A stretch of DNA of 64,000 bases, taken from positions 798,501 through 862,500 of the forward strand of contig JABMCL010000715.1 in assembly GCA_018857735.1 (NCBI GenBank). The letters are read 5' to 3'. This DNA comes from Alviniconcha marisindica (taxonomy: Eukaryota; Mollusca; Gastropoda; Provannidae). The notes under the pieces were generated by a model, which was given only the letters and a program-made list of their open reading frames with translations, ran no database searches and was not told the DNA's origin. This document shows positions 1 through 64,000 of this stretch, piece by piece. Positions within the stretch are counted from its first letter, which is position 1; every line of letters begins with the position of its first letter. The translations under genes and the position numbers were made by a program.

Positions 1-414
1 GTGGCTGTGACGGTGACTGCACAGGCCGGTGACAGCTGTGCGCATCGCCCGCCGGCCCATCGTCTGTCCTCACCGCTCACCACTGGCGCTGCTCGGACAG
101 CGGGCCCTGTCTTAGGGTCGGACCCGCTTTGTTTGCAAACACCGCATGGATTGGAGATGTCGCCAGGCTGACAAGAAATCAGGGGATGGAGACGGAAAGA
201 GTGGCTTGGGCCGGGTCATGCAGGTGGTCTGTGTGACCTTGCCCTCTGGTCACGGGTCAGTGGTGTGCACTCACTGTTGGCAGGCTTTCACCCAGTGTTG
301 CATAACAGCCTGACCCACAAGGCCGGAAGGTGCGTGCCATGGGCATAATTATATGATATGCGTATGTAAGTCTTTAGTCCATGCCTTGCGCTATGTGCGA
401 CCTGGTCCTGTGGC
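1..414. other. Unassigned sequence at the left edge
   Basis: Moderately GC-rich sequence with no recognisable exon, RNA gene or transposon. Short open stretches on the + strand show no family motif. It could be intron of the MON2 gene, whose 5' exons must lie to the left or be unrecognised, but nothing here proves that. Confidence 0.4.
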
Positions 415-1262
415 GGGTGGCCCCCCTGCCTGCTGCATTGGGTACCTGGGTACGGGGAGAAACAGCCCTGCCTGCTGCACTGGGTACGGGGAGAAACGGC
501 CCTACCTGTGGCACTGGGTACAGGGAGAAACGGCCCTGCCTGCTGCACAGGGTACCTGGGTACGGGGAGAAACGGCCCTGCCTGCTGTACTGGGTGCGGG
601 GAGAAACGGCCCTGCCTGCGGGGAGAAACGGCCCTGTCTGCGGCACTGGGTGCGGGCAGAAACGGCCCTGCCTGCTGCACTGGGTACGGGGAGAAACGGC
701 CCTGCCTGCGGCACTGGGTGCGGGGAGAAACGGCCCTGCCTGCGGCACTGGGTGCGGGGAGAAACGGCCCTGCCTGCGGCACTGGGTGCGGGGAGAAACG
801 GCCCTGCCTGCGGCACTGGGTGCGGGGAGAAACGGCCCTGCCTGCGCACTGGGTCGGGGAGAAACGGCCCTGCCTGCTGCACTGGGTCGGGACCCTGGGC
901 ACGGGTGAGAAACGGCCCTGCCTGCGGCACTGGGTGCGGGGAGAAACGGCCCTGCCTGCGGCACTGGGTGCGGGGAGAAACGGCCCTGCCTGCTGCACTG
1001 GGTACTTGGGTACAGGGAGAAACGGCCCTGCCTGCTGCACAGGGTACCTGGGTACGGGGAGAAACGGCCCTGCCTGCTGCACTGGGTACCTGGGTACGGG
1101 GAGAAACGGCCCTGCCTGCGGCACTGGGTGCGGGGAGAAACGGCCCTGCCTGCTGCACTGGGTACCTGGGTACGGGGAGAAACGGCCCTGCCTGCGGCAC
1201 TGGGTGCGGGGAGAAACGGCCCTGCCTGCTGCACTGGGTACCTGGGTACGGGGAGAAAGGGT
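415..1262. repeat. GC-rich minisatellite, about 23 copies
   Basis: Tandem units of about 33-41 bp share the core GGGGAGAAACGGCCCTGCCT, followed by GCACTGGGTAC or GCACTGGGTGC. Unit length varies because some copies carry an extra GGTACCTGG. The units lack stop codons in several frames, so long open frames of about 230-370 codons appear on both strands. These are artefacts of the repeat and not genes. Confidence 0.95.
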
Positions 1263-1619
1263 TCTGCCGCCCAGACCACCGACACAGCCTGCTGGTGTAG
1301 CTCTAACAGGACCACCAACATTGCGCTGCAGCTTGCTGGTGTATCTCTGCCCGTGCTGATCGATGTCGTTTGCCTTTGGGGAATGTGGCTGTGGCCAGCC
1401 TTGTGGGACCACAGATTGTACCGTTAATGGACAAGTCCAAGGTTAGGGGTGATTTTTGACACGATTCCCGTTAAAGCTCGCTGAGAACAATGATGTAGGT
1501 GAAACTGTGATCTGAGGGTTATAAATGCACGAAAAAAGGCATTTTCTGTCGTACAGAAAGCGTCGCCATGACGCCCAAATCACGTGGCCTACTACGTCAC
1601 TCTGGGGAGTCGCTGCAAA

Positions 1620-1718
1620 ATGGCCAACTCGAGCTCCGAAGACGAAACTGATACTTTGCCCGAGAGACCCACAAGGATACAGCCGTATTAGTTTGAGCCT
1701 GTCAGGCAGGATTTGGAA
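1620..1718 (+). pseudogene. P2X7-like N-terminal fragment with premature stop
   Basis: The ATG at 1620 opens MANSSSEDETDTLPERP, then RIQPY, a TAG stop at 1689-1691, and FEPVRQDLE. The acidic start followed by an IQPYxFEP-type motif resembles the many mollusc and fish proteins annotated as P2X purinoceptor 7-like. Those proteins continue into a Cys-rich domain that is absent here. Identification rests on a short motif, so confidence is modest. It overlaps the antisense THAP relic. Confidence 0.4.
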
Positions 1719-1739
1719 AGAGTACCGGAACATCGTGTC

Positions 1740-1967
1740 AGCAGACCCCATGCGGTATTCCGTGGAGTTTGCGAAATCTCACTCACTGAAGTGCTCGCTA
1801 CACAAATGGGCGTGATGCGGCGCAGCAAGAAAGTCAGCTCGTTTGAATTGTATAAATTTAATCCACTTTCGCCTCACTGCGGGTCGATTGCGCGGGAGCT
1901 CGTGCATTGTTATACCTGGGGTCGTCTGCGAATTCTTACAGTTCGCGGCAACACAGTAGGCCGGCAT
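1740..1967 (-). pseudogene. THAP zinc-finger domain fragment with in-frame stop
   Basis: Translation from the ATG at 1967-1965 gives MPAYCVAANCKN, then RKWIKF and CSEHFSE. These are the first two cysteines, the tryptophan and the C-x2-H of the C2CH THAP DNA-binding domain. A TGA at 1781-1779 interrupts it. In the same frame after the stop it continues DFANSTEYRMG, the usual THAP continuation, and then loses similarity. THAP domains occur in P-element-like transposases and in host DNA-binding proteins. The stop and collapse indicate a dead copy. Splicing at a GTGAGT just before the stop is an alternative. Confidence 0.7.
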
Positions 1968-2057
1968 AGTTAACTTTTTTGTCGACCACACGCATACACA
2001 GTTTACTGAAGAATCTAAGATGGCAACCGCACTGACTCCCCAGACTGACGTCACTTC

Positions 2058-2394
2058 CGGGAAAGTCTACAGAAAATAAAATCGATTAAAAACCCAATTA
2101 AACATTTATTTTTAATTTTCATTAAATCTGAAACTAGTGACTCGTTTGTCAATCATTTCGATGGTCATTTTGCATACTTAAAAACCTTGGACTTTTACTT
2201 TAACCCTGCAGCTGGACGGTCTTTGATGGACCACGGGGCTTCGCCGTCTCTAGGAAAGCCAGCTGAGACGGAGCGGCGTCACGTGCTGCCCGAGACGCTA
2301 CACTACAAACCGACTCAAGGGTCATGATGGGGGTGACATTTCCAGATTTTGCCGGCAGATTTATGTGTTTCCCCTCTGTAAAGAACTATGCTGA
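2058..2394. other. No feature recognised
   Basis: AT-rich then mixed sequence. No exon, RNA gene or repeat family was recognised. Confidence 0.4.
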
Positions 2395-2590
2395 GCAAGC
2401 ATCCGTTTACGACATCCTTCCTCCAACCACTTCGGAGTAAGGGTGCCGGAAAGCGAGGGTTGGAGTCAAACTCCAAGCATTGGTTTACGACACTCTTCCT
2501 TGGAGGAGGGTGCCGGAAAGCAATGCTCAGAGTGAGAGTTGGAGTAGAGGGGTGCCGGAAAGCGAGGCTTGGGGTGCCCATGGCTGTGAT
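2395..2590. repeat. Dispersed repeat (family also at 59.48-59.93 kb)
   Basis: It contains TTTACGACATCCTTCCTCCA and two copies of GGGTGCCGGAAAGC. The same words occur at 59484-59517 and 59895-59930. The shared blocks are dispersed copies of one noncoding repeat, and here the block appears partly duplicated in tandem. Confidence 0.7.
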
Positions 2591-2689
2591 CTTCAAGTAT
2601 TCGTCTGCCGTCTGAGTGCCCTCGCGGGGTGTGTCGGGATGACAGTCATTTTTGCACCACTAGTTAGTGTTTGGCATCCACACTTGCTT

Positions 2690-3039
2690 TGAGTGTTAGG
2701 GTGTGAAGGTTAAAGCATGATGGTTAGGCATAGGAGATGACAGTTAAGTAACGTTAATGGTTTGGGTTCGAGTATAATGGTTTGGGTATGATGGTTAGGG
2801 TTAGAGTATTAGGGGGTTAGCGATGATGGTTTGGGTTAGAGTATGGTCAGTGGCGCATCGTCATTAGCTGGAGCATGGTTTCGTGCAGTCTTCAGTGTCG
2901 AGGACACAGGGTTCAGATCCCTGAAAACTTCCTGTCCCATATCTTCTGCCGGAACTGCTGAACCTTTTGCAACGGTCACGGTACTCATTCACTGAGCACA
3001 CTCGGTCAGTCCACAAACAGACACTACACTACCCCGACT
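2690..3039. other. Short TGGTTWGGGT-rich tract and possible tRNA-like segment
   Basis: From about 2695 to 2850 short degenerate repeats such as ATGATGGTTTGGGTTAGAG occur. Around 2915 the sequence GGGTTCAGATCCC resembles a tRNA B box (GGTTCRANYCC), but no convincing A box or cloverleaf could be drawn. A decayed SINE is possible. Confidence 0.25.
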
Positions 3040-3640
3040 CTGTGATAGTCTAGAGACACTACACTACACTGTGATAGTCCAGAGACGCTACATTACACTG
3101 TGATAGTCTAGAGACACTACACTACACTGTGATAGTCCAGAGACGCTACATTACACTGTGATAGTCCAGAGACGCTACATTACACTGTGATAGTCCAGAG
3201 ACACCGCACTACACTGTGATAGTCCAGATACGCTACATTACACTGTGATAGTCCAGAGACACAGCACTACACTGTGATAGTCCAGAGACACTACACTACA
3301 CTGACTGTGATAGTCTAGAGGCTCTGCACTACACTGTGATAGTCCAGAGACACTACACTACACTGTGATAGTCCAGAGACACCGCACTACACTGTGATAG
3401 TCCAGAGACACTACACTACACTGTGATAGTCCAGAGACACTACACTACACTGTGATAGTCCAGACACTACACTACACTGTGATAGTCCAGAGACACTATA
3501 CTATACTACACTGGCTGCCTTGTCTGTGATCAGTCCAGAGACGCTACACTGCACTACACAACACTGATAGTCCCGACACAACACTGTGGTAGGCCAGAGA
3601 CGTACACTAAACAACACTGATAGTCCAGAAACACTGTATT
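3040..3640. repeat. 29-bp minisatellite, GATAGTCCAGAGACACTACA core
   Basis: About 16 tandem units of GATAGTCCAGAGACACTACA plus CTACACTGT. The best copies lie at 3050-3520, with degenerate copies to about 3640. It is followed by a poly-G tract at 3681-3699. Confidence 0.95.
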
Positions 3641-3699
3641 ATACTATACTGGCAGCTAACTTTTAGTTCTTGTCACGATGGGGGGGGGGGGGGGGGGGA

Positions 3700-4300
3700 G
3701 TATTATTCGGTTGTATTCATGCCCCAATACATCATGCTGCGTCAGTGGGTCACTGGAACACTGAAAGGTAGGGCTGCGGTCCAGTGAGCTTGCTGAAGCA
3801 AGACAGGCCAGGTAGAGAGTGAACACGCTAGACATGCCACGTAACGTTGCCAGGGCCAGGGAAGGAAAGCGAGGTGAACTGCGCTATGTTTAGCGGCAGG
3901 TTGCCTAATAGCGTTATTGGATGAAGATGGACGGCCTCCGAGCTGATGGCTTCATTGTTGACCTACTTTGAGGTCTGGGCTATTGCAGGTTTTAGTGTAC
4001 GCCACGTTCGCCTTGAGGCTGTTTTGATAGTGTTGCGATTAGAGCATCAAGCCAGCGATGGAGACCAACTCTGAAGAGGGTCTGCTTTACATTGAACAGT
4101 TACGGAAAGTACATAAACTAAAAATGTTTATCATCATTACATTTTGCAACATTATCATTAATACATATTTTGTCTCTTGTACTTGGTTTCAGATTTGCCA
4201 CCATATTTAAAATAGTTTACAACCAAACTCAGCTTTGAGGATTCAAGGGCTTCACAGCCAGTTGGATGTTGTAGCACTGCTTGCGACTCTTGAGCAGCCA
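3700..4300. other. No feature recognised
   Basis: Unique-looking sequence without a recognisable exon or repeat. Confidence 0.4.
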
Positions 4301-4303
4301 GCT

Positions 4304-4402
4304 GCGGCTGAAACTATACTACACTAGTGTAGTGTCTATGCGGCTGAAACTACATTACACTAGTGTAGTGTCTATGCGGCTGAAACTACACTACACTAGT
4401 CT
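4304..4402. repeat. Three copies of a 36-bp unit with an internal palindrome
   Basis: The unit GCGGCTGAAACTACACTACA is followed by CTAGTGTAGTGTCTAT. It includes the perfect palindrome ACTACACTAGTGTAGT, so each unit can form a short hairpin. Confidence 0.8.
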
Positions 4403-5504
4403 ATGCTGAAACAAGCTGCGACCAGTGAACAACCAGCCTATCACTGTGCTGAACCTGAACTGTGCTTTAACTCAAAGGTTGCGTTTTAAAATGCCCATAG
4501 ATTAATATAAAGTTCACTAAAATCAAGCTTCGCGAGTAGCAATTGGCAGGACTGAATATGCAGTTGAAATTGCCTCAAATGTCTACCTCTGATGTCTGGC
4601 AGAAACTGAGTGGTGAACTTGCTTACTTGTGCTGGTTTAACACCAAAGTTCACAAACTTGTGTGGCACTGACATGAGGGGTGAACTTGCTTGCGCTGGTT
4701 TAATAGCGACGTTTACTAAATTGCATGGTACTGGAATGAAGGGTGAAACGGCGAGAGGGGCATTTTACACAGAATACTTAATTTTGTTGATTTCTTCAAC
4801 CGAAGTGATTACTACAATATAGCATGCTTTCTCTGGCACGAGAGAGTGAAAGTGTGTCTGTCGCTCAATCGGCTAGTGAAACTGCGCGTTGCCAGGGACG
4901 ATGACCCTGGTGTCAAACCGTTTAGCCACCCGCTGACGGCGTGCGTTGTGACGTGAAGTGAGAACGTTGCTGTTACAAGGGAGCGTGCGTGGCGGGTTGT
5001 AATGGCTGGAAATGTTGGGGCGGGTAGAGAGGCCCGTTGCAGGGCCTTATCATGGCGGCCGTGAGGGGTGACGAGTGATGTTGCAAAGTTATTGAGGAAA
5101 CGGCAGTTGAGGACACAGCTTGCAGAAATTCAAGTCTGGCGTTGGCTGACCTCCCAGGGTCATTTGTCTGCTGCGCCATTTGTCTGTTTAGTTCTTTCTT
5201 TCATTGTTTGAGTCACGTTAATTTGACACAGTCACTGAATATGGTTATCATTGTCAGATACCGAAGCCATATCATGGAATGCCCACCAAGTTCCACAGCA
5301 TTTGCAATAATGATACCGTGAAGAATTACTTGAAGAACATTTCAATACTAATAAAATAAGTTGGAATGAGATCTGAGTAGTACAGTAGTAGTAGTCATTT
5401 GGACCTTAACATTCAACATAGGATCACTTCAGGATGATCCGACTGTCACGAACAAATGCATATTTTAAAACTTCTCATAGCAAACCTTTTCTTTTTGACA
5501 GTCA
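4403..5504. other. No gene recognised
   Basis: 4600-4760 holds two diverged copies of a GGTGAACTTGCTT...GCTGGTTTAA block. 4900-5180 is locally GC-rich without recognisable coding similarity. The rest is AT-rich. Confidence 0.35.
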
Positions 5505-5705
5505 AATCTACTAACTCGTCCCTACCCAAATATTAAACAAAACCTACATGCACTAACACCGAACATTTTTGAGGAGTTAGTCCCTTCAGTATTGCCCTTG
5601 TTAAAAAAAGCATACAACTGCAAGGCTAGGGCATTCTGTTTGATTCTGTCATCACCATATTAAAGAAAAGTGTGAAAAGGGATGGGCAGAAGCTTTTTCT
5701 TCACA
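5505..5705. repeat. Dispersed repeat, copy 1 (copy 2 at 28.41-28.60 kb)
   Basis: It shares in order TTAGTCC, TTCA, ATATTGCCC or ATTACCCCTGT, AAAAAG, GGCTAGGGCA, ATCATC and GAAAAGGGATGGGCA with 28410-28600. Both are diverged copies of one element in the same orientation. No coding capacity or termini were identified. Confidence 0.6.
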
Positions 5706-6960
5706 GAGTGTTGAATAAATTGATACTGGAACTGCTGTGTGTGTATGGGTGGGGGTGGGGAGGGGGGGGGGGCTTTGTCAGTAGATATTTTCTGAACTGC
5801 TCAACCTTTTGTAACCAAACTTGGCATGGTGGTGCATGCTACATAGTGTTGAGTCCATTCAGTGTGTATTTAGATCAGGTCTGTTCACTGGACCAGGTAT
5901 ATTCAGGGTGTGCAAGGTCCACTGAATGTGTAATTAAAGTAGGTTCATTTGCTAGACCACAGATTCAGTGTGTTATTAGACCACATGCATTCACAAGACA
6001 AGGACCACAGATTCATTGTGTAGACCACGTCCATTCACATGACCAGGACCACAGATTCAGTGTGTAAACTGACCAGGTCCGTTAAGGGGGGGGGGGAGGG
6101 GGGGGGGGCTGTTCACACAAATCACAGAATGACACTGACCAGCAGCAGACTAAGGCCAGACCTCACAAGATAACTCATCCTCAGGGCTGGTGCCCTTTAG
6201 TGTGGCAGTGTGTTGGGATGGTCACAGCCCTGAGGCTATTGATTGGGGACTGGTCCCTCCTGGTGTTGAACACAGCTCCATCACATGTGCACCGGTCAGT
6301 GGTCACATCCTGTGTTGGTCAGCCTTGCCCCACACTGACCATTGGCTTGGTGGCCAGGGTGCATGATGCATTGCTCAGCCAGCAGATTCCATCTGCACTA
6401 AGCCTGTAGTGTTCCTGCTTAGCTGTTTGACAGCCATTGCCCTTTGGGGTTTGATTTGTGCGTAAGACAAAATGTAGAGAGGTGATTGTCAGTGTTGGGC
6501 CATCCAAGTGGCCTGGGCAGCCATTTGGATATTGTAAATAATTGTGTGAAGCATGGTTTATTTGGAACTTTTTTAAATGAAAGCTTTTAATTCAGAGTTT
6601 GCACAATAATAATAATGAAATAGTTCTAAAGTGCAAACCTAAATAACATAAAAAGAGCTTGTCGTGCTATACATAATTCAAATGTAATTTGAGATGCCTC
6701 TAGTGGAAATGACAATAAGAAAGAACCACAATAGGTTTCATATGACAATGTTGATACCAGTTTTAGTGCACTGACCCACTTTGAAGCCAAGAAGGCCATA
6801 GGAGAGCCCAGAGTTACATCAAAATCTATGGCCTCCCTTTTTGAAGGGGAGTTTAGGAGCAGTTGTGCTAAATGTGTAGCAGACCCCAAGGTCAACCAGT
6901 GATCCCCGTTTTGTCCCAGAAACTACAGAATTGCATCAAACTGCATGCATGGTCCATCCA
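5706..6960. other. No gene recognised; short repeats
   Basis: 5880-6070 contains a degenerate repeat with GACCA...CACAGATTCAGTGTG. Poly-G runs lie near 5760 and 6086-6108. The remainder shows no recognisable exon. Confidence 0.35.
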
Positions 6961-6988
6961 TGTGTGTGTGTGTGTGTGTGTGTGTGTA
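6961..6988. repeat. (TG)n microsatellite
   Basis: About 13 consecutive TG dinucleotides immediately upstream of the LINE relic. Confidence 0.95.
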
Positions 6989-7039
6989 TTTGACATGCCA
7001 TATGTACATGTATGTATTGCCATATATCGCAACACTCAC

Positions 7040-7610
7040 TTTATGTCACTTTGACGGCACTCTTCTGCCATACCTGTCTTCTTCTCTCTGCACATATCAA
7101 CTACCGTGCTCCCTTCATTCTTCGACAGAAAGACTGCTCAAAATTCCAAAAACAAACCTGAAAACCTTCAGTGAACGTTCTTTTGGTTACACTGCTCCGA
7201 CTGTCTGGAACTCGCTGCCACCGACCTGAGAGCTTCTCCCTCCCTTCCAACTTTCAAAGCTAACCTAAAAACGCATCTCTTCTGCCAAGCCTTCTGATTG
7301 ATTTGTACATGCCAACGCTACCTGTTTCATATTCGTGTGTGTGTGCGTGTGTGTCAGTTGGGGGCGGGGGTGGGGACTGGGAGAGATGGAATTAAGGGTA
7401 GGTAGTAATATAATGATTCATTTTCTTTATATATTGCTGCTTCTCATATGGCACATGTACTTGTATATTATACATTGTTAGTTATCATAATTATATGTAT
7501 TACGTTTGTGAAACTTAGAAAATGTTGGAGAATGTTGTAAAGCACAATGAGTTTGGGTACACCAGAGAATAGTGCTATTCAAAAGTTATCTATTATTATT
7601 ATTTATTATC
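7040..7610 (+). mobile_element. 5'-truncated non-LTR retrotransposon: ORF2 C-terminus plus 3' tail
   Basis: The + frame gives a block ending KTNLKTFSERSFGYTAPTVW then NSLPP, the characteristic C-terminal end of LINE ORF2 proteins. The expected continuation (LRASPSLPTFKANLKTHLF) sits in another frame, so a one-base frameshift near 7227 has broken it. Downstream is a typical LINE/SINE 3' tail: GTAAAGCACAATGAG, then AATAGTGCTATTCAAAAG and a TTATTATT tract at about 7590-7610. The copy is inactive. The clade was not resolved. Confidence 0.8.
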
Positions 7611-7734
7611 AAAATTGAGATTTTCTTTGGTGTTATGAATTTGATCCATGTCAGCCTTTACAGGGTGGTGTGCGTATTCTCTTGGAACTTATCAGTTCAT
7701 GCTACTTCTTGTGACTCTGGAACTGTATAGTAGT

Positions 7735-8615
7735 GTCCCAAGCTTATTGTCCCAGGCTGCAAGTTTACAGTGGTGTCAAACACCACATGCTTATTGTCCC
7801 AGGCTGCAAGTTTACACCACCTGCTTATTGTCCCCACCAGCAAGTTTACAGTGGTGTCAAACGCCACCTGCTTATTGTCCCCACCTGCAAGTTTACAGTG
7901 GTGTCAAACACCACCTGCTTATTGTCCCCACCTGCAAGTTTACAGTGGTGTTAAACATCACCTGCTTATTGTCCGCGCAAGCAAGTTTACAGTGGTGTCA
8001 AACACCACCTGCTTATTGTCCCCGCTAGCAAGTTTACAGTGGTGTCAAACACCACCTGCTTATTGTCCCCGCCAGCAAGTTTACAGTGGTGTCAAACACC
8101 ACCTGCTTATTGTCCCCGCCAGCAAGTTTACAGTGGTGTCAAACACCACACATTTATTGTCCCCACCAGCAAGTTTATAGTGGTGTCAAACACCACCTGC
8201 TTATTGTCCCCACCTGCAAGTTAACAGTAGTGTCAAATACCACACATTTATTGTCCCCACCAGCAAGTTTATAGTGGTGTCAAACACCACCTGCTTATTG
8301 TCCCCACCTGCAAGTTTACAGTGGTGTCAAACACCACCTGCTTATTGTCCCCACCTGCAAGTTTACAGTGGTGTCAAACACCACCTGCTTATTGTCCCTG
8401 CCAGCAAGTTTACGGTGGTGTCAAACACCACCTGCTTATTGTCCCCACCAGCAAGTTTACAGTGGTGTCAAACACCACCTGCTTATTGTCCCCACCAGCA
8501 AGTTTACAGTGGTGTCAAACACCACACATTTATTGTCCCCACCAGCAAGTTTATAGTGGTGTCAAACACCACCTGCATATTGTCCCCACCTGCAAGTGTA
8601 ACAGTAGTGTCCCCA
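7735..8615. repeat. 47-bp minisatellite, about 19 copies
   Basis: The units read GTCCCCACCTGCAAGTTTAC, AGTGGTGTCAAACACCACCT, GCTTATT. Each contains the inverted word GGTGTCAAACACC, able to form a 5-bp stem hairpin. Copies alternate between CACCTGCAAG and CACCAGCAAG, and the latter resembles a splice acceptor (TTATTGTCCCCACCAG). Open frames through it are repeat artefacts. Confidence 0.95.
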
Positions 8616-9335
8616 CCTGAAGGACTGGGCAGTAGGTCCAGCTGGGAAGTTTTTTCATTCATTCATTCATTCATTCATTCATAACCACACTGAGCTGAGC
8701 TGAACAGACAGCTGACACTTGAACTGCAGTGAACTGTGTGGAACGCACCTGCAGTCAGGAGCCACTCCACTCCTTAGCTAAGAGCCTGTGAGGCAGAGGT
8801 ACATAGGAAAGTACTGATCACAGATAGTGTAGTCACCAGTACTGGAAACGAAGGATTGAGATTAGTTGGTGCGTGTATGCATGCATGCTCTGCTGGTATT
8901 TAGTAATAAAACATATGCATGTGTGTGTGTGAGAGAGAGAGAGAGAGAGTGTGTATGTGCATGCATATGTGCGTGCATGTGTGTATGCTGGCCTCAGAAG
9001 TTCCAGTGAGTGACTTAGCTGGAGACTGCCTCACTTGGTGGCGCTGGGTGCATTTGGGGCTGTAACAAAGCTCAAGTCAGCTGCAAATTCCCCCCCCCCC
9101 ACCCACCCACCCACACACACACATACACTAGCAAGTTGCTGCTGGGCATATAAGGCAGTGGGAAGCTCAAGCTGGCAGAGTTGCTCATTACAGCTGTAGA
9201 AATTGTGTGTGGTCAGATCCACTGATACAGTCCCGATGATCTGCTGTTTTGCTTGATTACTTTCAATTTGTTCTTCTGCCTTTGGTACTTGCACTGATTG
9301 ATCTGTGGGGTAAGCCATCACACTTTATTTTTCAG
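8616..9335. other. No exon recognised; microsatellites
   Basis: It holds an (ATTC)n run at about 8655-8682, a (GT)n/(GA)n run at about 8920-8955, and a C-rich then (CCCA)n(CA)n tract at 9090-9125. No MON2 exon could be recognised here. Confidence 0.4.
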
Positions 9336-9611
9336 ATGTCTGAGGCAACCAGGACAAACATTTTTTTTCTTCAGATCTGTGGGGTAAACCTTGCACCCTG
9401 GCTGTCTATTTTCAGATCTGTGGGGTAAACCGTGCACCCTGGCTGTCTGTTTTCAGATCTGTGGGGTAAACCTTGCACCCTGGCTGTCTGTTTTCAGATC
9501 TGTGGGGTAAACCTTGCAACCTGGCTGTCTGTTTTCAGACCTGCTGGGTAAATCTTTGACTCTGCTGTCTGTTTTCAGATCTGTGGGATAAACCTTGCTG
9601 TTTATTTTTAG
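9336..9611 (+). repeat. Acceptor-side array before MON2 exon A (about 41 bp, 5-6 copies)
   Basis: The units read GGCTGTCTGTTTTCAG, then ATCTGTGGGGTAAACCTTGC. Every copy has a pyrimidine tract plus TTTTCAG, i.e. a splice-acceptor-like end. The real acceptor TTTATTTTTAG at 9611 follows the last copy. The array therefore presents several candidate 3' splice sites in series upstream of the exon. Confidence 0.85.
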
Positions 9612-9729
9612 ATGCTGAGACTGCCACTGGGCCTGAAGTATGACTGTCCGTCGCCCACCACCTGGCAGCAGGCTGTCTCCGCCTTCAACACCATCATTGC
9701 CTTGGGCCTACCTGTCGCACGGAAGCATG
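9612..9729 (+). CDS. MON2: MON2 exon A
   Basis: 39 codons plus one base, from acceptor TTTTTAG to donor CATG|GTCAGC. It encodes [20 protein letters not shown] and ends GLPVARKH. The ATG at its first base is coincidental, since the homology is internal to MON2. Confidence 0.88.
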
Positions 9730-12700
9730 GTCAGCGTCATCATCTGTTTTGTTCATGTTCAGTTACAGCTGTGTTTTCTACCCTGTTTGTGTGTTGATAG
9801 CTCTTGTTCAGCCATTGTCACCCAGAGAAGCAACAGTGTGATTCTCCTTCACAATTTCCTTGTAGAAAAAAGAATCAGTGGCAGCGGAAAACCATTGTCT
9901 AGAGCTGAAGAATTCCATGGAAATTCCACCAGCCTTTGGGATCTGTCAGGCTGGTTTCCAGCATCTCCACGATGTCTCTTGGGACCTTCCTGAGGGATGC
10001 TGTCCAAATTTAATTTTATATATATATAGTAGTAGTATACATAGTAGTAGTAGTAATCAATTTATTGACTCAGTTATTAAACACAAGTTTGATGTACCTG
10101 TTGTGGCCAGTTCAGGTTGCTTTACCTTGTTACGGTTACAGCAGTTCCAACAACAGGGCTGCTGTGTGATGCTTCTGTGTTTGCATGTTGCAAAGGGACA
10201 GGAAATATGCAAGCATTTTGCATAAGCAACCAGGCAAACCTCCCCTAACATTCTTTGATTTTCAACAGCCATGGGATCTTTTGCAGTTATTTTGTCTTGT
10301 TAATGTCTGAATTATGTTTTGTCTGTTATTTTGTCTTGTTAATGTCTGAATTATGTTCCTTTATTTTGTCTTGTTAATGTATGAATTATGTTGTTTTTGT
10401 TATTTTGTCTTGTTAACATCCAAGTTATGTTCTTTCTGTTACTTTGTCTTGTTAATGTATGAACTGTCTTTTTTGTTGTTAATGTATGAATTATGTAGTT
10501 GTTGTCTTTCTTCCTCAGCATCTGAGTTTGAAGGAATGTGGCATGAGCTTGCTCTGCTGTTCGAGGACTTTCTCTTCACCAAACAGTAAGTTCACTTTTC
10601 CTCTTCACCAGACAGTAAGTTCACTTGTCCTCTTCACCAGACAGTAAGTTCACTTTTCCTCTTCACCAGAGAGTGAGTTCACTTTTCCTCGTCACCAGAG
10701 AGTGAGTTCACTTTTCCTCTTCACCAGACAGTAAGTTCACTTTTCCTCGTCACCAGACAGTAAGTTCACTTTTCCTTGTCACCAGACAGTAAGTTCACTG
10801 TTCCTCTTCACCAGACAGTAAGTTCACTTTTCCTCTTCACCGGACAGTAAGTTCACTTTTCCTCTTCACCAGACAGTAAGTTCACTTTTCCTCGTCACCG
10901 GACAGTAAGTTCACACTTCCTCTTCAGCTGTGTGAAATTTAATTAAATAGAGACCAAGTAATTGTGTCTTGAGTATGTCCTGTAGATATGGTTGATGGAA
11001 TGGTTGGTATGGCTTGATGAGGTTGAAAGTAAACATGGACAGAGTTTGGGTGTGATTACTCTTGTGGTTTTTGTCGGACCGTTTCATTTCCGGGAACTTT
11101 GCTTCTTTTTGTCTGTCTGTTTGATGGCACGTTTTCAAAACACCGGCAGAAACCATGTAAAAATGTTCAGAGCTGCAGGGCTCAGTCTCTGTGTATCACG
11201 CACTTGGACATCAAATTCACCTTTTAGACCTAAATTACAGTGATGTCTGGTTTCCATAAACCACTTTTGCCACCTTATGGATGTCACATTGGTTTGAAAA
11301 ATGTCTAGTGCCACTTTTCAAATTGTGGTAACGTCACAGAAAATGTTTGAACTTAAATTACTGTCCCAATTCACCACCAGGTGCTTTGAGGTCAAATCTT
11401 GCTTTTCTTGACGCTAAATTGGCCAGTGCAGAGATTGTACTTGGGTTTTCAAAACTGCGTATGACGCATGCAGTCATTAAAAGACACACCCAAAAAGCCA
11501 CATATGGGACAATCATTTTTGCACCCTTGTAAGATTTTCAAGGATTGTTCTTAAAACAATTGCTGTCAGTGTGTGTAGCATCATTTTTGATTGAACACAT
11601 TTTCTTCAAGACACTGCAGTTGCTGTATGCAGCTTCACAAGTTCTAACAAGTGTTTGCAACTACTGTACGTGGAAAAGCTTTTCTGAACATGTGGGTTTT
11701 GAGAGTATTTTTTGAAAAAAGAGCGAGTGTCAGAGTTGCAGTTGAAACAAATTGCCATCTATTTTGTTACAAACCTGATCCAACTGCTGTGTAACTGATT
11801 GTGTTGGTGTTGCAGCCCCCCCCCCCCCCCCCCCCCACTCCCCAACCCTGTCGATGGATCCAACTGCTGTGTAACTGATTGTGTTGGTGTTGCAGTCCCC
11901 CCCCACCCCCCCGTCTATGGATCCAACTGCTGTGTAACTGATTGTGTTGGTGTTGCAGCCCCTCTCCGCCAACCCTGTCATTGGAGGACTTTGCCAGAGA
12001 TGAAACCATTGACTGCAAGGTAAGCAACTGCCCTCCTGTCTGCCAGACAGACCCACACAGGTTCTTGGCTTGTCTGCCAGATAGACCCACCCAGGTTTTG
12101 AACTTGTCCACCAGATAGACCCACCCAGGTTTTGAACTTGTCCACCAGATAGACCCACCAAGGTTTGAACTTGCCCACCAGATAGACCCACCCAGGTTTT
12201 GAACTTGTCCACCAGATAGACCCACCCAGGTTTGAACTTGTCCACCAGATAGACCCACACAGGTTTTGAACTTGTCCACCAGATAGACCCACCCAGGTTT
12301 GAACTTGTCCACCAGATAGACCCACCCAGGTTTTGAACTTGTCCACCAGATAGACCCACACAGGTTTTGAACTTGTCCACCAGATAGACCCACACAGGTT
12401 ATTGGCTTGTCTGCCAGATAGACCCACACAGGTTCTCAGCTTAGAACAGATTAGAACTCTTCATGTTTACCAGGTTGACCCACATAGATTCTCAGCTTGT
12501 CTACCAGATAAACCCATACAGGTTCCCAGTGTCCACAGTATTATTTGTGGACACCGGTCATGTCTGTGGTCTCATCTGATTTGTGGACACCGGTCATGTC
12601 TGAGATATCATCTGATTTGTGGACACTGGTCATGTCTGTGGTCTTGTGTTATTTGTGGACACCAGTCATGTCTGTGAACTCATTTGTGGACACCAGTTGT

Positions 12701-15700
12701 GTCTGTGATCTTGTTTTATTTGTGGACACCGGTCATGTCTGCGATCTGGTTTTATTTGTGGACACCGGTCATGTCTGTGATCTGGTCTTATTTGTGGACA
12801 CCGGTCGTGTCTGCGATCTGGTCTTATTTGTGGACACCGGTCATGTCTGCATTCTTGTCTTATTTGTGGACACTAGTCATATCTGTGATTTTGTCTTATT
12901 TGTGGACACCAGTCATGTCTGCGATCTTGTCTTATTTGTGGACACCAGTCATGTCTGTGATTTTGTCTTGTTTGTGGACACCAGTCATGTCTGCAATTTT
13001 GTCTTATTTGTGGACACCAGTCATGTCCGTGATTTTGTCTTATTTGTGGACACCAGTCATGTCCGTGATTTTGTCTTGTTTGTGGACACCAGTCAGGTCT
13101 GTGATTTTGTCTTGTTTGTGGACACCAGTCAGGTCTGTGATTTTGTCTTATATGTGGATGCAGGTCTTCAGAGGGATGTCAAACAGAGTTCTGGGCCAGG
13201 TTTGACTGGTGCACCATTGCCTTGAAAAGCTAAAGCAAACACAAAAGGAACTGGATTTAGCTGTGCAGGGTCAAAGGTCTGGCGTAAATGTGTGGCCAGT
13301 GTGTGGGTTTCGGATGGTGCTCTGCCTGTTCTTTTGCACGTGGTTGTTTGGGTTACAGATGGTGCACCTGATCCGTGATGAAATATTGCCTTATGCGGGC
13401 ACCGTCCCCAAGAGCTTTGTGATGCACATCATGGATCTGCTGAACAGGGGCTCCATCCACTCAGCCATGTCAGACACATTTGTGGGTAAGGAACACTTTT
13501 GTGTCAAACCTGCTTGTGGGTGAGCATTACTCTGATGTGTGTGGGTGAGCACTACTGTGACATGCTTGCAGGCTAAACACATTTGTGGTTAGGATTTAAA
13601 AAAAAAAGTTAGACACTTGTAGTAAGGATCACACTGTGACAGACTGATTTTGTAGGTAATGGCCCACCTCATCAGACACACTGGTGATAGGGAGCATGCC
13701 ATGTCAGATACATTTGTAGGTAATGGTCACATCATGTCAGATATTTGTGGGTAAGGATTACACCATGTCAGGCACAACTGGGTGTAAGGATTACACCATG
13801 TCAGGCACAACTGGGTGATGTGTCAGACACACTTGTGGATACCGTTAACACCATGTCAGACATACTTGTGGGTAAGGGACACGCTTGCGGGCAAGGATCA
13901 CGCCATGTCAGACGTACTTGTGGGTAAGGATCACACCATGTCAGACACACTTGTGGGTAAGGCTCACACCATGTCAGACACACTTGTAGGTAAGGATCAT
14001 ATCCTGTCAGGTTGGTGTGTGGGTAAGAATGACACCATGTCAGTATATATGTATTTGTTGTTGGTGGACAGTTAACTTCAACCTCTGACCAGCCCAGATT
14101 GGCTTTGTTTTGTTGCTGGTTGATGGTGGTGGTGGTGTTTGTTTGTTTGCTTCTTCTTTTGTGGGTGGGTGGGCATGTGGTGCAGCTGGATACTTCTTTT
14201 GGGAGGGGGGGGGGGGGGTGAGTATGGTTATAAGTGAAATGATGAGTATGATTATAAGTGAAATGATGAGTATGGTTATAAGTGAAATGGTGAGTATGGT
14301 TATAAGTGAAATGGTGAGTATGGTTATAAGTGAAATGGTGAGTATAGTTATAAGTGAAATGATGAGTATAGTTATAAGTGAAATGATGAGAATGGTTATA
14401 AGTGAAATGGTGAGTACAGTTATAAGTGAAATGAGTATGGTTATAGGTGAAATATATGAAGTTAATAGTCATCAGATACATGCATAGCATTACATCAGTG
14501 TGCTAATTCAGTTCAGTCTTCTTTTAGTTCCTTAGTTGGTCACTCGCATTTTAAGCTGTTACCGTGGAGGGTAACTCCATGGTAACAGCTTAAAATGTGA
14601 GTGACCAACGACTATTACTAACAAAGCACAGCTTTTGGTACAGGCAGCATTTGGGTCACTTTGTTTCAGACACAGACTCCAGTCGAAAGCTGCGTGAAGA
14701 CTTTGCCAAGACCTGTTTTGAGACTTTGCTCCAGTTCTCCTTTGTGAGCAGGAAGAGTGAGGAAGGGGCAGTCACCAAGGTAGCAGTGCTGTCCCTTCTG
14801 CAGCGCTGTCAGGAGGTGGTGAAAAAATATGTCGATGACGAGAGACTCTCTGGAAAATGTCCACTGCCCAGGTACAGTATAGTCAAGTGAGGTTACTGTA
14901 GAATGTACTTCCAAACAACTGTCCAAATAATACACCTACTCTGTGACCTAAAGTAACAGTGACACACTGAGAGACCCCCTGAGACAAATAGTGATGCATT
15001 CACACTGACAGACCCCCAGTGAGTTACAGTAACAGTGACACATTCACACTGACAGACCCCCAGTGAGTTACAGTGACACATTCACACTGACAGACCCCTG
15101 TGACCGACAGTAACACATTCACACTGACGGTCTTCCTGTGACCGACAGTAACAGGGACACATTCACACTGGCGGACCCCCTGCGACCAACAGTAACAGTG
15201 ACACATTCACACTGACGGACCCCCTGTGACCAACAGTAACAGTGACACATTCACACTGATGGACCCCCTGTGACCAACAGTAACACATTCACACTGACGG
15301 ACTCCCTGTGACCGACAGTAACAGTGACACTTTCACACTGACAGACCCCCTGTGACCGACAGTAACAGTGACACATTCATTCTGACAAACCCCTGTGAGT
15401 TACAGTATCAGTGACACATTCATACTGACGGACCCCCTGTGACCGACAGTAACAGTGACACATTCATACTGACAGACCCCTTGTGACCGACAGTAACAGT
15501 GACACAGTCACACTGACAGACCCCCTGTGACCGACAGTAACAGTGACATATTCACACTGGCAGACCCTGTGACCGACAGTAACAGTGACACATTCACATT
15601 GGCAGACCCCCTGTGACCGACAGTAACAGTGACACATTCATTCTGACAAACCCCTGTGAGTTACAGTATCAGTGACACATTCATACTGACGGACCCCCTG

Positions 15701-18681
15701 TGACCGACAGTAACAGTGACACATTCACACTGACAGACCCCTTGTGACCGACAGTAACAGTGACACATTCACACTGACAGACCCCCTGTGACCGACAGTA
15801 ACAGTGACATATTCACACTGGCAGACCCTGTGACCGACAGTAACAGTGACACATTCACACTGGCAGACCCCCTGTGACCAACAGTAACAGTGACACATTC
15901 ACACTGGCAGACCCCCTGTGACCGACAGTAACAGTGACACATTCATTCTGACAACCCCCCTGTGACCAACAGTAACAGTGACTTGCAGTAACAATGACAA
16001 ACTGATACCGACAGACCCCTTGTAACTTAACAGTGACACATTGACAGACCCCATGTAACTTAAAGTAGCAGTGAGACATTGACAGACTCCCTGTGCATAT
16101 TCTGATGATACTCAGTATACATGAGATGTGTTTCTCAGCTGACCACATGCGGTAAAATAAGCTGTGTGTGCGGTTGCAGACCTCGCCTGGCTGAAATCAC
16201 AGCTGTGTTGAAGGCCATCACCACGCTGCTGCAGTCCCTGAAGAAAGCTCCGTCCAACTGCGGTCAGTGAAGTCACAGAGATTATTATCATGTCCCTAAA
16301 AATAGCTTTGTCATCACTGAAGTCACGTCATTGAAGTCGCATAGATTATTAACACGTCCCTGAAGAAAGATCTATCGTTGGTGAAGTCACCTAGATTATT
16401 AACATGTCCCTGAAGAAAGATCCATCATTGGTGAAGTCACCTAGGTTATTAACATGTACCTGAAGAAAGATCCATCATTGATGAAGTCACCTAGATTATT
16501 AACATGTCCCTGAAGAAAGATCCATCATTGGTGAAGTCACATAGATTAACATGTCCCTGAAGAAAGATCCATCGTTGGTGAAGTCACCTAGATTATTAAC
16601 ATGTCCCTGAAGAAAGCTCCATCATTGGTAAAGTCACATAGATTATTATGTTAATGTCCCTGAAGAAAGCTCCATCCAACTGTGGTCAGTGAAGTCACAT
16701 AGATTAGTAATCTGTCTCTGAAATGGGATACAACTGGCACGATCATTGAGCCAACAGCACACACACAGACAAGACACACACAGACAAGACACACTTTCAG
16801 CCCTTCCCCCCCACAGTTGAGGCCTGTCTGAACTGAGTCACGAACAGAGATCTATAGCAATGGTGAAAACATGCATGGGGGTTATTGTAATTGGGTAACT
16901 CAAGACATGTGCTACCAACAGTGACAAGAGGGTGGAGTAGGATTCGTACCGTTTCCTAAACCACATTGAAGTGTGGAGAAATGTAATCTGAGATGACTGA
17001 AAACATGCAGTCCTTTTGAACAGCTGAATGTAAACATCGCTGATGATAATTGTTGTCTTTTCATTTGTACAAAGGTCAGTACAAGAGTGCGCTCAGTGTT
17101 CAAAATTAAGCTTATTATAGTTAATAATGTTGTCTTCAGTGTTTCTTCAAAATATATTGCCAGATTAGCCTAGAGACTAAGTTCTCAATGTTAAATTTAT
17201 AATACTGGCTGTATAAAGCCCTCCATTTGCTTATAGCCATCACTGTAGAACAAGTACAAAAAAATTACATTGCTTGATTTTCACTATGCCTGACATTACC
17301 ATCCCAGTATGAAAAAGCAGTTGAAACGTTCCAAACCAACACTAAACTCCACTCTGTGAGAAGTCCAAGCTTCATGTTTTTGTTTCAAAACCTCTTGCAC
17401 ATTATTTCCCATCAAATTGTCATCAGAAAGGAGACGTGTCAGACTGAACGTCCTCCACTTCTCCCTGTGCTGCTTCTCTTCACAAGTCTGTAGTTTTGTA
17501 TTTGCTGCCACTTACAGCTTCCAGCGTTGATCATGCCCAACCCACATTTATGTGGGTAGATCATGCTTTTCCTAATTTTCATCATTTTGATGTCATTTTA
17601 AATCTGCATTGTTTTACTTCATCTTCTTATCTCTGTACTTCCTTCTTATTATTTTCTATCTCTCTTCTACACCAGATGAAGACAATGTGTCAAAAACGCT
17701 TTGCATTTTTAATTGTTCTTTATGTGTTGTCATATAAGCGAGAACATTTCTCTATAGCTGTTCTATTAGTGCCATTGTTTGATACGGCAAATAAGACAAA
17801 TAATGTATTGTAGGCTGAGCTTTCAGACTTGCCAGCACAGCCAAGCTTCCTAACTGTTGGAGCAGTGGGCAGAGCTTTCTCACTCTTGGCAGCATGTTCA
17901 TTGCATCTTATTGGTACTGATAACTCACTGGGTGCATATTCTTTCAGACTTCCCTGGCTGCATGGGCTGTTCTTCACCAATACCAGATTGCACATCATTA
18001 AAGACACCAGTTCTGCATTGATATCACACTGCACAACACAAGACACCAGTTCTGCATTGATATCACACTGCACAACACGAGACACCAGTTCTGCATTGAT
18101 ATCACACTGCACAACACGAGACACCAGTTCTGCATTGATATCACACTGCACAACACGAGACACCAGTTTTGCATCGATATCACACTGCACAACACGAGAC
18201 ACCAGTTCTCCATTGATAGCACACTGCACAACATGAGACGCCAGTTCTCCATTGATAGCACACTGCACAACACTAAAGATACCAGTTCTCCATTGATATC
18301 ACACTGCACAACACGAGACACCAGTTCTCCATTGATATCATACTGCACAACACGAGACACCAGTTCTCCATTGATATTGCTTAATGCAACACTGACACAC
18401 GGCATACACTTGCAGGACAGCCCATATGGCTGCTGTAGTAAGGCAGCCTGAACTTCTTTAAATCAGTGTATTTGAAGCTAGTGATCGTGAGAAAGTCAGG
18501 TTGAAGTTTGTTGTTTTCAGTGGAGGCGGCAGTGTGGCAGCAGGTGATTCAGCTCTACCCGGCGCTGGTCGAGTGCACCACCTCCTCCTCCCCCCACCTC
18601 ACCCGCGCCCTCAAAGACGCCCTGCACGAGTACCGTGACCTCCTGACCCCACCCTCCGCTCACGTGCAAAATGGCCGGTGA
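9612..18681 (+). CDS. MON2: MON2 homologue, C-terminal 272 codons in seven exons (partial at 5')
   Basis: Coding segments: 9612-9729, 10519-10585, 11959-12019, 13359-13485, 14670-14871, 16180-16262, 18521-18681. They total 819 nt, and every splice phase fits (0,1,2,0,1,2,1). The joined protein matches the C-terminal region of MON2 in order: [80 protein letters not shown]2 is a large peripheral scaffold related to the BIG/GBF Arf exchange factors but without their Sec7 domain. It works with Dopey and a P4-ATPase on Golgi and endosome membranes in retrograde sorting. The normal protein is about 1700 aa, so most of the gene lies upstream; exon A starts in phase 0. Introns are full of minisatellites, several built from the junctions themselves. 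The gene converges with TATDN2. Confidence is high for identity and good for the exon borders. Confidence 0.92.
10519..10585 (+). CDS. MON2: MON2 exon B
   Basis: Acceptor CTTCCTCAG, donor AAACA|GTAAGT, phases 1 to 2. It encodes [21 protein letters not shown] tandem array of its own 3' junction starts immediately at the donor. Confidence 0.92.
10570..10915 (+). repeat. Donor-side array of MON2 exon B (29 bp, 12 copies)
   Basis: Unit CTCTTCACCAGACA|GTAAGTTCACTTTTC: the first half copies the exon end CTCTTCACCAAACA, the second the start of the intron. Twelve consecutive copies each carry a consensus donor (GTAAGT, or GTGAGT in two). The first donor, at 10586, gives the phase-correct exon. The next would be 29 nt away, shifting frame after an immediate TAA. 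Confidence 0.95.
10925..11110 (+). repeat. Dispersed repeat (homologous copy inverted at 59.15-59.34 kb)
   Basis: It shares long words with the reverse complement of 59155-59335: ATAGAGACC, GTATGTCCTGT, TTGATGGAATG and TTTTTGTC, in order and with similar spacing. The copy at 59 kb is attached to a LINE/SINE-like tail, so this is probably a retroelement fragment inside the MON2 intron. Confidence 0.65.
11111..11775. other. MON2 intron, no feature recognised
   Basis: AT-rich intronic sequence without recognised repeats or exons. Confidence 0.4.
11776..11958 (+). repeat. Acceptor-side array before MON2 exon C (three copies, about 60-85 bp)
   Basis: ATCCAACTGCTGTGTAACTG then ATTGTGTTGGTGTTGCAG occurs three times. 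Each copy ends in the same GTTGCAG acceptor followed by a C-rich stretch. The last acceptor, at 11958, joins the exon in the correct phase. The first copy has a long poly-C tract at 11817-11837. Confidence 0.9.
11959..12019 (+). CDS. MON2: MON2 exon C
   Basis: One base plus 20 codons, [20 protein letters not shown], ending AAG|GTAAGC in phase 0. It aligns with the SIPPDNLSIQEFQRNENID region of vertebrate MON2. Confidence 0.88.
12035..12440. repeat. 34-bp minisatellite downstream of MON2 exon C
   Basis: About 12 units of CCAGATAGACCCACCCAGGT plus TTTGAACTTGTCCA. It starts some 16 bp after the exon C donor and does not include exon sequence, unlike the junction arrays. The units are open on the - strand, giving spurious frames of 149-221 codons. 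Confidence 0.93.
12535..13160. repeat. 36-bp minisatellite upstream of MON2 exon D
   Basis: About 17 units of TTATTTGTGGACACCGGTCA plus TGTCTGTGATCTTGTC. The length is a multiple of three and free of stops, so a 226-codon open frame encoding a 12-residue repeat ([12 protein letters not shown]) results. It is treated as a repeat and not a gene. Confidence 0.95.
13359..13485 (+). CDS. MON2: MON2 exon D
   Basis: 42 codons plus one base, [14 protein letters not shown] through [14 protein letters not shown], ending GTGG|GTAAGG. It matches the ISNEILPYA / LNKGSIHS block of MON2. Confidence 0.93.
13486..14050 (+). repeat. Donor-side array of MON2 exon D (33-bp type unit, about 11 copies)
   Basis: Type unit CCATGTCAGACACACTTGTG|GGTAAGGATCACA repeats the exon end (GCCATGTCAGACACATTTGTG|GGTAAGG). 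The first copies after the exon are diverged; the best lie at 13890-14010. At 33 bp the unit keeps frame and has no stop, encoding [11 protein letters not shown] repeatedly. Confidence 0.92.
14203..14455. repeat. 24-bp minisatellite, about 10 copies, after a poly-G tract
   Basis: Units of GAGTATGGTTATAAGTGAAA plus TGGT or TGAT, preceded by poly-G at 14203-14219. Intronic in MON2. Confidence 0.93.
14535..14609. repeat. 75-bp near-perfect hairpin
   Basis: The arms GTTGGTCACTCGCATTTTAA...GCTGTTACC (14535-14563) and 14581-14609 are reverse complements with a single mismatch over 29 bp. The 17-bp centre GTGGAGGGTAACTCCAT is itself nearly self-complementary. The stem is therefore about 35 bp with a loop of about 5 nt, 60 bp upstream of MON2 exon E. 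It could be a foldback MITE or a small-RNA-type hairpin. Confidence 0.93.
14670..14871 (+). CDS. MON2: MON2 exon E
   Basis: Two bases, 66 codons, two bases: [20 protein letters not shown] through [11 protein letters not shown], ending CCCAG|GTACAG. This is the strongest MON2 match in the window ([22 protein letters not shown]). Confidence 0.95.
14945..15990. repeat. About 45-bp minisatellite
   Basis: More than 20 units of CCCTGTGACCGACAGTAACA then GTGACACATTCACACTGACAGACC with many variants. There is a higher-order duplication: the block around 15365-15560 closely resembles 15620-15820. No exon sequence is included. Confidence 0.95.
16180..16262 (+). CDS. MON2: MON2 exon F
   Basis: One base, 27 codons, one base: [20 protein letters not shown] then KKAPSNC, acceptor GGTTGCAG, donor TGCG|GTCAGT. 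It aligns with the TEIIFVLKAVSTLIDSLKK part of MON2. Confidence 0.93.
16225..16712 (+). repeat. Donor-side array of MON2 exon F (50 bp, about 9 copies)
   Basis: The unit contains TGTCCCTGAAGAAAGATCCA, TCATTGGTGAAGTCAC and TAGATTATTAACA. The first half copies the exon end AGTCCCTGAAGAAAGCTCCG, the rest the intron start. The distal copy (16657-16712, with CTCCATCCAACTGTGGTCAG) is closest to the exon; the middle copies are homogenised to a shorter variant. Confidence 0.93.
16740..17985. other. MON2 intron, no exon recognised
   Basis: Mostly unique AT-rich intron sequence. Short CACACAGACAAGACA repeats lie near 16770. Confidence 0.4.
17990..18395. repeat. 39-bp minisatellite, about 10 copies
   Basis: Units of ACACCAGTTCTGCATTGATA plus TCACACTGCACAACACGAG. 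The length is divisible by three and open in several frames on both strands, which explains long spurious frames. Confidence 0.95.
18521..18681 (+). CDS. MON2: MON2 terminal exon G with stop
   Basis: It begins after TTGTTTTCAG and encodes [20 protein letters not shown] through [13 protein letters not shown], with TGA at 18679-18681. Human MON2 likewise ends in a PPASRVQNG-type tail. No clear AATAAA was found close downstream, so the 3' UTR end is unknown. Confidence 0.93.
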
Positions 18682-20860
18682 TAGGAGCGTTGTTGACGCG
18701 GGGATAGCAGTGATGATAACAACTGACAATTGTGATTTGTGTGTGTGATGTGGAGATGTGGGCATTGTAAAGTTGTATGCCGTGTGGATGAAAATGTCAT
18801 TCATTGATGGAGAAAAATGTACATCTTCATGAAACCTTTGTAAAAACAACAGGTACTGCAGCTCAGCCCCCCTTTAGAACGGCCGACTTGGACTGTAAAT
18901 AGTTAACCCCTCATTTGGGGTTGATCGGTGTAAGCAGGGGAACCCCTTTGTTAAAACTGCCTACCAATGAAAATGTCTGATGTTGAGAAGGGCAATCTCT
19001 GTGGCGTTACACATAGTGGCAGACAGAATCATTCCGTACACAAGCACCCCTTGGCACACTCTGCTGAAATGTGACTGCACACGACAGTTTTCACCATTGA
19101 TTTTTCAGTCATCACCGCATCTCACAATATCACATTTCGTGTGGATTTTCTTCGTTACTGAGTCATGCTTACTACCATCAGACATCTGGAACAGATTTTG
19201 GCCCATTTTAGCAATGCCCACAAATGCTTTCATTCACAATGAGTACAGGACTGAGTGTAATGTTTGCACATGATACGAATAGCCAGTAGTCAGAAATATA
19301 CTAATAAGGCTGCAAAGGCAAATGTCTCCCAGAGAAGAGGCAGTTAACAACTGTTTATATTATTATATAATGATGTACATTGTCTGTTGGGTGCCGACAC
19401 ATTCTGGTTGCAACTGAATTACGCATCAGTTAATGGGGTTTTATTTTATACAAATATTCCTGTTGGTGGCTCCTTGAACATTATGTAAATCTTTGGGGTT
19501 TGGTTTATTTCACCTGTATTGGAATCGTCAGGTGTAGACTGATAGTGTGACTGACTCTTGACACACCTACAGCCTGGTTGAGTGGTTGTGTAGGAGCAAA
19601 ATCCAGTGGATTTAAACTCTACTGTATGAAGATCTGATTAAGTACAAGCAAGTTACCTGCAGTTAATCAGTGTGAGAAATTTCCAAGTATTACATGGTTT
19701 CCCCCTTTTCCCTGGTTTGGACCTCACGTTTGGACTCCACCCCTCTTGATCTCCCAAAACAATATCAGCTTTTTTTCCCCCTTCTACCCTCTCTAAAACC
19801 AGCATAAGTTTCCTCCCGTTTCTTTCATGTGCGTGTGTACTCCGTGTCTGTGTGTGGGTGGTGTGCATGTGTACTGTATTCTTCTCCCGCCTTCTGTTTC
19901 TATTGTTTTTATACATGTCATTTCTGTGGTGTACGAATCACTGTTCTTTTGTGTATAGTCACACATAGTGGTTTTGTCTTTAGGCTATAGTGGTTTTGTC
20001 TTTAGGCTAAGTTAGACTAGTAGGTTTGATTGTAGGCACTGCATTGTATTTGCAAAGCATTGAACTCTAGGCTTCATTGTCTTTCAGATGTCTAAGGTGG
20101 CCTCACTCTTTCAGATACCCTGTAGGGCATCAAGGTGGGCTCACTCTTTCAGATTTCTAACCAACCGTGTAGGTCACTGAGGTGGCCTCACTTTCAGATA
20201 TCTAACCCTTTGCATTGAGGTGGCCTCTGGAATCCTCTGGTGTACATTTTCTTTCATACTGTGAAATCAAATCTGGCACAGTAAGGTTGAGTCTTTTTGT
20301 AGGTATTTCTCCTCCTGTGGATTCAGTGAAACAACCCTCACCATTGTATCAGCCACGGTGAAAAGAGTAGCACTTGAAAGTACCATGGTGAAAAGCATTT
20401 TCTGCAAGTGTAGGGTAGTGTACTCACTGAGATGTGTAGGCAATGTGTATACACCCCTGGTGTTTCAATTTCATTTGCATGTTGAGAGGAACATATATAT
20501 ATGGTTCATTTTTGTTATGCAACCTTCCTGTTATCTTGATTGGTCATGTTTATGATCTGCTTCTCTTAACTTGTGACCCACTTCATGTTTGACATGGGGA
20601 AGAAAATGCCAGTGTGTTGACAAGCATTCATTTTCCTCCAAGACTCTATTTACAGACTTGATCTGTGTGTTGATCTGTTCCTTGTGTGAGATGCCATCTG
20701 CAGCCAAACTTCAAGGCTGTTTACAGTGAACCAGTTTGGCTGGTAAGCAGATACTACTAGGCTGAGACATCAGAGTTGTAGATGATGGCCTGTAGCATGG
20801 TCACTTCACTGTTGGTTGCATGTTAACATTACTGTCCCTGTTGAGCACATCAGTGACCAG
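18682..20860. other. MON2 3' flank / intergenic
   Basis: The 3' UTR must begin here. 20080-20220 holds a few diverged copies of a GGTGGCCTCACTCTTTCAGAT unit. No other exon, RNA gene or transposon was recognised. Confidence 0.4.
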
Positions 20861-20915
20861 AACACAGCCCCCCCCCCCCCCCCCCCCAAATGGACATTTT
20901 CTTTAGTGCCAACCT

Positions 20916-21482
20916 GGGCCCATATGCATGATGAGCAAATCAAGTTAAAGGAGGATAGCCCCTAATCCTAATTGGAAGTCCACAAGTTGGGCTTTCCTTC
21001 ATTCCACATGAAACGGCCACAGAAATAGTGAGTGGCTTGTGATCATTTTTAGATTGGGAAAGACCCTCATTTCACAAACGGTGCAAACTCAAATGGACTG
21101 CACACTGTATGACAACAGTTCACACCCCACCCAATTTTTCAGGCAGATGTAAGTGACCTAGAGGCCCCTGCCTATTCAAGATATTCTCGTCTCCTCTGTT
21201 GATTATGGTGTGTAGTCCAAACTTTCTTGAATTTGTGGTCTTCAGTGTTACGCAAAATGGCATCAGTCTGTACAGGTGTCATTTGGCGGCTCTGATGCTG
21301 CCACAACTACCTTTAAAAAAAAAAAGGCTACTTAATGTCCAAAAATTCAGGTCTATAACCTGAATATGAGTAGGCAACCCCGATAGCCCTATTTGCACTT
21401 CATGCATGCCTATTTTGTGTCATCAGTTTAGATGTGATAAATGCAATTAGGGGGGCTATTTGCTCATCATGCATATGGGCCC
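20916..21482. mobile_element. 567-bp MITE-like element with perfect 25-bp TIRs
   Basis: The left end (20916-20940) begins GGGCCCATATGCATGATGAG. The right end (21458-21482) is its exact reverse complement over 25 bp. Inner similarity continues imperfectly (AGCCCC..TAATT). There is no open frame of note, so it is a non-autonomous DNA transposon. A poly-C run lies just outside at 20868-20887. No clear target-site duplication was seen, so the superfamily is unassigned. Confidence 0.88.
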
Positions 21483-22790
21483 TGACCAAATAAATGTCAC
21501 AACTCTGTCTTTTCTTGCCCCTTTTTGACCTGAACCAACCAACATCAATTCTTGTAGATGTTTGCATATCTGACTGATTTTTGACTCCTGTTGAAGCCCA
21601 GGCTGCCCGTGTAGGGTGGGTGATTTTTGACTCCTGTTGAAGCCCAGGCTGCCCGTGTAGGGTGGGTCATTCTCACTCTAAACACTGGGGCCAACAATAA
21701 TACAGATTACTTTTGTGGTCACATAACCTGTAAGAACAGATTTCCAGTTACAGTTTGTTGTCAGTAGCAAGGAGCATGACAATTTAGAGTCGGCTATATT
21801 GTAGATCAAAACATTACTGTCAAGAAGTGCACATGGGTATTTTATGGTGATGGAACAAACCAATAAATGTCAAATCTGGTTCTGATGCAGTCTTGATTTT
21901 TAGATTGGACAAGTGAGTGAGAATGTGAAACAACCATGCTGTTGTCTCATGCCAAGTCATTAAAAATTTAATTTCTGTGAATTTCAAAGCAAGCCATGCT
22001 CAGACAACTTGCATTCACATGCATATATATAATATACACATGCCAGTCGGAGAATTCAAAAACTTAATTTTTCAGATTGCTTCCGTGCTGAAACAAGGTC
22101 AAGGTCAGCAAACCCTGATAGTCCAACCTGAAAAGCAGTGTTGGACAAATCAAGAAACATATAAATTATCTCCCTAAATGCAAGGGATATGAAGAGGGTA
22201 AAGTCCACTAATCCACATGCACACCCTCTCATACAAAAAACAAAACACCTGCCCCTCCCTGTTTAGTCAGTCATCAATGATGCATGTCTATGCTTTATTT
22301 GTCTGTCCCCAAACAAAAGAGGACTAAATTTGAGCTTGTGTTTGAAGCTGTCGGGGACAGACAATTTAGCCACATCATCATTTCTTGATAATGAAATCCA
22401 TGAAAAGAAATAAGGAATTCAACCAAACATCAACAGGAAAACAATAAAGAACCGCCCCCCCCCCCCCCCCCCTTAAAATATACAATATGAGCCATCCATA
22501 CAGGTTTTGTGTTATACAGGAAGACAGTCCACATGTCAGCCTAAAGGATGTCATAAAGCCGTCTGCTACAGAAAATGATGAACAAATTGAAGGGAACATT
22601 CATAACAAATTGCATTAAAAAATTTGAAGTTCTCTACAATCTTGGACCAAAACATGGTATGAATGTGTAACACTGAATACAGACATTATTATCATGCACT
22701 GTTTCAAATATTTCACAAGGCACATAAGAAAATTACAACACTGAGACAGAAAGTGTATCAACTGTTTAAGCTGCAGTCCAGCACACAAGT
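21483..22790. other. Intergenic; one short tandem duplication
   Basis: 21570-21668 contains two copies of a 47-bp unit (GATTTTTGACTCCTGTTGAA...). Poly-C at 22457-22473. Otherwise no feature was recognised. Confidence 0.5.
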
Positions 22791-22794
22791 GACC

Positions 22795-23795
22795 TTGTGG
22801 AGAAACACACTCCATCAAATGACAGGTAAATCACTCCATCAACCGACAGATCAGGTAAAACACATTTCATCAACTGACAGATCAGGTGAAACACACTCCT
22901 TCAACTGACAGGTGAAACACACTCCATCAACTGAACAGGTAAATCACCCCATCAACTGACAGATCAGGTGAAACACACTCCATCAACTAACAGGTAAATC
23001 ACCCCATCAACTGACAGATCAGGTGAAACACACTCCATCAACTAACAGGTAAATCATCCCATCAACTGACAGATCAGGTGAAACACACTCCATCAACTAA
23101 TGGGTAAATCACCCCATCAACTGACAGATCAGGTGAAACACACTCCATCAACTAACAGGTAAATCACCCCATCAACTGACAGATCAGGTGAAACACACTC
23201 CTTCAACTGACAGGTATATCACCCCATCAACTGACAGATCAGGTAAATCACTCCATCAACTGACAGATCAGGTGAAACACACTCCATCAACTGACAGGTA
23301 TATCACACCATCAACAGACAGATCAGGTGAAACATACTCCATCAACTGACAGATCAGGTGAAACACACTCCATCAAATGACAGGTGAAACACACTCCATC
23401 AACTGACAGGTGAAACACACTCCATCAACTGACAGGTAATCACCCCATCAACTGACAGATCAGGTGAAATACACTCCATAAACTGACAGGTATATCACCC
23501 CATCAACTGACAGATCAAGTGAAACACTCCATCAACTGACAGGTTTATCATTCCATCAATTGACAGATCAGGTGAAACACACTCCATCAACTAACAGGTA
23601 AATCACTCCATCAACTGACAGATCAGGTGAAACATACTCCATCAATTGAGAGATGAAACACACTCCATCAGATGACAGATAAGACACACTCTCCATCAAT
23701 TGACAGATCAGGTGAAACACACTCTTTCAACTGACAGGTGAAACAGGCATCATCAACTAACGGATAAAACACACTCCATCAACTAACAGGTGAAA
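22795..23795. repeat. Composite minisatellite, CATCAACTGACAGRTSAGGT family
   Basis: Alternating units CATCAACTGACAGATCAGGT, GAAACACACTC and CATCAACTAACAGGTAAATC, ACCC. The higher-order period is about 54 bp over roughly 1 kb. Confidence 0.95.
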
Positions 23796-24139
23796 AGTCA
23801 TCAAAAAGACCATAGGTTTTATCAAAAGTTCTTAAACCTGGCATAATAAATACCTAGACAAATGAGCACGTGTTGACTGCAGTCAATTCATTGTTTCCAA
23901 ACCCAAAACAGCACCATCATGTACATAGTCTAGTTACAAAGCACACAACGCATTCAAGATCCTGCTAGCATTAGTAATAACCTCCAATGCTATGTTTTCT
24001 TCTGTATCTGATATTTGATTTGAGAGAGTGGCCTGTGCAACTTCCCAAAACATCAGTGGGGAGTAAAGTCAGGACTAGGCAGTTTCCACCTTTCTTTGGT
24101 CAAGCTGTATTCCTATATTCAGGACATTAACACTAATCT

Positions 24140-24650
24140 CCATCAAGTGGCAGGTAAAACACTCCATCAACTAACAGGTGAAACACGCTCCAGCAGCTAA
24201 CAGGTGAAACACATTCCATCAAGTGACGGGTAAAACACACTCCATCAACTGACAGGTGGAACACACTCCAGCAGCTAACAGGTGAAACACATTCCATCAA
24301 GTGACAGGTGAAACATACTCCATCAAGTGACAGGTGAAACACACTCCATCAACTGACAGGTGGAACACACTCCATCAGGTAACAGGTGAAACATCCTCCA
24401 TCAAGTGACAGGTGAAACACACTCCATCAAGTGACAGGTGAAACAGACTCCATCAAGTGACAGATGAAACACTCCAAGTGACAGATGAAACACTCCGTCA
24501 ACTGACAGGTAAAATATACCCCCCAGACAGATGAAACACACTCCATCCACTGACAGATGAAACACTCCCATCAACTGACAAGCAAAACACTCCATCAACA
24601 AACAGGTGAACTCGGGGGGAAAACACACTCCATCAGTATGTAACCTGGCT
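24140..24650. repeat. Second block of the same minisatellite family (26-bp unit)
   Basis: Units of TCCATCAAGTGACAGGTGAA plus ACACAC, separated from the first block by about 340 bp of unrelated sequence. Spurious - strand frames arise (FHLSLDGVCFTC repeated). Confidence 0.93.
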
Positions 24651-24689
24651 TTTTATGTCCTGTCAGCCAGGATGGCTAATCGGGGCAAA

Positions 24690-25190
24690 GACTCCACCAC
24701 CTGACAGGCCAGTCAGTGTTCAAGAACGGCACGGTGCAACACTCCACCAGCTGATGGTGCATGTCCCAGTCGGTGTTCAAGACGGCACGGTGCAACACTC
24801 CACCAGCTGATGGTGCATGTCCCAGTCAGTGTTCACGACGGGGCACTGTGCTGGAGGAGGATTTGAAATGAGAAGAGCAAATTAACGTTCAGGCAACTGC
24901 ATTCAGAGTATGTGTTCTGTTACCTCACTTGCCCTACAACACAAGACCTGTAAGACAGGTACTAGGTCAGTCAAAATGAGGTGCTTTCAGTTTCACTGCT
25001 AATGAACACAGACCTTAAGACAGGTACTAGTCAGTCAAAATGAAATGCTTTCACTGCTAATGAACACAGACCTGTATGGCAGGTACTAGGTCAGCCAAAA
25101 TGAGGTGCTTTCAGTTTCACTGCTAATGAACACAGACCTATAAGACAGGTACTAGGTCAGTCAAAATGAGGTGCTTTCACTGCTAATGCC
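24690..25190. repeat. Two short tandem blocks
   Basis: 24715-24840 holds copies of a 58-bp-type unit with GGCACGGTGCAACACTCCAC. 24945-25190 holds four copies of an about 67-bp unit with GACAGGTACTAGGTCAGTCA. Confidence 0.85.
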
Positions 25191-25199
25191 CAGTCAACT

Positions 25200-25538
25200 G
25201 TGTAGGTTGTTTAGGATAATATGGTAAGTTTGAAAGATCTGCTGTAACTCTTAAACATCCAGTAGTGTTCTCGTTCACTATTCACCAGCCTCATTGCCAG
25301 AAGGATTAGGAAACAAAGCCAGTTTCAGAGTGTTTACTCAAATTGTTACAGGGTTTTATGTTCACGTTTTCTGGTGACTTTGCAGTGTTGTAGAACAATG
25401 GTTTAGGTACATGCCAGACAAAGAAAAACAAACTGTGAAAAACTAAATTCTGAAACTTGGTAAAAACAAAAAAACAAATTTTAATGAAACTATTTGCCTG
25501 GGTTACCAAAATCAGTGTAACTCATGTCTGCAAACATT

Positions 25539-25572
<34 letters not shown>

Positions 25573-26410
25573 ACATGTAGAAAAAATTATATGAGCCAGT
25601 GACAAAAGGTTGTACAAAAAAATGGGACAATGCACTCAAAATTTCAACTCAGAAATATAACTAAGATTTCTTAATTTGAAAAGATAACTGAGACCAAACC
25701 TGTTAAGTGAACATGACATTTTCCCAGCTGCCCTATAGAAAATCAGTTGTGACAAAAAGGTCAGTTATGATGATCAGACATGAAAACAACCGAGTTTTCT
25801 GTTGTTGTTGATGATCTTTTTGTTTACAATTCTATTTCTAGCTGTATTTTGAGGAAATAAGGAAAATGAGTACTTTAATCACCAATTATTGATAATTTGA
25901 AATGTTGGCTTGTGTTCTCTGCAATGATAAAGAGAAAGGGAGTTTTTACTCTTTATTCTGTTGTAGGTATCTTTTTAGAAAACAAACAATCCAACAAAGC
26001 ACACAGCAAACACACTGAGGATGTACATGTTAGTTTATTATCAATCTAACATTTTTAGCCCACTGTATCACCAACTTTTGTCACGATCTCATATACACAC
26101 ATCAAATATTTACATTAACTCAATAGCTGTGTTTTGTTTTCACCTGTGAAAAATACACATTAGCAGTATTACATGTGTGTTTTGTGACAAGTAGTGTCAA
26201 AACATTAACCGACTTAAATTTGTCTCTTGAGCTTTGTACCCTTAGGTTACCATGCCAGGTGAAAACTATGTAGTATCACTGATGTTTTGGGTCATCATGG
26301 TCTAGCACAGTAGAGTATTTATCGTTCTTCATTTGACAAAATAGTGTCATAATCCTATGTAGCCTGGGTCAGAGAAGTCTGAGAGATTGCTAGTATTCAC
26401 TGATGGAACT
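25200..26410. other. Intergenic, AT-rich
   Basis: (GT)n microsatellite at 25541-25571. No gene recognised. Confidence 0.5.
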
Positions 26411-26416
26411 GTCACA

Positions 26417-26504
26417 TCACTCTGACTTCCAGTCCCTTTCACTCAAAATCTGATCAAGTATATAACCAAGCGCTTCAATGACGTCAGATTTGCTTGCTGC
26501 CAGC
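26417..26504 (-). CDS. Possible orphan terminal exon
   Basis: On the - strand a good acceptor (TTCCATGCAG) is followed by one base and 28 codons, LAASKSDVIEALGYILDQIL then SERDWKSE, and a TGA at 26419-26417. The composition looks coding and the stop would close the frame. The protein is not recognised and no upstream partner exon was found. It could be the last exon of a gene nested in the intergenic region, an unannotated downstream exon of TATDN2, or chance. Confidence 0.25.
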
Positions 26505-27935
26505 CTGCATGGAAGGTTTGAAAAAAGAAAGAAAACAAAAGTGAAAAACAAACAATGGCCTAAAATGCAATGAAAATAAACATTCCACAAAAAGAACAAT
26601 GTGGTTGTTCTGAAAGTGAACTAAATCTTCTCTTCAAGGTTGAAGAGCTCTGATTTCCTGTGATCTCGCATCCAGATTTAGTATCGATGTGTTGTGGTTT
26701 GGGATGGCACGTTAACAGTCCCCTCAAAAAAGCAAGTTGCTCAGTATGCTTAGCATGTCTAAGCTCACAGAATCCCTACATTATTTTGCACAAAAGCACC
26801 ACCAGTCACTGAAAGTACTTTGTTGCACTCTTCTCTTTATCCATTAAATAGTAACATAAACTTGAACTTGACAAAAACTTGCCAATGAAATACCATCTGC
26901 ACCTCTACCTTTCTGGCACCCCCAAAACCTTCAAATACTGCAAAGCGGTTTATTTTTAAAAAATCATTAAAAACACACTTAAGACCTCAATGACAAAGTG
27001 TTAAAATATCAAAAGCAAATGTTGTCAACAGGATCAGATCAAATTAACCACAAGACATAATTTCAAATTTTACCAGGTGTTTGAATGCACCTATGACCTC
27101 AAAATGTGATCAGGCTTACTGATAGTGGTATGAATGGGTAAGAGCTCTGCAAATACTACCATTGTGCAAAGTTTGGCTTTGATCACTCATATAATGTCCA
27201 AGAAAACTGGAACTTTGCAGTGGTCAACGAGCAAACAGCTGCAAAAGCAGTCTAGTACATTTTGTACAATCTTACTGAAACAATGTATGTGAAAAAATCT
27301 AAACTAAATGTGAAAGGTGCTTGCTCAATAAATAGTCATTATTTGCATGAACTACATATAGTTCATGTATTTGACATATCATACAAAGTTTTAAAAGTTT
27401 TAAACTTTACATAAAATAAAAACTTTGAACTGTCACCAACTGGTTGATTTTGCTGTGACCCTAAGATGTGGTATGAACAAGCTCAATATCTAATACCATC
27501 ATGAAAAGTCTTGACTTTTGTTACATGCAGCATCCAGAAAATTCAAAACATTGAAGTTATTGCCACAAATCAACTGATTGATTGCATTCTCATTTTATTT
27601 TCAAAAATAATGATATTATTAATCACCTGCAAGTAAGTTTTGATCAAATGTGAAGCAGCATTTTCATTCCTCAAACAGTCCTGCATTTATTGACAAACAA
27701 AATGCAAGGCACCACAGGCAATGCAGGTCTTTGCTGTTGTATTCCTGTGATGTCTTTCAAGTGATAATTAACTCCTTTTGTTTCTGAAAAATATTATGAC
27801 TCAGTTTTCTTCAGTTCATTGTGAAAACTATTGAGTCGTTATCTGATCTTGGTCTTACCAACACCTACAGCATTGGGCACAATCCAGAGCACTGGCTCTT
27901 CTCAACATTATATCTACGCCTTTTTCAACATCAGT
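26505..27935. other. Intergenic, AT-rich
   Basis: No exon, repeat or RNA gene recognised. Confidence 0.4.
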
Positions 27936-27939
27936 GTGT

Positions 27940-28310
27940 TCAAATCCTTTTAAACACTAGTTAAACACCCTTTTAAACATCAGTGTCAACATCCTAAACA
28001 TCACTGTGTCCACACCCTTCTAAACACTAGTTCAACACCCTTCTAAACGTCACTTACCATAGTCTTCTAAACATCACTGTGTCTACACCATTCTAAGCAT
28101 CACTATGACTACACTCCAGTTCAACACACTTCTAAACACCAGTGTCCCCAACATTCTAAACATCACTGTCTACACCCTTCTAAACGCTATTTCAACACCC
28201 TTCGAAACATCACTGTGTCTACACCCTTCTAAACACTAGTTCAACACCCTTCTAAACTGTGTCCATAGTCTTCTAAACCTCACTGTGTCCATAGCCTTGT
28301 AAACATCACT
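27940..28310. repeat. Degenerate tandem repeat, TTCTAAACATCACTGTGTCT core
   Basis: About 12 irregular copies of CACCCTTCTAAACATCACTG and the variant CACTAGTTCAACACCCTTCT. Confidence 0.85.
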
Positions 28311-28409
28311 GCGATTGTCATGTCCTGTCTGCTGCACATGGTCACCTCAGGACAGCCAAACTGTCATCAGCAAATTCACATTTGAAAGTCACATGCTTTC
28401 TCAAGTCAG

Positions 28410-28600
28410 TCCACAAAAACAGTCCCTACGCAAACATAAAACAAAACAGACCTGCACAAACATCAGGCACAATTTTTTGACTAGTTAGTCCGTTCAATAT
28501 TACCCCTGTAAAAAGAGTACATGAGACTAGGGCAGGCTGGTATCATCATCCATTCAACTTTTTAAAAAAAGAAGAAAAAGGAATGGACAAAAACAATCAA
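28410..28600. repeat. Dispersed repeat, copy 2 (copy 1 at 5.5-5.7 kb)
   Basis: Collinear similarity with 5505-5705: CCTACG/CCC, AAACAAAACAGACCTGCA, TTAGTCCGTTCAATATTACC, GACTAGGGCAGG and AAAAGGAATGGACAAA. No termini were defined. Confidence 0.6.
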
Positions 28601-28783
28601 AATTAAAAAAACTTATATAAATGCATAATGGAAAATACCAGTGCCATATGGCAGCAAGCTGCACATACTACCTACCAACTATCACCTCCTAGCTGTTCAA
28701 CAAGAGCCATACAGAAAAGTCCAACTCTGATGAAAAATGTTTGACAGTTTTCTGTAAAAGGTCAGGATCATTAGCAGAAAATG

Positions 28784-28926
28784 ACAAGACCGAAAGAGCA
28801 AAAGGACTAGGCAGAAAAACAAGAGAAGAGATTTAAAGGCGGAATCAGATGACAGTCCTGAGATTTCAGACATGGGAATGGCATCAGACATCCCCAGCCT
28901 CCCTTCGGGGGACTTTAGTAAGTGAT
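28784..28926 (+). other. Coding-like segment of unknown origin
   Basis: The + frame reads RKSKRTRQKNKRRDLKAESD, then DSPEISDMGMASDIPSLPSG and DFSK before a TGA. A basic run is followed by an acidic/serine run, as in nuclear protein tails. A consensus donor GTAAGT lies at 28918. No partner exon or family was identified, and the antisense frame is also open. Confidence 0.2.
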
Positions 28927-29139
28927 CTGCGATAAAGTACATTACATAAGCATGTCATTGCCTCAGCAAAATTTCTTGTATGGAATTTGGAATCCAATAT
29001 TTAAACAGTTCAGAAAAACTGACACAATGGGTCATCTCTATGGAAAAGAATCTTCACTGTGGCCTTGCCCTTCACAGTACAGCAAGCCCAGTGCTGTGCA
29101 CAACATTCTGTTTCCTGATGATGTAGCAGCAAGTCTGGC

Positions 29140-29260
29140 AGCAACAGGATTAGGAGGTCAGAAGATGCATGATGGACCAACATTCAAAGACTTGAACCCT
29201 GTCACCTCATTTTGGCGGTAGCAACCCACTCGCCACATCTCATCTCTATGCTAATCAAAT
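29140..29260 (-). mobile_element. Possible tRNA-derived SINE fragment
   Basis: On the - strand TGGCGAGTGGGTTGCTACC resembles an A box and GGGTTCAAGTC a B box, spaced as in tRNA genes. The rest of the tRNA structure is decayed. Confidence 0.35.
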
Positions 29261-30260
29261 GCCCACACACCTCAACAACAACACCACCAGTTTTTGCTCA
29301 CATCACTCTGCGTCATAATGATACACAGACCTAACAATTTGGCAGCAAAGATGATTTGAATAATTATTAGCTACACTAAGAGTGGTAACTTTTGACACAA
29401 TGCCGGTTCACAACACACACCACCATACCAAGTCTGATTGCAACAGGTTAAGCATTTAGAAAATGTGGGAAACAAAGCAATTTCCGGAGACTATAAAGCC
29501 CTCCATCTCTTCACATAGCACTCTGGCTCACAATGATGCACTATTGTACTGCGTTTGGCTGCAAGTAGTTACAGGGTTCAGAAACGATCATCCACACAAA
29601 AGCCCAACACAGGTCAAAAAGCTGAAAATGGTAAAAAAGCAAGTTTTGAAACAAACCAAGTTTACAGGAAAAAAATTAACAATTCAAAATCAAGTTCATT
29701 AACTCAAATACAAAGAACACTAATACCAAGTAGCTGCTCTTCTTCTAAGTAAAGTTCACCAGGTTCAAAAGTTTATCCCCCAACTCAAATACATGTTCCC
29801 AATAGCCTCCATCTCAAATACATATCTCCAGTCTGTTTAATGGCATAGCACAACAAATAAATCCAACCAATCAGTAATACTACCAACCCCCTGAAAAAAT
29901 GGTGGCCAATCAGGGTTGTATATACACACACACACACACAGGTACCAATCAGTGTTGTGTAACCCCCCCACACACACACACAGGTGCCAATCAGTGTTGT
30001 GTAACCCCCCCCCTCCACACACACACAGAGGTGCCAATCAGTGTTGTGCACACACACACAGGCAAGTCACACACCATCATGTTACCCAAGATATTACATC
30101 ATTTGACACACCATCACGTTACTTGCTGTCACACTGCATACCAAGTTACACATTCATCTTATTTTTACATTGCTACCTAATGACACAAAAGATCTAAATG
30201 CGATCAACAACTCAGGGGAAAATCCCTATATCCCTTTACACACTGGTTAATAACAGCACC
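29261..30260. other. TATDN2 3' flank
   Basis: Contains three or four copies of a CA-rich unit (GTGCCAATCAGTGTTGTGTA plus ACCCCCC and (CA)n) at 29920-30062. No further exon recognised. The TATDN2 3' UTR presumably lies between here and 30500. Confidence 0.6.
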
Positions 30261-30499
30261 AAGTGGTCAATGCTGGAAACAAAGCAAACCAAAAAAATCC
30301 CATTGGGAGTCCAATCACCCTGCTTGCACAGCATCAAGTACATTGCAGGATGAGCAGGTCAGATGTACATGCGGTGTCCGATGTTGTACATGTCGTGGAT
30401 GTTGCATCCAATCACCCAGTTTGCACAGCTTCCACCAGACTGCAGGAAAAGCAGGTCAGATGCAGTGCAGGTCTGTTGTGTCAGATGCAGTACATGGTG

Positions 30500-30634
30500 T
30501 CAGATGTTGTACATGTGGTGCGTATTGCGTCGGACCTGAGACAAAACCTCTTCCACATCCATGCAGCGGAGTTCAGCCACCTTGATGGCCACCATCAACG
30601 CCAGGCCAGGGTGAGACAGCGAGATCCCTTCACT
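30500..30634 (-). CDS. TATDN2: TATDN2 exon 9 (terminal)
   Basis: After GTGTTTCAG it encodes SEGISLSHPGLALMVAIKVA, ELRCMDVEEVLSQVRRNTHH and MYNI, with TGA at 30502-30500. It matches the HPGLALHTVREIA ... RENTSRLY end of TATDN2. Confidence 0.93.
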   Translation of the reverse strand, partial: SEGISLSHPGLALMVAIKVAELRCMDVEEVLSQVRRNTHHMYNI

Positions 30635-33600
30635 CTGAAACACACCAAGCCAGGGTGAGACAGCGAGATCCCTTCACCCTGAAACACACCAAGCCAGGGT
30701 GAGACAGTGAGATCCCTTCACCCTGAAACACACCAAGCCAGGGTGAGACAGCGAGATCCCTTCACCCTGAAACACACCAAGCCAGGGTGAGACAGTGAGA
30801 TCCCTTCACCCTGAAACACACCAAGCCAGGGTGAGACAGCGAGATCCCTTCACCCTGAAACACACCAAGCCAGGGTGAGACAGCGAGATCCCTTCACCCT
30901 GAAACACACCAAGCCAGGGTGAGACAGCGAGATCCCCCCCACTCTGAAACACACCAAGCCACACCATCATGTCACTCACATCAAATCCACTCCATGTTAC
31001 ACACTGTCATGTCACTCACATCAAAGTCACAAGGCAGGAAGTAGGGGGCATCCCTCTCCATGTTACCCACTGTCATGTCACTCACATCAAAGCAACAAGA
31101 TCGGAAGTAGGGGGCATCCATCTCCATGTTACTCACCATCATGTCACACACCACCATGTCACTCACATCAAAGCCACATGGCAAGAAGTAGGGGGCATCC
31201 CTCTCCATGTTACCCACTGTCATGTCACGCAGTCATGTCATGCACCACCATGTCACTCACATCAAAGCCACAAGGCAAGAAGGGGCATCCCTCTCCATGT
31301 TACCCACTGTCATGTCACGCAGTCATGTCATGCACCACCATGTCACTCACATCAAAGCCACAAGGCAAGAAGGGGCATCCCCCTCCATGTTACCCACTGT
31401 CATGTCACGCAGTCATGTCATGCACCACCATGTCACTCACATCAAAGCCACAAGGCAAGAAGGGGCATCCCCCTCCATGTTACCCACTGTCATGTCACCC
31501 CGTCATGTCATGCACCACCATGTCACTCACATCAAAGCCACAAGGCACGAAGTAGGGGGCGTCTGTCTCCATGTTACCCACTGTCATGTCACTCACATCA
31601 AAGCCACAAGGCAGGAAGTAGGGGGCGTCTGTCTCCATGTTACCCACTGTCATGTCACTCACATCAAAGCCACAAGGCAGGAAGTAGGGAGCGTCTGTCT
31701 CCAGGAGGAGTTTGTCCAGAGGCAGGAGACGTGCCACCTCGTGTGTGTCCACTGCCGACCTGTAGGTCACCAGCGGGGTCAGGCCAATAAAGAGGTTCTC
31801 AAAGCGTGATGTCCACTTGAGGGCAGAGTCATAGTTGGACGTAAAGCAGTGGCAGTGGATCTTGTAGTCCACAGGCACATGCTGTCAGACAGTTCAACAA
31901 GGCACAATCTTAGGGGTTTTCTCTCTCGGCGTCACAAAACAATAGAACCATGTAAATGTCTTAGCTGTGTTTTCTCTCACCATCTCACAGAACAATCACA
32001 CAATGCTAGGTTATAGTTGAGGTTTGTTTCTTAGAACAATTAGTAGTGTTTTCTCTGTGTGTTACCAAGTTGAGTTGGTCTGTCTCATGCCACAGAACAA
32101 ACAAACAATGCAATGTCTTAGTTGAGTTTTCCCTCTCAATGTCCCTGAACAATCAAACAATGTCTATACACATACTTACATGACTTAGTGCCAAAAGGTG
32201 CGCAAATTGGGGGTCCAATTTGTGACAGTCAATAAAATCTGTTTCAAACACTTTGTCCTGTTGTTGCTTTGTGTGTGCATTCATAACTGGTCAGTATCAC
32301 AGTGGAAACAATATGAGCTCCAAATCTGGAGCAGCTGGAGAAATATTTTTTGAAAGTGAAAAGCGCCACAAAATTCGACCTCTGAAAACGGACATGCTCA
32401 CAGTGAGTGCTTTCGATGCTTCCATTCACGTACATGACGAATCAAAACATTACCTCAGTCACCAATTTGCACAGAGGAGATATCGCTTTACACAGTGCAT
32501 ATAAAATCGATTATCACTAAGTTTTGTTTTGGAGTTAGAGGCTCCGAAATATCCCTCGGTCGAACGTTATGTGTGTTGAAATGTTTCATGACCAGCATCC
32601 GCAGACAATCTAGTGAAGAACGGACTTTCTCTTTCGTCGAAACTTCACTCCAGTCACTGAGGTACATCACTGCATCAGGCGCCAATGTTTTATTTTACTG
32701 CCAAATGTCTGGGTAGGTTTTAAAATATATTTTGCCATTCTTCATAAAATTGTTGCAATAAATAACGTTCAACAATGTATTAAACAAGCAAAAGGGAAAA
32801 AATAAAGTTTTCGCGCTTTTGCACTACTTCCAGTTAGCCATGTTACACATCTGGGTCATTTGCGTTTAGCAAAAGGCTGCATGGAAGAGACGTTCTGACA
32901 TGCGAAAGGTGTGTGGTAATATTTTTGAAGACCGTAACGTTCAACTTAATTTAAACGTTCATCAGAGATTTAGTCAAATCTTCCGGTTATACGATGATAT
33001 TTATATTGGTATATGCCAAATCTTTTAAAAGTATCAGAATGTTAGCATACAGAATGAGTTTTTGTTGCTGTCGATCTAAAGTTTGTTCAGATGCTTTCTA
33101 AAAAAAAAAATCACCAAGTTTCTTACAACATCCGCATGTTGAAATCGTAATGTGCAACAGCAGATTGGTTATAAACAGTATTTTCTGATCATACTCTTTA
33201 CATTTTTTGCTTGCATTTAACGCAGTTCGTTTTGTTTACAAACTACGTCTTCAAACAAATCATCATATGTGGTAGACAATTCAAATTTACGCAGGTTAAA
33301 GTCGTCAAGTTAGATGTTGAACATTACGATTACAACACGAGCTGTGGAAATAATAACGTTCGACATAATTATAGTGACCATGCCCGTCTGCCTTCCAGAG
33401 TTCTAAAAATGTAAGGTGCCGATCTTAATAGCATTATTCTTTGGCAGTGATTTTTTTAGTAATATTTATTACGATTTTTATTATTATTAATTCTTTCACT
33501 TTTAAGTTAACTGTTCAACTATTTTTGTCCTAGGCACCCGAGTCAACATGACCACGAAACACATGGATGACAAGTTGCGCGTGTGTTTTCCTGTGACACC

Positions 33601-36600
33601 CAAAAGCAGCAAAAGTTGCACTCACTCTTACTTGCTCCATTTTCTCTTACAAAAACACTTACTTGTTTGTTAAATAATAAGTATTATTTATTTTGTTATG
33701 AAAAACAAAGTACCATGTCGTCTATTTAACATTATGCTATCCACTACAACAAAATTAATGCAGCAAAAACTGTTCACATGGAAATAGTTATGTGTCTTTA
33801 TACTTTACAGTAATAAAATGTTACTGACTTATCATTTTCATCAAGAAACAACAGCATTGTACATCTTGTTGAAATAGTAATGTACGACATATTTCTTACA
33901 TCATTTGCTGTTTATGTCAAGAAAGCTTAAATTTGAGAGAAAAAAAATCATCAAATCTTCCTTGTCACATATTGTTCTATTAAAGAATAACTGTTTATGT
34001 TTCAAAATGTGTTGCTTTTATTCATTTAAAAATGTTCAAGATTGGCTTATGTTGAACGTTATGTATTGCAACAAACTATGCGTAGCATGCTGTTCTGTGT
34101 GACACAGAACAACAACGGTTTACTTGGTAATACTCATGTGGATCACATCTTGTAAGATCAGTTGGGTTTTCACAGTTAACTGCATGATTAGCAGCACAGT
34201 GATGTGGGCTTGTTGTAATGTGTAATGTTCAACACCTTGTCACAAATCACACTGAAAGTCAAATTTCTCAGGAACGAAGAGCAGCACTGCCTTCACCCTT
34301 CACTGGTGGATGACTTCACATGTGTTCATTCAAAAAATGCATTACTCACTCATATCCTGTCAACTTTATTTTCTAGTACCTGTCCTCTTTTCTTGCACAC
34401 CTTTTGGCACTAAGTCACAAACACACAATGTACAATTATATACAGATTTCTATATGATCATATACTGGTGGTTTGCCGTCTAAAAATACCTTACGTACAT
34501 CAGCGTTCTGGATAGGAACACTTTGCTATGGCAATGGAGACAATGAAGAAAAGGGAGGCTTCACCATGAAAATGGAGAATGTGAAGAAAAGGAGGCTTCA
34601 CCATGAAAATGGAGAATGTTAAGAAAAGGGAGGCTTCACAATGAAAATGGAGAATGTGAAGAAAAGGAGAGGCTTCACCATGAAAATGGAGACTATGAAG
34701 TAAAGGAGAGGCTTCACCATGAAAAGAGTAGGAAGTGGTGGCTTCACCATGAAAATGAATTACAAAGTGGAGGCTTCACTGTGAAAATGAAGGGTATGAA
34801 GTGGAGGCTTCACCATGAAAAGGGAAAGTATGAAGTGGAGGCTTTACCATGAAAATGAAAGTATGAAGTGGACGCTTCTCCATGAAAATGAAATACAAAG
34901 TGGAGGCTTCACCATGAAAATGAAGAACATGAAGTGGAGGAGCGGTTTCACCACAAAAATGAAGAGTATGAAGTGGAGGCTTCTCCGTGAAAATGATTAG
35001 TATGAAGTGGAGACTTCTCCATAAAAATGGAAAGTATGAAGAGAGGCTTCACCATAAATATGAAGATAGGTAAGTGATTTTATATATTACCAAAGTGCAA
35101 CAACACTAACACAACATATACAATAATGGAATACAACACACTGATGTGACTATGGTGTGAATAAGAGCTGTGCAGTAAAGTGACATACAATATATATGGA
35201 CAAGAAAAAAGAAGAAAATGATCACTGATTTAAAAAAAAAAAAAATCCCTCACCCAAGACTGTTATATCACAGCAAAACACATTTTCCCAGAACACAACA
35301 CATATTAAAAATATCTATGTTACAACTAGCACAGTGTCAATAAAAAACACAAAAGAAAAAAAAATCATTTGATTAAAAAATGTATAAAAAAGAGAGATAA
35401 TTTTCCTCTTTTTTCTTCTCCTCCTCTTTCAGTCATGAAATAGAGAGTGTGAAGCAAAGGTTGACAAACAACACAACTGTAGACTGCACCTCTTCCAGTA
35501 TCTGCAGACAGTCATCCTCAGCCTCCCTGCAGTGAATAACAAGTGGCAGCTGCATCTCCAGGGCCATCTTGATCTGTCTGATGAACACCTCTTTCTGCTG
35601 GGCTGCATACTGACCATGGCTACACACACAACAGAGTTACTGACCATGGCTACAAACACACACAACAGAGTTACTGACCATGGCTACAAACACACACAAC
35701 AGAGTTACTGACCATGGCTACAAACACACACAACAGAGTTACGGACCATGGCTACAAACACACACAACAGAGGGGTTGACCATGGCTACAAACACAGTTA
35801 TTTACTGATCATGGCTACAAACACACACAACAGAGGGGTTGACCATGGCTACAAACACAGTTATTTACTGATCATGGCTACAAACACACACAACAGAGGG
35901 GTTGACCATGGCTACAAACACAGTTATTTACTGATCATGGCTACAAACACACACAACAGAGGGGTTGATCATGGCTACAAACACACACACAATAGAGGGG
36001 TTGACCATGGCTACAAACACACAACAGAGGGGTTGACCATGGCTACAAACACACAACAGAGGGATTGACCATGGCTACAAACACACAACAGATTTATTTA
36101 TTAACCATGGCTACAAACACACACAACAGAGTTATTTACTGACCATGGCTACAAACACACACAACTGAGGGGTTGACCATGGCTACAAACACATACAACA
36201 GAGTTATTTATTGACCATGGCTACAAACACACACAACAGAGGGGTTGACCATGGCTACAAACACATACAACAGAGTAATTTATTGACCATGGCTACAAAC
36301 ACACACAACAGTTATTTACTGACCATGGCTACAAACACACACAACAGAGTTACTGACCATGGCTACAAACAACACAGAGGGATTTCACCAAGAGAGGGCA
36401 ATTCCAAGCAGCCATACCATCCAAGCAGCAGCTGCATCTCAAAACCATTATCAGAATATGGATGACCATCAAAAGAAAGCATGTTTTTGTGTGGCTGTAT
36501 CAGTGTATTCTGTATGTGTATGTCAGTGTATTCTGACCGAAGTATGCACAAAGCAGCAGATTTCCTCTGAGCACCTGAAACCATCACTTCTACTTTTTGG

Positions 36601-39600
36601 CAAACAAAGTGCATAAACAAACTGGTCATGCAGTACCAACCAGTGTGTTAGGGGCCACAAAACAAGTTGTGCAAGTTCTAAAAATCCTACACACTGTCTC
36701 ATCTTGGGCAATCTATCTAGAGAATGCCCATCACATCATGCATTCTTCATGCCAGTTAAGCAAAGGGGAATTATCACAGGCCTACACACAGCCCTGACAA
36801 ACAAAGGATAACAGATCCTAGGGAGGGACTGACACAACTTAGACAAAGGGAAGATTAACAGATCCCAGGGAGGGATTAACACAACCCAGACAAAGGAAGG
36901 ATTAACAGATCCCAGGGAGGGATTAACACAACCCAAAGGAAGGATTAACAGATCCTAGGGAGGGATTAACACAACCCAGACAAAGGAAGGATTAACAGAT
37001 CCCAGGGAGGGATTAACGCAACCCAGACAAAGGAAGGATTAACGGATCCCAGGGCGGGATTAACACAACCCAGACAAAGGAAGGATTAACAGATCCTAGG
37101 GAGGGATTAACACAACCCAGACAAAGGAAGGATTAACAGATCCTAGGGAGGGATTAACACAGCCCAGACAAAGGAAAGATTAACAGACGCTACAGGGGAA
37201 CTGTCACAGGCTTTATTTAACACACAGGATGACAGTACTTATTTAACACAAAAGATGAAAGTATTTATTTAACACCAGATGCAAGTACTTACTTAACAAA
37301 CAAAATAGAAGTACTTTTATCTAAAACAAAAGTACTTATTTAACACACAGGATAAACAGAAATACTGACTGTCTGGAGTAGTCCAGGCCGATTTCCCCCA
37401 GTGCCACAGTCTTCTTGTGCTTGAGCGCCTGCCGCAGACCCATCTCTGCCCACTCAGTGTAGTCCAGGGCACTCTTGGGATGACAGCCCATTGCCATCCA
37501 CACCCGGGGCTCGCTCACAATTGGTTTCCACTTAGCTGTTGGTGCAAATGGTTACCAGTTACAAACAATAATATGCCTTGTCACTTTGTGCCGCGAAAGG
37601 CTTCCCCATCCCCGCTGAGTAAGTAACCCTTTTTTTTAACACCATAGGTGCTATTTTTTAGCACCACAGCAGCGACTGCACAACACAAGACCAGGTGTCA
37701 ACTGGCGACACTAACTGTAAGAGAGATCATTAATATTTTGTTAATTGTTGTATGAGTGGACAAGCTCAGACTGGCGTGAGCATGTCTTTGTGTGTGTGTG
37801 TGGATGTGTGTTGTTTGATAGATATTAATGGCAATTAAAGCTACAATAATTAAGGTTTTGTTTGCTGAAATGTATGTTAATGTGTTTTTTGTGATAAGGT
37901 GTTTGTACAACGCAGTGAGTTTAACTCTGGCTAAAGAATAGTGCATATATAAGATTTATTATTATTATTATTATTAAGAAATGACCAGGCTCTGATCATC
38001 GAGTGGCATAAGCTGAATAACCTTAAGTGTTAGATTTTTTATATTTGCTTTGTTTGACTTTGTAGTGTAACCCACTCCTCCACCTCCCATCAAGTTCTCT
38101 GCAAAGTGCTCAGGGCCTTTTAAGAATTTGCACTGTAGAAATGATCATTATTATTATCTCCCTTCATCCATAAAGGCTTTGTACACGCTCCAAATTCCAA
38201 AACACGGGTCTGCAAGGACCGCATCACTTGTGGGCCCCACTTCCGTAGACTGACCCCCCAAAATACACTACAGATATATATATATCAGTATAAATACTAT
38301 AAGAACATAGGAACACCAAAATAAGTTGAGCTCACATTCATTGGTAAAGCTTTGGGGGTTGCAGAACACTGCCACACAGCCCTCAAAGTTTGCTGGGAAG
38401 GTGTTCTTGTTCTTTTCCCGATAGGAGGCAAAGCTGCCCCTGCACAAATGTCAAAGCACACATCAATAAACCAGAAGCAGGCAGGAGTCTTTTTCTGGGC
38501 CATAACAAATGAGGAGGGTGGGTTCCAAATTCACTCAACTGCACCAAAAAGCACCGTTTTATATAACCTCTTATGTACTGGGTTTTATATGAGCACACAC
38601 CAATCAGCAATGACCAAGACAAGCATGCTGAAAATGTCAAATTCCACCTACGAGTAGGGCTGCCTGTTGAAGAGGAAGTCCAGGTGACAGTGGGTGTCGA
38701 CGAAGAGGCTGCTGTAGGGTCTGAAGAAGGCCTCCTTGGCCTCTTTGCCCCACCTCCTGGAGCCCAACACTCGACTGTCCTTCAGCAGACGAGATGTGTA
38801 GGATGACATCTTTTGCCCACAGCTGCTCACAGAAAGGGACGTGTCCAGCGCCAGAAATGGTTTCTTGCGGAAGAATGTCTTACAAGTGCCATCCTCTTTC
38901 ACCATGCGGAAAGAGGGTGGCTGGTGAGGGGCAGCGTTTCTGGCAGGCAGTTTCGTGTAGGACCCCAGGGCAAAGTGCGGAGCGAGGGATGGGGAGGCGG
39001 TGCCAGGGAGAGCGGGATAGTGGTCATCATACAGCACCCCGTCTGAAGGTGCCGGCTTGCTCCACCACCCTCTTTCTGAGGAGGTCGGGGGGGACTCTGG
39101 GGAAGCATTCAACACACCTGCCCCACAGGCCACCTTCTGGGCTGCGGCACTTTCCCCGCAGTCTGAAGACGCGACAGGAGCAACCTGCGCTGCTGGAGGG
39201 CACAACCGCACGTGCGGTCCTCGACCCCTGCTTGGAATCCGCCGCTTTTCCAGATAGCGAGACAATCCCGGCCCCAAACCCGATCGACGATTGGGGATGA
39301 CGTACTTGTTGGCAGAGGACATGGCTCCTTGCGCATCACTGGTGCGCTTGGCCGTGGGCTCCTGGGAAGAGGTGATGCTGCTGCTGTCTGCATCCTCAGA
39401 GCCAGAGTCTTTGTACATCTGGAGGTAGCGCTGTTTTTGAGCTGGGGAAAAATGCAGAGGTTTGCTTCATCTGAAATGAGGTTTGTCGCCTTGCACAGCA
39501 AAATACCCCCCTGTTGTATGCCAAGATGCTGCAAGTCACTGTTGTTATCAGCAAATAATTATATGCCCACTTTGCTAGTACGAGGTCCAGTTATTAGTTG

Positions 39601-42600
39601 TAGCGCATCAACGTGCCTAGATTGGTTGCACATTGCAAAGATATCAGTGGCGCAAAAAACATTGGATTGACAAATATTCAACTACATTTTGAACCATTAC
39701 TTGACCATGATCTTAAACACAGCAACAAGATCTTACCACAAGACTTATGACGATGAACCACCAAATGCAGTTTGGTTGCTGAAGGATCAACCGTTCTGAA
39801 GATATCATCCGAACACATTTAATGAAATTCTCAACCTTCACTACAAAGCTTCTTTTTTTTTTTAAATAACTCTCCTGTTATGTTTTTAAAATTGTATTTA
39901 TATGAACACTTATCTGAAACAGAACAAGGCCCAGAGTGCTCGTGCAGAATCAACAAACAAGGGAGTTAATTAGCACTAAAAAAAATGCAACACAAGTACA
40001 ATAACAAAGACTTGAGTCACCTACAGTAGCTCTCAAAAAAGGACGTCCCCCAGTGGCATATATACCCTACATTTTTCTAATTATTATACGAACATTTGTC
40101 AAGCGCCTCATCTCGAGATACGCCCTAAGTATTTCACAGTGGCAACTACAGCGCTATTCTCAGCTTCCAAGCAGATCCACTACACTCTAATCATATGCGA
40201 CTCAGGCTCAACTGGTCTGATGACCAACTGTAGACAAATCGTGAACCAATCCATACTAGCAAGGGTGTTGTTGCAACTTTTTTCTTCAGAATATATATAT
40301 GCACTGACAAGCGTCTAGTCAGTTCTTAATATACCCATGATTTTTAACAGTTGCACAGAAAACTGTATTTGTTTAATACTAAAAAAATGTTTTGAAGAAA
40401 GATGATTTGTGCCTGTGTAACATCTAGTCAAATCCTCAAAATACTGACACTGGCTGTTCACATACTAACAAGCACAGTTGGGGTTAGACAGGTAGGTTAG
40501 TTAGCAGTGACTGTGCTAGGGTAAAGAAAAGTGTACGGGGCAATCATTTTTGAGTCCATGTAAACCATGCGGAGCAGCAATCTGACCAGCCCCGAAAATC
40601 CCTGCATGCCCTCCAAATGACCTGCTGCTGTTCCCTACACCAGGTCCCTCCTTTCCAGTGAGTCTCTGGTCTGCCCTCAGTAATTCTGTCTGGGTCCCTC
40701 AGTCTAGATCTCACTGTCTGGGTCCCTCAGTCTAGATCTCACTGTCTGGGTCCCTCAGTCTAGATCTCACTGTCTGGGTCCCTCAGTCTAGATCTGTCTG
40801 GGTCCCTCAATCTAGATCTCACCTACTGGTCTGGATTAAATTGGGTCAATTGATGCCCCTTTTGCACAGCACAGAACTCAAGCTTCCAGAAAAGGGTAAC
40901 AGTAATACTGCAGCTTGCTGCGCTTACATTTACTCAGTTCTCAGTCTGATTGGGAAAAGATCCACAAGAAAGTGAAATCAGTGAGTGTTGTGAAACTGAA
41001 ATCAGTCATTTGAGTAAATCAGTGTTGCTGTTTGCATATCTTGATAGACTGTTACCTTCAGCAAATACTGGGGCAAAGAGGGACGGTTCAAACACAGCAA
41101 GGCATGGGCATGTTTGTTTTTGTGATTGCAAATAAGTGTATCCTTTTTTAACCTTCACGTTTGTTTTGGTGTAACTTGCTGACGCATGTTACCTTCATAA
41201 TTGTAAGATAGTTTAAAATCACTTACATGAAAAGACTTTAATTAAAACAAAGAAGAAGGCAAGGCCACTGCTGTGACTAGTCCTTGCTGTATTTATTCAT
41301 GTTGGTGGCTAGTCTGGAAACCAGCCCTTAAATTTTCGCCTATGCATTACACATCATGATCTAAAAATTGCGTATGTGGCATTCAGAACTGGGTAAAATA
41401 TGCATAAAACATAACATGATCTCGGAGTTGGTAACTGCCGAAAACTGGCACTTTTCTTTGTACCATCCAATTAAAAAACCCTTCAGCCAGCCACAAATGA
41501 CCCAGATTACAGCCATTTAGAGGAAACTTGGATCTGAGCCAAAACTAGGTTCCGTGAAGTTATTCACATAAAATTCATTTTATAACTGTGCGTATTTTGA
41601 ACAGACACCAGAAACACAGATGCACTGCCTCAAACAGATCTCATACCAAGAAGTGAAACACACACCTAGCAACTCTGACAGGGCTCCATTACCTGAAACA
41701 AAGTGTGCAAAAACACTTTCTGTTTGTGCCTGTCTCTCTGCGCCCCCAGCAGCCCCGCCCTCCTCCTCCTCCAGATCGCTGCCCGAAGCATCATAATCGC
41801 CCCGCTGGTCAAAGGAACTGTCCATGGGGCCTATCTCTGAGGAAGAAGTTTCTGGGCCCAAGTTGGTCACAGTCTCAGGGAAGCTTGGGTGGGAACTGAA
41901 CAAAAATGGTGGCGGTCAAAACGTTACTTAGAAGTAACAACAACAAAAAGCACAGGAACCAAAACAAATGCTAGAACTCAAATATAAAAATAAAATCCAT
42001 TTCTCTCTGCATCTTAAAAAGCATCCCTGGTCACACAATCTTGTGAACAAATGTCAAACACACTGACAAAGCCCAAATGATGTTATCACCATGCAAAGTT
42101 TCAAAGCTCTTGTTTCAAAAGTGTCTACAGCAACAGTATGTGTTGCAATATTTACATTTTTGCCAAGTCACAAGGAAGCTAGATACCTAGTTTTTAATGT
42201 CCAGTCAACCATGATGGCTATATCAGGGCAAGTCAAGTCACAAAACGAAAATGTCAATGCATATCAGTGCTTCCTCTCTGATCCAAACTGTTATAGGACA
42301 GGAAACTGACTGAAGCCTGCTGCCAATGGGTGCTGCTTCATATACAACTACTTCCTACTACTTACATTCACAGAAGCACTGTAAAATCAGTATCACATTC
42401 CAGAGGTGGAACTTGACCATTCCATGTACAAGGCTCAAACCCTTGCCCTCCACCATCTGCAGTAAGTCTGCATGGTCAGAACAAATTGATTCCAACCAGC
42501 AGCTCTAACCATGACTCCCAGCAACTCTGTTATTTAAACAAAACCAACGTGTCAGTAAACTACATCAGAAATCTGTTACTTCCATCTTTTAAATAAACAC

Positions 42601-45600
42601 TAGTACGTAACTTGGTGTATCACACCCAGTCAACCATTAAGGTTATATCAGGGCAATAAATACCCACTATAGTCACTAAAAGTGCTGTGCTTATGATACT
42701 GTCAGACAGTGTCATTGAAAATATGATAATACCCGACAAGGACAGAGATGATTACAGGCATGTATGTCTGAATACAAACACCAAAACAGTTACTGCTTCA
42801 TGCTCTAAGTTCTAACTGTCCAAGGCGGGTCACACACCACAAATACATACCAAGCAAAAAAACTGACTTGGTGAGTTACAGCTTCATGTTCCAGGACGGG
42901 TCACACAGTAATACAAACCCAGCAGGGCAACAGGTCGGCGACAGTTACAGCTTCATGTTCCAGGGTGAATCACACAGAAACCCAGCAGGACAACAGGTTG
43001 GTGACAGTTATAGCTTTAATTATGTCACATGGTGGGTCATAAAGCAGTAATACAAACCCAGCAGGGCAACAGGTCGGCGCCAGTTACAGCTTCATGTTCC
43101 AGGGTGAATCACACAGAAACCCAGCAGGACAACAGGTTGGTGACAGTTATAGCTTTAATTATGTCACATGGTGGGTCATAAAGCAGTAATACAAACCCAG
43201 CAGGACAACAGGTTGGTGACAGTTACAGCTCAAGTTCCAGGGTGGGTAACAAAAAGTTGGTGACAGTTGCACAACAGCTTCATGCTCCAGGGTGGGGCAC
43301 ACAAAAAACAACAGTTACAAACCCTGCTGGAGTGGGTGGTGTCAGGTGAGAGGACTGGGTGGTATCATGGAAAAATCTGCTGGGGTCCAGATAATGAGGC
43401 ATCTCTTTCCACTCAGAGTACGGCCACTGTCTAAGGTTAGAGTAACCATCTCCACATGCTCCATCCTTAACTTCTTCATTGCCACCTGTGACACACATGA
43501 TCATCATACTTTCAATTTTACAAATGTAAGAGTCTAAGACACAGATTTTATCCTAACATTTGCCTGGAATATTATGTCATATCTGAAGTATAAAACAGAA
43601 CGTATGCAAACATACACACACAAACCACTGGTCTTCTGACTAACAGATTTGCAGTTTATCAGTCTTGGTCAAAGTCTATTTACTGGTCATGATCTGAGGC
43701 CAAAATTTAATAAAATACCATTTTATGAGGGAAACATGAGGTTGTGCGAAGTGTGAACATCCATGGGTCATCAACACAATCATTTTGTTGTGGCCATTCT
43801 TATTGGGAACCCCAAGTGAAGAAGCACCACTGGTCCTGTCTATGGGAAAGGAAGCAAAAATACCACTCTCTCACTAGTCTCTGTCTCATAGCATTTTGTC
43901 ATTTAATTTATAGTCTGCAAAACATCAGTGTTTGAAAGTCATGGACACATGGCCATCAGCACTGCCACGTTGACCAATTCTGTGATGTCATGATTGTATC
44001 TGGCATGCATGGCACTGGCAGCTGTGTACATGTACCATGAGCCAACCCTTTGCTATTTATACAAAAGTGCCAGAGAGTGGAGCCAGTGTTGGAAATAGGG
44101 CCATTTCACATTTGCAGGTTTCTGTTGATATCTAGACACACACAAAAAACATTTCTGAATTTCAATTTTGAGTTTCTCACACACATAAAATTGCCACTAC
44201 ACAAAAGACTGGGAAATACCCCCCACACACAAAAAAGAAGTTGGAAAGAAAAATGGCACTTACTATTTGAGGAGGTGACAGTGGCAGATCTCGGTCTGCA
44301 TGAAGGGTAGATGGGCAGCGGACAGAAGGGGTTGGGATCCAGTGGAGCGGGCACAAGAGGGCAGGGAAGCTGAGGACGAGGGGGCCAACAGTAGTCTGCC
44401 ATACAACTGGGCTGATTCAATCCAAAGGGAAATCTGCTGGGGTGAGGGAGTCGAGCACCAAAGTGCCACAATGGGTGCATGGCATGAAGTGAACTTTCAG
44501 GAGGCTGAACAATCGGCCTGTAGTCCTCATCAGCAAGGGTTGTGGGTGAAGCATGACTATCTGGTTGCAGAGAAGAGGTTTTCGCATCATCTTTGGTTTC
44601 TAGCAAGTCAGATCCTTGGATTGTCTTCTCCTCGTGTACTGGACTGCCAGAAGCTGCTTGGCTTTCATTCTTCATCCGGACAATGAGTTCAAAAGAAACA
44701 TCAGGTATGCTGCTCGCTTCCACTGTCTGTTTGCGGACATAGTCCAGCGGGTGCCGAGCAGAGTTCACTGTCTGAATGGAGTGACAAGGGATGTGGATGG
44801 CTTCACTGTCATCAGCTCCATCCATGCTGCCATTGCCACTCGCGTCTCGATGTGAAGTAGCGCTGTTGTCAGAATAAATGGGGCTCCTTTCACGAGGCGT
44901 GGGGTTCAGGTCTTGCTGAGTGGGGTTTTCCATGGCGGAAGGGGGTCGAGATGCAGGTCTAGATGAGGGCCTGTTCTGCTGCAGCTGCTGAAAAGCAGTG
45001 CTGCAACAGCCGTCCTGGCATTCGTGTTCATCATTGCAGCCCATGCCCTGCTCTTGCCCCTGAAAACCATAACCATAGCAAGCCATGGAGTACGCCAGCC
45101 AGGCATTGTACCAGCGCTCATAATACGGGTCATGGGGCTGCATCCAGCAATCCCCAGAATCTGAAGGGTGTGGAGAATAGTAAGACCGGTTGCTAGACTC
45201 AGCAGTATATGGTGGATACCAGGAAAGGTTCTGATATGCTCCACTGTACACCTTATGCCAATACTCACTGAACTCACAACTGCGCAAGTAATGCAGATAC
45301 GGCTGCCTCTCTTGCATCACTTCTGTCCGACAGTTTCCCTGCACCTGAGCGGCCAAGTCATCACAGTCACTCTGTGACAGAAGATCACTGCCACAGTCAC
45401 TTGAGCTGCTCGTTTGCACTCTGGGGTATAAATCAGAGTCACTGAGAGAGTGGAGTCGTTCCCTAGCAACACAACCACGAGAACAATCAACACCATGATC
45501 ACATGCTGCATCCCTGTGGGACTGTGAGCAACCTGCAGCAGGTTGTGATTTGCTGCCTGTGCCAGTATGTGGCATCTTGCGGATGTCCTTCAAGTCAGCC

Positions 45601-48600
45601 TGTGAGGAAACTGACTTCCTGCCAGTTTCATCCGAAGCCCCTTGTGAGAAAACGTGTGCCATGCAAGTTTGATCTGAAGCTACATGCGGAATAGCTAGCT
45701 CTCCCGAAATGTTACCAGTGACTTTCTGGGAATTAACTGGCTCCCTGCAGTGTTGTTCTCCAGTAGCCAGTAAAGGTAATGTCTCTCGGCCATTCTGACC
45801 TGAAACTGACTGGGAGTGGAAATGAACCAGCTTCTTACGGAAAGCAGCTGGGTCCCTGCAAGCTTGACTTGCCACAGGCCATGGGTGAACTTGCTTTCTC
45901 TCTGAATGCTTTGATCCAGTTTGGGAGTGAACTTGCTTGCAACTGCAAGAGCTGGATGTGGAACTGCTCTTGTGTGGCTCTCTTCTCTTGGAATCATAAG
46001 ACTTGTCTCTGTCCAAACTCATGTGAGGACATTTTTTACACACCTGGAAAGTGGTGGTATTATCACTTATCAGGCTGAGTTTTTCTTCAGACTGAAAGCA
46101 TTTTTCCACACTGGGCAAAAAATGAATATTTGCAAGTTTGCTGGAAACACTGGAAATGCTGTCACTTTGACTTTTCTCTGGTAATTCTTTGCAGTTAACA
46201 TGCGTACCATCTAAAGAAATGCTGGCTTGGTCATGAAGGATTAAGCTAGTTGAATGGTGGTCTGAGACCACAGACAATGATTCTGAGTATTCAGACCCTG
46301 GGACAGAACTGAAGCTGTGCCACGTATCTTGCGCTTCCTTGCATCTTGCAGTAGCTGGGCAGGACTTTTCACTCTTGCGAGTCACGTGACAAGTACCCTT
46401 TTCCTCCAGCTGTGTTGCTTTTTCATCTCTTGACCCTGAAGCCAAACGACTTTTGTCACTTGAGCTGGAAATCAAACAGTCACTGTCATTTGATTTAGAA
46501 GCAAAATGGTGTCTAGAAGCACTGGCAGTTGATCCACATAAAGAATGTCTTTTCACCTCTGGCCTTTGTTCTTTACAATTCTCTCTCTTCAACAAGGTAA
46601 ACTGTCCAACTCCATTAGACTCTTTCCACTGATTTTGCCTGGGGTCATCACTGTGCCTATGTCTACTGGATACCCATTTTTCTGGGGCCTGGTGGCTGCT
46701 ACTTTCCACCTGTGATTGTTGATTTTTAGCCTCAGACTTTTCGGAGAACCTCTGTGAGAAAGCAGCGGTCTGTGAGATTGACTCAGTCTCTTGGAAACAT
46801 ACCACATCAGATCTGGGTTCCTTATGGCTAAAAGAGAGTGGAGGTGACAACCCAACTGAATCTGACAGGTTCAAGTCTGGCTCATCACTGTTATATGTTC
46901 CAGTGTCTGTGCTGAGTTCCTGTAACTTGCTGTCACTGTCCTTCATTCCTTGAGAAGCACATTCAAGCAGCAGAGGAAAGAGAGAATCAGACTTGGAAGT
47001 TTCCCCTACACTGATTCCACCTGCACCAGTGTGTCCACTGTCTTCTCCATTACTACCAGTGCCCCGTCCCCAGGCAGTTCTCCACCTATCCACCCATTCC
47101 AACTGGATCTGTGTGGGTTCCACAGGCAGTTTCTTTCCTGCTAAACCTGCTGCTGTGCCTTCCAGTCTTGCACTAAGTGAAACAGACTGTGCATGAACTG
47201 ATTGTTCTGCTTCAGGTGGAACAGACTGTTCTGCTTCAGGTGGAACAGACTGTACAGCAGTCAGTTCTAAATCCCTGTCTTCCCATTCAAGCATATTTTT
47301 CTCGGCAGTCTCGTGTGTTACCTGGGAAGGCTGTGAAACTGACGAAACTCCCTCTAAAGCTTGGTGCTCTTCTTCCTGTAAATGTGGTGATCCCAGAAAC
47401 TGTGATCGCTTTGAAGTTTCTAATTTCTGCAGATCCTGCAAAGGATGGCACTTTAAGATATGGCAATCTTTGGAAGCTTCTAATTTCTGTGGGTCCTGTG
47501 AAGAAGGGCACTTTGAGACTTGATCATTCTTGGAAACTGGTGACACTGGAAACTGTGATTCTGCTGTGTCCTTTGAGCAGTCTGATTTTGAGAAATCTTT
47601 TGACGACTGCAGCTTCTGCAACTTCAGCTCCTTTGAAGACTGTGATGCGGTAACAGTCAAACCTCTGGCAGCAAAAGAACCACGGCTGTGAGTGTGACTA
47701 CTCTTGCCTTTGGAAGAGCAAAGCATGTGAGGTGGGGAGGTACATTCTGAAGTGACCTCAGGATCCTTAAAGGATTCAGATAAAGATGTAGCATGAGGTG
47801 GACATATAGAATGGTCTGATGACCCACTTGGTTCAACATGTTGCACTGCAAAAAAAGGTTGATCATGCTGACAATGAAGTTGCTCCCAAAGACCAAGTGT
47901 TGGCCTTGTTTGGACAGACATCAAGGGAGAAGGCCGTTTCATGATGGATGCACAACCATGACTTATCACCGGCTTGCCATCACCATGCAACGTTTTGTTC
48001 TGTTTTGTCTGTGCTTTGGCACTGGCAGCTACACCATCTGCTACTTGGTTCTTGTCTGAAGTGCCTTCAGATTCAAAGCTCCCACCTCTAACATCACCTT
48101 TTTCTAAAGCTTCATCTGCTGGAGTAGGACTTGGACCTGGCATAGTTAAAAACACTGTTTCTTCCATGCTTACATAAGCTTTCAGCATGGTTGTGTTCTC
48201 ACTACAACTGGTGGATTTCTTTTCATTGTCTACAGGTTCAAGTGCACTGTGTGTGTGAAAAAAGCCTCTACCGCTACCTTTAGTTGCATTTCGCTGGCCA
48301 GATTGAGTGTGAGATCCTGCAAAATCATTCTGTTCAATTCCTTCTCCTGACTGTTTACTATTACATACAGCAGTTTTTGGGGCCTTCACCTGATCTGCAA
48401 TTTCCCCTGATTCACAAGCTCCACTCATTCCTCTTTCATCTGTGATCTCAACCATGCAACTTGTACCCAAATCAGTTAACTGCTTTCCGCCATTAACTGT
48501 TTTTACCTGTTCATCATCACCCAAAACTAAAGTGCCTGACTTCACTTTCTTAATACCCCTTTGAAACTTTGTTTTGGAGTCTTGTTCCTCCTGACTTTTT

Positions 48601-50873
48601 CGATAAGATGAAGATCTCAGACGACTATTTCCTCTCATTCTTGTTGAAACACTGGCTTGACGTCTCCTTGCCAGGGGAAGAGTTTGCAGGTTTGTCAAGC
48701 ACTTCTGTGGGTTAAGATCTTGACATTCCAATGACTGAACAAAAACACCATCTCTTTCAGTCTCTGTATCCAGTTCTGGTGAAGGCACTATGTCCTTTCC
48801 AGGAATTTCCCCAGCATCTTCAGTACCTGTCTTGATCACACTCCTGGGTGCAGACAAGGCTTCCCCCATGTCAGTGCACTGCAATATCTCTGCAACATAC
48901 TCTGATTTACTTTCTCCACATTTTGCATGAATCTGTGTGATGACTTCCGGTCTGGACTTTGAACTAGCAGAATCAACACAGTACTTGCACCCATTTTCTC
49001 CTTCTGAACCGTTGTTTGATACCAAAACCTGGTCTTTCATCAGCTCTGCAGAAGCCAAGACAGTTTCAGGCTTTCCCTGATAAGAAAATTCCAACTGTGG
49101 GCTCCCTGTTCCTCCAGAACTTTGAACATCCCCTGTTCCATTTCCACTGGACAGATGCTGCTGTGTTTTCTTGTTGAAGGCAACTACAGATTTTTGTTCC
49201 ACAGCATCATGTCCGATTTCCCTTCTTTTGATACAGGGCACTGCAGAACTGGCAGATCTTAGGGACTCAACATTGCGTATTCTGCTGCTCATGCCTCCTT
49301 GAGATCTTATGGCAGAACGAGTTCCTCCTCCAGCATTCCAAGATCCATGTGCTGAAGCTGCTCTGAAGGCCTCTCTGTTCGCCGTTTGATCAAAAATGTC
49401 TGCTCTTTGTACTGCAGCTGGTTGGGGGGCTTCCTTGTTCTTTGTTCGACTGGCATTGTCAGCTCCTTGTGTTCGATCTAATCTGAAGACTTTTTTGTTT
49501 TCTGTTTGGCTTGCATTGTCAGCTCTTTGTGTGGCAGGTAATCTCAAGACTTCCTTGGTTTCTTTTTTTCTGGCATTGTCAGCTCTTTGTGTTGCAGCTG
49601 GTGCCAAGTCTTCCTTGTTCAAGTTGTTGTCTGCTCTGCTGACATTGTCAGCTATTTGTGTTGCAGCTGGTCTCAAGACTTCTCTGTTCTCCAATTCATT
49701 AGCATTATGTGCTCTCCATGTTGCAGCTGGTCTCAGTGCTACTTTGTGCCTTGTCCAGGCACTGTCCGTTTGTGCTGCGGATGGTCTTAGCGATTCCTCA
49801 TCCTCTGTTCTACTGGCATCATTTGCGCTTTGTGTTGCAACTGATCTTGAGATTTCCACGTTCTCTGTTCTGGTATCATCTGCTCTCTGTGGTGCAGCTT
49901 CCTTCCTGGTGTCTGTTCTATTAATACTGTTATATTTATAATCTGCTCTATGTGTTGCAGATGCTCGTGGGGCTTTTTTACTTTCTATTCCAACATCAGT
50001 AGCTGCAGCTCTTTGTGGCAGAAAGCAGTGTGGCTCTTTGTTCTCTCTCATACTGGCTGTAGAGTTACATGCACCAACAGCTGATCTTGGAGGGGTTGGA
50101 TACCCCTTGCGATTTACAGTATCTTTTGAGACTCCAGAGTCTGATGGTACCGAAGAAGTCTTTGACCTAGGCTTTCTCCTTTTCTCCCTTTTGCCACTAT
50201 TATCCTTTTTTTGGACAGTGACAGCTGGTTGCTGTGCCCATTTCTCCAAACAAGATGACTCTGCAGTTCTTGAACCATTCTGGTGGGCTTTTTGTCCCTT
50301 AGCTTTGAAAGGTGAAGCTTCAGTGGAAGCCATATCAGCACCAACAGACATGGTCCCTGCAGCGCAGGAATCTTGGAAAATCTTTGAACCAGGGGGTGCT
50401 CTTCCATGGGCCTTTCTAACTGCAATGTAATTGCTCCCTTTATTCCTGGATGTGGATTTGCTTCCTGTAGAGAAGATTTGCTCTGATGACCTCACAGTCA
50501 GATCCTTTCTGTTGACAACAGCAGAAGCTCCAGTCTTGCTTGATGAATCTACTATAGCAGGACTGCTGCAAAGTTTTCCAGGAGGAGGTCTGCATGTCCA
50601 TGAAATCGATCCAGCCCTGGACACATCAGTGTCAGAAAGCTGTCCATCAGGTGTTCTGCCAGCAGTTTGCTCCGAGCTTGTAGCAGTAACAATTTCTGGG
50701 GCTTTGCCAGGCTTCCCTTCAGAATTTATCTTTTCAACGTCAAGCAGCAAGAGCTTTGAACTCTTGTCAAAACCTGAGGGTGATCTGCTGTTGCTAGAGA
50801 TGGCTTGGTTAAGGGATAGGCTAAAGATTCTGCCAATACCACTGCCAGATCCAGTCCTGCTCTTTGTCTCCAT
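30500..50873 (-). CDS. TATDN2: TATDN2-like TatD nuclease with giant N-terminal region, 2839 aa, nine coding exons
   Basis: Exons in transcript order: 50873-44264, 43485-43323, 41895-41693, 39441-38652, 38439-38336, 37535-37370, 35619-35490, 31881-31663, 30634-30500. They total 8520 nt and all phases agree. The last ~270 residues are a complete TatD domain: FVDTHCHLDFLF (HxH metal ligands), MGCHP, TVALGEIGLDYS (Glu), LPLVIHCREA (His), YKIHCHCF (His), LLETDAPYFLP (Asp), and a SLSHPGLAL tail. Family members are metal-dependent 3'-5' nucleases; human TATDN2 is reported to act on RNA and R-loops. Human TATDN2 is about 760 aa, so this protein is more than three times longer because one exon encodes about 2200 low-complexity residues. 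The acceptor CTTGTAG at 50891 implies an upstream 5' UTR exon that I did not locate. All catalytic residues are intact, so the enzyme is probably active. Confidence 0.93.
30600..30961 (-). repeat. Acceptor-side array of TATDN2 exon 9 (44 bp, 8 copies)
   Basis: On the - strand each unit is GCTTGGTGTGTTTCAG|GGTGAAGGGATCTCGCTG plus TCTCACCCTG, i.e. the acceptor and first 28 exonic bases. Acceptors recur every 44 bp at 30634, 30678, 30722 and so on up to about 30942. Since 44 is not a multiple of three, only shifts of three units preserve frame. Confidence 0.95.
30962..31663 (-). repeat. Donor-side array of TATDN2 exon 8 (66 bp and longer units)
   Basis: On the - strand each copy carries the exon end encoding TDAPYFLPCGFD followed by GTGAGTGACATGACAGTGGG. 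Donors lie at 31662, 31596 and 31530 (exact 66-bp steps), then in longer units containing an extra ATGGTGGTGCATGACATG block, down to about 30970. The first two extra copies are open and in frame. Confidence 0.95.
31663..31881 (-). CDS. TATDN2: TATDN2 exon 8
   Basis: 73 codons in phase 0 from GTCTGACAG to GAT|GTGAGT. It encodes HVPVDYKIHCHCFTSNYDSA through LLLETDAPYFLPCGFD, including a metal-ligand His and the catalytic Asp of TatD enzymes. Confidence 0.94.
32181..34417. mobile_element. 2.2-kb DNA transposon in TATDN2 intron 7
   Basis: The left end (32181-32205) starts TGACTTAGTGCCAAAAGGTG. The right end (34393-34417) is its reverse complement with one mismatch in 25 bp. The interior is AT-rich, with only short open frames (the longest is 83 codons at 32253-32504) and no recognisable transposase. 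Inside, TTTCTTACAACATCCGCATG-type words recur. It is probably non-autonomous or decayed. Target duplication was not established. Confidence 0.8.
34540..35065. repeat. About 33-bp minisatellite, GGCTTCACCATGAAAATG core
   Basis: About 15 variable units of GAAGTGGAGGCTTCACCATG plus AAAATGAA, located in TATDN2 intron 7. No exon sequence is included. Confidence 0.93.
35066..35489. other. TATDN2 intron 7, AT-rich remainder
   Basis: A-rich sequence with poly-A runs. Nothing recognised apart from the intron start at 35489. Confidence 0.5.
35490..35619 (-). CDS. TATDN2: TATDN2 exon 7
   Basis: One base plus 43 codons, HGQYAAQQKEVFIRQIKMAL then EMQLPLVIHCREAEDDCLQI and LEE. It contains the VIHCREA motif with a TatD metal-binding His. 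Donor GAG|GTGCAG is weak but phase-correct. Confidence 0.93.
35619..36372 (-). repeat. Acceptor-side array of TATDN2 exon 7 (about 34 bp, 20 or more copies)
   Basis: On the - strand each unit is CTCTGTTGTGTGTGTTTGTAG|CCATGGTCAGTAA, i.e. a TTTGTAG acceptor followed by the first exonic bases CCATGGTCAGTA. Higher-order variants such as CCATGGTCAACCCCT form a 65-66-bp period in the middle. The copy joined to the exon is the outermost. Confidence 0.94.
36373..36785. other. TATDN2 intron 6, no feature recognised
   Basis: Unique-looking intronic sequence. Confidence 0.4.
36790..37195. repeat. About 46-bp minisatellite in TATDN2 intron 6
   Basis: About 9 units of CAGATCCCAGGGAGGGATTA plus ACACAACCCAGACAAAGGAA GGATTAA. 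37210-37350 then holds a shorter repeat with AAGTACTTATTTAACACA. Confidence 0.93.
37370..37535 (-). CDS. TATDN2: TATDN2 exon 6
   Basis: Two bases, 54 codons, two bases: SEPRVWMAMGCHPKSALDYT through TVALGEIGLDYSR. It contains the GCHP motif and the GEIGLD metal-binding Glu. Donor AGACA|GTCAGT was chosen because it alone gives the right phase into exon 7. Confidence 0.94.
37740..38160 (+). mobile_element. LINE/SINE 3' tail fragments in TATDN2 intron 5
   Basis: 37900-37977 reads GTACAACGCAGTGAGTTTAA, AATAGTGCATATATAAG, then (TTA)n: the same layout as the LINE tail at 7530-7610. A second short tail (AAGTGCTCAGGGCCTTTTAAG...ATTATTATTATC) ends near 38157. Confidence 0.6.
38336..38439 (-). CDS. TATDN2: TATDN2 exon 5
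   Basis: One base, 34 codons, one base: GSFASYREKNKNTFPANFEG then CVAVFCNPQSFTNE, acceptor TTTGTGCAG, donor GAAT|GTGAGC. It corresponds to the EFQGCIADFCDP segment of TATDN2. Confidence 0.92.
38652..39441 (-). CDS. TATDN2: TATDN2 exon 4
   Basis: Two bases, 262 codons, two bases. It begins AQKQRYLQMYKDSGSED and runs through a Ser/Pro-rich linker. It ends SSLFVDTHCHLDFLFNRQPY, the start of the TatD barrel with the HxH metal site. Donor ACTC|GTAGGT. Confidence 0.93.
39442..41692. other. TATDN2 intron 3
   Basis: 40670-40830 has five copies of a 28-bp unit (CTGTCTGGGTCCCTCAGTCT AGATCTCA). 40078-40170 resembles a LINE/SINE tail on the - strand (AGGCGCTTGACAAATGTTCG then TATAATAATTAG). Otherwise no feature was recognised. 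Confidence 0.6.
41693..41895 (-). CDS. TATDN2: TATDN2 exon 3
   Basis: One base, 67 codons, one base: SHPSFPETVTNLGPETSSSE through LEEEEGGAAGGAERQAQTES and VFAHFVS, acceptor TTTTGTTCAG, donor TCAG|GTAATG. An acidic, probably disordered linker. Confidence 0.88.
42870..43300 (-). repeat. About 63-bp minisatellite adjoining the TATDN2 exon 2 donor
   Basis: Units contain (+ strand) CAGTTACAGCTTCATGTTCC, AGGGTGAATCACACAG and AAACCCAGCAGGACAACAGG. On the - strand the unit has CTGCTGG|GTTTGTATTACTG, close to the real junction CCAGCAGG|GTTTGTAACTG at 43323, so it may derive from that donor. A 160-bp block is duplicated (42940-43060 and 43080-43200). Confidence 0.85.
43323..43485 (-). CDS. TATDN2: TATDN2 exon 2
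   Basis: Two bases, 53 codons, two bases: GNEEVKDGACGDGYSNLRQW through LTPPTPA, acceptor GTGTCACAG, donor GCAGG|GTTTGT (non-consensus, but phase-correct). No domain recognised. Confidence 0.85.
43486..44263. other. TATDN2 intron 1 (between coding exons 1 and 2)
   Basis: Unique-looking sequence. The donor GTAAGT at 44263-44258 is consensus. No repeats recognised. Confidence 0.6.
44264..50873 (-). CDS. TATDN2: TATDN2 exon 1 (coding): 2203-codon low-complexity N-terminus
   Basis: A single uninterrupted coding exon starting at the ATG 50873-50871 (METKSRTGSGSGIGRIFSLS) and ending AAAT|A before GTAAGT. The upstream acceptor CTTGTAG at 50891 sets its 5' edge. The sequence is Ser/Gln/Lys/Glu-rich with no recognised fold. 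Visible elements: a basic patch KREKRRKPRSKT near residue 235; about 12 degenerate copies of a 22-26-residue unit around residues 300-560 (core ATQRADNASRTENKEVLR); paired Ser/Lys-rich repeats near residues 1090-1170 (SSQDPQKLEASKDC / LQDLQKLETSK); SVPPEAEQ twice near 1215; and an aromatic cluster near residues 1860-1960 (FSEYWHKVYSGAY, YYERWYNAWLAYSMACYGYG). The frame is intact over 6.6 kb, which argues strongly for real coding. Confidence 0.9.
49370..49960 (-). repeat. Coding repeat within TATDN2 exon 1
   Basis: Degenerate tandem units of about 66-78 bp encode variants of LRPAATQRADNASRTENKE. Units differ by substitutions and codon-length indels that keep frame, which suggests an old repeat maintained under coding constraint. 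Confidence 0.85.
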
Positions 50874-51044
50874 TCTGTGATCCTGTGTCCCTACAAGTAT
50901 AACAAAGATTTATCTGATGAAGGAACGTGAGGGTCACCAGTCTTGTGTAGTGAAACAACCAGAGGATCCAGTCTTTTGCGGAAGTAACTGGAAGGTTCTT
51001 GTGTTGGGAACACTTGAGGGCCACCACAGTCCTTTGAGAAGTAA

Positions 51045-51665
51045 CCTGAAGGTCACCACAGCTATGTGTTGTGAAGTAATGACACAAGCTGAGGGTCACC
51101 ACAGTCCTGTGTTGTGAAGAAACTTGACCCAAGTTGAGGGTCACTACAGTCCTGTGTTGTGACGTAACTTGAGGGCCACCACTGTCCTGTGTTGTGAAGT
51201 AACTTGAGGGCCACCACTGTCCTGTGTTGTGAAGTAACTTGAGGGCCACCGCAGTCCTGTGTTGTGAAGTAACCTGAGGGTTACCAGTCCAGTGTTGTGA
51301 AGTAACTTGAGGGTCACCACAGTCCTGTGTTGTGAAGTAACTTGAGGGTCACCACAGTCCTGCGTTATGAAGTAACTTGAGGGTTACCATAGCCCTGTGT
51401 TGTGAAGTGACTGGAGGGCCACCACAGTCCTGTGTTGTGAAGTAACCTGCTCCAAGTTGAGGGCCACCACAGTCCTGTGTTGTGAACTAACTTGAGAATC
51501 ACCACAGTCCTGTGTTGTGAAGTAAACTGACCCAAGTTGAGGGCCACCAGTCCTGTGTTGTGAAGTAAATTGAGGGTCACCACAGTCCTGTGTTGTAAAG
51601 TGATTTGAAAGTCACCACAGTCCTGTGTTGTGAAGTAACCTGAGGGTCACCACAGTCTGTGTTGT
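51045..51665. repeat. About 36-bp minisatellite upstream of TATDN2 coding exon 1
   Basis: About 17 units of GGGTCACCACAGTCCTGTGT plus TGTGAAGTAACTTGA, in the presumed 5' UTR intron. Degenerate related sequence continues to about 51900. No exon sequence is included. Confidence 0.94.
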
Positions 51666-51909
51666 GAAGTAACTTGAAGGTTACCACCTATTCTGTTACA
51701 AAATAATGTGAGGATCACCACACTCCACAGTCTCAGATGGTAAAATAGTCTGAGGATCTCCAGAGTCTTGAGTTGTGAAATAATTTGATGGTTACCAAAG
51801 ACACTTGTGTGGTGAAATGGTGTGAAGATAGCTACAGTCTTGTGTAGTGAACTGTCAGAATCTGCAGTCTTGGTGTGAAATAACTTGGGGATCACCACAG
51901 AACCCTGTC

Positions 51910-53595
51910 CACTCAGTGAGTCACTGCAACAGCACCAGGGTGATACAGTTAGCAAATACAAAGCGTTATAAAGCCTAATTTTTACCCTCAGCTCTGTCAG
52001 TTTTTAATGAAATTTATACCAGTCATTAACTCTGTGTGTGCATGCATCAGGACGTCAGCTGAGGATGATAACTTTCCAAGGGAGGGTGGGGGATGTGTGT
52101 ACCTAATGATTTTATTTGAGAGTTTTTATGTTTTTGGTTTGTCAAGAGAAAACAGTATTCCTGGTAATTTATTTGGGTTTGCTAGGTATTAGCATTAAAT
52201 CAATCCTTTAGCCTATGCAGATTGAGAGACAGCAGGTGTATGTCTGAATGTGTACATGTGTTTCATGACTGAATTATTGAGATAATTCTTCATTGCACGT
52301 TGATGTACAAGATCGAACAACAGCTTTATTTTCCTGTTGGAATGAGTGAAGTATATTGTTATTGTTTGGCACTTCTCCTTATCATCCAGGTATTCTTCTT
52401 CTTTTTGTTTTCCACTCCCAAATCAGTAAAAATAAAAATAAAAATAAAAAACACCAAGAAGAGCAAACATTGAAACAATTTGCATCTAAAATGGAAAACA
52501 AAGTTTGTCAACTTGCACGGCAAAATACTCCCCACTGTGTGCATAGTGGTACTGTTATTAGTGTTAGTGTTGCTTGCTGCATCACTGCCACTGTCAGCAG
52601 TCAGTTCTGTCAGAAAGTATGGTACTTTGGTAGCATGGTAGAAACTTTGGTAGCATGGTAGAAACAGTCACATTTTGATTATGTTACCAATACCATACAA
52701 CATTTGTCGCTTACCATCTAGTATTCTTTTGACTTCTTCAAGAAAGTTCTGATTTTAAAAAATCTTCATTTTTAAAATCTGCACATATAATTTTAAAAAG
52801 TCCCCTTCTCATGCGTGTGTATAGAAAATGCCAGGGTTATTTTTAGAAGTATAAATGTACTTGACTGGGACAGGAAAAACCCCCCTCTCTATGCTTCATT
52901 GCGCCGTATTGATGCAATTAGATATAGAATGAAAGCAGAGCAGGAAAAGTCGTACAGCAAAGCTGATTAACCCAAACAGAAATGGAACAGTCTGTTATTT
53001 TACAGTCAGCACTCATACTTTGGGACCTGTCTATTCGAGAAGGGGGAGGGACGGTGCTGGCACTGAAAGTTTTCACTTCTAGCATTGACTTGTGACCTGT
53101 CTGGCTTGCTGATCAACACCAGAAGCAATCTTGTTTAGCTAGAGCTTCCACTTGCTTCTGGACCCAGTGTACAGTCACAATGCACCCAGTTTCAGCCAGT
53201 ACATGGTACTGGCAACTTTATTTTTTACCTATACAGGGGAAACATTTGCCAGTAAAAGCCAGCATATGCCAGTCTAGTGGAGGCTCTGCTACTGCTAAAA
53301 AAGGTTAGCTAAGATGCAGTCCGACTGAACGAGTCTCCCCTCCAGACAGCAGACCATCACTACGTCCCAACATCAATCCCTCCCTCCATCCGTGTGGACT
53401 GACGTTGAAGGCTTTGGATCTCCATCAAATAGATGGGTCTGCCTCAGGCCAGGAAGGTGGCAGGAATAATGACTCAGGAGTATGGCATGAAGGGCCAAAG
53501 AAGCCAGTTTTATTTATTATGCTGGGACTAATGATACATGAGGAGGATGACAACTGATGATGCTATTGCAGTCCATTTCGGTTTGAGTCTATTTA
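51910..53595. other. No gene recognised
   Basis: A-rich (AAAAAT)n stretch at 52425-52450 and a short duplicated TTTGGTAGCATGGTAGAAAC at 52626-52662. Otherwise featureless; probably intron or 5' flank of TATDN2. Confidence 0.4.
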
Positions 53596-53599
53596 ACAG

Positions 53600-53876
53600 G
53601 GCTACACACCATGCTTACCATCACAATTATCCTGGTGCTGACCAGGCATGGGAACTGTGGTGTACTGTTAGTCAAGTAATTAGAGCAACACCCTCAAAGA
53701 CACATCTGTGATGTGGATGAAGTTCCACTGCTTGGTTACTAGCCATCCCACTGGCCCCATAGCACTCCCAGCTTAGGGCTGAAAAATCCCACAGGACTGA
53801 TGGGATTCAAACCCACGACCTTTCAACCCACAGTCTAAAGCACTAACCACTACACCACAAGGGGGTTGTTTCATTT
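53600..53876 (-). mobile_element. tRNA-derived SINE
   Basis: On the - strand it starts with TGTGGTGTAGTGGTTAGTGC (A-box region), then GGTCGTGGGTTTGAATCCCA (B box) at tRNA-like spacing, followed by an unrelated body to about 53600. The internal RNA polymerase III promoter boxes are well preserved. Confidence 0.82.
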
Positions 53877-54654
53877 CTTTTAGTTATTTTTTTAAATTCT
53901 GATCTCAAGAATTGTCAAAATGCAAATCATCAAGTTCCCTGGTGTTTATGTATCATAATCATAAGAAAGTGTCACAGAATTAAAATTTCATGAAAAATCA
54001 ACAGAAGAAGAAAGAAGACAAATCAACATCTTTTAAAGTAACAGGATATTTTAAACTTGTATTGAGCTATTGTTGAATTTTCTGGTGTGTGTGTGTGTGT
54101 ACCTGAAATTATATTGAAGAATCTAAACTGGAGTGATTCTATGTTATTGTTACATTGTCAGTTTACAACAATAATAACAAATTGAAGTCAATAACTTGTG
54201 AATAACTAAATAAGACCTTTGCAAGAAAACTGAATTTTCAATGTTTAGTCTTTCCTCATTACTGGTTGTACAAATTAACAGAACATATTTTCAGGTCAAC
54301 AGTTCCTTTCAACTTATTTCAGTTTGATTTAGGTGTGTACAATATCAAATATATTACATAAGAATAAAGATAAGAATTATTCCAGTGTCATGAAATAAAT
54401 TATAAAAGCTTAAAAAATATTTCGTTAAAAAGGTGGGAGATGGAAATGGTCACTGGTGAGAAGTAAATGACCATGGAATTTAAACATCTTCCAAAGAGAT
54501 TTCTGTGTGGAACATCATGGCTAAGCCAACATGTCTGTGTTTCCCAGCTCCAACAGATGACAAATCAAGTGTTTCATTCCTAATCTAAATCTCAACTGAC
54601 TTCAGATAATCTGCTTCCCAACTCCAGTTGCTTACCTTAGATCGTTAATGCCAT

Positions 54655-55260
54655 GGCCAAACAGCAGAAAGAAGTGATGTCATAAAGTACCTGGGTACTA
54701 TTACTACTATCACTGGCTCAAAATTAGGCTTCAAATTCAATGCCCATGTTTGTGCAAAAAAGTCCAGAACAGATTGTGCCCGCTTCACAAACTTCACTCT
54801 TTCATTCTTCAACGCAAAGATGGAGACTCTCAAGTTGTTCTACAACATCTGAGTTAAGATTAATGAGAATCTGCTACTTTCTCATTTCTTTCCCATTATG
54901 GCAGTCTAACTGTAAGCCTCAAGAATTTATGCAAATTTATGCAAACTGAGGAGCATTGTGCATCTCTGTGAGTATGAGAAGATCGCTGGCATGCAGCTTC
55001 ACCGTTCAGCACAAGAACTCCTTCCTGGTGCAGACGGATTCTGTTTGGTGACAGCCATAGCCTTGCTCAGTACTTATCCAAATGCCATCTGATTCTGAGA
55101 GCAGATTCAAGTCCTCTTGTTAAAACAAAATGTTTTCGGTCAAACCTTATTGAAGTTATAAATGCCTTAGAATTACAGAAATTAGGTGTGAACTTAAATG
55201 TTGCAAGGATCACAAATCTTTGATCAGTGGTGCTGTATACATCATTACATGTCATGTGTG
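54655..55260 (+). mobile_element. Degenerate non-LTR retrotransposon reverse transcriptase fragment
   Basis: The + frame gives VKYLGTIITTITGSKLGFKF then KKSRTDCARFTNFTLSFFNA KMETLKLFYN, the layout after the RT core of LINE ORF2 (KYLG... kLFYxS). It is followed by stops and shifted pieces such as ELLPGADGF. Multiple stops show it is dead. The clade is not resolved. Confidence 0.55.
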
Positions 55261-55282
55261 CGACTGAGAGTGTGTGTATGAA

Positions 55283-55285
55283 TAC

Positions 55286-55341
<56 letters not shown>

Positions 55342-55505
55342 ACATATGGGTGTACACTAGGACTTTGTGTGGGCAATGCCAATGGTGAGTGAGTATGTGT
55401 GTGTGTGTGTGTGAAAAAGAGTGAAAGAGAGAGTCTGAGAGCAAGAGAGGGCAGGGAGAAAGTGAGATGACAGGGAGGAAGTGTTGGGGGGGGGGGGGGG
55501 GAGCT
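55283..55505. repeat. (GT)n, (GA)-rich and poly-G microsatellites
   Basis: (GT)n at about 55286-55338, a second (GT)n at 55396-55412, and poly-G at 55486-55501. Confidence 0.95.
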
Positions 55506-56930
55506 TTTCAATGTCATATTCTTTTCAATGATCAAGATAACATTTTCTTCTAGTTCTATGTGATGTACTTTTATTTAACATGCAACAGAATGTTGTTTCC
55601 TTATCAGTTTATGTGAGAAAAAGTCAGATCCCAACACTGCTCTGAGGTGCAGAAGTACAATGGCTTGGCAGTTGATCCACCTCACATTCATACTTTACTT
55701 TAGTCATTTTGAACTCAAATTTGCAATAAAACACAATACATCAATTATGTTCATTAATCTCTATCAACAACAGACTTTAGAACAACAGATCAACTCTTTT
55801 TCATCACAATAAAAAGACAGATTTATGCATGCAAATGTTGCACGTTGGACAGACATCACCATTCAGTGATATAAAAACAGCCCATAAATAAGTTAACAAT
55901 ATGTGTAACATTTTTAACAGGTTCTCTCTCTCTCTCTCAAGTGTTAGTGTAACCTGCAGTGATGTGCACAACAAGTGACCCAGATGAATAACTGTCAAGA
56001 GTGACAGTGACACTGCGACTGCTCGACTTTCCTTGTTGAAGATTGAACTTGAACACTGAAGACAGTCTTAAGACTAAGACTAGTAAGAGGTAAGACTTCC
56101 AGTGCCACAAGTTTCCAATGCCTCCTCTGCCAGTTCACATTGACAGCATTAGTAATTGTCAGTTTATATTATTACAAATAAAATATATGATTATGTCAGG
56201 TCACTTTTTAAATTGCAATTTGCATAAGATTAAGACATTACTTTTATTAGTGTTCTGTACTGGTACTACTACTAGTGGTAATGTTATTACGTGAATTCAA
56301 AATGCCAGAATTTTGTAACAGACTGGATTACTTTCACCACAGATTCTGATACAATTTGAACTTATACTGTTATAGTTCTATTCTGAAGAAAAAGCAATTC
56401 ACAGATCAAACTTCAATGCTTGATAATTTGATTCATTTTAAAGTTCCCACTCTTTCAATCTCTCGCACTTTGTCAACCTAAGCTTACCATCCCACCAAAA
56501 ACCTCACACTTGAGCAGAAAACCCACGTTCATGCATTCGCGGTTGTGGAGCAAGGGACACAACTGTCTTACGTTTACAAAAGTCTGTACTGGATACTACA
56601 TGATCAAAACAAATGTAGACTGGGCATTTCTGTTGATTGTACAGGCCGACAGCCAAACAAATATAAACAACAACAAAAACTGTTGACAAAGTGTTCCCAT
56701 TCCTCTCCCCAGGTTCTCAAGCCAGGCAGGCTATAACTTGAGAAGTGGTGTGTACAGGTGAATTATTGCCGCTTTTTCTCCCTTGTAGTAGGCCTACTGT
56801 ACGTTTTTTTTAATTTAAATAAAAAATCAACAATAATACTGTAGTACTGGTAACATATCAATAATTTGCAGTGTGGTATACTCACAAAATCATCTTCTTG
56901 TCCTCATTTAACAGTTTGAACTGGTGTCAT
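55506..56930. other. No gene recognised
   Basis: AT-rich sequence. A short - strand frame at 56689-56504 (KCPVYICFDHVVSSTDFCKR) looks somewhat coding but matches no family I recognise. Confidence 0.35.
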
Positions 56931-56949
56931 ATTTTCAGTTTTTAAGCCA

Positions 56950-57010
56950 AACCGAAACATGGCGCCATCCGTTTGACTCTTTTCGAGTCGGGATTGATGT
57001 CGAGCATGGC
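56950..57010 (-). promoter_or_regulatory. Possible TATA-less promoter / first exon region
   Basis: On the - strand CAAACGGATGGCGCCATGTT resembles the YY1-type ATGGCG motif found at initiator regions of housekeeping genes. It sits where an upstream 5' UTR exon of TATDN2 could start, about 6 kb before the coding exon. No supporting splice donor could be fixed. Confidence 0.2.
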
Positions 57011-57604
57011 CCGGATTAACTAAAAAAATAAAAATAAATTCTTATTCTTAGTTTCTTCGTCCAAGACACGTGTTCCAGTGTCACATAATTTATTTTTTTA
57101 TTTTTACAACAACAATAATAAATGGAAAAAAAGCAGAATCATGCTTACTCAGTCGGTTGTCTCTGGTCGGATGAAGTCCCTGGCTCTTCACGTGGCCAAG
57201 CGAAATCGTCTGCAACGAATGACAACTCTCAGCAAGGAAAAAACTGAAATCGGAAACAGACTGCTAGCATTCACAAAATACAAAACAAACAAAAAAGTAT
57301 AAAATCACGATAAAGAAGCGAGCGGCCCGAGTGAACCGGATTACACAATGCGCTTTAGGCATCAATAAAACAAAATAATTTAAATCATGACAAATAATCA
57401 AGAGTGATTTTTTTTATGAAGAAAATTAAATCCAGATCTTTCGGCGTCTTCATTTTTATCCCAGCGTTCTGCTACCATTGTGTTGTCTGTGTGTTTTTTG
57501 GCTCACCCGGCGGCATCCGAGTCACACACGCAGACAAAAACTGACGTGACAACATATAGACCAGCTAGCGGTCGGAAAAGAGATGCAAATAAACGAGTAA
57601 TCTG

Positions 57605-57607
<3 letters not shown>

Positions 57608-57683
<76 letters not shown>
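57608..57683. repeat. (AT)n then (GA)n microsatellite
   Basis: About 21 AT dinucleotides followed by about 15 GA dinucleotides. Confidence 0.97.
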
Positions 57684-57687
<4 letters not shown>

Positions 57688-58124
57688 AAGTCAGACAAAG
57701 ATTACATTCTGAAATGGGGGGAAAATTCGTCCAAACACTGGGTTTGATTTACATGCACGCTTCGAGACACGTGACGATTCTGTCACACTGGTTCAATCAA
57801 CACAAGCTCGTTGTGGTTTGTAGATACCTTCGACCAATCGCAGACTAGTACACAACCCGTGTTACACATGAATCTCATGAATAGGAAAGAAAACGTTCTT
57901 TTTCTGATTATGTGATTCGGGGGAATTCGGCAACCACATTGGGGAAACTTCGTCCAACGTCTCGGGGAAACTTCGTTCAAATATAAAGAGAACACACGCA
58001 ACGAAAGGAAAAGGTAAGAAAGACGTCCAAATGACTAGTTGGAAGCCCAGTATTTTTAGAAAGACTTAATGTTAACGTTTTCAGCAAAAACGTGGAACAC
58101 CTTGAGTAAACTCAGCCGAATTTT

Positions 58125-58940
58125 CGGGGTAATCACTTTATCAAGCTACAAAACGACACTTAAACAACAATTAAACGGTGAAAAACGATGAAAATTGACT
58201 GATGGAGAGCTAATCCACTTATCTTTTGGGGGGGTGAGCTATGTCCAGTGTTTGAAAATTTGGAATCTAGCCTTTCTCACAGTTAGTCCGGCCCAGTCTT
58301 CTCAGTCTCTATCCGACTCAAACTGCCCCGAAAAGCCGGAGAAACGCGACACTACTGCTGCTGAGTGGCAGTCTATCGGTGCATCAGTTGTTGCAACCCA
58401 GTGAGCTACACTAAAACTTCAGTGCTATGATAACTTCATTTTGTTGTTTCATACAACCACAAATAGTCTCTGTCAGTTACATTCCCTAAAAGTACAAAAG
58501 TAGCCAATTATAATGAAACTCCGCATCAAAATGTGTGTAAACTGCATGACCACATGTCTGTGCCATACAAACTGAACACTGTTATTCAAGTGTATTTGCA
58601 AAAAATGAAGCTTGTAAAACAAGATCCAAACACATAAAAGGTTCAAAAGAACGCTGTTTATTAGGACAAAACACAATCTACAAATTTTCGAGGTAATCCT
58701 CTTTATCAAGCTACAAAACGACACTTAAACAACAGTTAAACGGTGCAAAACGGTGAAAAATGAGATGGAAAGCTAAACCACTTATCTGTTTTTGGTTGAG
58801 CTATGTTGTTTTGCTGTGAAACTAAGCTGCGTAAACTTTTCCTTTCCCCTTTGTCAAGCTACAAAACGACACTTAAACAACACTTAAACGGTGAAAAACG
58901 ATGAAAAATGAGATGGAAAGCTAAACCACTGTGTGTGTGT
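58125..58940. repeat. Three direct copies of an about 80-120-bp repeat
   Basis: TTTATCAAGCTACAAAACGA then CACTTAAACAACA..TAAACGGTG and a GAGATGGAAAGCTAAACCAC-type end occur at 58137-58240, 58701-58805 and 58850-58930. They are spaced copies, not a head-to-tail array. Confidence 0.85.
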
Positions 58941-58944
58941 GTGT

Positions 58945-59345
58945 GTGTGTGTGATAAACTGAGCGTATCCTTATGCCTTTGTAAGCGCTCCGGGCTCTTA
59001 CGAGATGGGGCGCTATAAATATATTTTTAATTTATTATTACAATGTCTACATGGCCTGAGAGTAACTGGAGAAATAATAATTAATAATACAGAACACTTG
59101 TTAGGCGCACATTATGCTATACAAGTCACTAGGCGCGGTACAGAGAAACATTCTGACAAAAACAGCCATAAAACCCACAGTCATGAGTCCCAGTTTTTTA
59201 ACTTCAGCTTCATCAGACCATATCAATCATTCCATCAAACATATCCACAGGACATACACAACACACGATCAAACCACACGATCACGCGGTCTCTATATAA
59301 TCATATTCGACATAGCTCACAGAGCTACAGGCAGCAGTAGCCTTG
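58945..59345. mobile_element. Two retroelement tail fragments, opposite orientations
   Basis: 58965-59038 (+): GTAAGCGCTCCGGGCTCTTA, GGGGCGCTATAAATATATTT, then TTATTATTA. 59040-59345 reads on the - strand into a similar tail (TGCGCCTAACAAGTGTTCTG then TATTATTAAT) and shares its body with 10925-11110. Confidence 0.6.
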
Positions 59346-59424
59346 TAGTCTACTCAAAGCAATAAAGAACTTCATTTTCACACTGGCCGACGCGGGGATA
59401 ATACAACACAGAGAGAGAGAGACG

Positions 59425-59426
59425 CG

Positions 59427-59475
<49 letters not shown>

Positions 59476-59935
59476 TCCAAGCAGTGGTTTACGACGTCCT
59501 TCCTCCAACCACTGCCAATGGTGATTACACAGTATGTCTCGAAAAACTGTCAGCTAGCGAACAGTTTTTCGATGATGCTCAAACGGCAGTAAGTTTGTAA
59601 CAGACAAATCAGATTATATCAGACATTTCTTTTATAACTGACCACGTTGTTTACGCCAGCACAAATAATACCAAAATCGTTTGAATCGAGACAGAACTTG
59701 AGACATCACTTTTTTATTTTCTGCTTTTTACTCGGGGAGGGTGCGTCTCAAATTTATGTGGGTGCTTGGGCGCTATGTTGCTTCCACAGTCTTAATAGTA
59801 CCCAAACCTTTCGGAGGGCGCTGACCGCGTCGGTGGACAGCCATGCGGAGATAAAGAGTGCTCCTTCAGTGGCGTAATCAAATCTGGTGGAGTTTGGAGG
59901 AAGGTGCCGGAAAGCGATGCTCGGAGCGTGAGAAA
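59425..59935. repeat. (CG)/(CA) microsatellite and dispersed repeat copies
   Basis: GACGCGCGCGCGCGC then (AC)n at 59421-59475. The words TTTACGACGTCCTTCCTCCA (59484) and GGTGCCGGAAAGCGATGCTC (59902) match the repeat at 2395-2590. Confidence 0.75.
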
Positions 59936-60050
59936 CACGCACGCACGCACGCACATACGCACACGCACGCACGCACGCACGCACATACGCACACGCACGC
60001 ACGCACGAATGCACACACATACACAGAAACACACACACGCCGCGCGCGCG

Positions 60051-60082
<32 letters not shown>
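59936..60082. repeat. Compound (ACGC)n / (CG)n / (CA)n microsatellite
   Basis: Runs of ACGCACGC, CGCGCGCG and CACACA. Open frames on both strands here are compositional artefacts. Confidence 0.97.
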
Positions 60083-60083
<1 letters not shown>

Positions 60084-60446
60084 TGAGGCAAGAGAAAAGA
60101 CAGATTATAGGGTTGCTGAAGACGGGGTGACAAAGCGTGCGGTGAGTGAACCTCGTGGTGACAAAACGTGCAGGCAGTGCATGCATCAGATCTGACACAA
60201 AGCGTGCCGGGGTGACATAGCCCGCCCCAACAGTACTGTTCTCGCGGCGCCCCAGTGTATGGAGCAGGGCCTGAGAGGGAAAAAACTGCAAACTCTGGTA
60301 GGCCCACTAGTGGCAGGAATGGGTAGCGCTCGTCTTGTGACGCCTCAGTGCAGCCATACCCTGTAAGGCCACTTGAATCTCCCTCGGCAATGAACAAATG
60401 AAAAAGAAGAAACTTTGATACAGACAGCCGTTCAACGTTTTTTTTT

Positions 60447-60484
<38 letters not shown>

Positions 60485-60618
60485 GTTTTTGTTTTTTCTC
60501 TCTTTTTTCTCTCTTTTTTTTTTCGTTTCTTTTTTCTTCTATATATATATTAATTTTATTTGATCATACTTGACCTTGTGTCAAGTGCCTTTGCGACAGA
60601 CTTAGGTAGGTAGGTAGT
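60083..60618. other. No gene recognised
   Basis: Includes (GT)n at 60450-60480 and T-rich sequence to 60540. Confidence 0.5.
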
Positions 60619-61240
60619 GTTGCTTAATGTCCTCAGATGTCAGTTGACATCTTAGGGACAAGCTGAGACCAATGCCGAAGCATGGTTCAATATAGCTTTA
60701 CGTCCACGGAAACCAGAAGGCTCATTAGGACGGACAGCCCAGGACGGCCACCTCGACTCTCACACAGCTCCTGAACTATGGGGGACAGACTTGTTATTAT
60801 GGTAGTATTTATATGGCGTAATATCTTGTCCGGCACAGAACCGTTCTAAGCGTTCACTCACACACGCACACATGAATACACTACACAATTTACAACCCTA
60901 AGTTAAACCGGTTAGGAACAGGGGCTTGGGGCGGGGGAAACACTTTGCCTGACGTCCGAACTGATTCACAGGGCGGCAGACGGGCTGGTGGCACACAGCA
61001 CTGAGAGAGAGACTTTGTTGCTTAACGTCCACGGAGGCGAGAAGGCCTATTAGGGACGGGGACGAGTGGGAAAAGAGTTCATAGTTCAGGAGCTGTGTGA
61101 GAGTCGAGGTGGCCGTCCTGGGCTGTCCGTCCTAACGAGCCTTATGGTTTCCGTGGACGTAAAGCAATATTGAACCATGCTCACGCATTGGTCTCAGCTT
61201 GTCCCTAATATGTCAACCGACATTCGAGGACATGAAGCCC
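60619..61240. repeat. Long inverted repeat of a dispersed family (arms about 160 bp)
   Basis: 60621-60780 (TGCTTAATGTCCTCAGATGT ... CTCCTGAACTATG) and 61080-61240 (CATAGTTCAGGAGCTGTGTG ...) are reverse complements with about 90% identity by eye, separated by about 300 bp. The shared core includes GGACGGACAGCCCAGGACGG. A third copy lies at 62021-62183 in the orientation of the first. Confidence 0.9.
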
Positions 61241-61599
61241 TACCTCATCATGGGAAAAGGGGGATAGAGGAGTGAAACCTCGAAACAGGCGCCAATCCGG
61301 AAGACCAAGGCTGCCGTGGACCGCCGCCAGAACAACAACATATTAAGGCAGTGTCCGTCCGGCATTGCGCAGTGACCACCGCACCACGCCATTGCTGTCC
61401 CAACTGCTATGCAGAACAGTCACAAAGTCAATGTCCGTAGCTCCGCCGTTGGGAAACAACTGAAGCAGAAGAAGTCCAACTCTCAAGCCCAGCTCCACCT
61501 CCCTGCTCTTGATCTCTTCTGGGCTTCTTCGTGAGAGTCCAGCTCACCTCCCTCCTCTTGATCTCACCTGGACTCACTATCGCAGCATTAAGGAAACAT

Positions 61600-61715
61600 G
61601 ATGCTTAACGTCCACAGAAAACCATAAGGCTTATTAGGGACGGGCATCGCAGCATTGTAAGTAAGTAAACATGGTGCTTAACGTCCACAGAAACCATAAG
61701 GCTTATTAGGGTCGG
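61600..61715. repeat. Short dispersed repeat, GCTTAACGTCCACAGAAACC
   Basis: Two adjacent copies (61603 and 61674) of GCTTAACGTCCACAGAAACC plus ATAAGGCTTATTAGGG, with a third at 62217. The same word begins inside the long inverted-repeat family. Confidence 0.8.
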
Positions 61716-61784
61716 GGAGAAGGGGGGGGGGGGGAGGAGGTATGACTAAGGTGGGGGAAGAGGGAGATTCTATACCTATCGCTA

Positions 61785-62000
61785 CACTGTCACCACCAGA
61801 ATGATTCCTGCATTAAGATGGGCAGCGATGAGAGCCATTTTAATGTTTCACTGAGTAGGAAGTGATGGACAAAGTCACAGGACAGTGTCCACAAACCACA
61901 ACCTTTTTGAAGAGAAAGGAGAGTCGAAGCGGTATCGAACCGAGGTCCTTCCGCTTACCAAGCTAACGCCTTACCGCTAGGCCAAACCGGTTCATTAAAC
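61785..62000 (-). mobile_element. tRNA-derived SINE, copy 1
   Basis: On the - strand the head GGTTTGGCCTAGCGGTAAGG (A box) and ACCTCGGTTCGATACC (B box) are followed by a body ending ACCACCAGAATGATTC on the + strand. It matches 62690-62905 along the whole length. The - strand translation PVWPSGKAL is a familiar spurious peptide of this SINE type. Confidence 0.88.
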
Positions 62001-62020
62001 CGCAGCATTGCCGTGCTGTT

Positions 62021-62183
62021 GTGTTGCTTATGTCCTCGGATGTCGGTTGACATATCAGGGACAAGCTGGGACCAATGCCGAAGCATGGTCCAATACAGCT
62101 TTACGTCCACGGAAACCAGAAGGCTCGTTAGGACGGACAGCCCAGGACGGCCACCTCGACTCTCACACAGCTCCTGAACTATG
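62021..62183. repeat. Third copy of the 60.6-kb repeat family
   Basis: Near-identical to 60621-60780, same orientation, adjacent to SINE copy 1. Confidence 0.9.
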
Positions 62184-62329
62184 AGCATTGCTAGTAAGTA
62201 AGTAAGTAAACATGGTGCTTAACGTCCACAGAAACCATAATTGCTGGGCATGGACCTAGATATATACTGGTAGATATAGGTCCATGTTGCCGGGTGCATG
62301 CCGGTAAGACGACTTCCTTTGCCAGCCGA

Positions 62330-62695
62330 AGCGATCGACTGCCGTTGAGGCCCCGCGATTCTGCCTTTGGCACATCTGCCGTTTAGGGCGACAGGCCTTT
62401 GGCACATCTGCCGTTTAGGGCGACAGGCCTTTGGCACATCTGCCGTTTAGGGCGACAGGCCTTTGGCACGACTACCGTTTAGGGTGACAGGCCTTTGGCA
62501 CGACTATCGTTTAGGGCGAAAGGCCTTTGGCACGACTACCGTTTAGGGTGACAGGCCTTTAGCACGACTACCGTTTAGGGCGACAAGCGTTTGGCACAAC
62601 TACCGTTTAGGGCGGCAGGCCTTTGGCACGACTACCATTTAGGGCGACAGGCCTTTGGCGCGACTACCGTTCAGGGCGACAGGCCTTTAGGGCGA
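62330..62695. repeat. 32-bp minisatellite, about 11 copies
   Basis: Units of CCTTTGGCACGACTACCGTT plus TAGGGCGACAGG. Confidence 0.95.
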
Positions 62696-62905
62696 CCACC
62701 AGAATGACTTTACATTATGACTGGCAGCGGTGTAGAACCAAGTCGTTTTAATGCGTCGTTAATCAGAGAAAGTCACAACTGAAAAGTGTCCAGAATAACA
62801 GCTTTTTGAAGAAAGAGGAGAGCCGAAGCAGATCGAACCGAGATCCTTCTGCTCGCCTACCAGTCTAGCGACTTACCGCTGGGCCGACACCGGCGCGAGA
62901 GGACG
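62690..62905 (-). mobile_element. tRNA-derived SINE, copy 2
   Basis: On the - strand GTGTCGGCCCAGCGGTAAGT (A box) and ATCTCGGTTCGATCTG (B box), then a body collinear with copy 1 (CTTTTTGAAGA...GGAGAG, ACCACCAGAATGA). The minisatellite at 62330-62695 directly abuts its tail. Confidence 0.86.
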
Positions 62906-62954
62906 GTAGCGCGGGAAACAACGCAGGGCATAATTATTGTTCCGCACCAGCCAC

Positions 62955-63792
62955 CGTCTGTGACTGAGAGTAGGCACGTCTCACCCACAGACACCACAGC
63001 GCTGAGTCTCTGACAGAGCCACCCGTAAACACCAGGGCAGTCTCTGAGTCACCCACAGACACCACTGCACTGAGTCTGTGAGTCACCCACAGACACCATT
63101 GCAGTCTCTGAGTCACCAACAGACACCACTGCACTGAGTCTGTGAGTCACCCACATACACCGCGGCAGTCTCTGAGTCACCCAGACACCACATCATTGAG
63201 TCACCCACAGACACCACGGCACTGAGTCTCTGAGTCACCCACAGACACCACGGCACTTAGTTCCTGAGTCACCCACAGACACCACGGCAGTGAGTTTCTG
63301 AGTCACCCACAGACACCACGGCAGTCTCTGAGTCACCCACAGACACCAAAGTCTCTGAGTCACCCACAGTCACAGTCTCTGAGTCACCCACAGACACCAC
63401 GCCTCTGACTGAGTCACCCACAGACACCACGCCCCTGACTGAGTCACCCACAGACACCACGACTCTGACTAAGTCACCCACAGACACCACGCCTCTGAGT
63501 CACCCACGGACACCACGCCTCTGACTGAGTCACCCACAGACACCACGCCTCTGACTGAGTCTCCCACAGACACCACGCCTCTGAGTCACCCACAGACACC
63601 ACGACTCTGACTGAGTCACCCACAGACACCACGCCCCTGACTGAGTCTCCCACAGACACCACGCCTCTGAGTCACCCACAGACACCACGACTCTGACTGA
63701 GTCACCCACAGACACCACGCCCCTGACTGAGTCATCCACAGACACCACGGCAGTCTCTGAGTCACCCACAGACACCAGGGCAGTCTCCGGCC
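62955..63792. repeat. About 30-bp minisatellite, GAGTCACCCACAGACACCAC core
   Basis: About 27 units of GAGTCACCCACAGACACCAC plus GCCTCTGACT or GGCAGTCTCT. The - strand frames encoding SVGDSVRGVV repeats are artefacts. Confidence 0.96.
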
Positions 63793-64000
63793 GAATAGAC
63801 TGATAGATATATTTCACTTCACCTTTGCGTGGAGTTTACACGTATAGTATAGAGGTGCTGACGATTTGTGGAAGAAGCCCATTTGCTGTCTGCGTTAGCT
63901 GTGAGTGAGATAGTTGTTTACTCAGGCGAGAGGAGTCAGATTTTAATGTCGGTGGCCTTCAAGCTGCTCTCTGTTTTCGAGACGAAAACGTGCACCTGCT
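63793..64000. other. Right-edge sequence with a possible start codon
   Basis: An ATG at 63946 opens 18 codons to the window end (MSVAFKLLSVFETKTCTC). It could be the first exon of a rightward gene, but the fragment is too short to identify. Confidence 0.15.

Follow-up and report, generated by a model that had tools for sequence, protein, structure and literature searches.

Tandem copies of splice junctions in introns of a gastropod genome and their likeness to the mirages of amphioxus

Several introns in a 64,000-base stretch of the Alviniconcha marisindica genome (hereafter the window) contain minisatellites whose units look like copies of the adjoining exon-intron boundary. The locus raises the question of whether these units really derive from the genes' own splice junctions, whether arrays of this kind recur in other genes or in other animals, and whether junctions are places where minisatellites preferentially arise.

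Junction arrays in MON2 and TATDN2

The window contains the 3' end of MON2 on the + strand, whose joined exons match the Pfam family Mon2_C (PF16206) with an E-value of 7.4e-98. Upstream of exon A (window 1-9700), no MON2 exon was recognised by reading frames of at least 45 amino acids. On the - strand, three TatD_DNase exon matches (C768:830175-836015, window 31675-37515) mark a TatD-domain gene, for which the name TATDN2 is kept from the original prediction. The reading frame and GT/AG served to place 30 splice junctions, 13 in MON2 and 17 in TATDN2. Each was represented by a 48-base query (24 exon and 24 intron bases) and aligned against 1.1 kb on its intron side, and an alignment was accepted only with at least six aligned bases on either side of the boundary. 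In the whole window, TRF finds 47 merged arrays with a period of at least 10, covering 15,034 bases, and Rfam at gathering scores gives no match.

Alignment scores of at least 45 were obtained for seven of the 30 junctions, at least 26 for nine, and at least 22 for ten. The seven clear cases (four donors and three acceptors) are the MON2 B, D, and F donors and C acceptor, and the TATDN2 T7 donor and T6 and T8 acceptors, presumed to be the exon 8 donor and the exon 7 and 9 acceptors of the original prediction (Table 1). When the window junctions were aligned with the introns of the other gene (442 pairs), the maximum score was 24. The similarity of the arrays to their own junctions is far beyond chance, which bears out the proposal that they are tandem copies of the adjoining boundary. 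At all seven clear junctions the copies found are confined to the intron side, as had also been proposed. This direction is expected because it is the only arrangement that leaves the protein unchanged, and the outermost copy is still joined to the exon because any tandem duplication leaves one there.

Most of the junctions originally listed are among the clear seven. The A acceptor, also listed, is weak: the copy at 9324 has exon bases and the array units have few. The donor of T1 (the exon 2 of the original list) reaches a score that 1.4% of the cross-gene pairs also reach, which places it within the null tail, and the junction origin of the array near it is not established. A weak two-copy repeat at the D acceptor (score 27) had not been listed. 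The estimate that about half of the junctions carry arrays was too high, the count being seven clear cases and at most ten of 30.

ETDAPYFLPCGFD, which belongs to the exon itself, is encoded by the units of the T7 donor array, and no stop interrupts the reading frame on the way to donors 2 and 3, which are both in frame. Therefore, the repeats derive from the exon and not the reverse, and the exon-like part of the units, on which the original idea depended, is truly exonic. At the C acceptor the copies differ in a run of C, and TRF misses the array. The E donor is not repeated, and the array at 14990-15982 in the following intron is therefore not derived from a junction.

Table 1. Exons, junction arrays, and related features. 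Positions of MON2 and TATDN2 features are those of the window; positions of haemocyanin features are those of the locus named.
Feature	Position	Strand	Description
MON2 exon A	9612..9729	+	within Mon2_C match; splice sites by frame and GT/AG
A acceptor region	9324..9611	+	41-bp array 9370-9598 (TRF), acceptor copy at 9324; score 26
MON2 exon B	10519..10585	+	frame, splice sites
B donor array	10572..10926	+	12 copies x 29 bp, each 14 exon + 15 intron bases
C acceptor array	11765..11958 (start approximate)	+	real site and 2 copies 63 and 143 bp upstream
MON2 exon C	11959..12019	+	frame, splice sites
MON2 exon D	13359..13485	+	splice sites; acceptor has one partial upstream copy
D donor array	13472..14043	+	degenerate, unit about 33 bp, 12 aligned copies including real site
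MON2 exon E	14670..14871	+	donor not repeated
MON2 exon F	16180..16262	+	splice sites
F donor array	16241..16698	+	unit about 50 bp, 8 aligned copies including real site (TRF, alignment)
MON2 last exon G	18521..18681	+	frame, splice sites
TATDN2 last exon T8	30492..30634	-	frame, splice sites
T8 acceptor array	30601..30961	-	8 copies x 44 bp (TRF, alignment)
Intron T7-T8	30635..31662, 1,028 bp	-	98% T8 acceptor and T7 donor arrays
T7 donor array	30985..31703	-	66/90-bp units, 11 aligned copies including real site
TATDN2 exon T7	31663..31881	-	frame, splice sites
TATDN2 exon T6	35490..35619	-	frame, splice sites
T6 acceptor array	35608..36376	-	23 aligned copies including real site
Array near T1 donor	42874..43244	-	TRF; score 22
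Haemocyanin L034 donor	6676		42 aligned copies
Haemocyanin L035 donor	8206		34 aligned copies
Haemocyanin L035 donor	5954		18 copies
Haemocyanin L035 donor, Cu-A exon	4157		3 copies
Haemocyanin L035 acceptor	1257		6 copies

Some other features of the two genes were noted. The MON2 D-E intron contains a near-perfect palindrome (14535-14609) that, by eye, resembles a small inverted-repeat transposon. An insertion-like stretch of ~2.2 kb, also recognised by eye, lies inside a TATDN2 intron (32181-34417), and its ends read as mutual inverted copies (tgacttagtgccaaaaggtg and caccttttggcactaagtca). A single TATDN2 exon of ~2,200 codons (44264-50890, - strand, in the ORF 44109-50909) has no Pfam match. 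TatD-like reading frames also occur at four other loci in the genome (L023, L024, L025, and L030), where no credible splice junction was found. Two of them (L023 and L025) have internal stops, and L025 and L030 overlap on one contig (C1479). These frames may be copies carried by a repeat family.

Recurrence in haemocyanin and kinase genes

Junctions outside the window were taken from the assembly (817.6 Mb in 2,806 contigs), with splice sites chosen as the best by splice-site weights among at most three candidates per exon end. Arrays were found at seven of 49 such junctions, or six of 48 without the Cu-A donor described below. With MON2, TATDN2, haemocyanin, and kinases, junction arrays occur in at least four gene families.

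The genome has 28 matches to Haemocyan_bet_s (PF14830), the best with an E-value of 7.7e-35, and 14 prokaryote control genomes have none. A 336-residue stretch matches molluscan haemocyanins, with 14 distinct PDB haemocyanin sequences at E <1e-60. Its best unit gives 518 bits against 8trz, 419 against 3j32, 409 against KLH1 (4bed), and 363-364 against 6r83 and 4yd9; we take the last two to be squid haemocyanins, and 3j32 and KLH1 to be gastropod. The haemocyanin matches identify the host as a mollusc and reject amphioxus as the source, and the order of these scores favours a gastropod. Two haemocyanin stretches (L034 and L035), which were selected as gene loci irrespective of arrays, have five clear junction arrays among 14 junctions (Table 1). 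One of the five belongs to the Cu-A exon, which was read by eye from a haemocyanin motif and noticed through its array. None of three junctions at two further haemocyanin loci (L031 and L032) has an array, giving a total of 5/17, or 4/16 without the Cu-A donor. The L034 exon at 9203, the L034 acceptor at 3506, and the L035 Cu-A acceptor were left out of the counts as not placeable. The L035 acceptor 5576 (score 41, a CTCC simple repeat), the L041 acceptor (24), and the weak L011 donor 5522 (30) were scored as negative.

The two largest haemocyanin arrays, L034 6676 and L035 8206, are located at the same junction in two paralogs. The exons of these paralogs are 80% identical over 515 nt, and the first 30 intron bases align at 14/33 positions. 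Since these intron bases can hardly be aligned, growth of the arrays looks independent, which suggests that they grew separately, by repeated growth at one site.

Kinase exons were sampled by rule: 144 matches were gone through in list order, those without a stop and with an open frame of at most 135 amino acids were accepted, one apparent twin was skipped, and 14 were taken in all. Two of the 26 junctions of this sample are clear: the L039 donor, with five copies, and the L046 donor, with one duplication. At L011, a locus with predicted gene-like exons, none of five junctions is clear and one is weak (30), and the single L029 acceptor is negative, so that these two loci together give 0/6. Exon finding by codon usage in 22 stretches picked by contig number gave few usable exons. 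Minisatellites make up 14.5% of the 150 kb readable in these stretches.

Three further arrays were observed near splice sites or donor words. A 24-bp-unit array (L011 5787-6279) ends exactly at an acceptor AG (6279), and a 50-bp-unit array (L044 1-393) stops about 16 bases short of an acceptor; both are without exon bases. It may be that arrays gather at the ends of introns whether or not their units include the junction. About 14 kb past the end of the window (G000:C768:876856-877090), the perfect donor word AGGTAAGT is repeated in tandem, mostly every 27 bases.

Likeness to mirages and probable origin of the arrays

The original prediction knew of no named class of this kind, but such repeats have already been named in amphioxus. 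In the available passages of two papers (PMC3087553, PMC3902484), "mirages" are described as minisatellite-like tandem duplications of intron-exon boundaries, at donors and acceptors, in the genes Adh3, the globins BflGb6 and BflGb9, PGBD5, and troponin C. AG/GT is reported to be kept in many but not all copies, and normal splicing to be undisturbed (PMC3087553, PMC3902484). Length is described as unstable between alleles and in the soma (PMC3087553). The molluscan arrays share the sequence characteristics: the repeat unit spans the boundary (7/30 junctions in the window, 5/17 in haemocyanin, and 2/26 in kinases, one of these a two-copy repeat), both donors and acceptors are affected (four and three in the window), AG/GT is kept in many but not all copies, and several unrelated genes are hit, as in amphioxus. 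They differ in host, a mollusc and not a cephalochordate, which we do not treat as defining, and in size, with up to 42 aligned copies compared to the six and three repeat units quoted for the BflGb6 haplotypes (PMC3087553, PMC3902484). Judged by these sequence features, the molluscan junction arrays are of the same kind as the amphioxus mirages, in another phylum. What is new here is the occurrence in a mollusc, the kind itself being already known from amphioxus. Among the titles, abstract starts, and passages searched in the open-licence PMC literature, there is no report of boundary repeats in a mollusc. A 27-bp minisatellite array in intron 3 of an abalone TSSK1-like gene is likewise a gastropod intronic minisatellite of similar unit length but, in the available parts of its description, unlike the arrays reported here, it is not said to span a junction (PMC6905558).

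We consider it probable that the arrays are minisatellites of the mirage kind, born by slippage across the boundaries and tolerated since the outermost site would still splice. Slippage or unequal exchange would create a short tandem copy straddling an exon-intron boundary. The first donor or last acceptor would stay on the exon and, if it is the site used, the mRNA would be normal. The duplication would then be invisible to selection, and the array could grow on the intron side like any minisatellite in a repeat-rich genome. The original proposal that such duplications are neutral if the outer site is used is accepted here as the probable reason why the arrays are tolerated.

The retention of splice dinucleotides has a bearing on whether the copies themselves could be functional, with selection maintaining them as redundant or regulated splice sites. 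GT is intact in 12/12 copies of the B donor array, and AG in 8/8 and 23/23 copies of the T8 and T6 acceptor arrays, respectively. In the large haemocyanin arrays, GT is kept in 41/42 (L034 6676) and 33/34 (L035 8206) copies. In five window arrays, 0/104 dinucleotide cells depart from the column consensus compared to 141/1862 other cells, a comparison made on subsets of the aligned copies (5/12 in D, without the two lacking GT, 19/23 in T6, 9/11 in T7, 7/8 in T8, and 12/12 in B). This result could reflect selection on the copies, as could the in-frame donors 2 and 3 of T7, but selection is not concluded because copy subsets were used. The dinucleotides are also no more invariant than many of the other columns. 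Moreover, AG is kept in only 2/6 copies at L035 1257, GT is lost from two of the 12 aligned D copies (kept in ten, the real site counted), and GC is present in 3/16 readable copies at L035 5954. In the F donor array, the dinucleotide is readable in 3/8 copies. In B, D, and F, the reading frame hits a stop ahead of the second donor. The pattern is read as youth and neutral decay and not as selection for every copy, and we regard functional copies as very unlikely.

Another explanation is that the arrays are relics of intron birth, in which a coding sequence holding a proto-splice site was duplicated in tandem. Such an origin has been proposed for amphioxus globins (PMC3087553), and recent intron gain has been argued for gastropod haemocyanins (PMC7931591), as far as the available parts of these papers go. 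The T7-T8 intron, which consists almost wholly of junction repeats with 23 bases between its two arrays, would fit this origin. However, the other junction arrays sit at one end of introns that also comprise hundreds of bases of different sequence, and intron birth is an unlikely account of the arrays. Intron gain by tandem genomic duplication, for example in a potato RdRp gene (PMC4974935), resembles the present case in having duplication as the proposed source of intron sequence. In potato a new intron was made, whereas in the mollusc pre-existing introns were apparently lengthened.

Tandem repeats are often misassembled, and one globin mirage is reported to be aberrant in the draft amphioxus genome (PMC3087553, in the part available). 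An assembly artefact is nevertheless extremely improbable here, given that the copies vary in both sequence and unit length and that several genes have them.

A possible preference for junctions and its implications

Tolerance after slippage would explain why the arrays persist, but neutrality alone leaves unexplained an excess of arrays at junctions that appears at the level of founders. Whether there is an excess over intron coverage, as the original prediction implied, depends on the null used. Per position there is none: 23% of the window junctions (7/30) score at least 45, compared to 29% of 500 random gene-body positions. A count per founder was judged to be fairer as a null, since a large array weighs too heavily when positions are counted. 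Here each array was collapsed to one unit, with 66 arrays in 150 kb giving the density. In the window, 0.44 junctions are expected (0.75 with the window's own density) compared to seven observed; a second estimate gives 0.7-2.7 expected depending on unit length (P 4e-6 to 0.013). For haemocyanin, 0.25-0.43 are expected compared to 5/17 (P 3.6e-6 to 4.7e-5). For kinases, the expectation is 0.38-0.65 compared to 2/26 (P 0.055-0.14), and kinases with L011 and L029 give 2/32 (P 0.08-0.19). All junctions outside the window give 0.72-1.23 expected compared to 7/49 (P 7e-6 to 2e-4), and 6/48 without the Cu-A donor (P 7e-5 to 0.0012). Arrays also touch intron ends more often than random placement within introns predicts, in 7/20 cases compared to 0.67 expected, two of the 20 (C acceptor and D) having been entered by hand.

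These founder-level excesses, the contact with intron ends, and the further array that ends exactly at the L011 acceptor would be accounted for if junctions were hot spots of minisatellite birth, with founder duplications several times commoner there than elsewhere in introns. The process would be tied to exon edges, for example transcription, pausing, or nucleosome boundaries. On the other hand, junctions are not enriched per position, and the kinase exons, picked by rule, are not significant alone. A genome-wide scan for the doubled donor word AGGTAAGT with a period of 27 gave 20 matches in five places (four with at least two) and no excess; the reversed word gave 59 matches in 13 places (seven with at least two), both counts being without normalisation for word frequency. 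In addition, the window was chosen by an earlier reader for this very pattern, and haemocyanin, the main driver of the excess outside the window, may be a special case. For these reasons the hot-spot reading, and with it the biased mechanism allowed for in the original prediction, is held as a plausible rival that is somewhat less likely than not. A wider version, in which junctions are hot spots of minisatellite birth across bilaterians, and amphioxus and the mollusc convergently lengthen introns by duplicating their own boundaries, is somewhat unlikely. If true, junctions would have redundant splice sites by the tens, and new introns would have a source of raw material.

An oddity known from a handful of amphioxus genes recurs in several gene families of another phylum, so that a view of boundary minisatellites as a peculiarity of cephalochordates is now hard to maintain. 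If junctions do prove to be hot spots, this would point to a connection, as yet unexplained, between the architecture of genes and the birth of minisatellites. The junction arrays offer one concrete way, open to counting, for introns to become longer and perhaps to originate, and they are natural tests of how the spliceosome settles on one of 10 to 40 near-identical sites.
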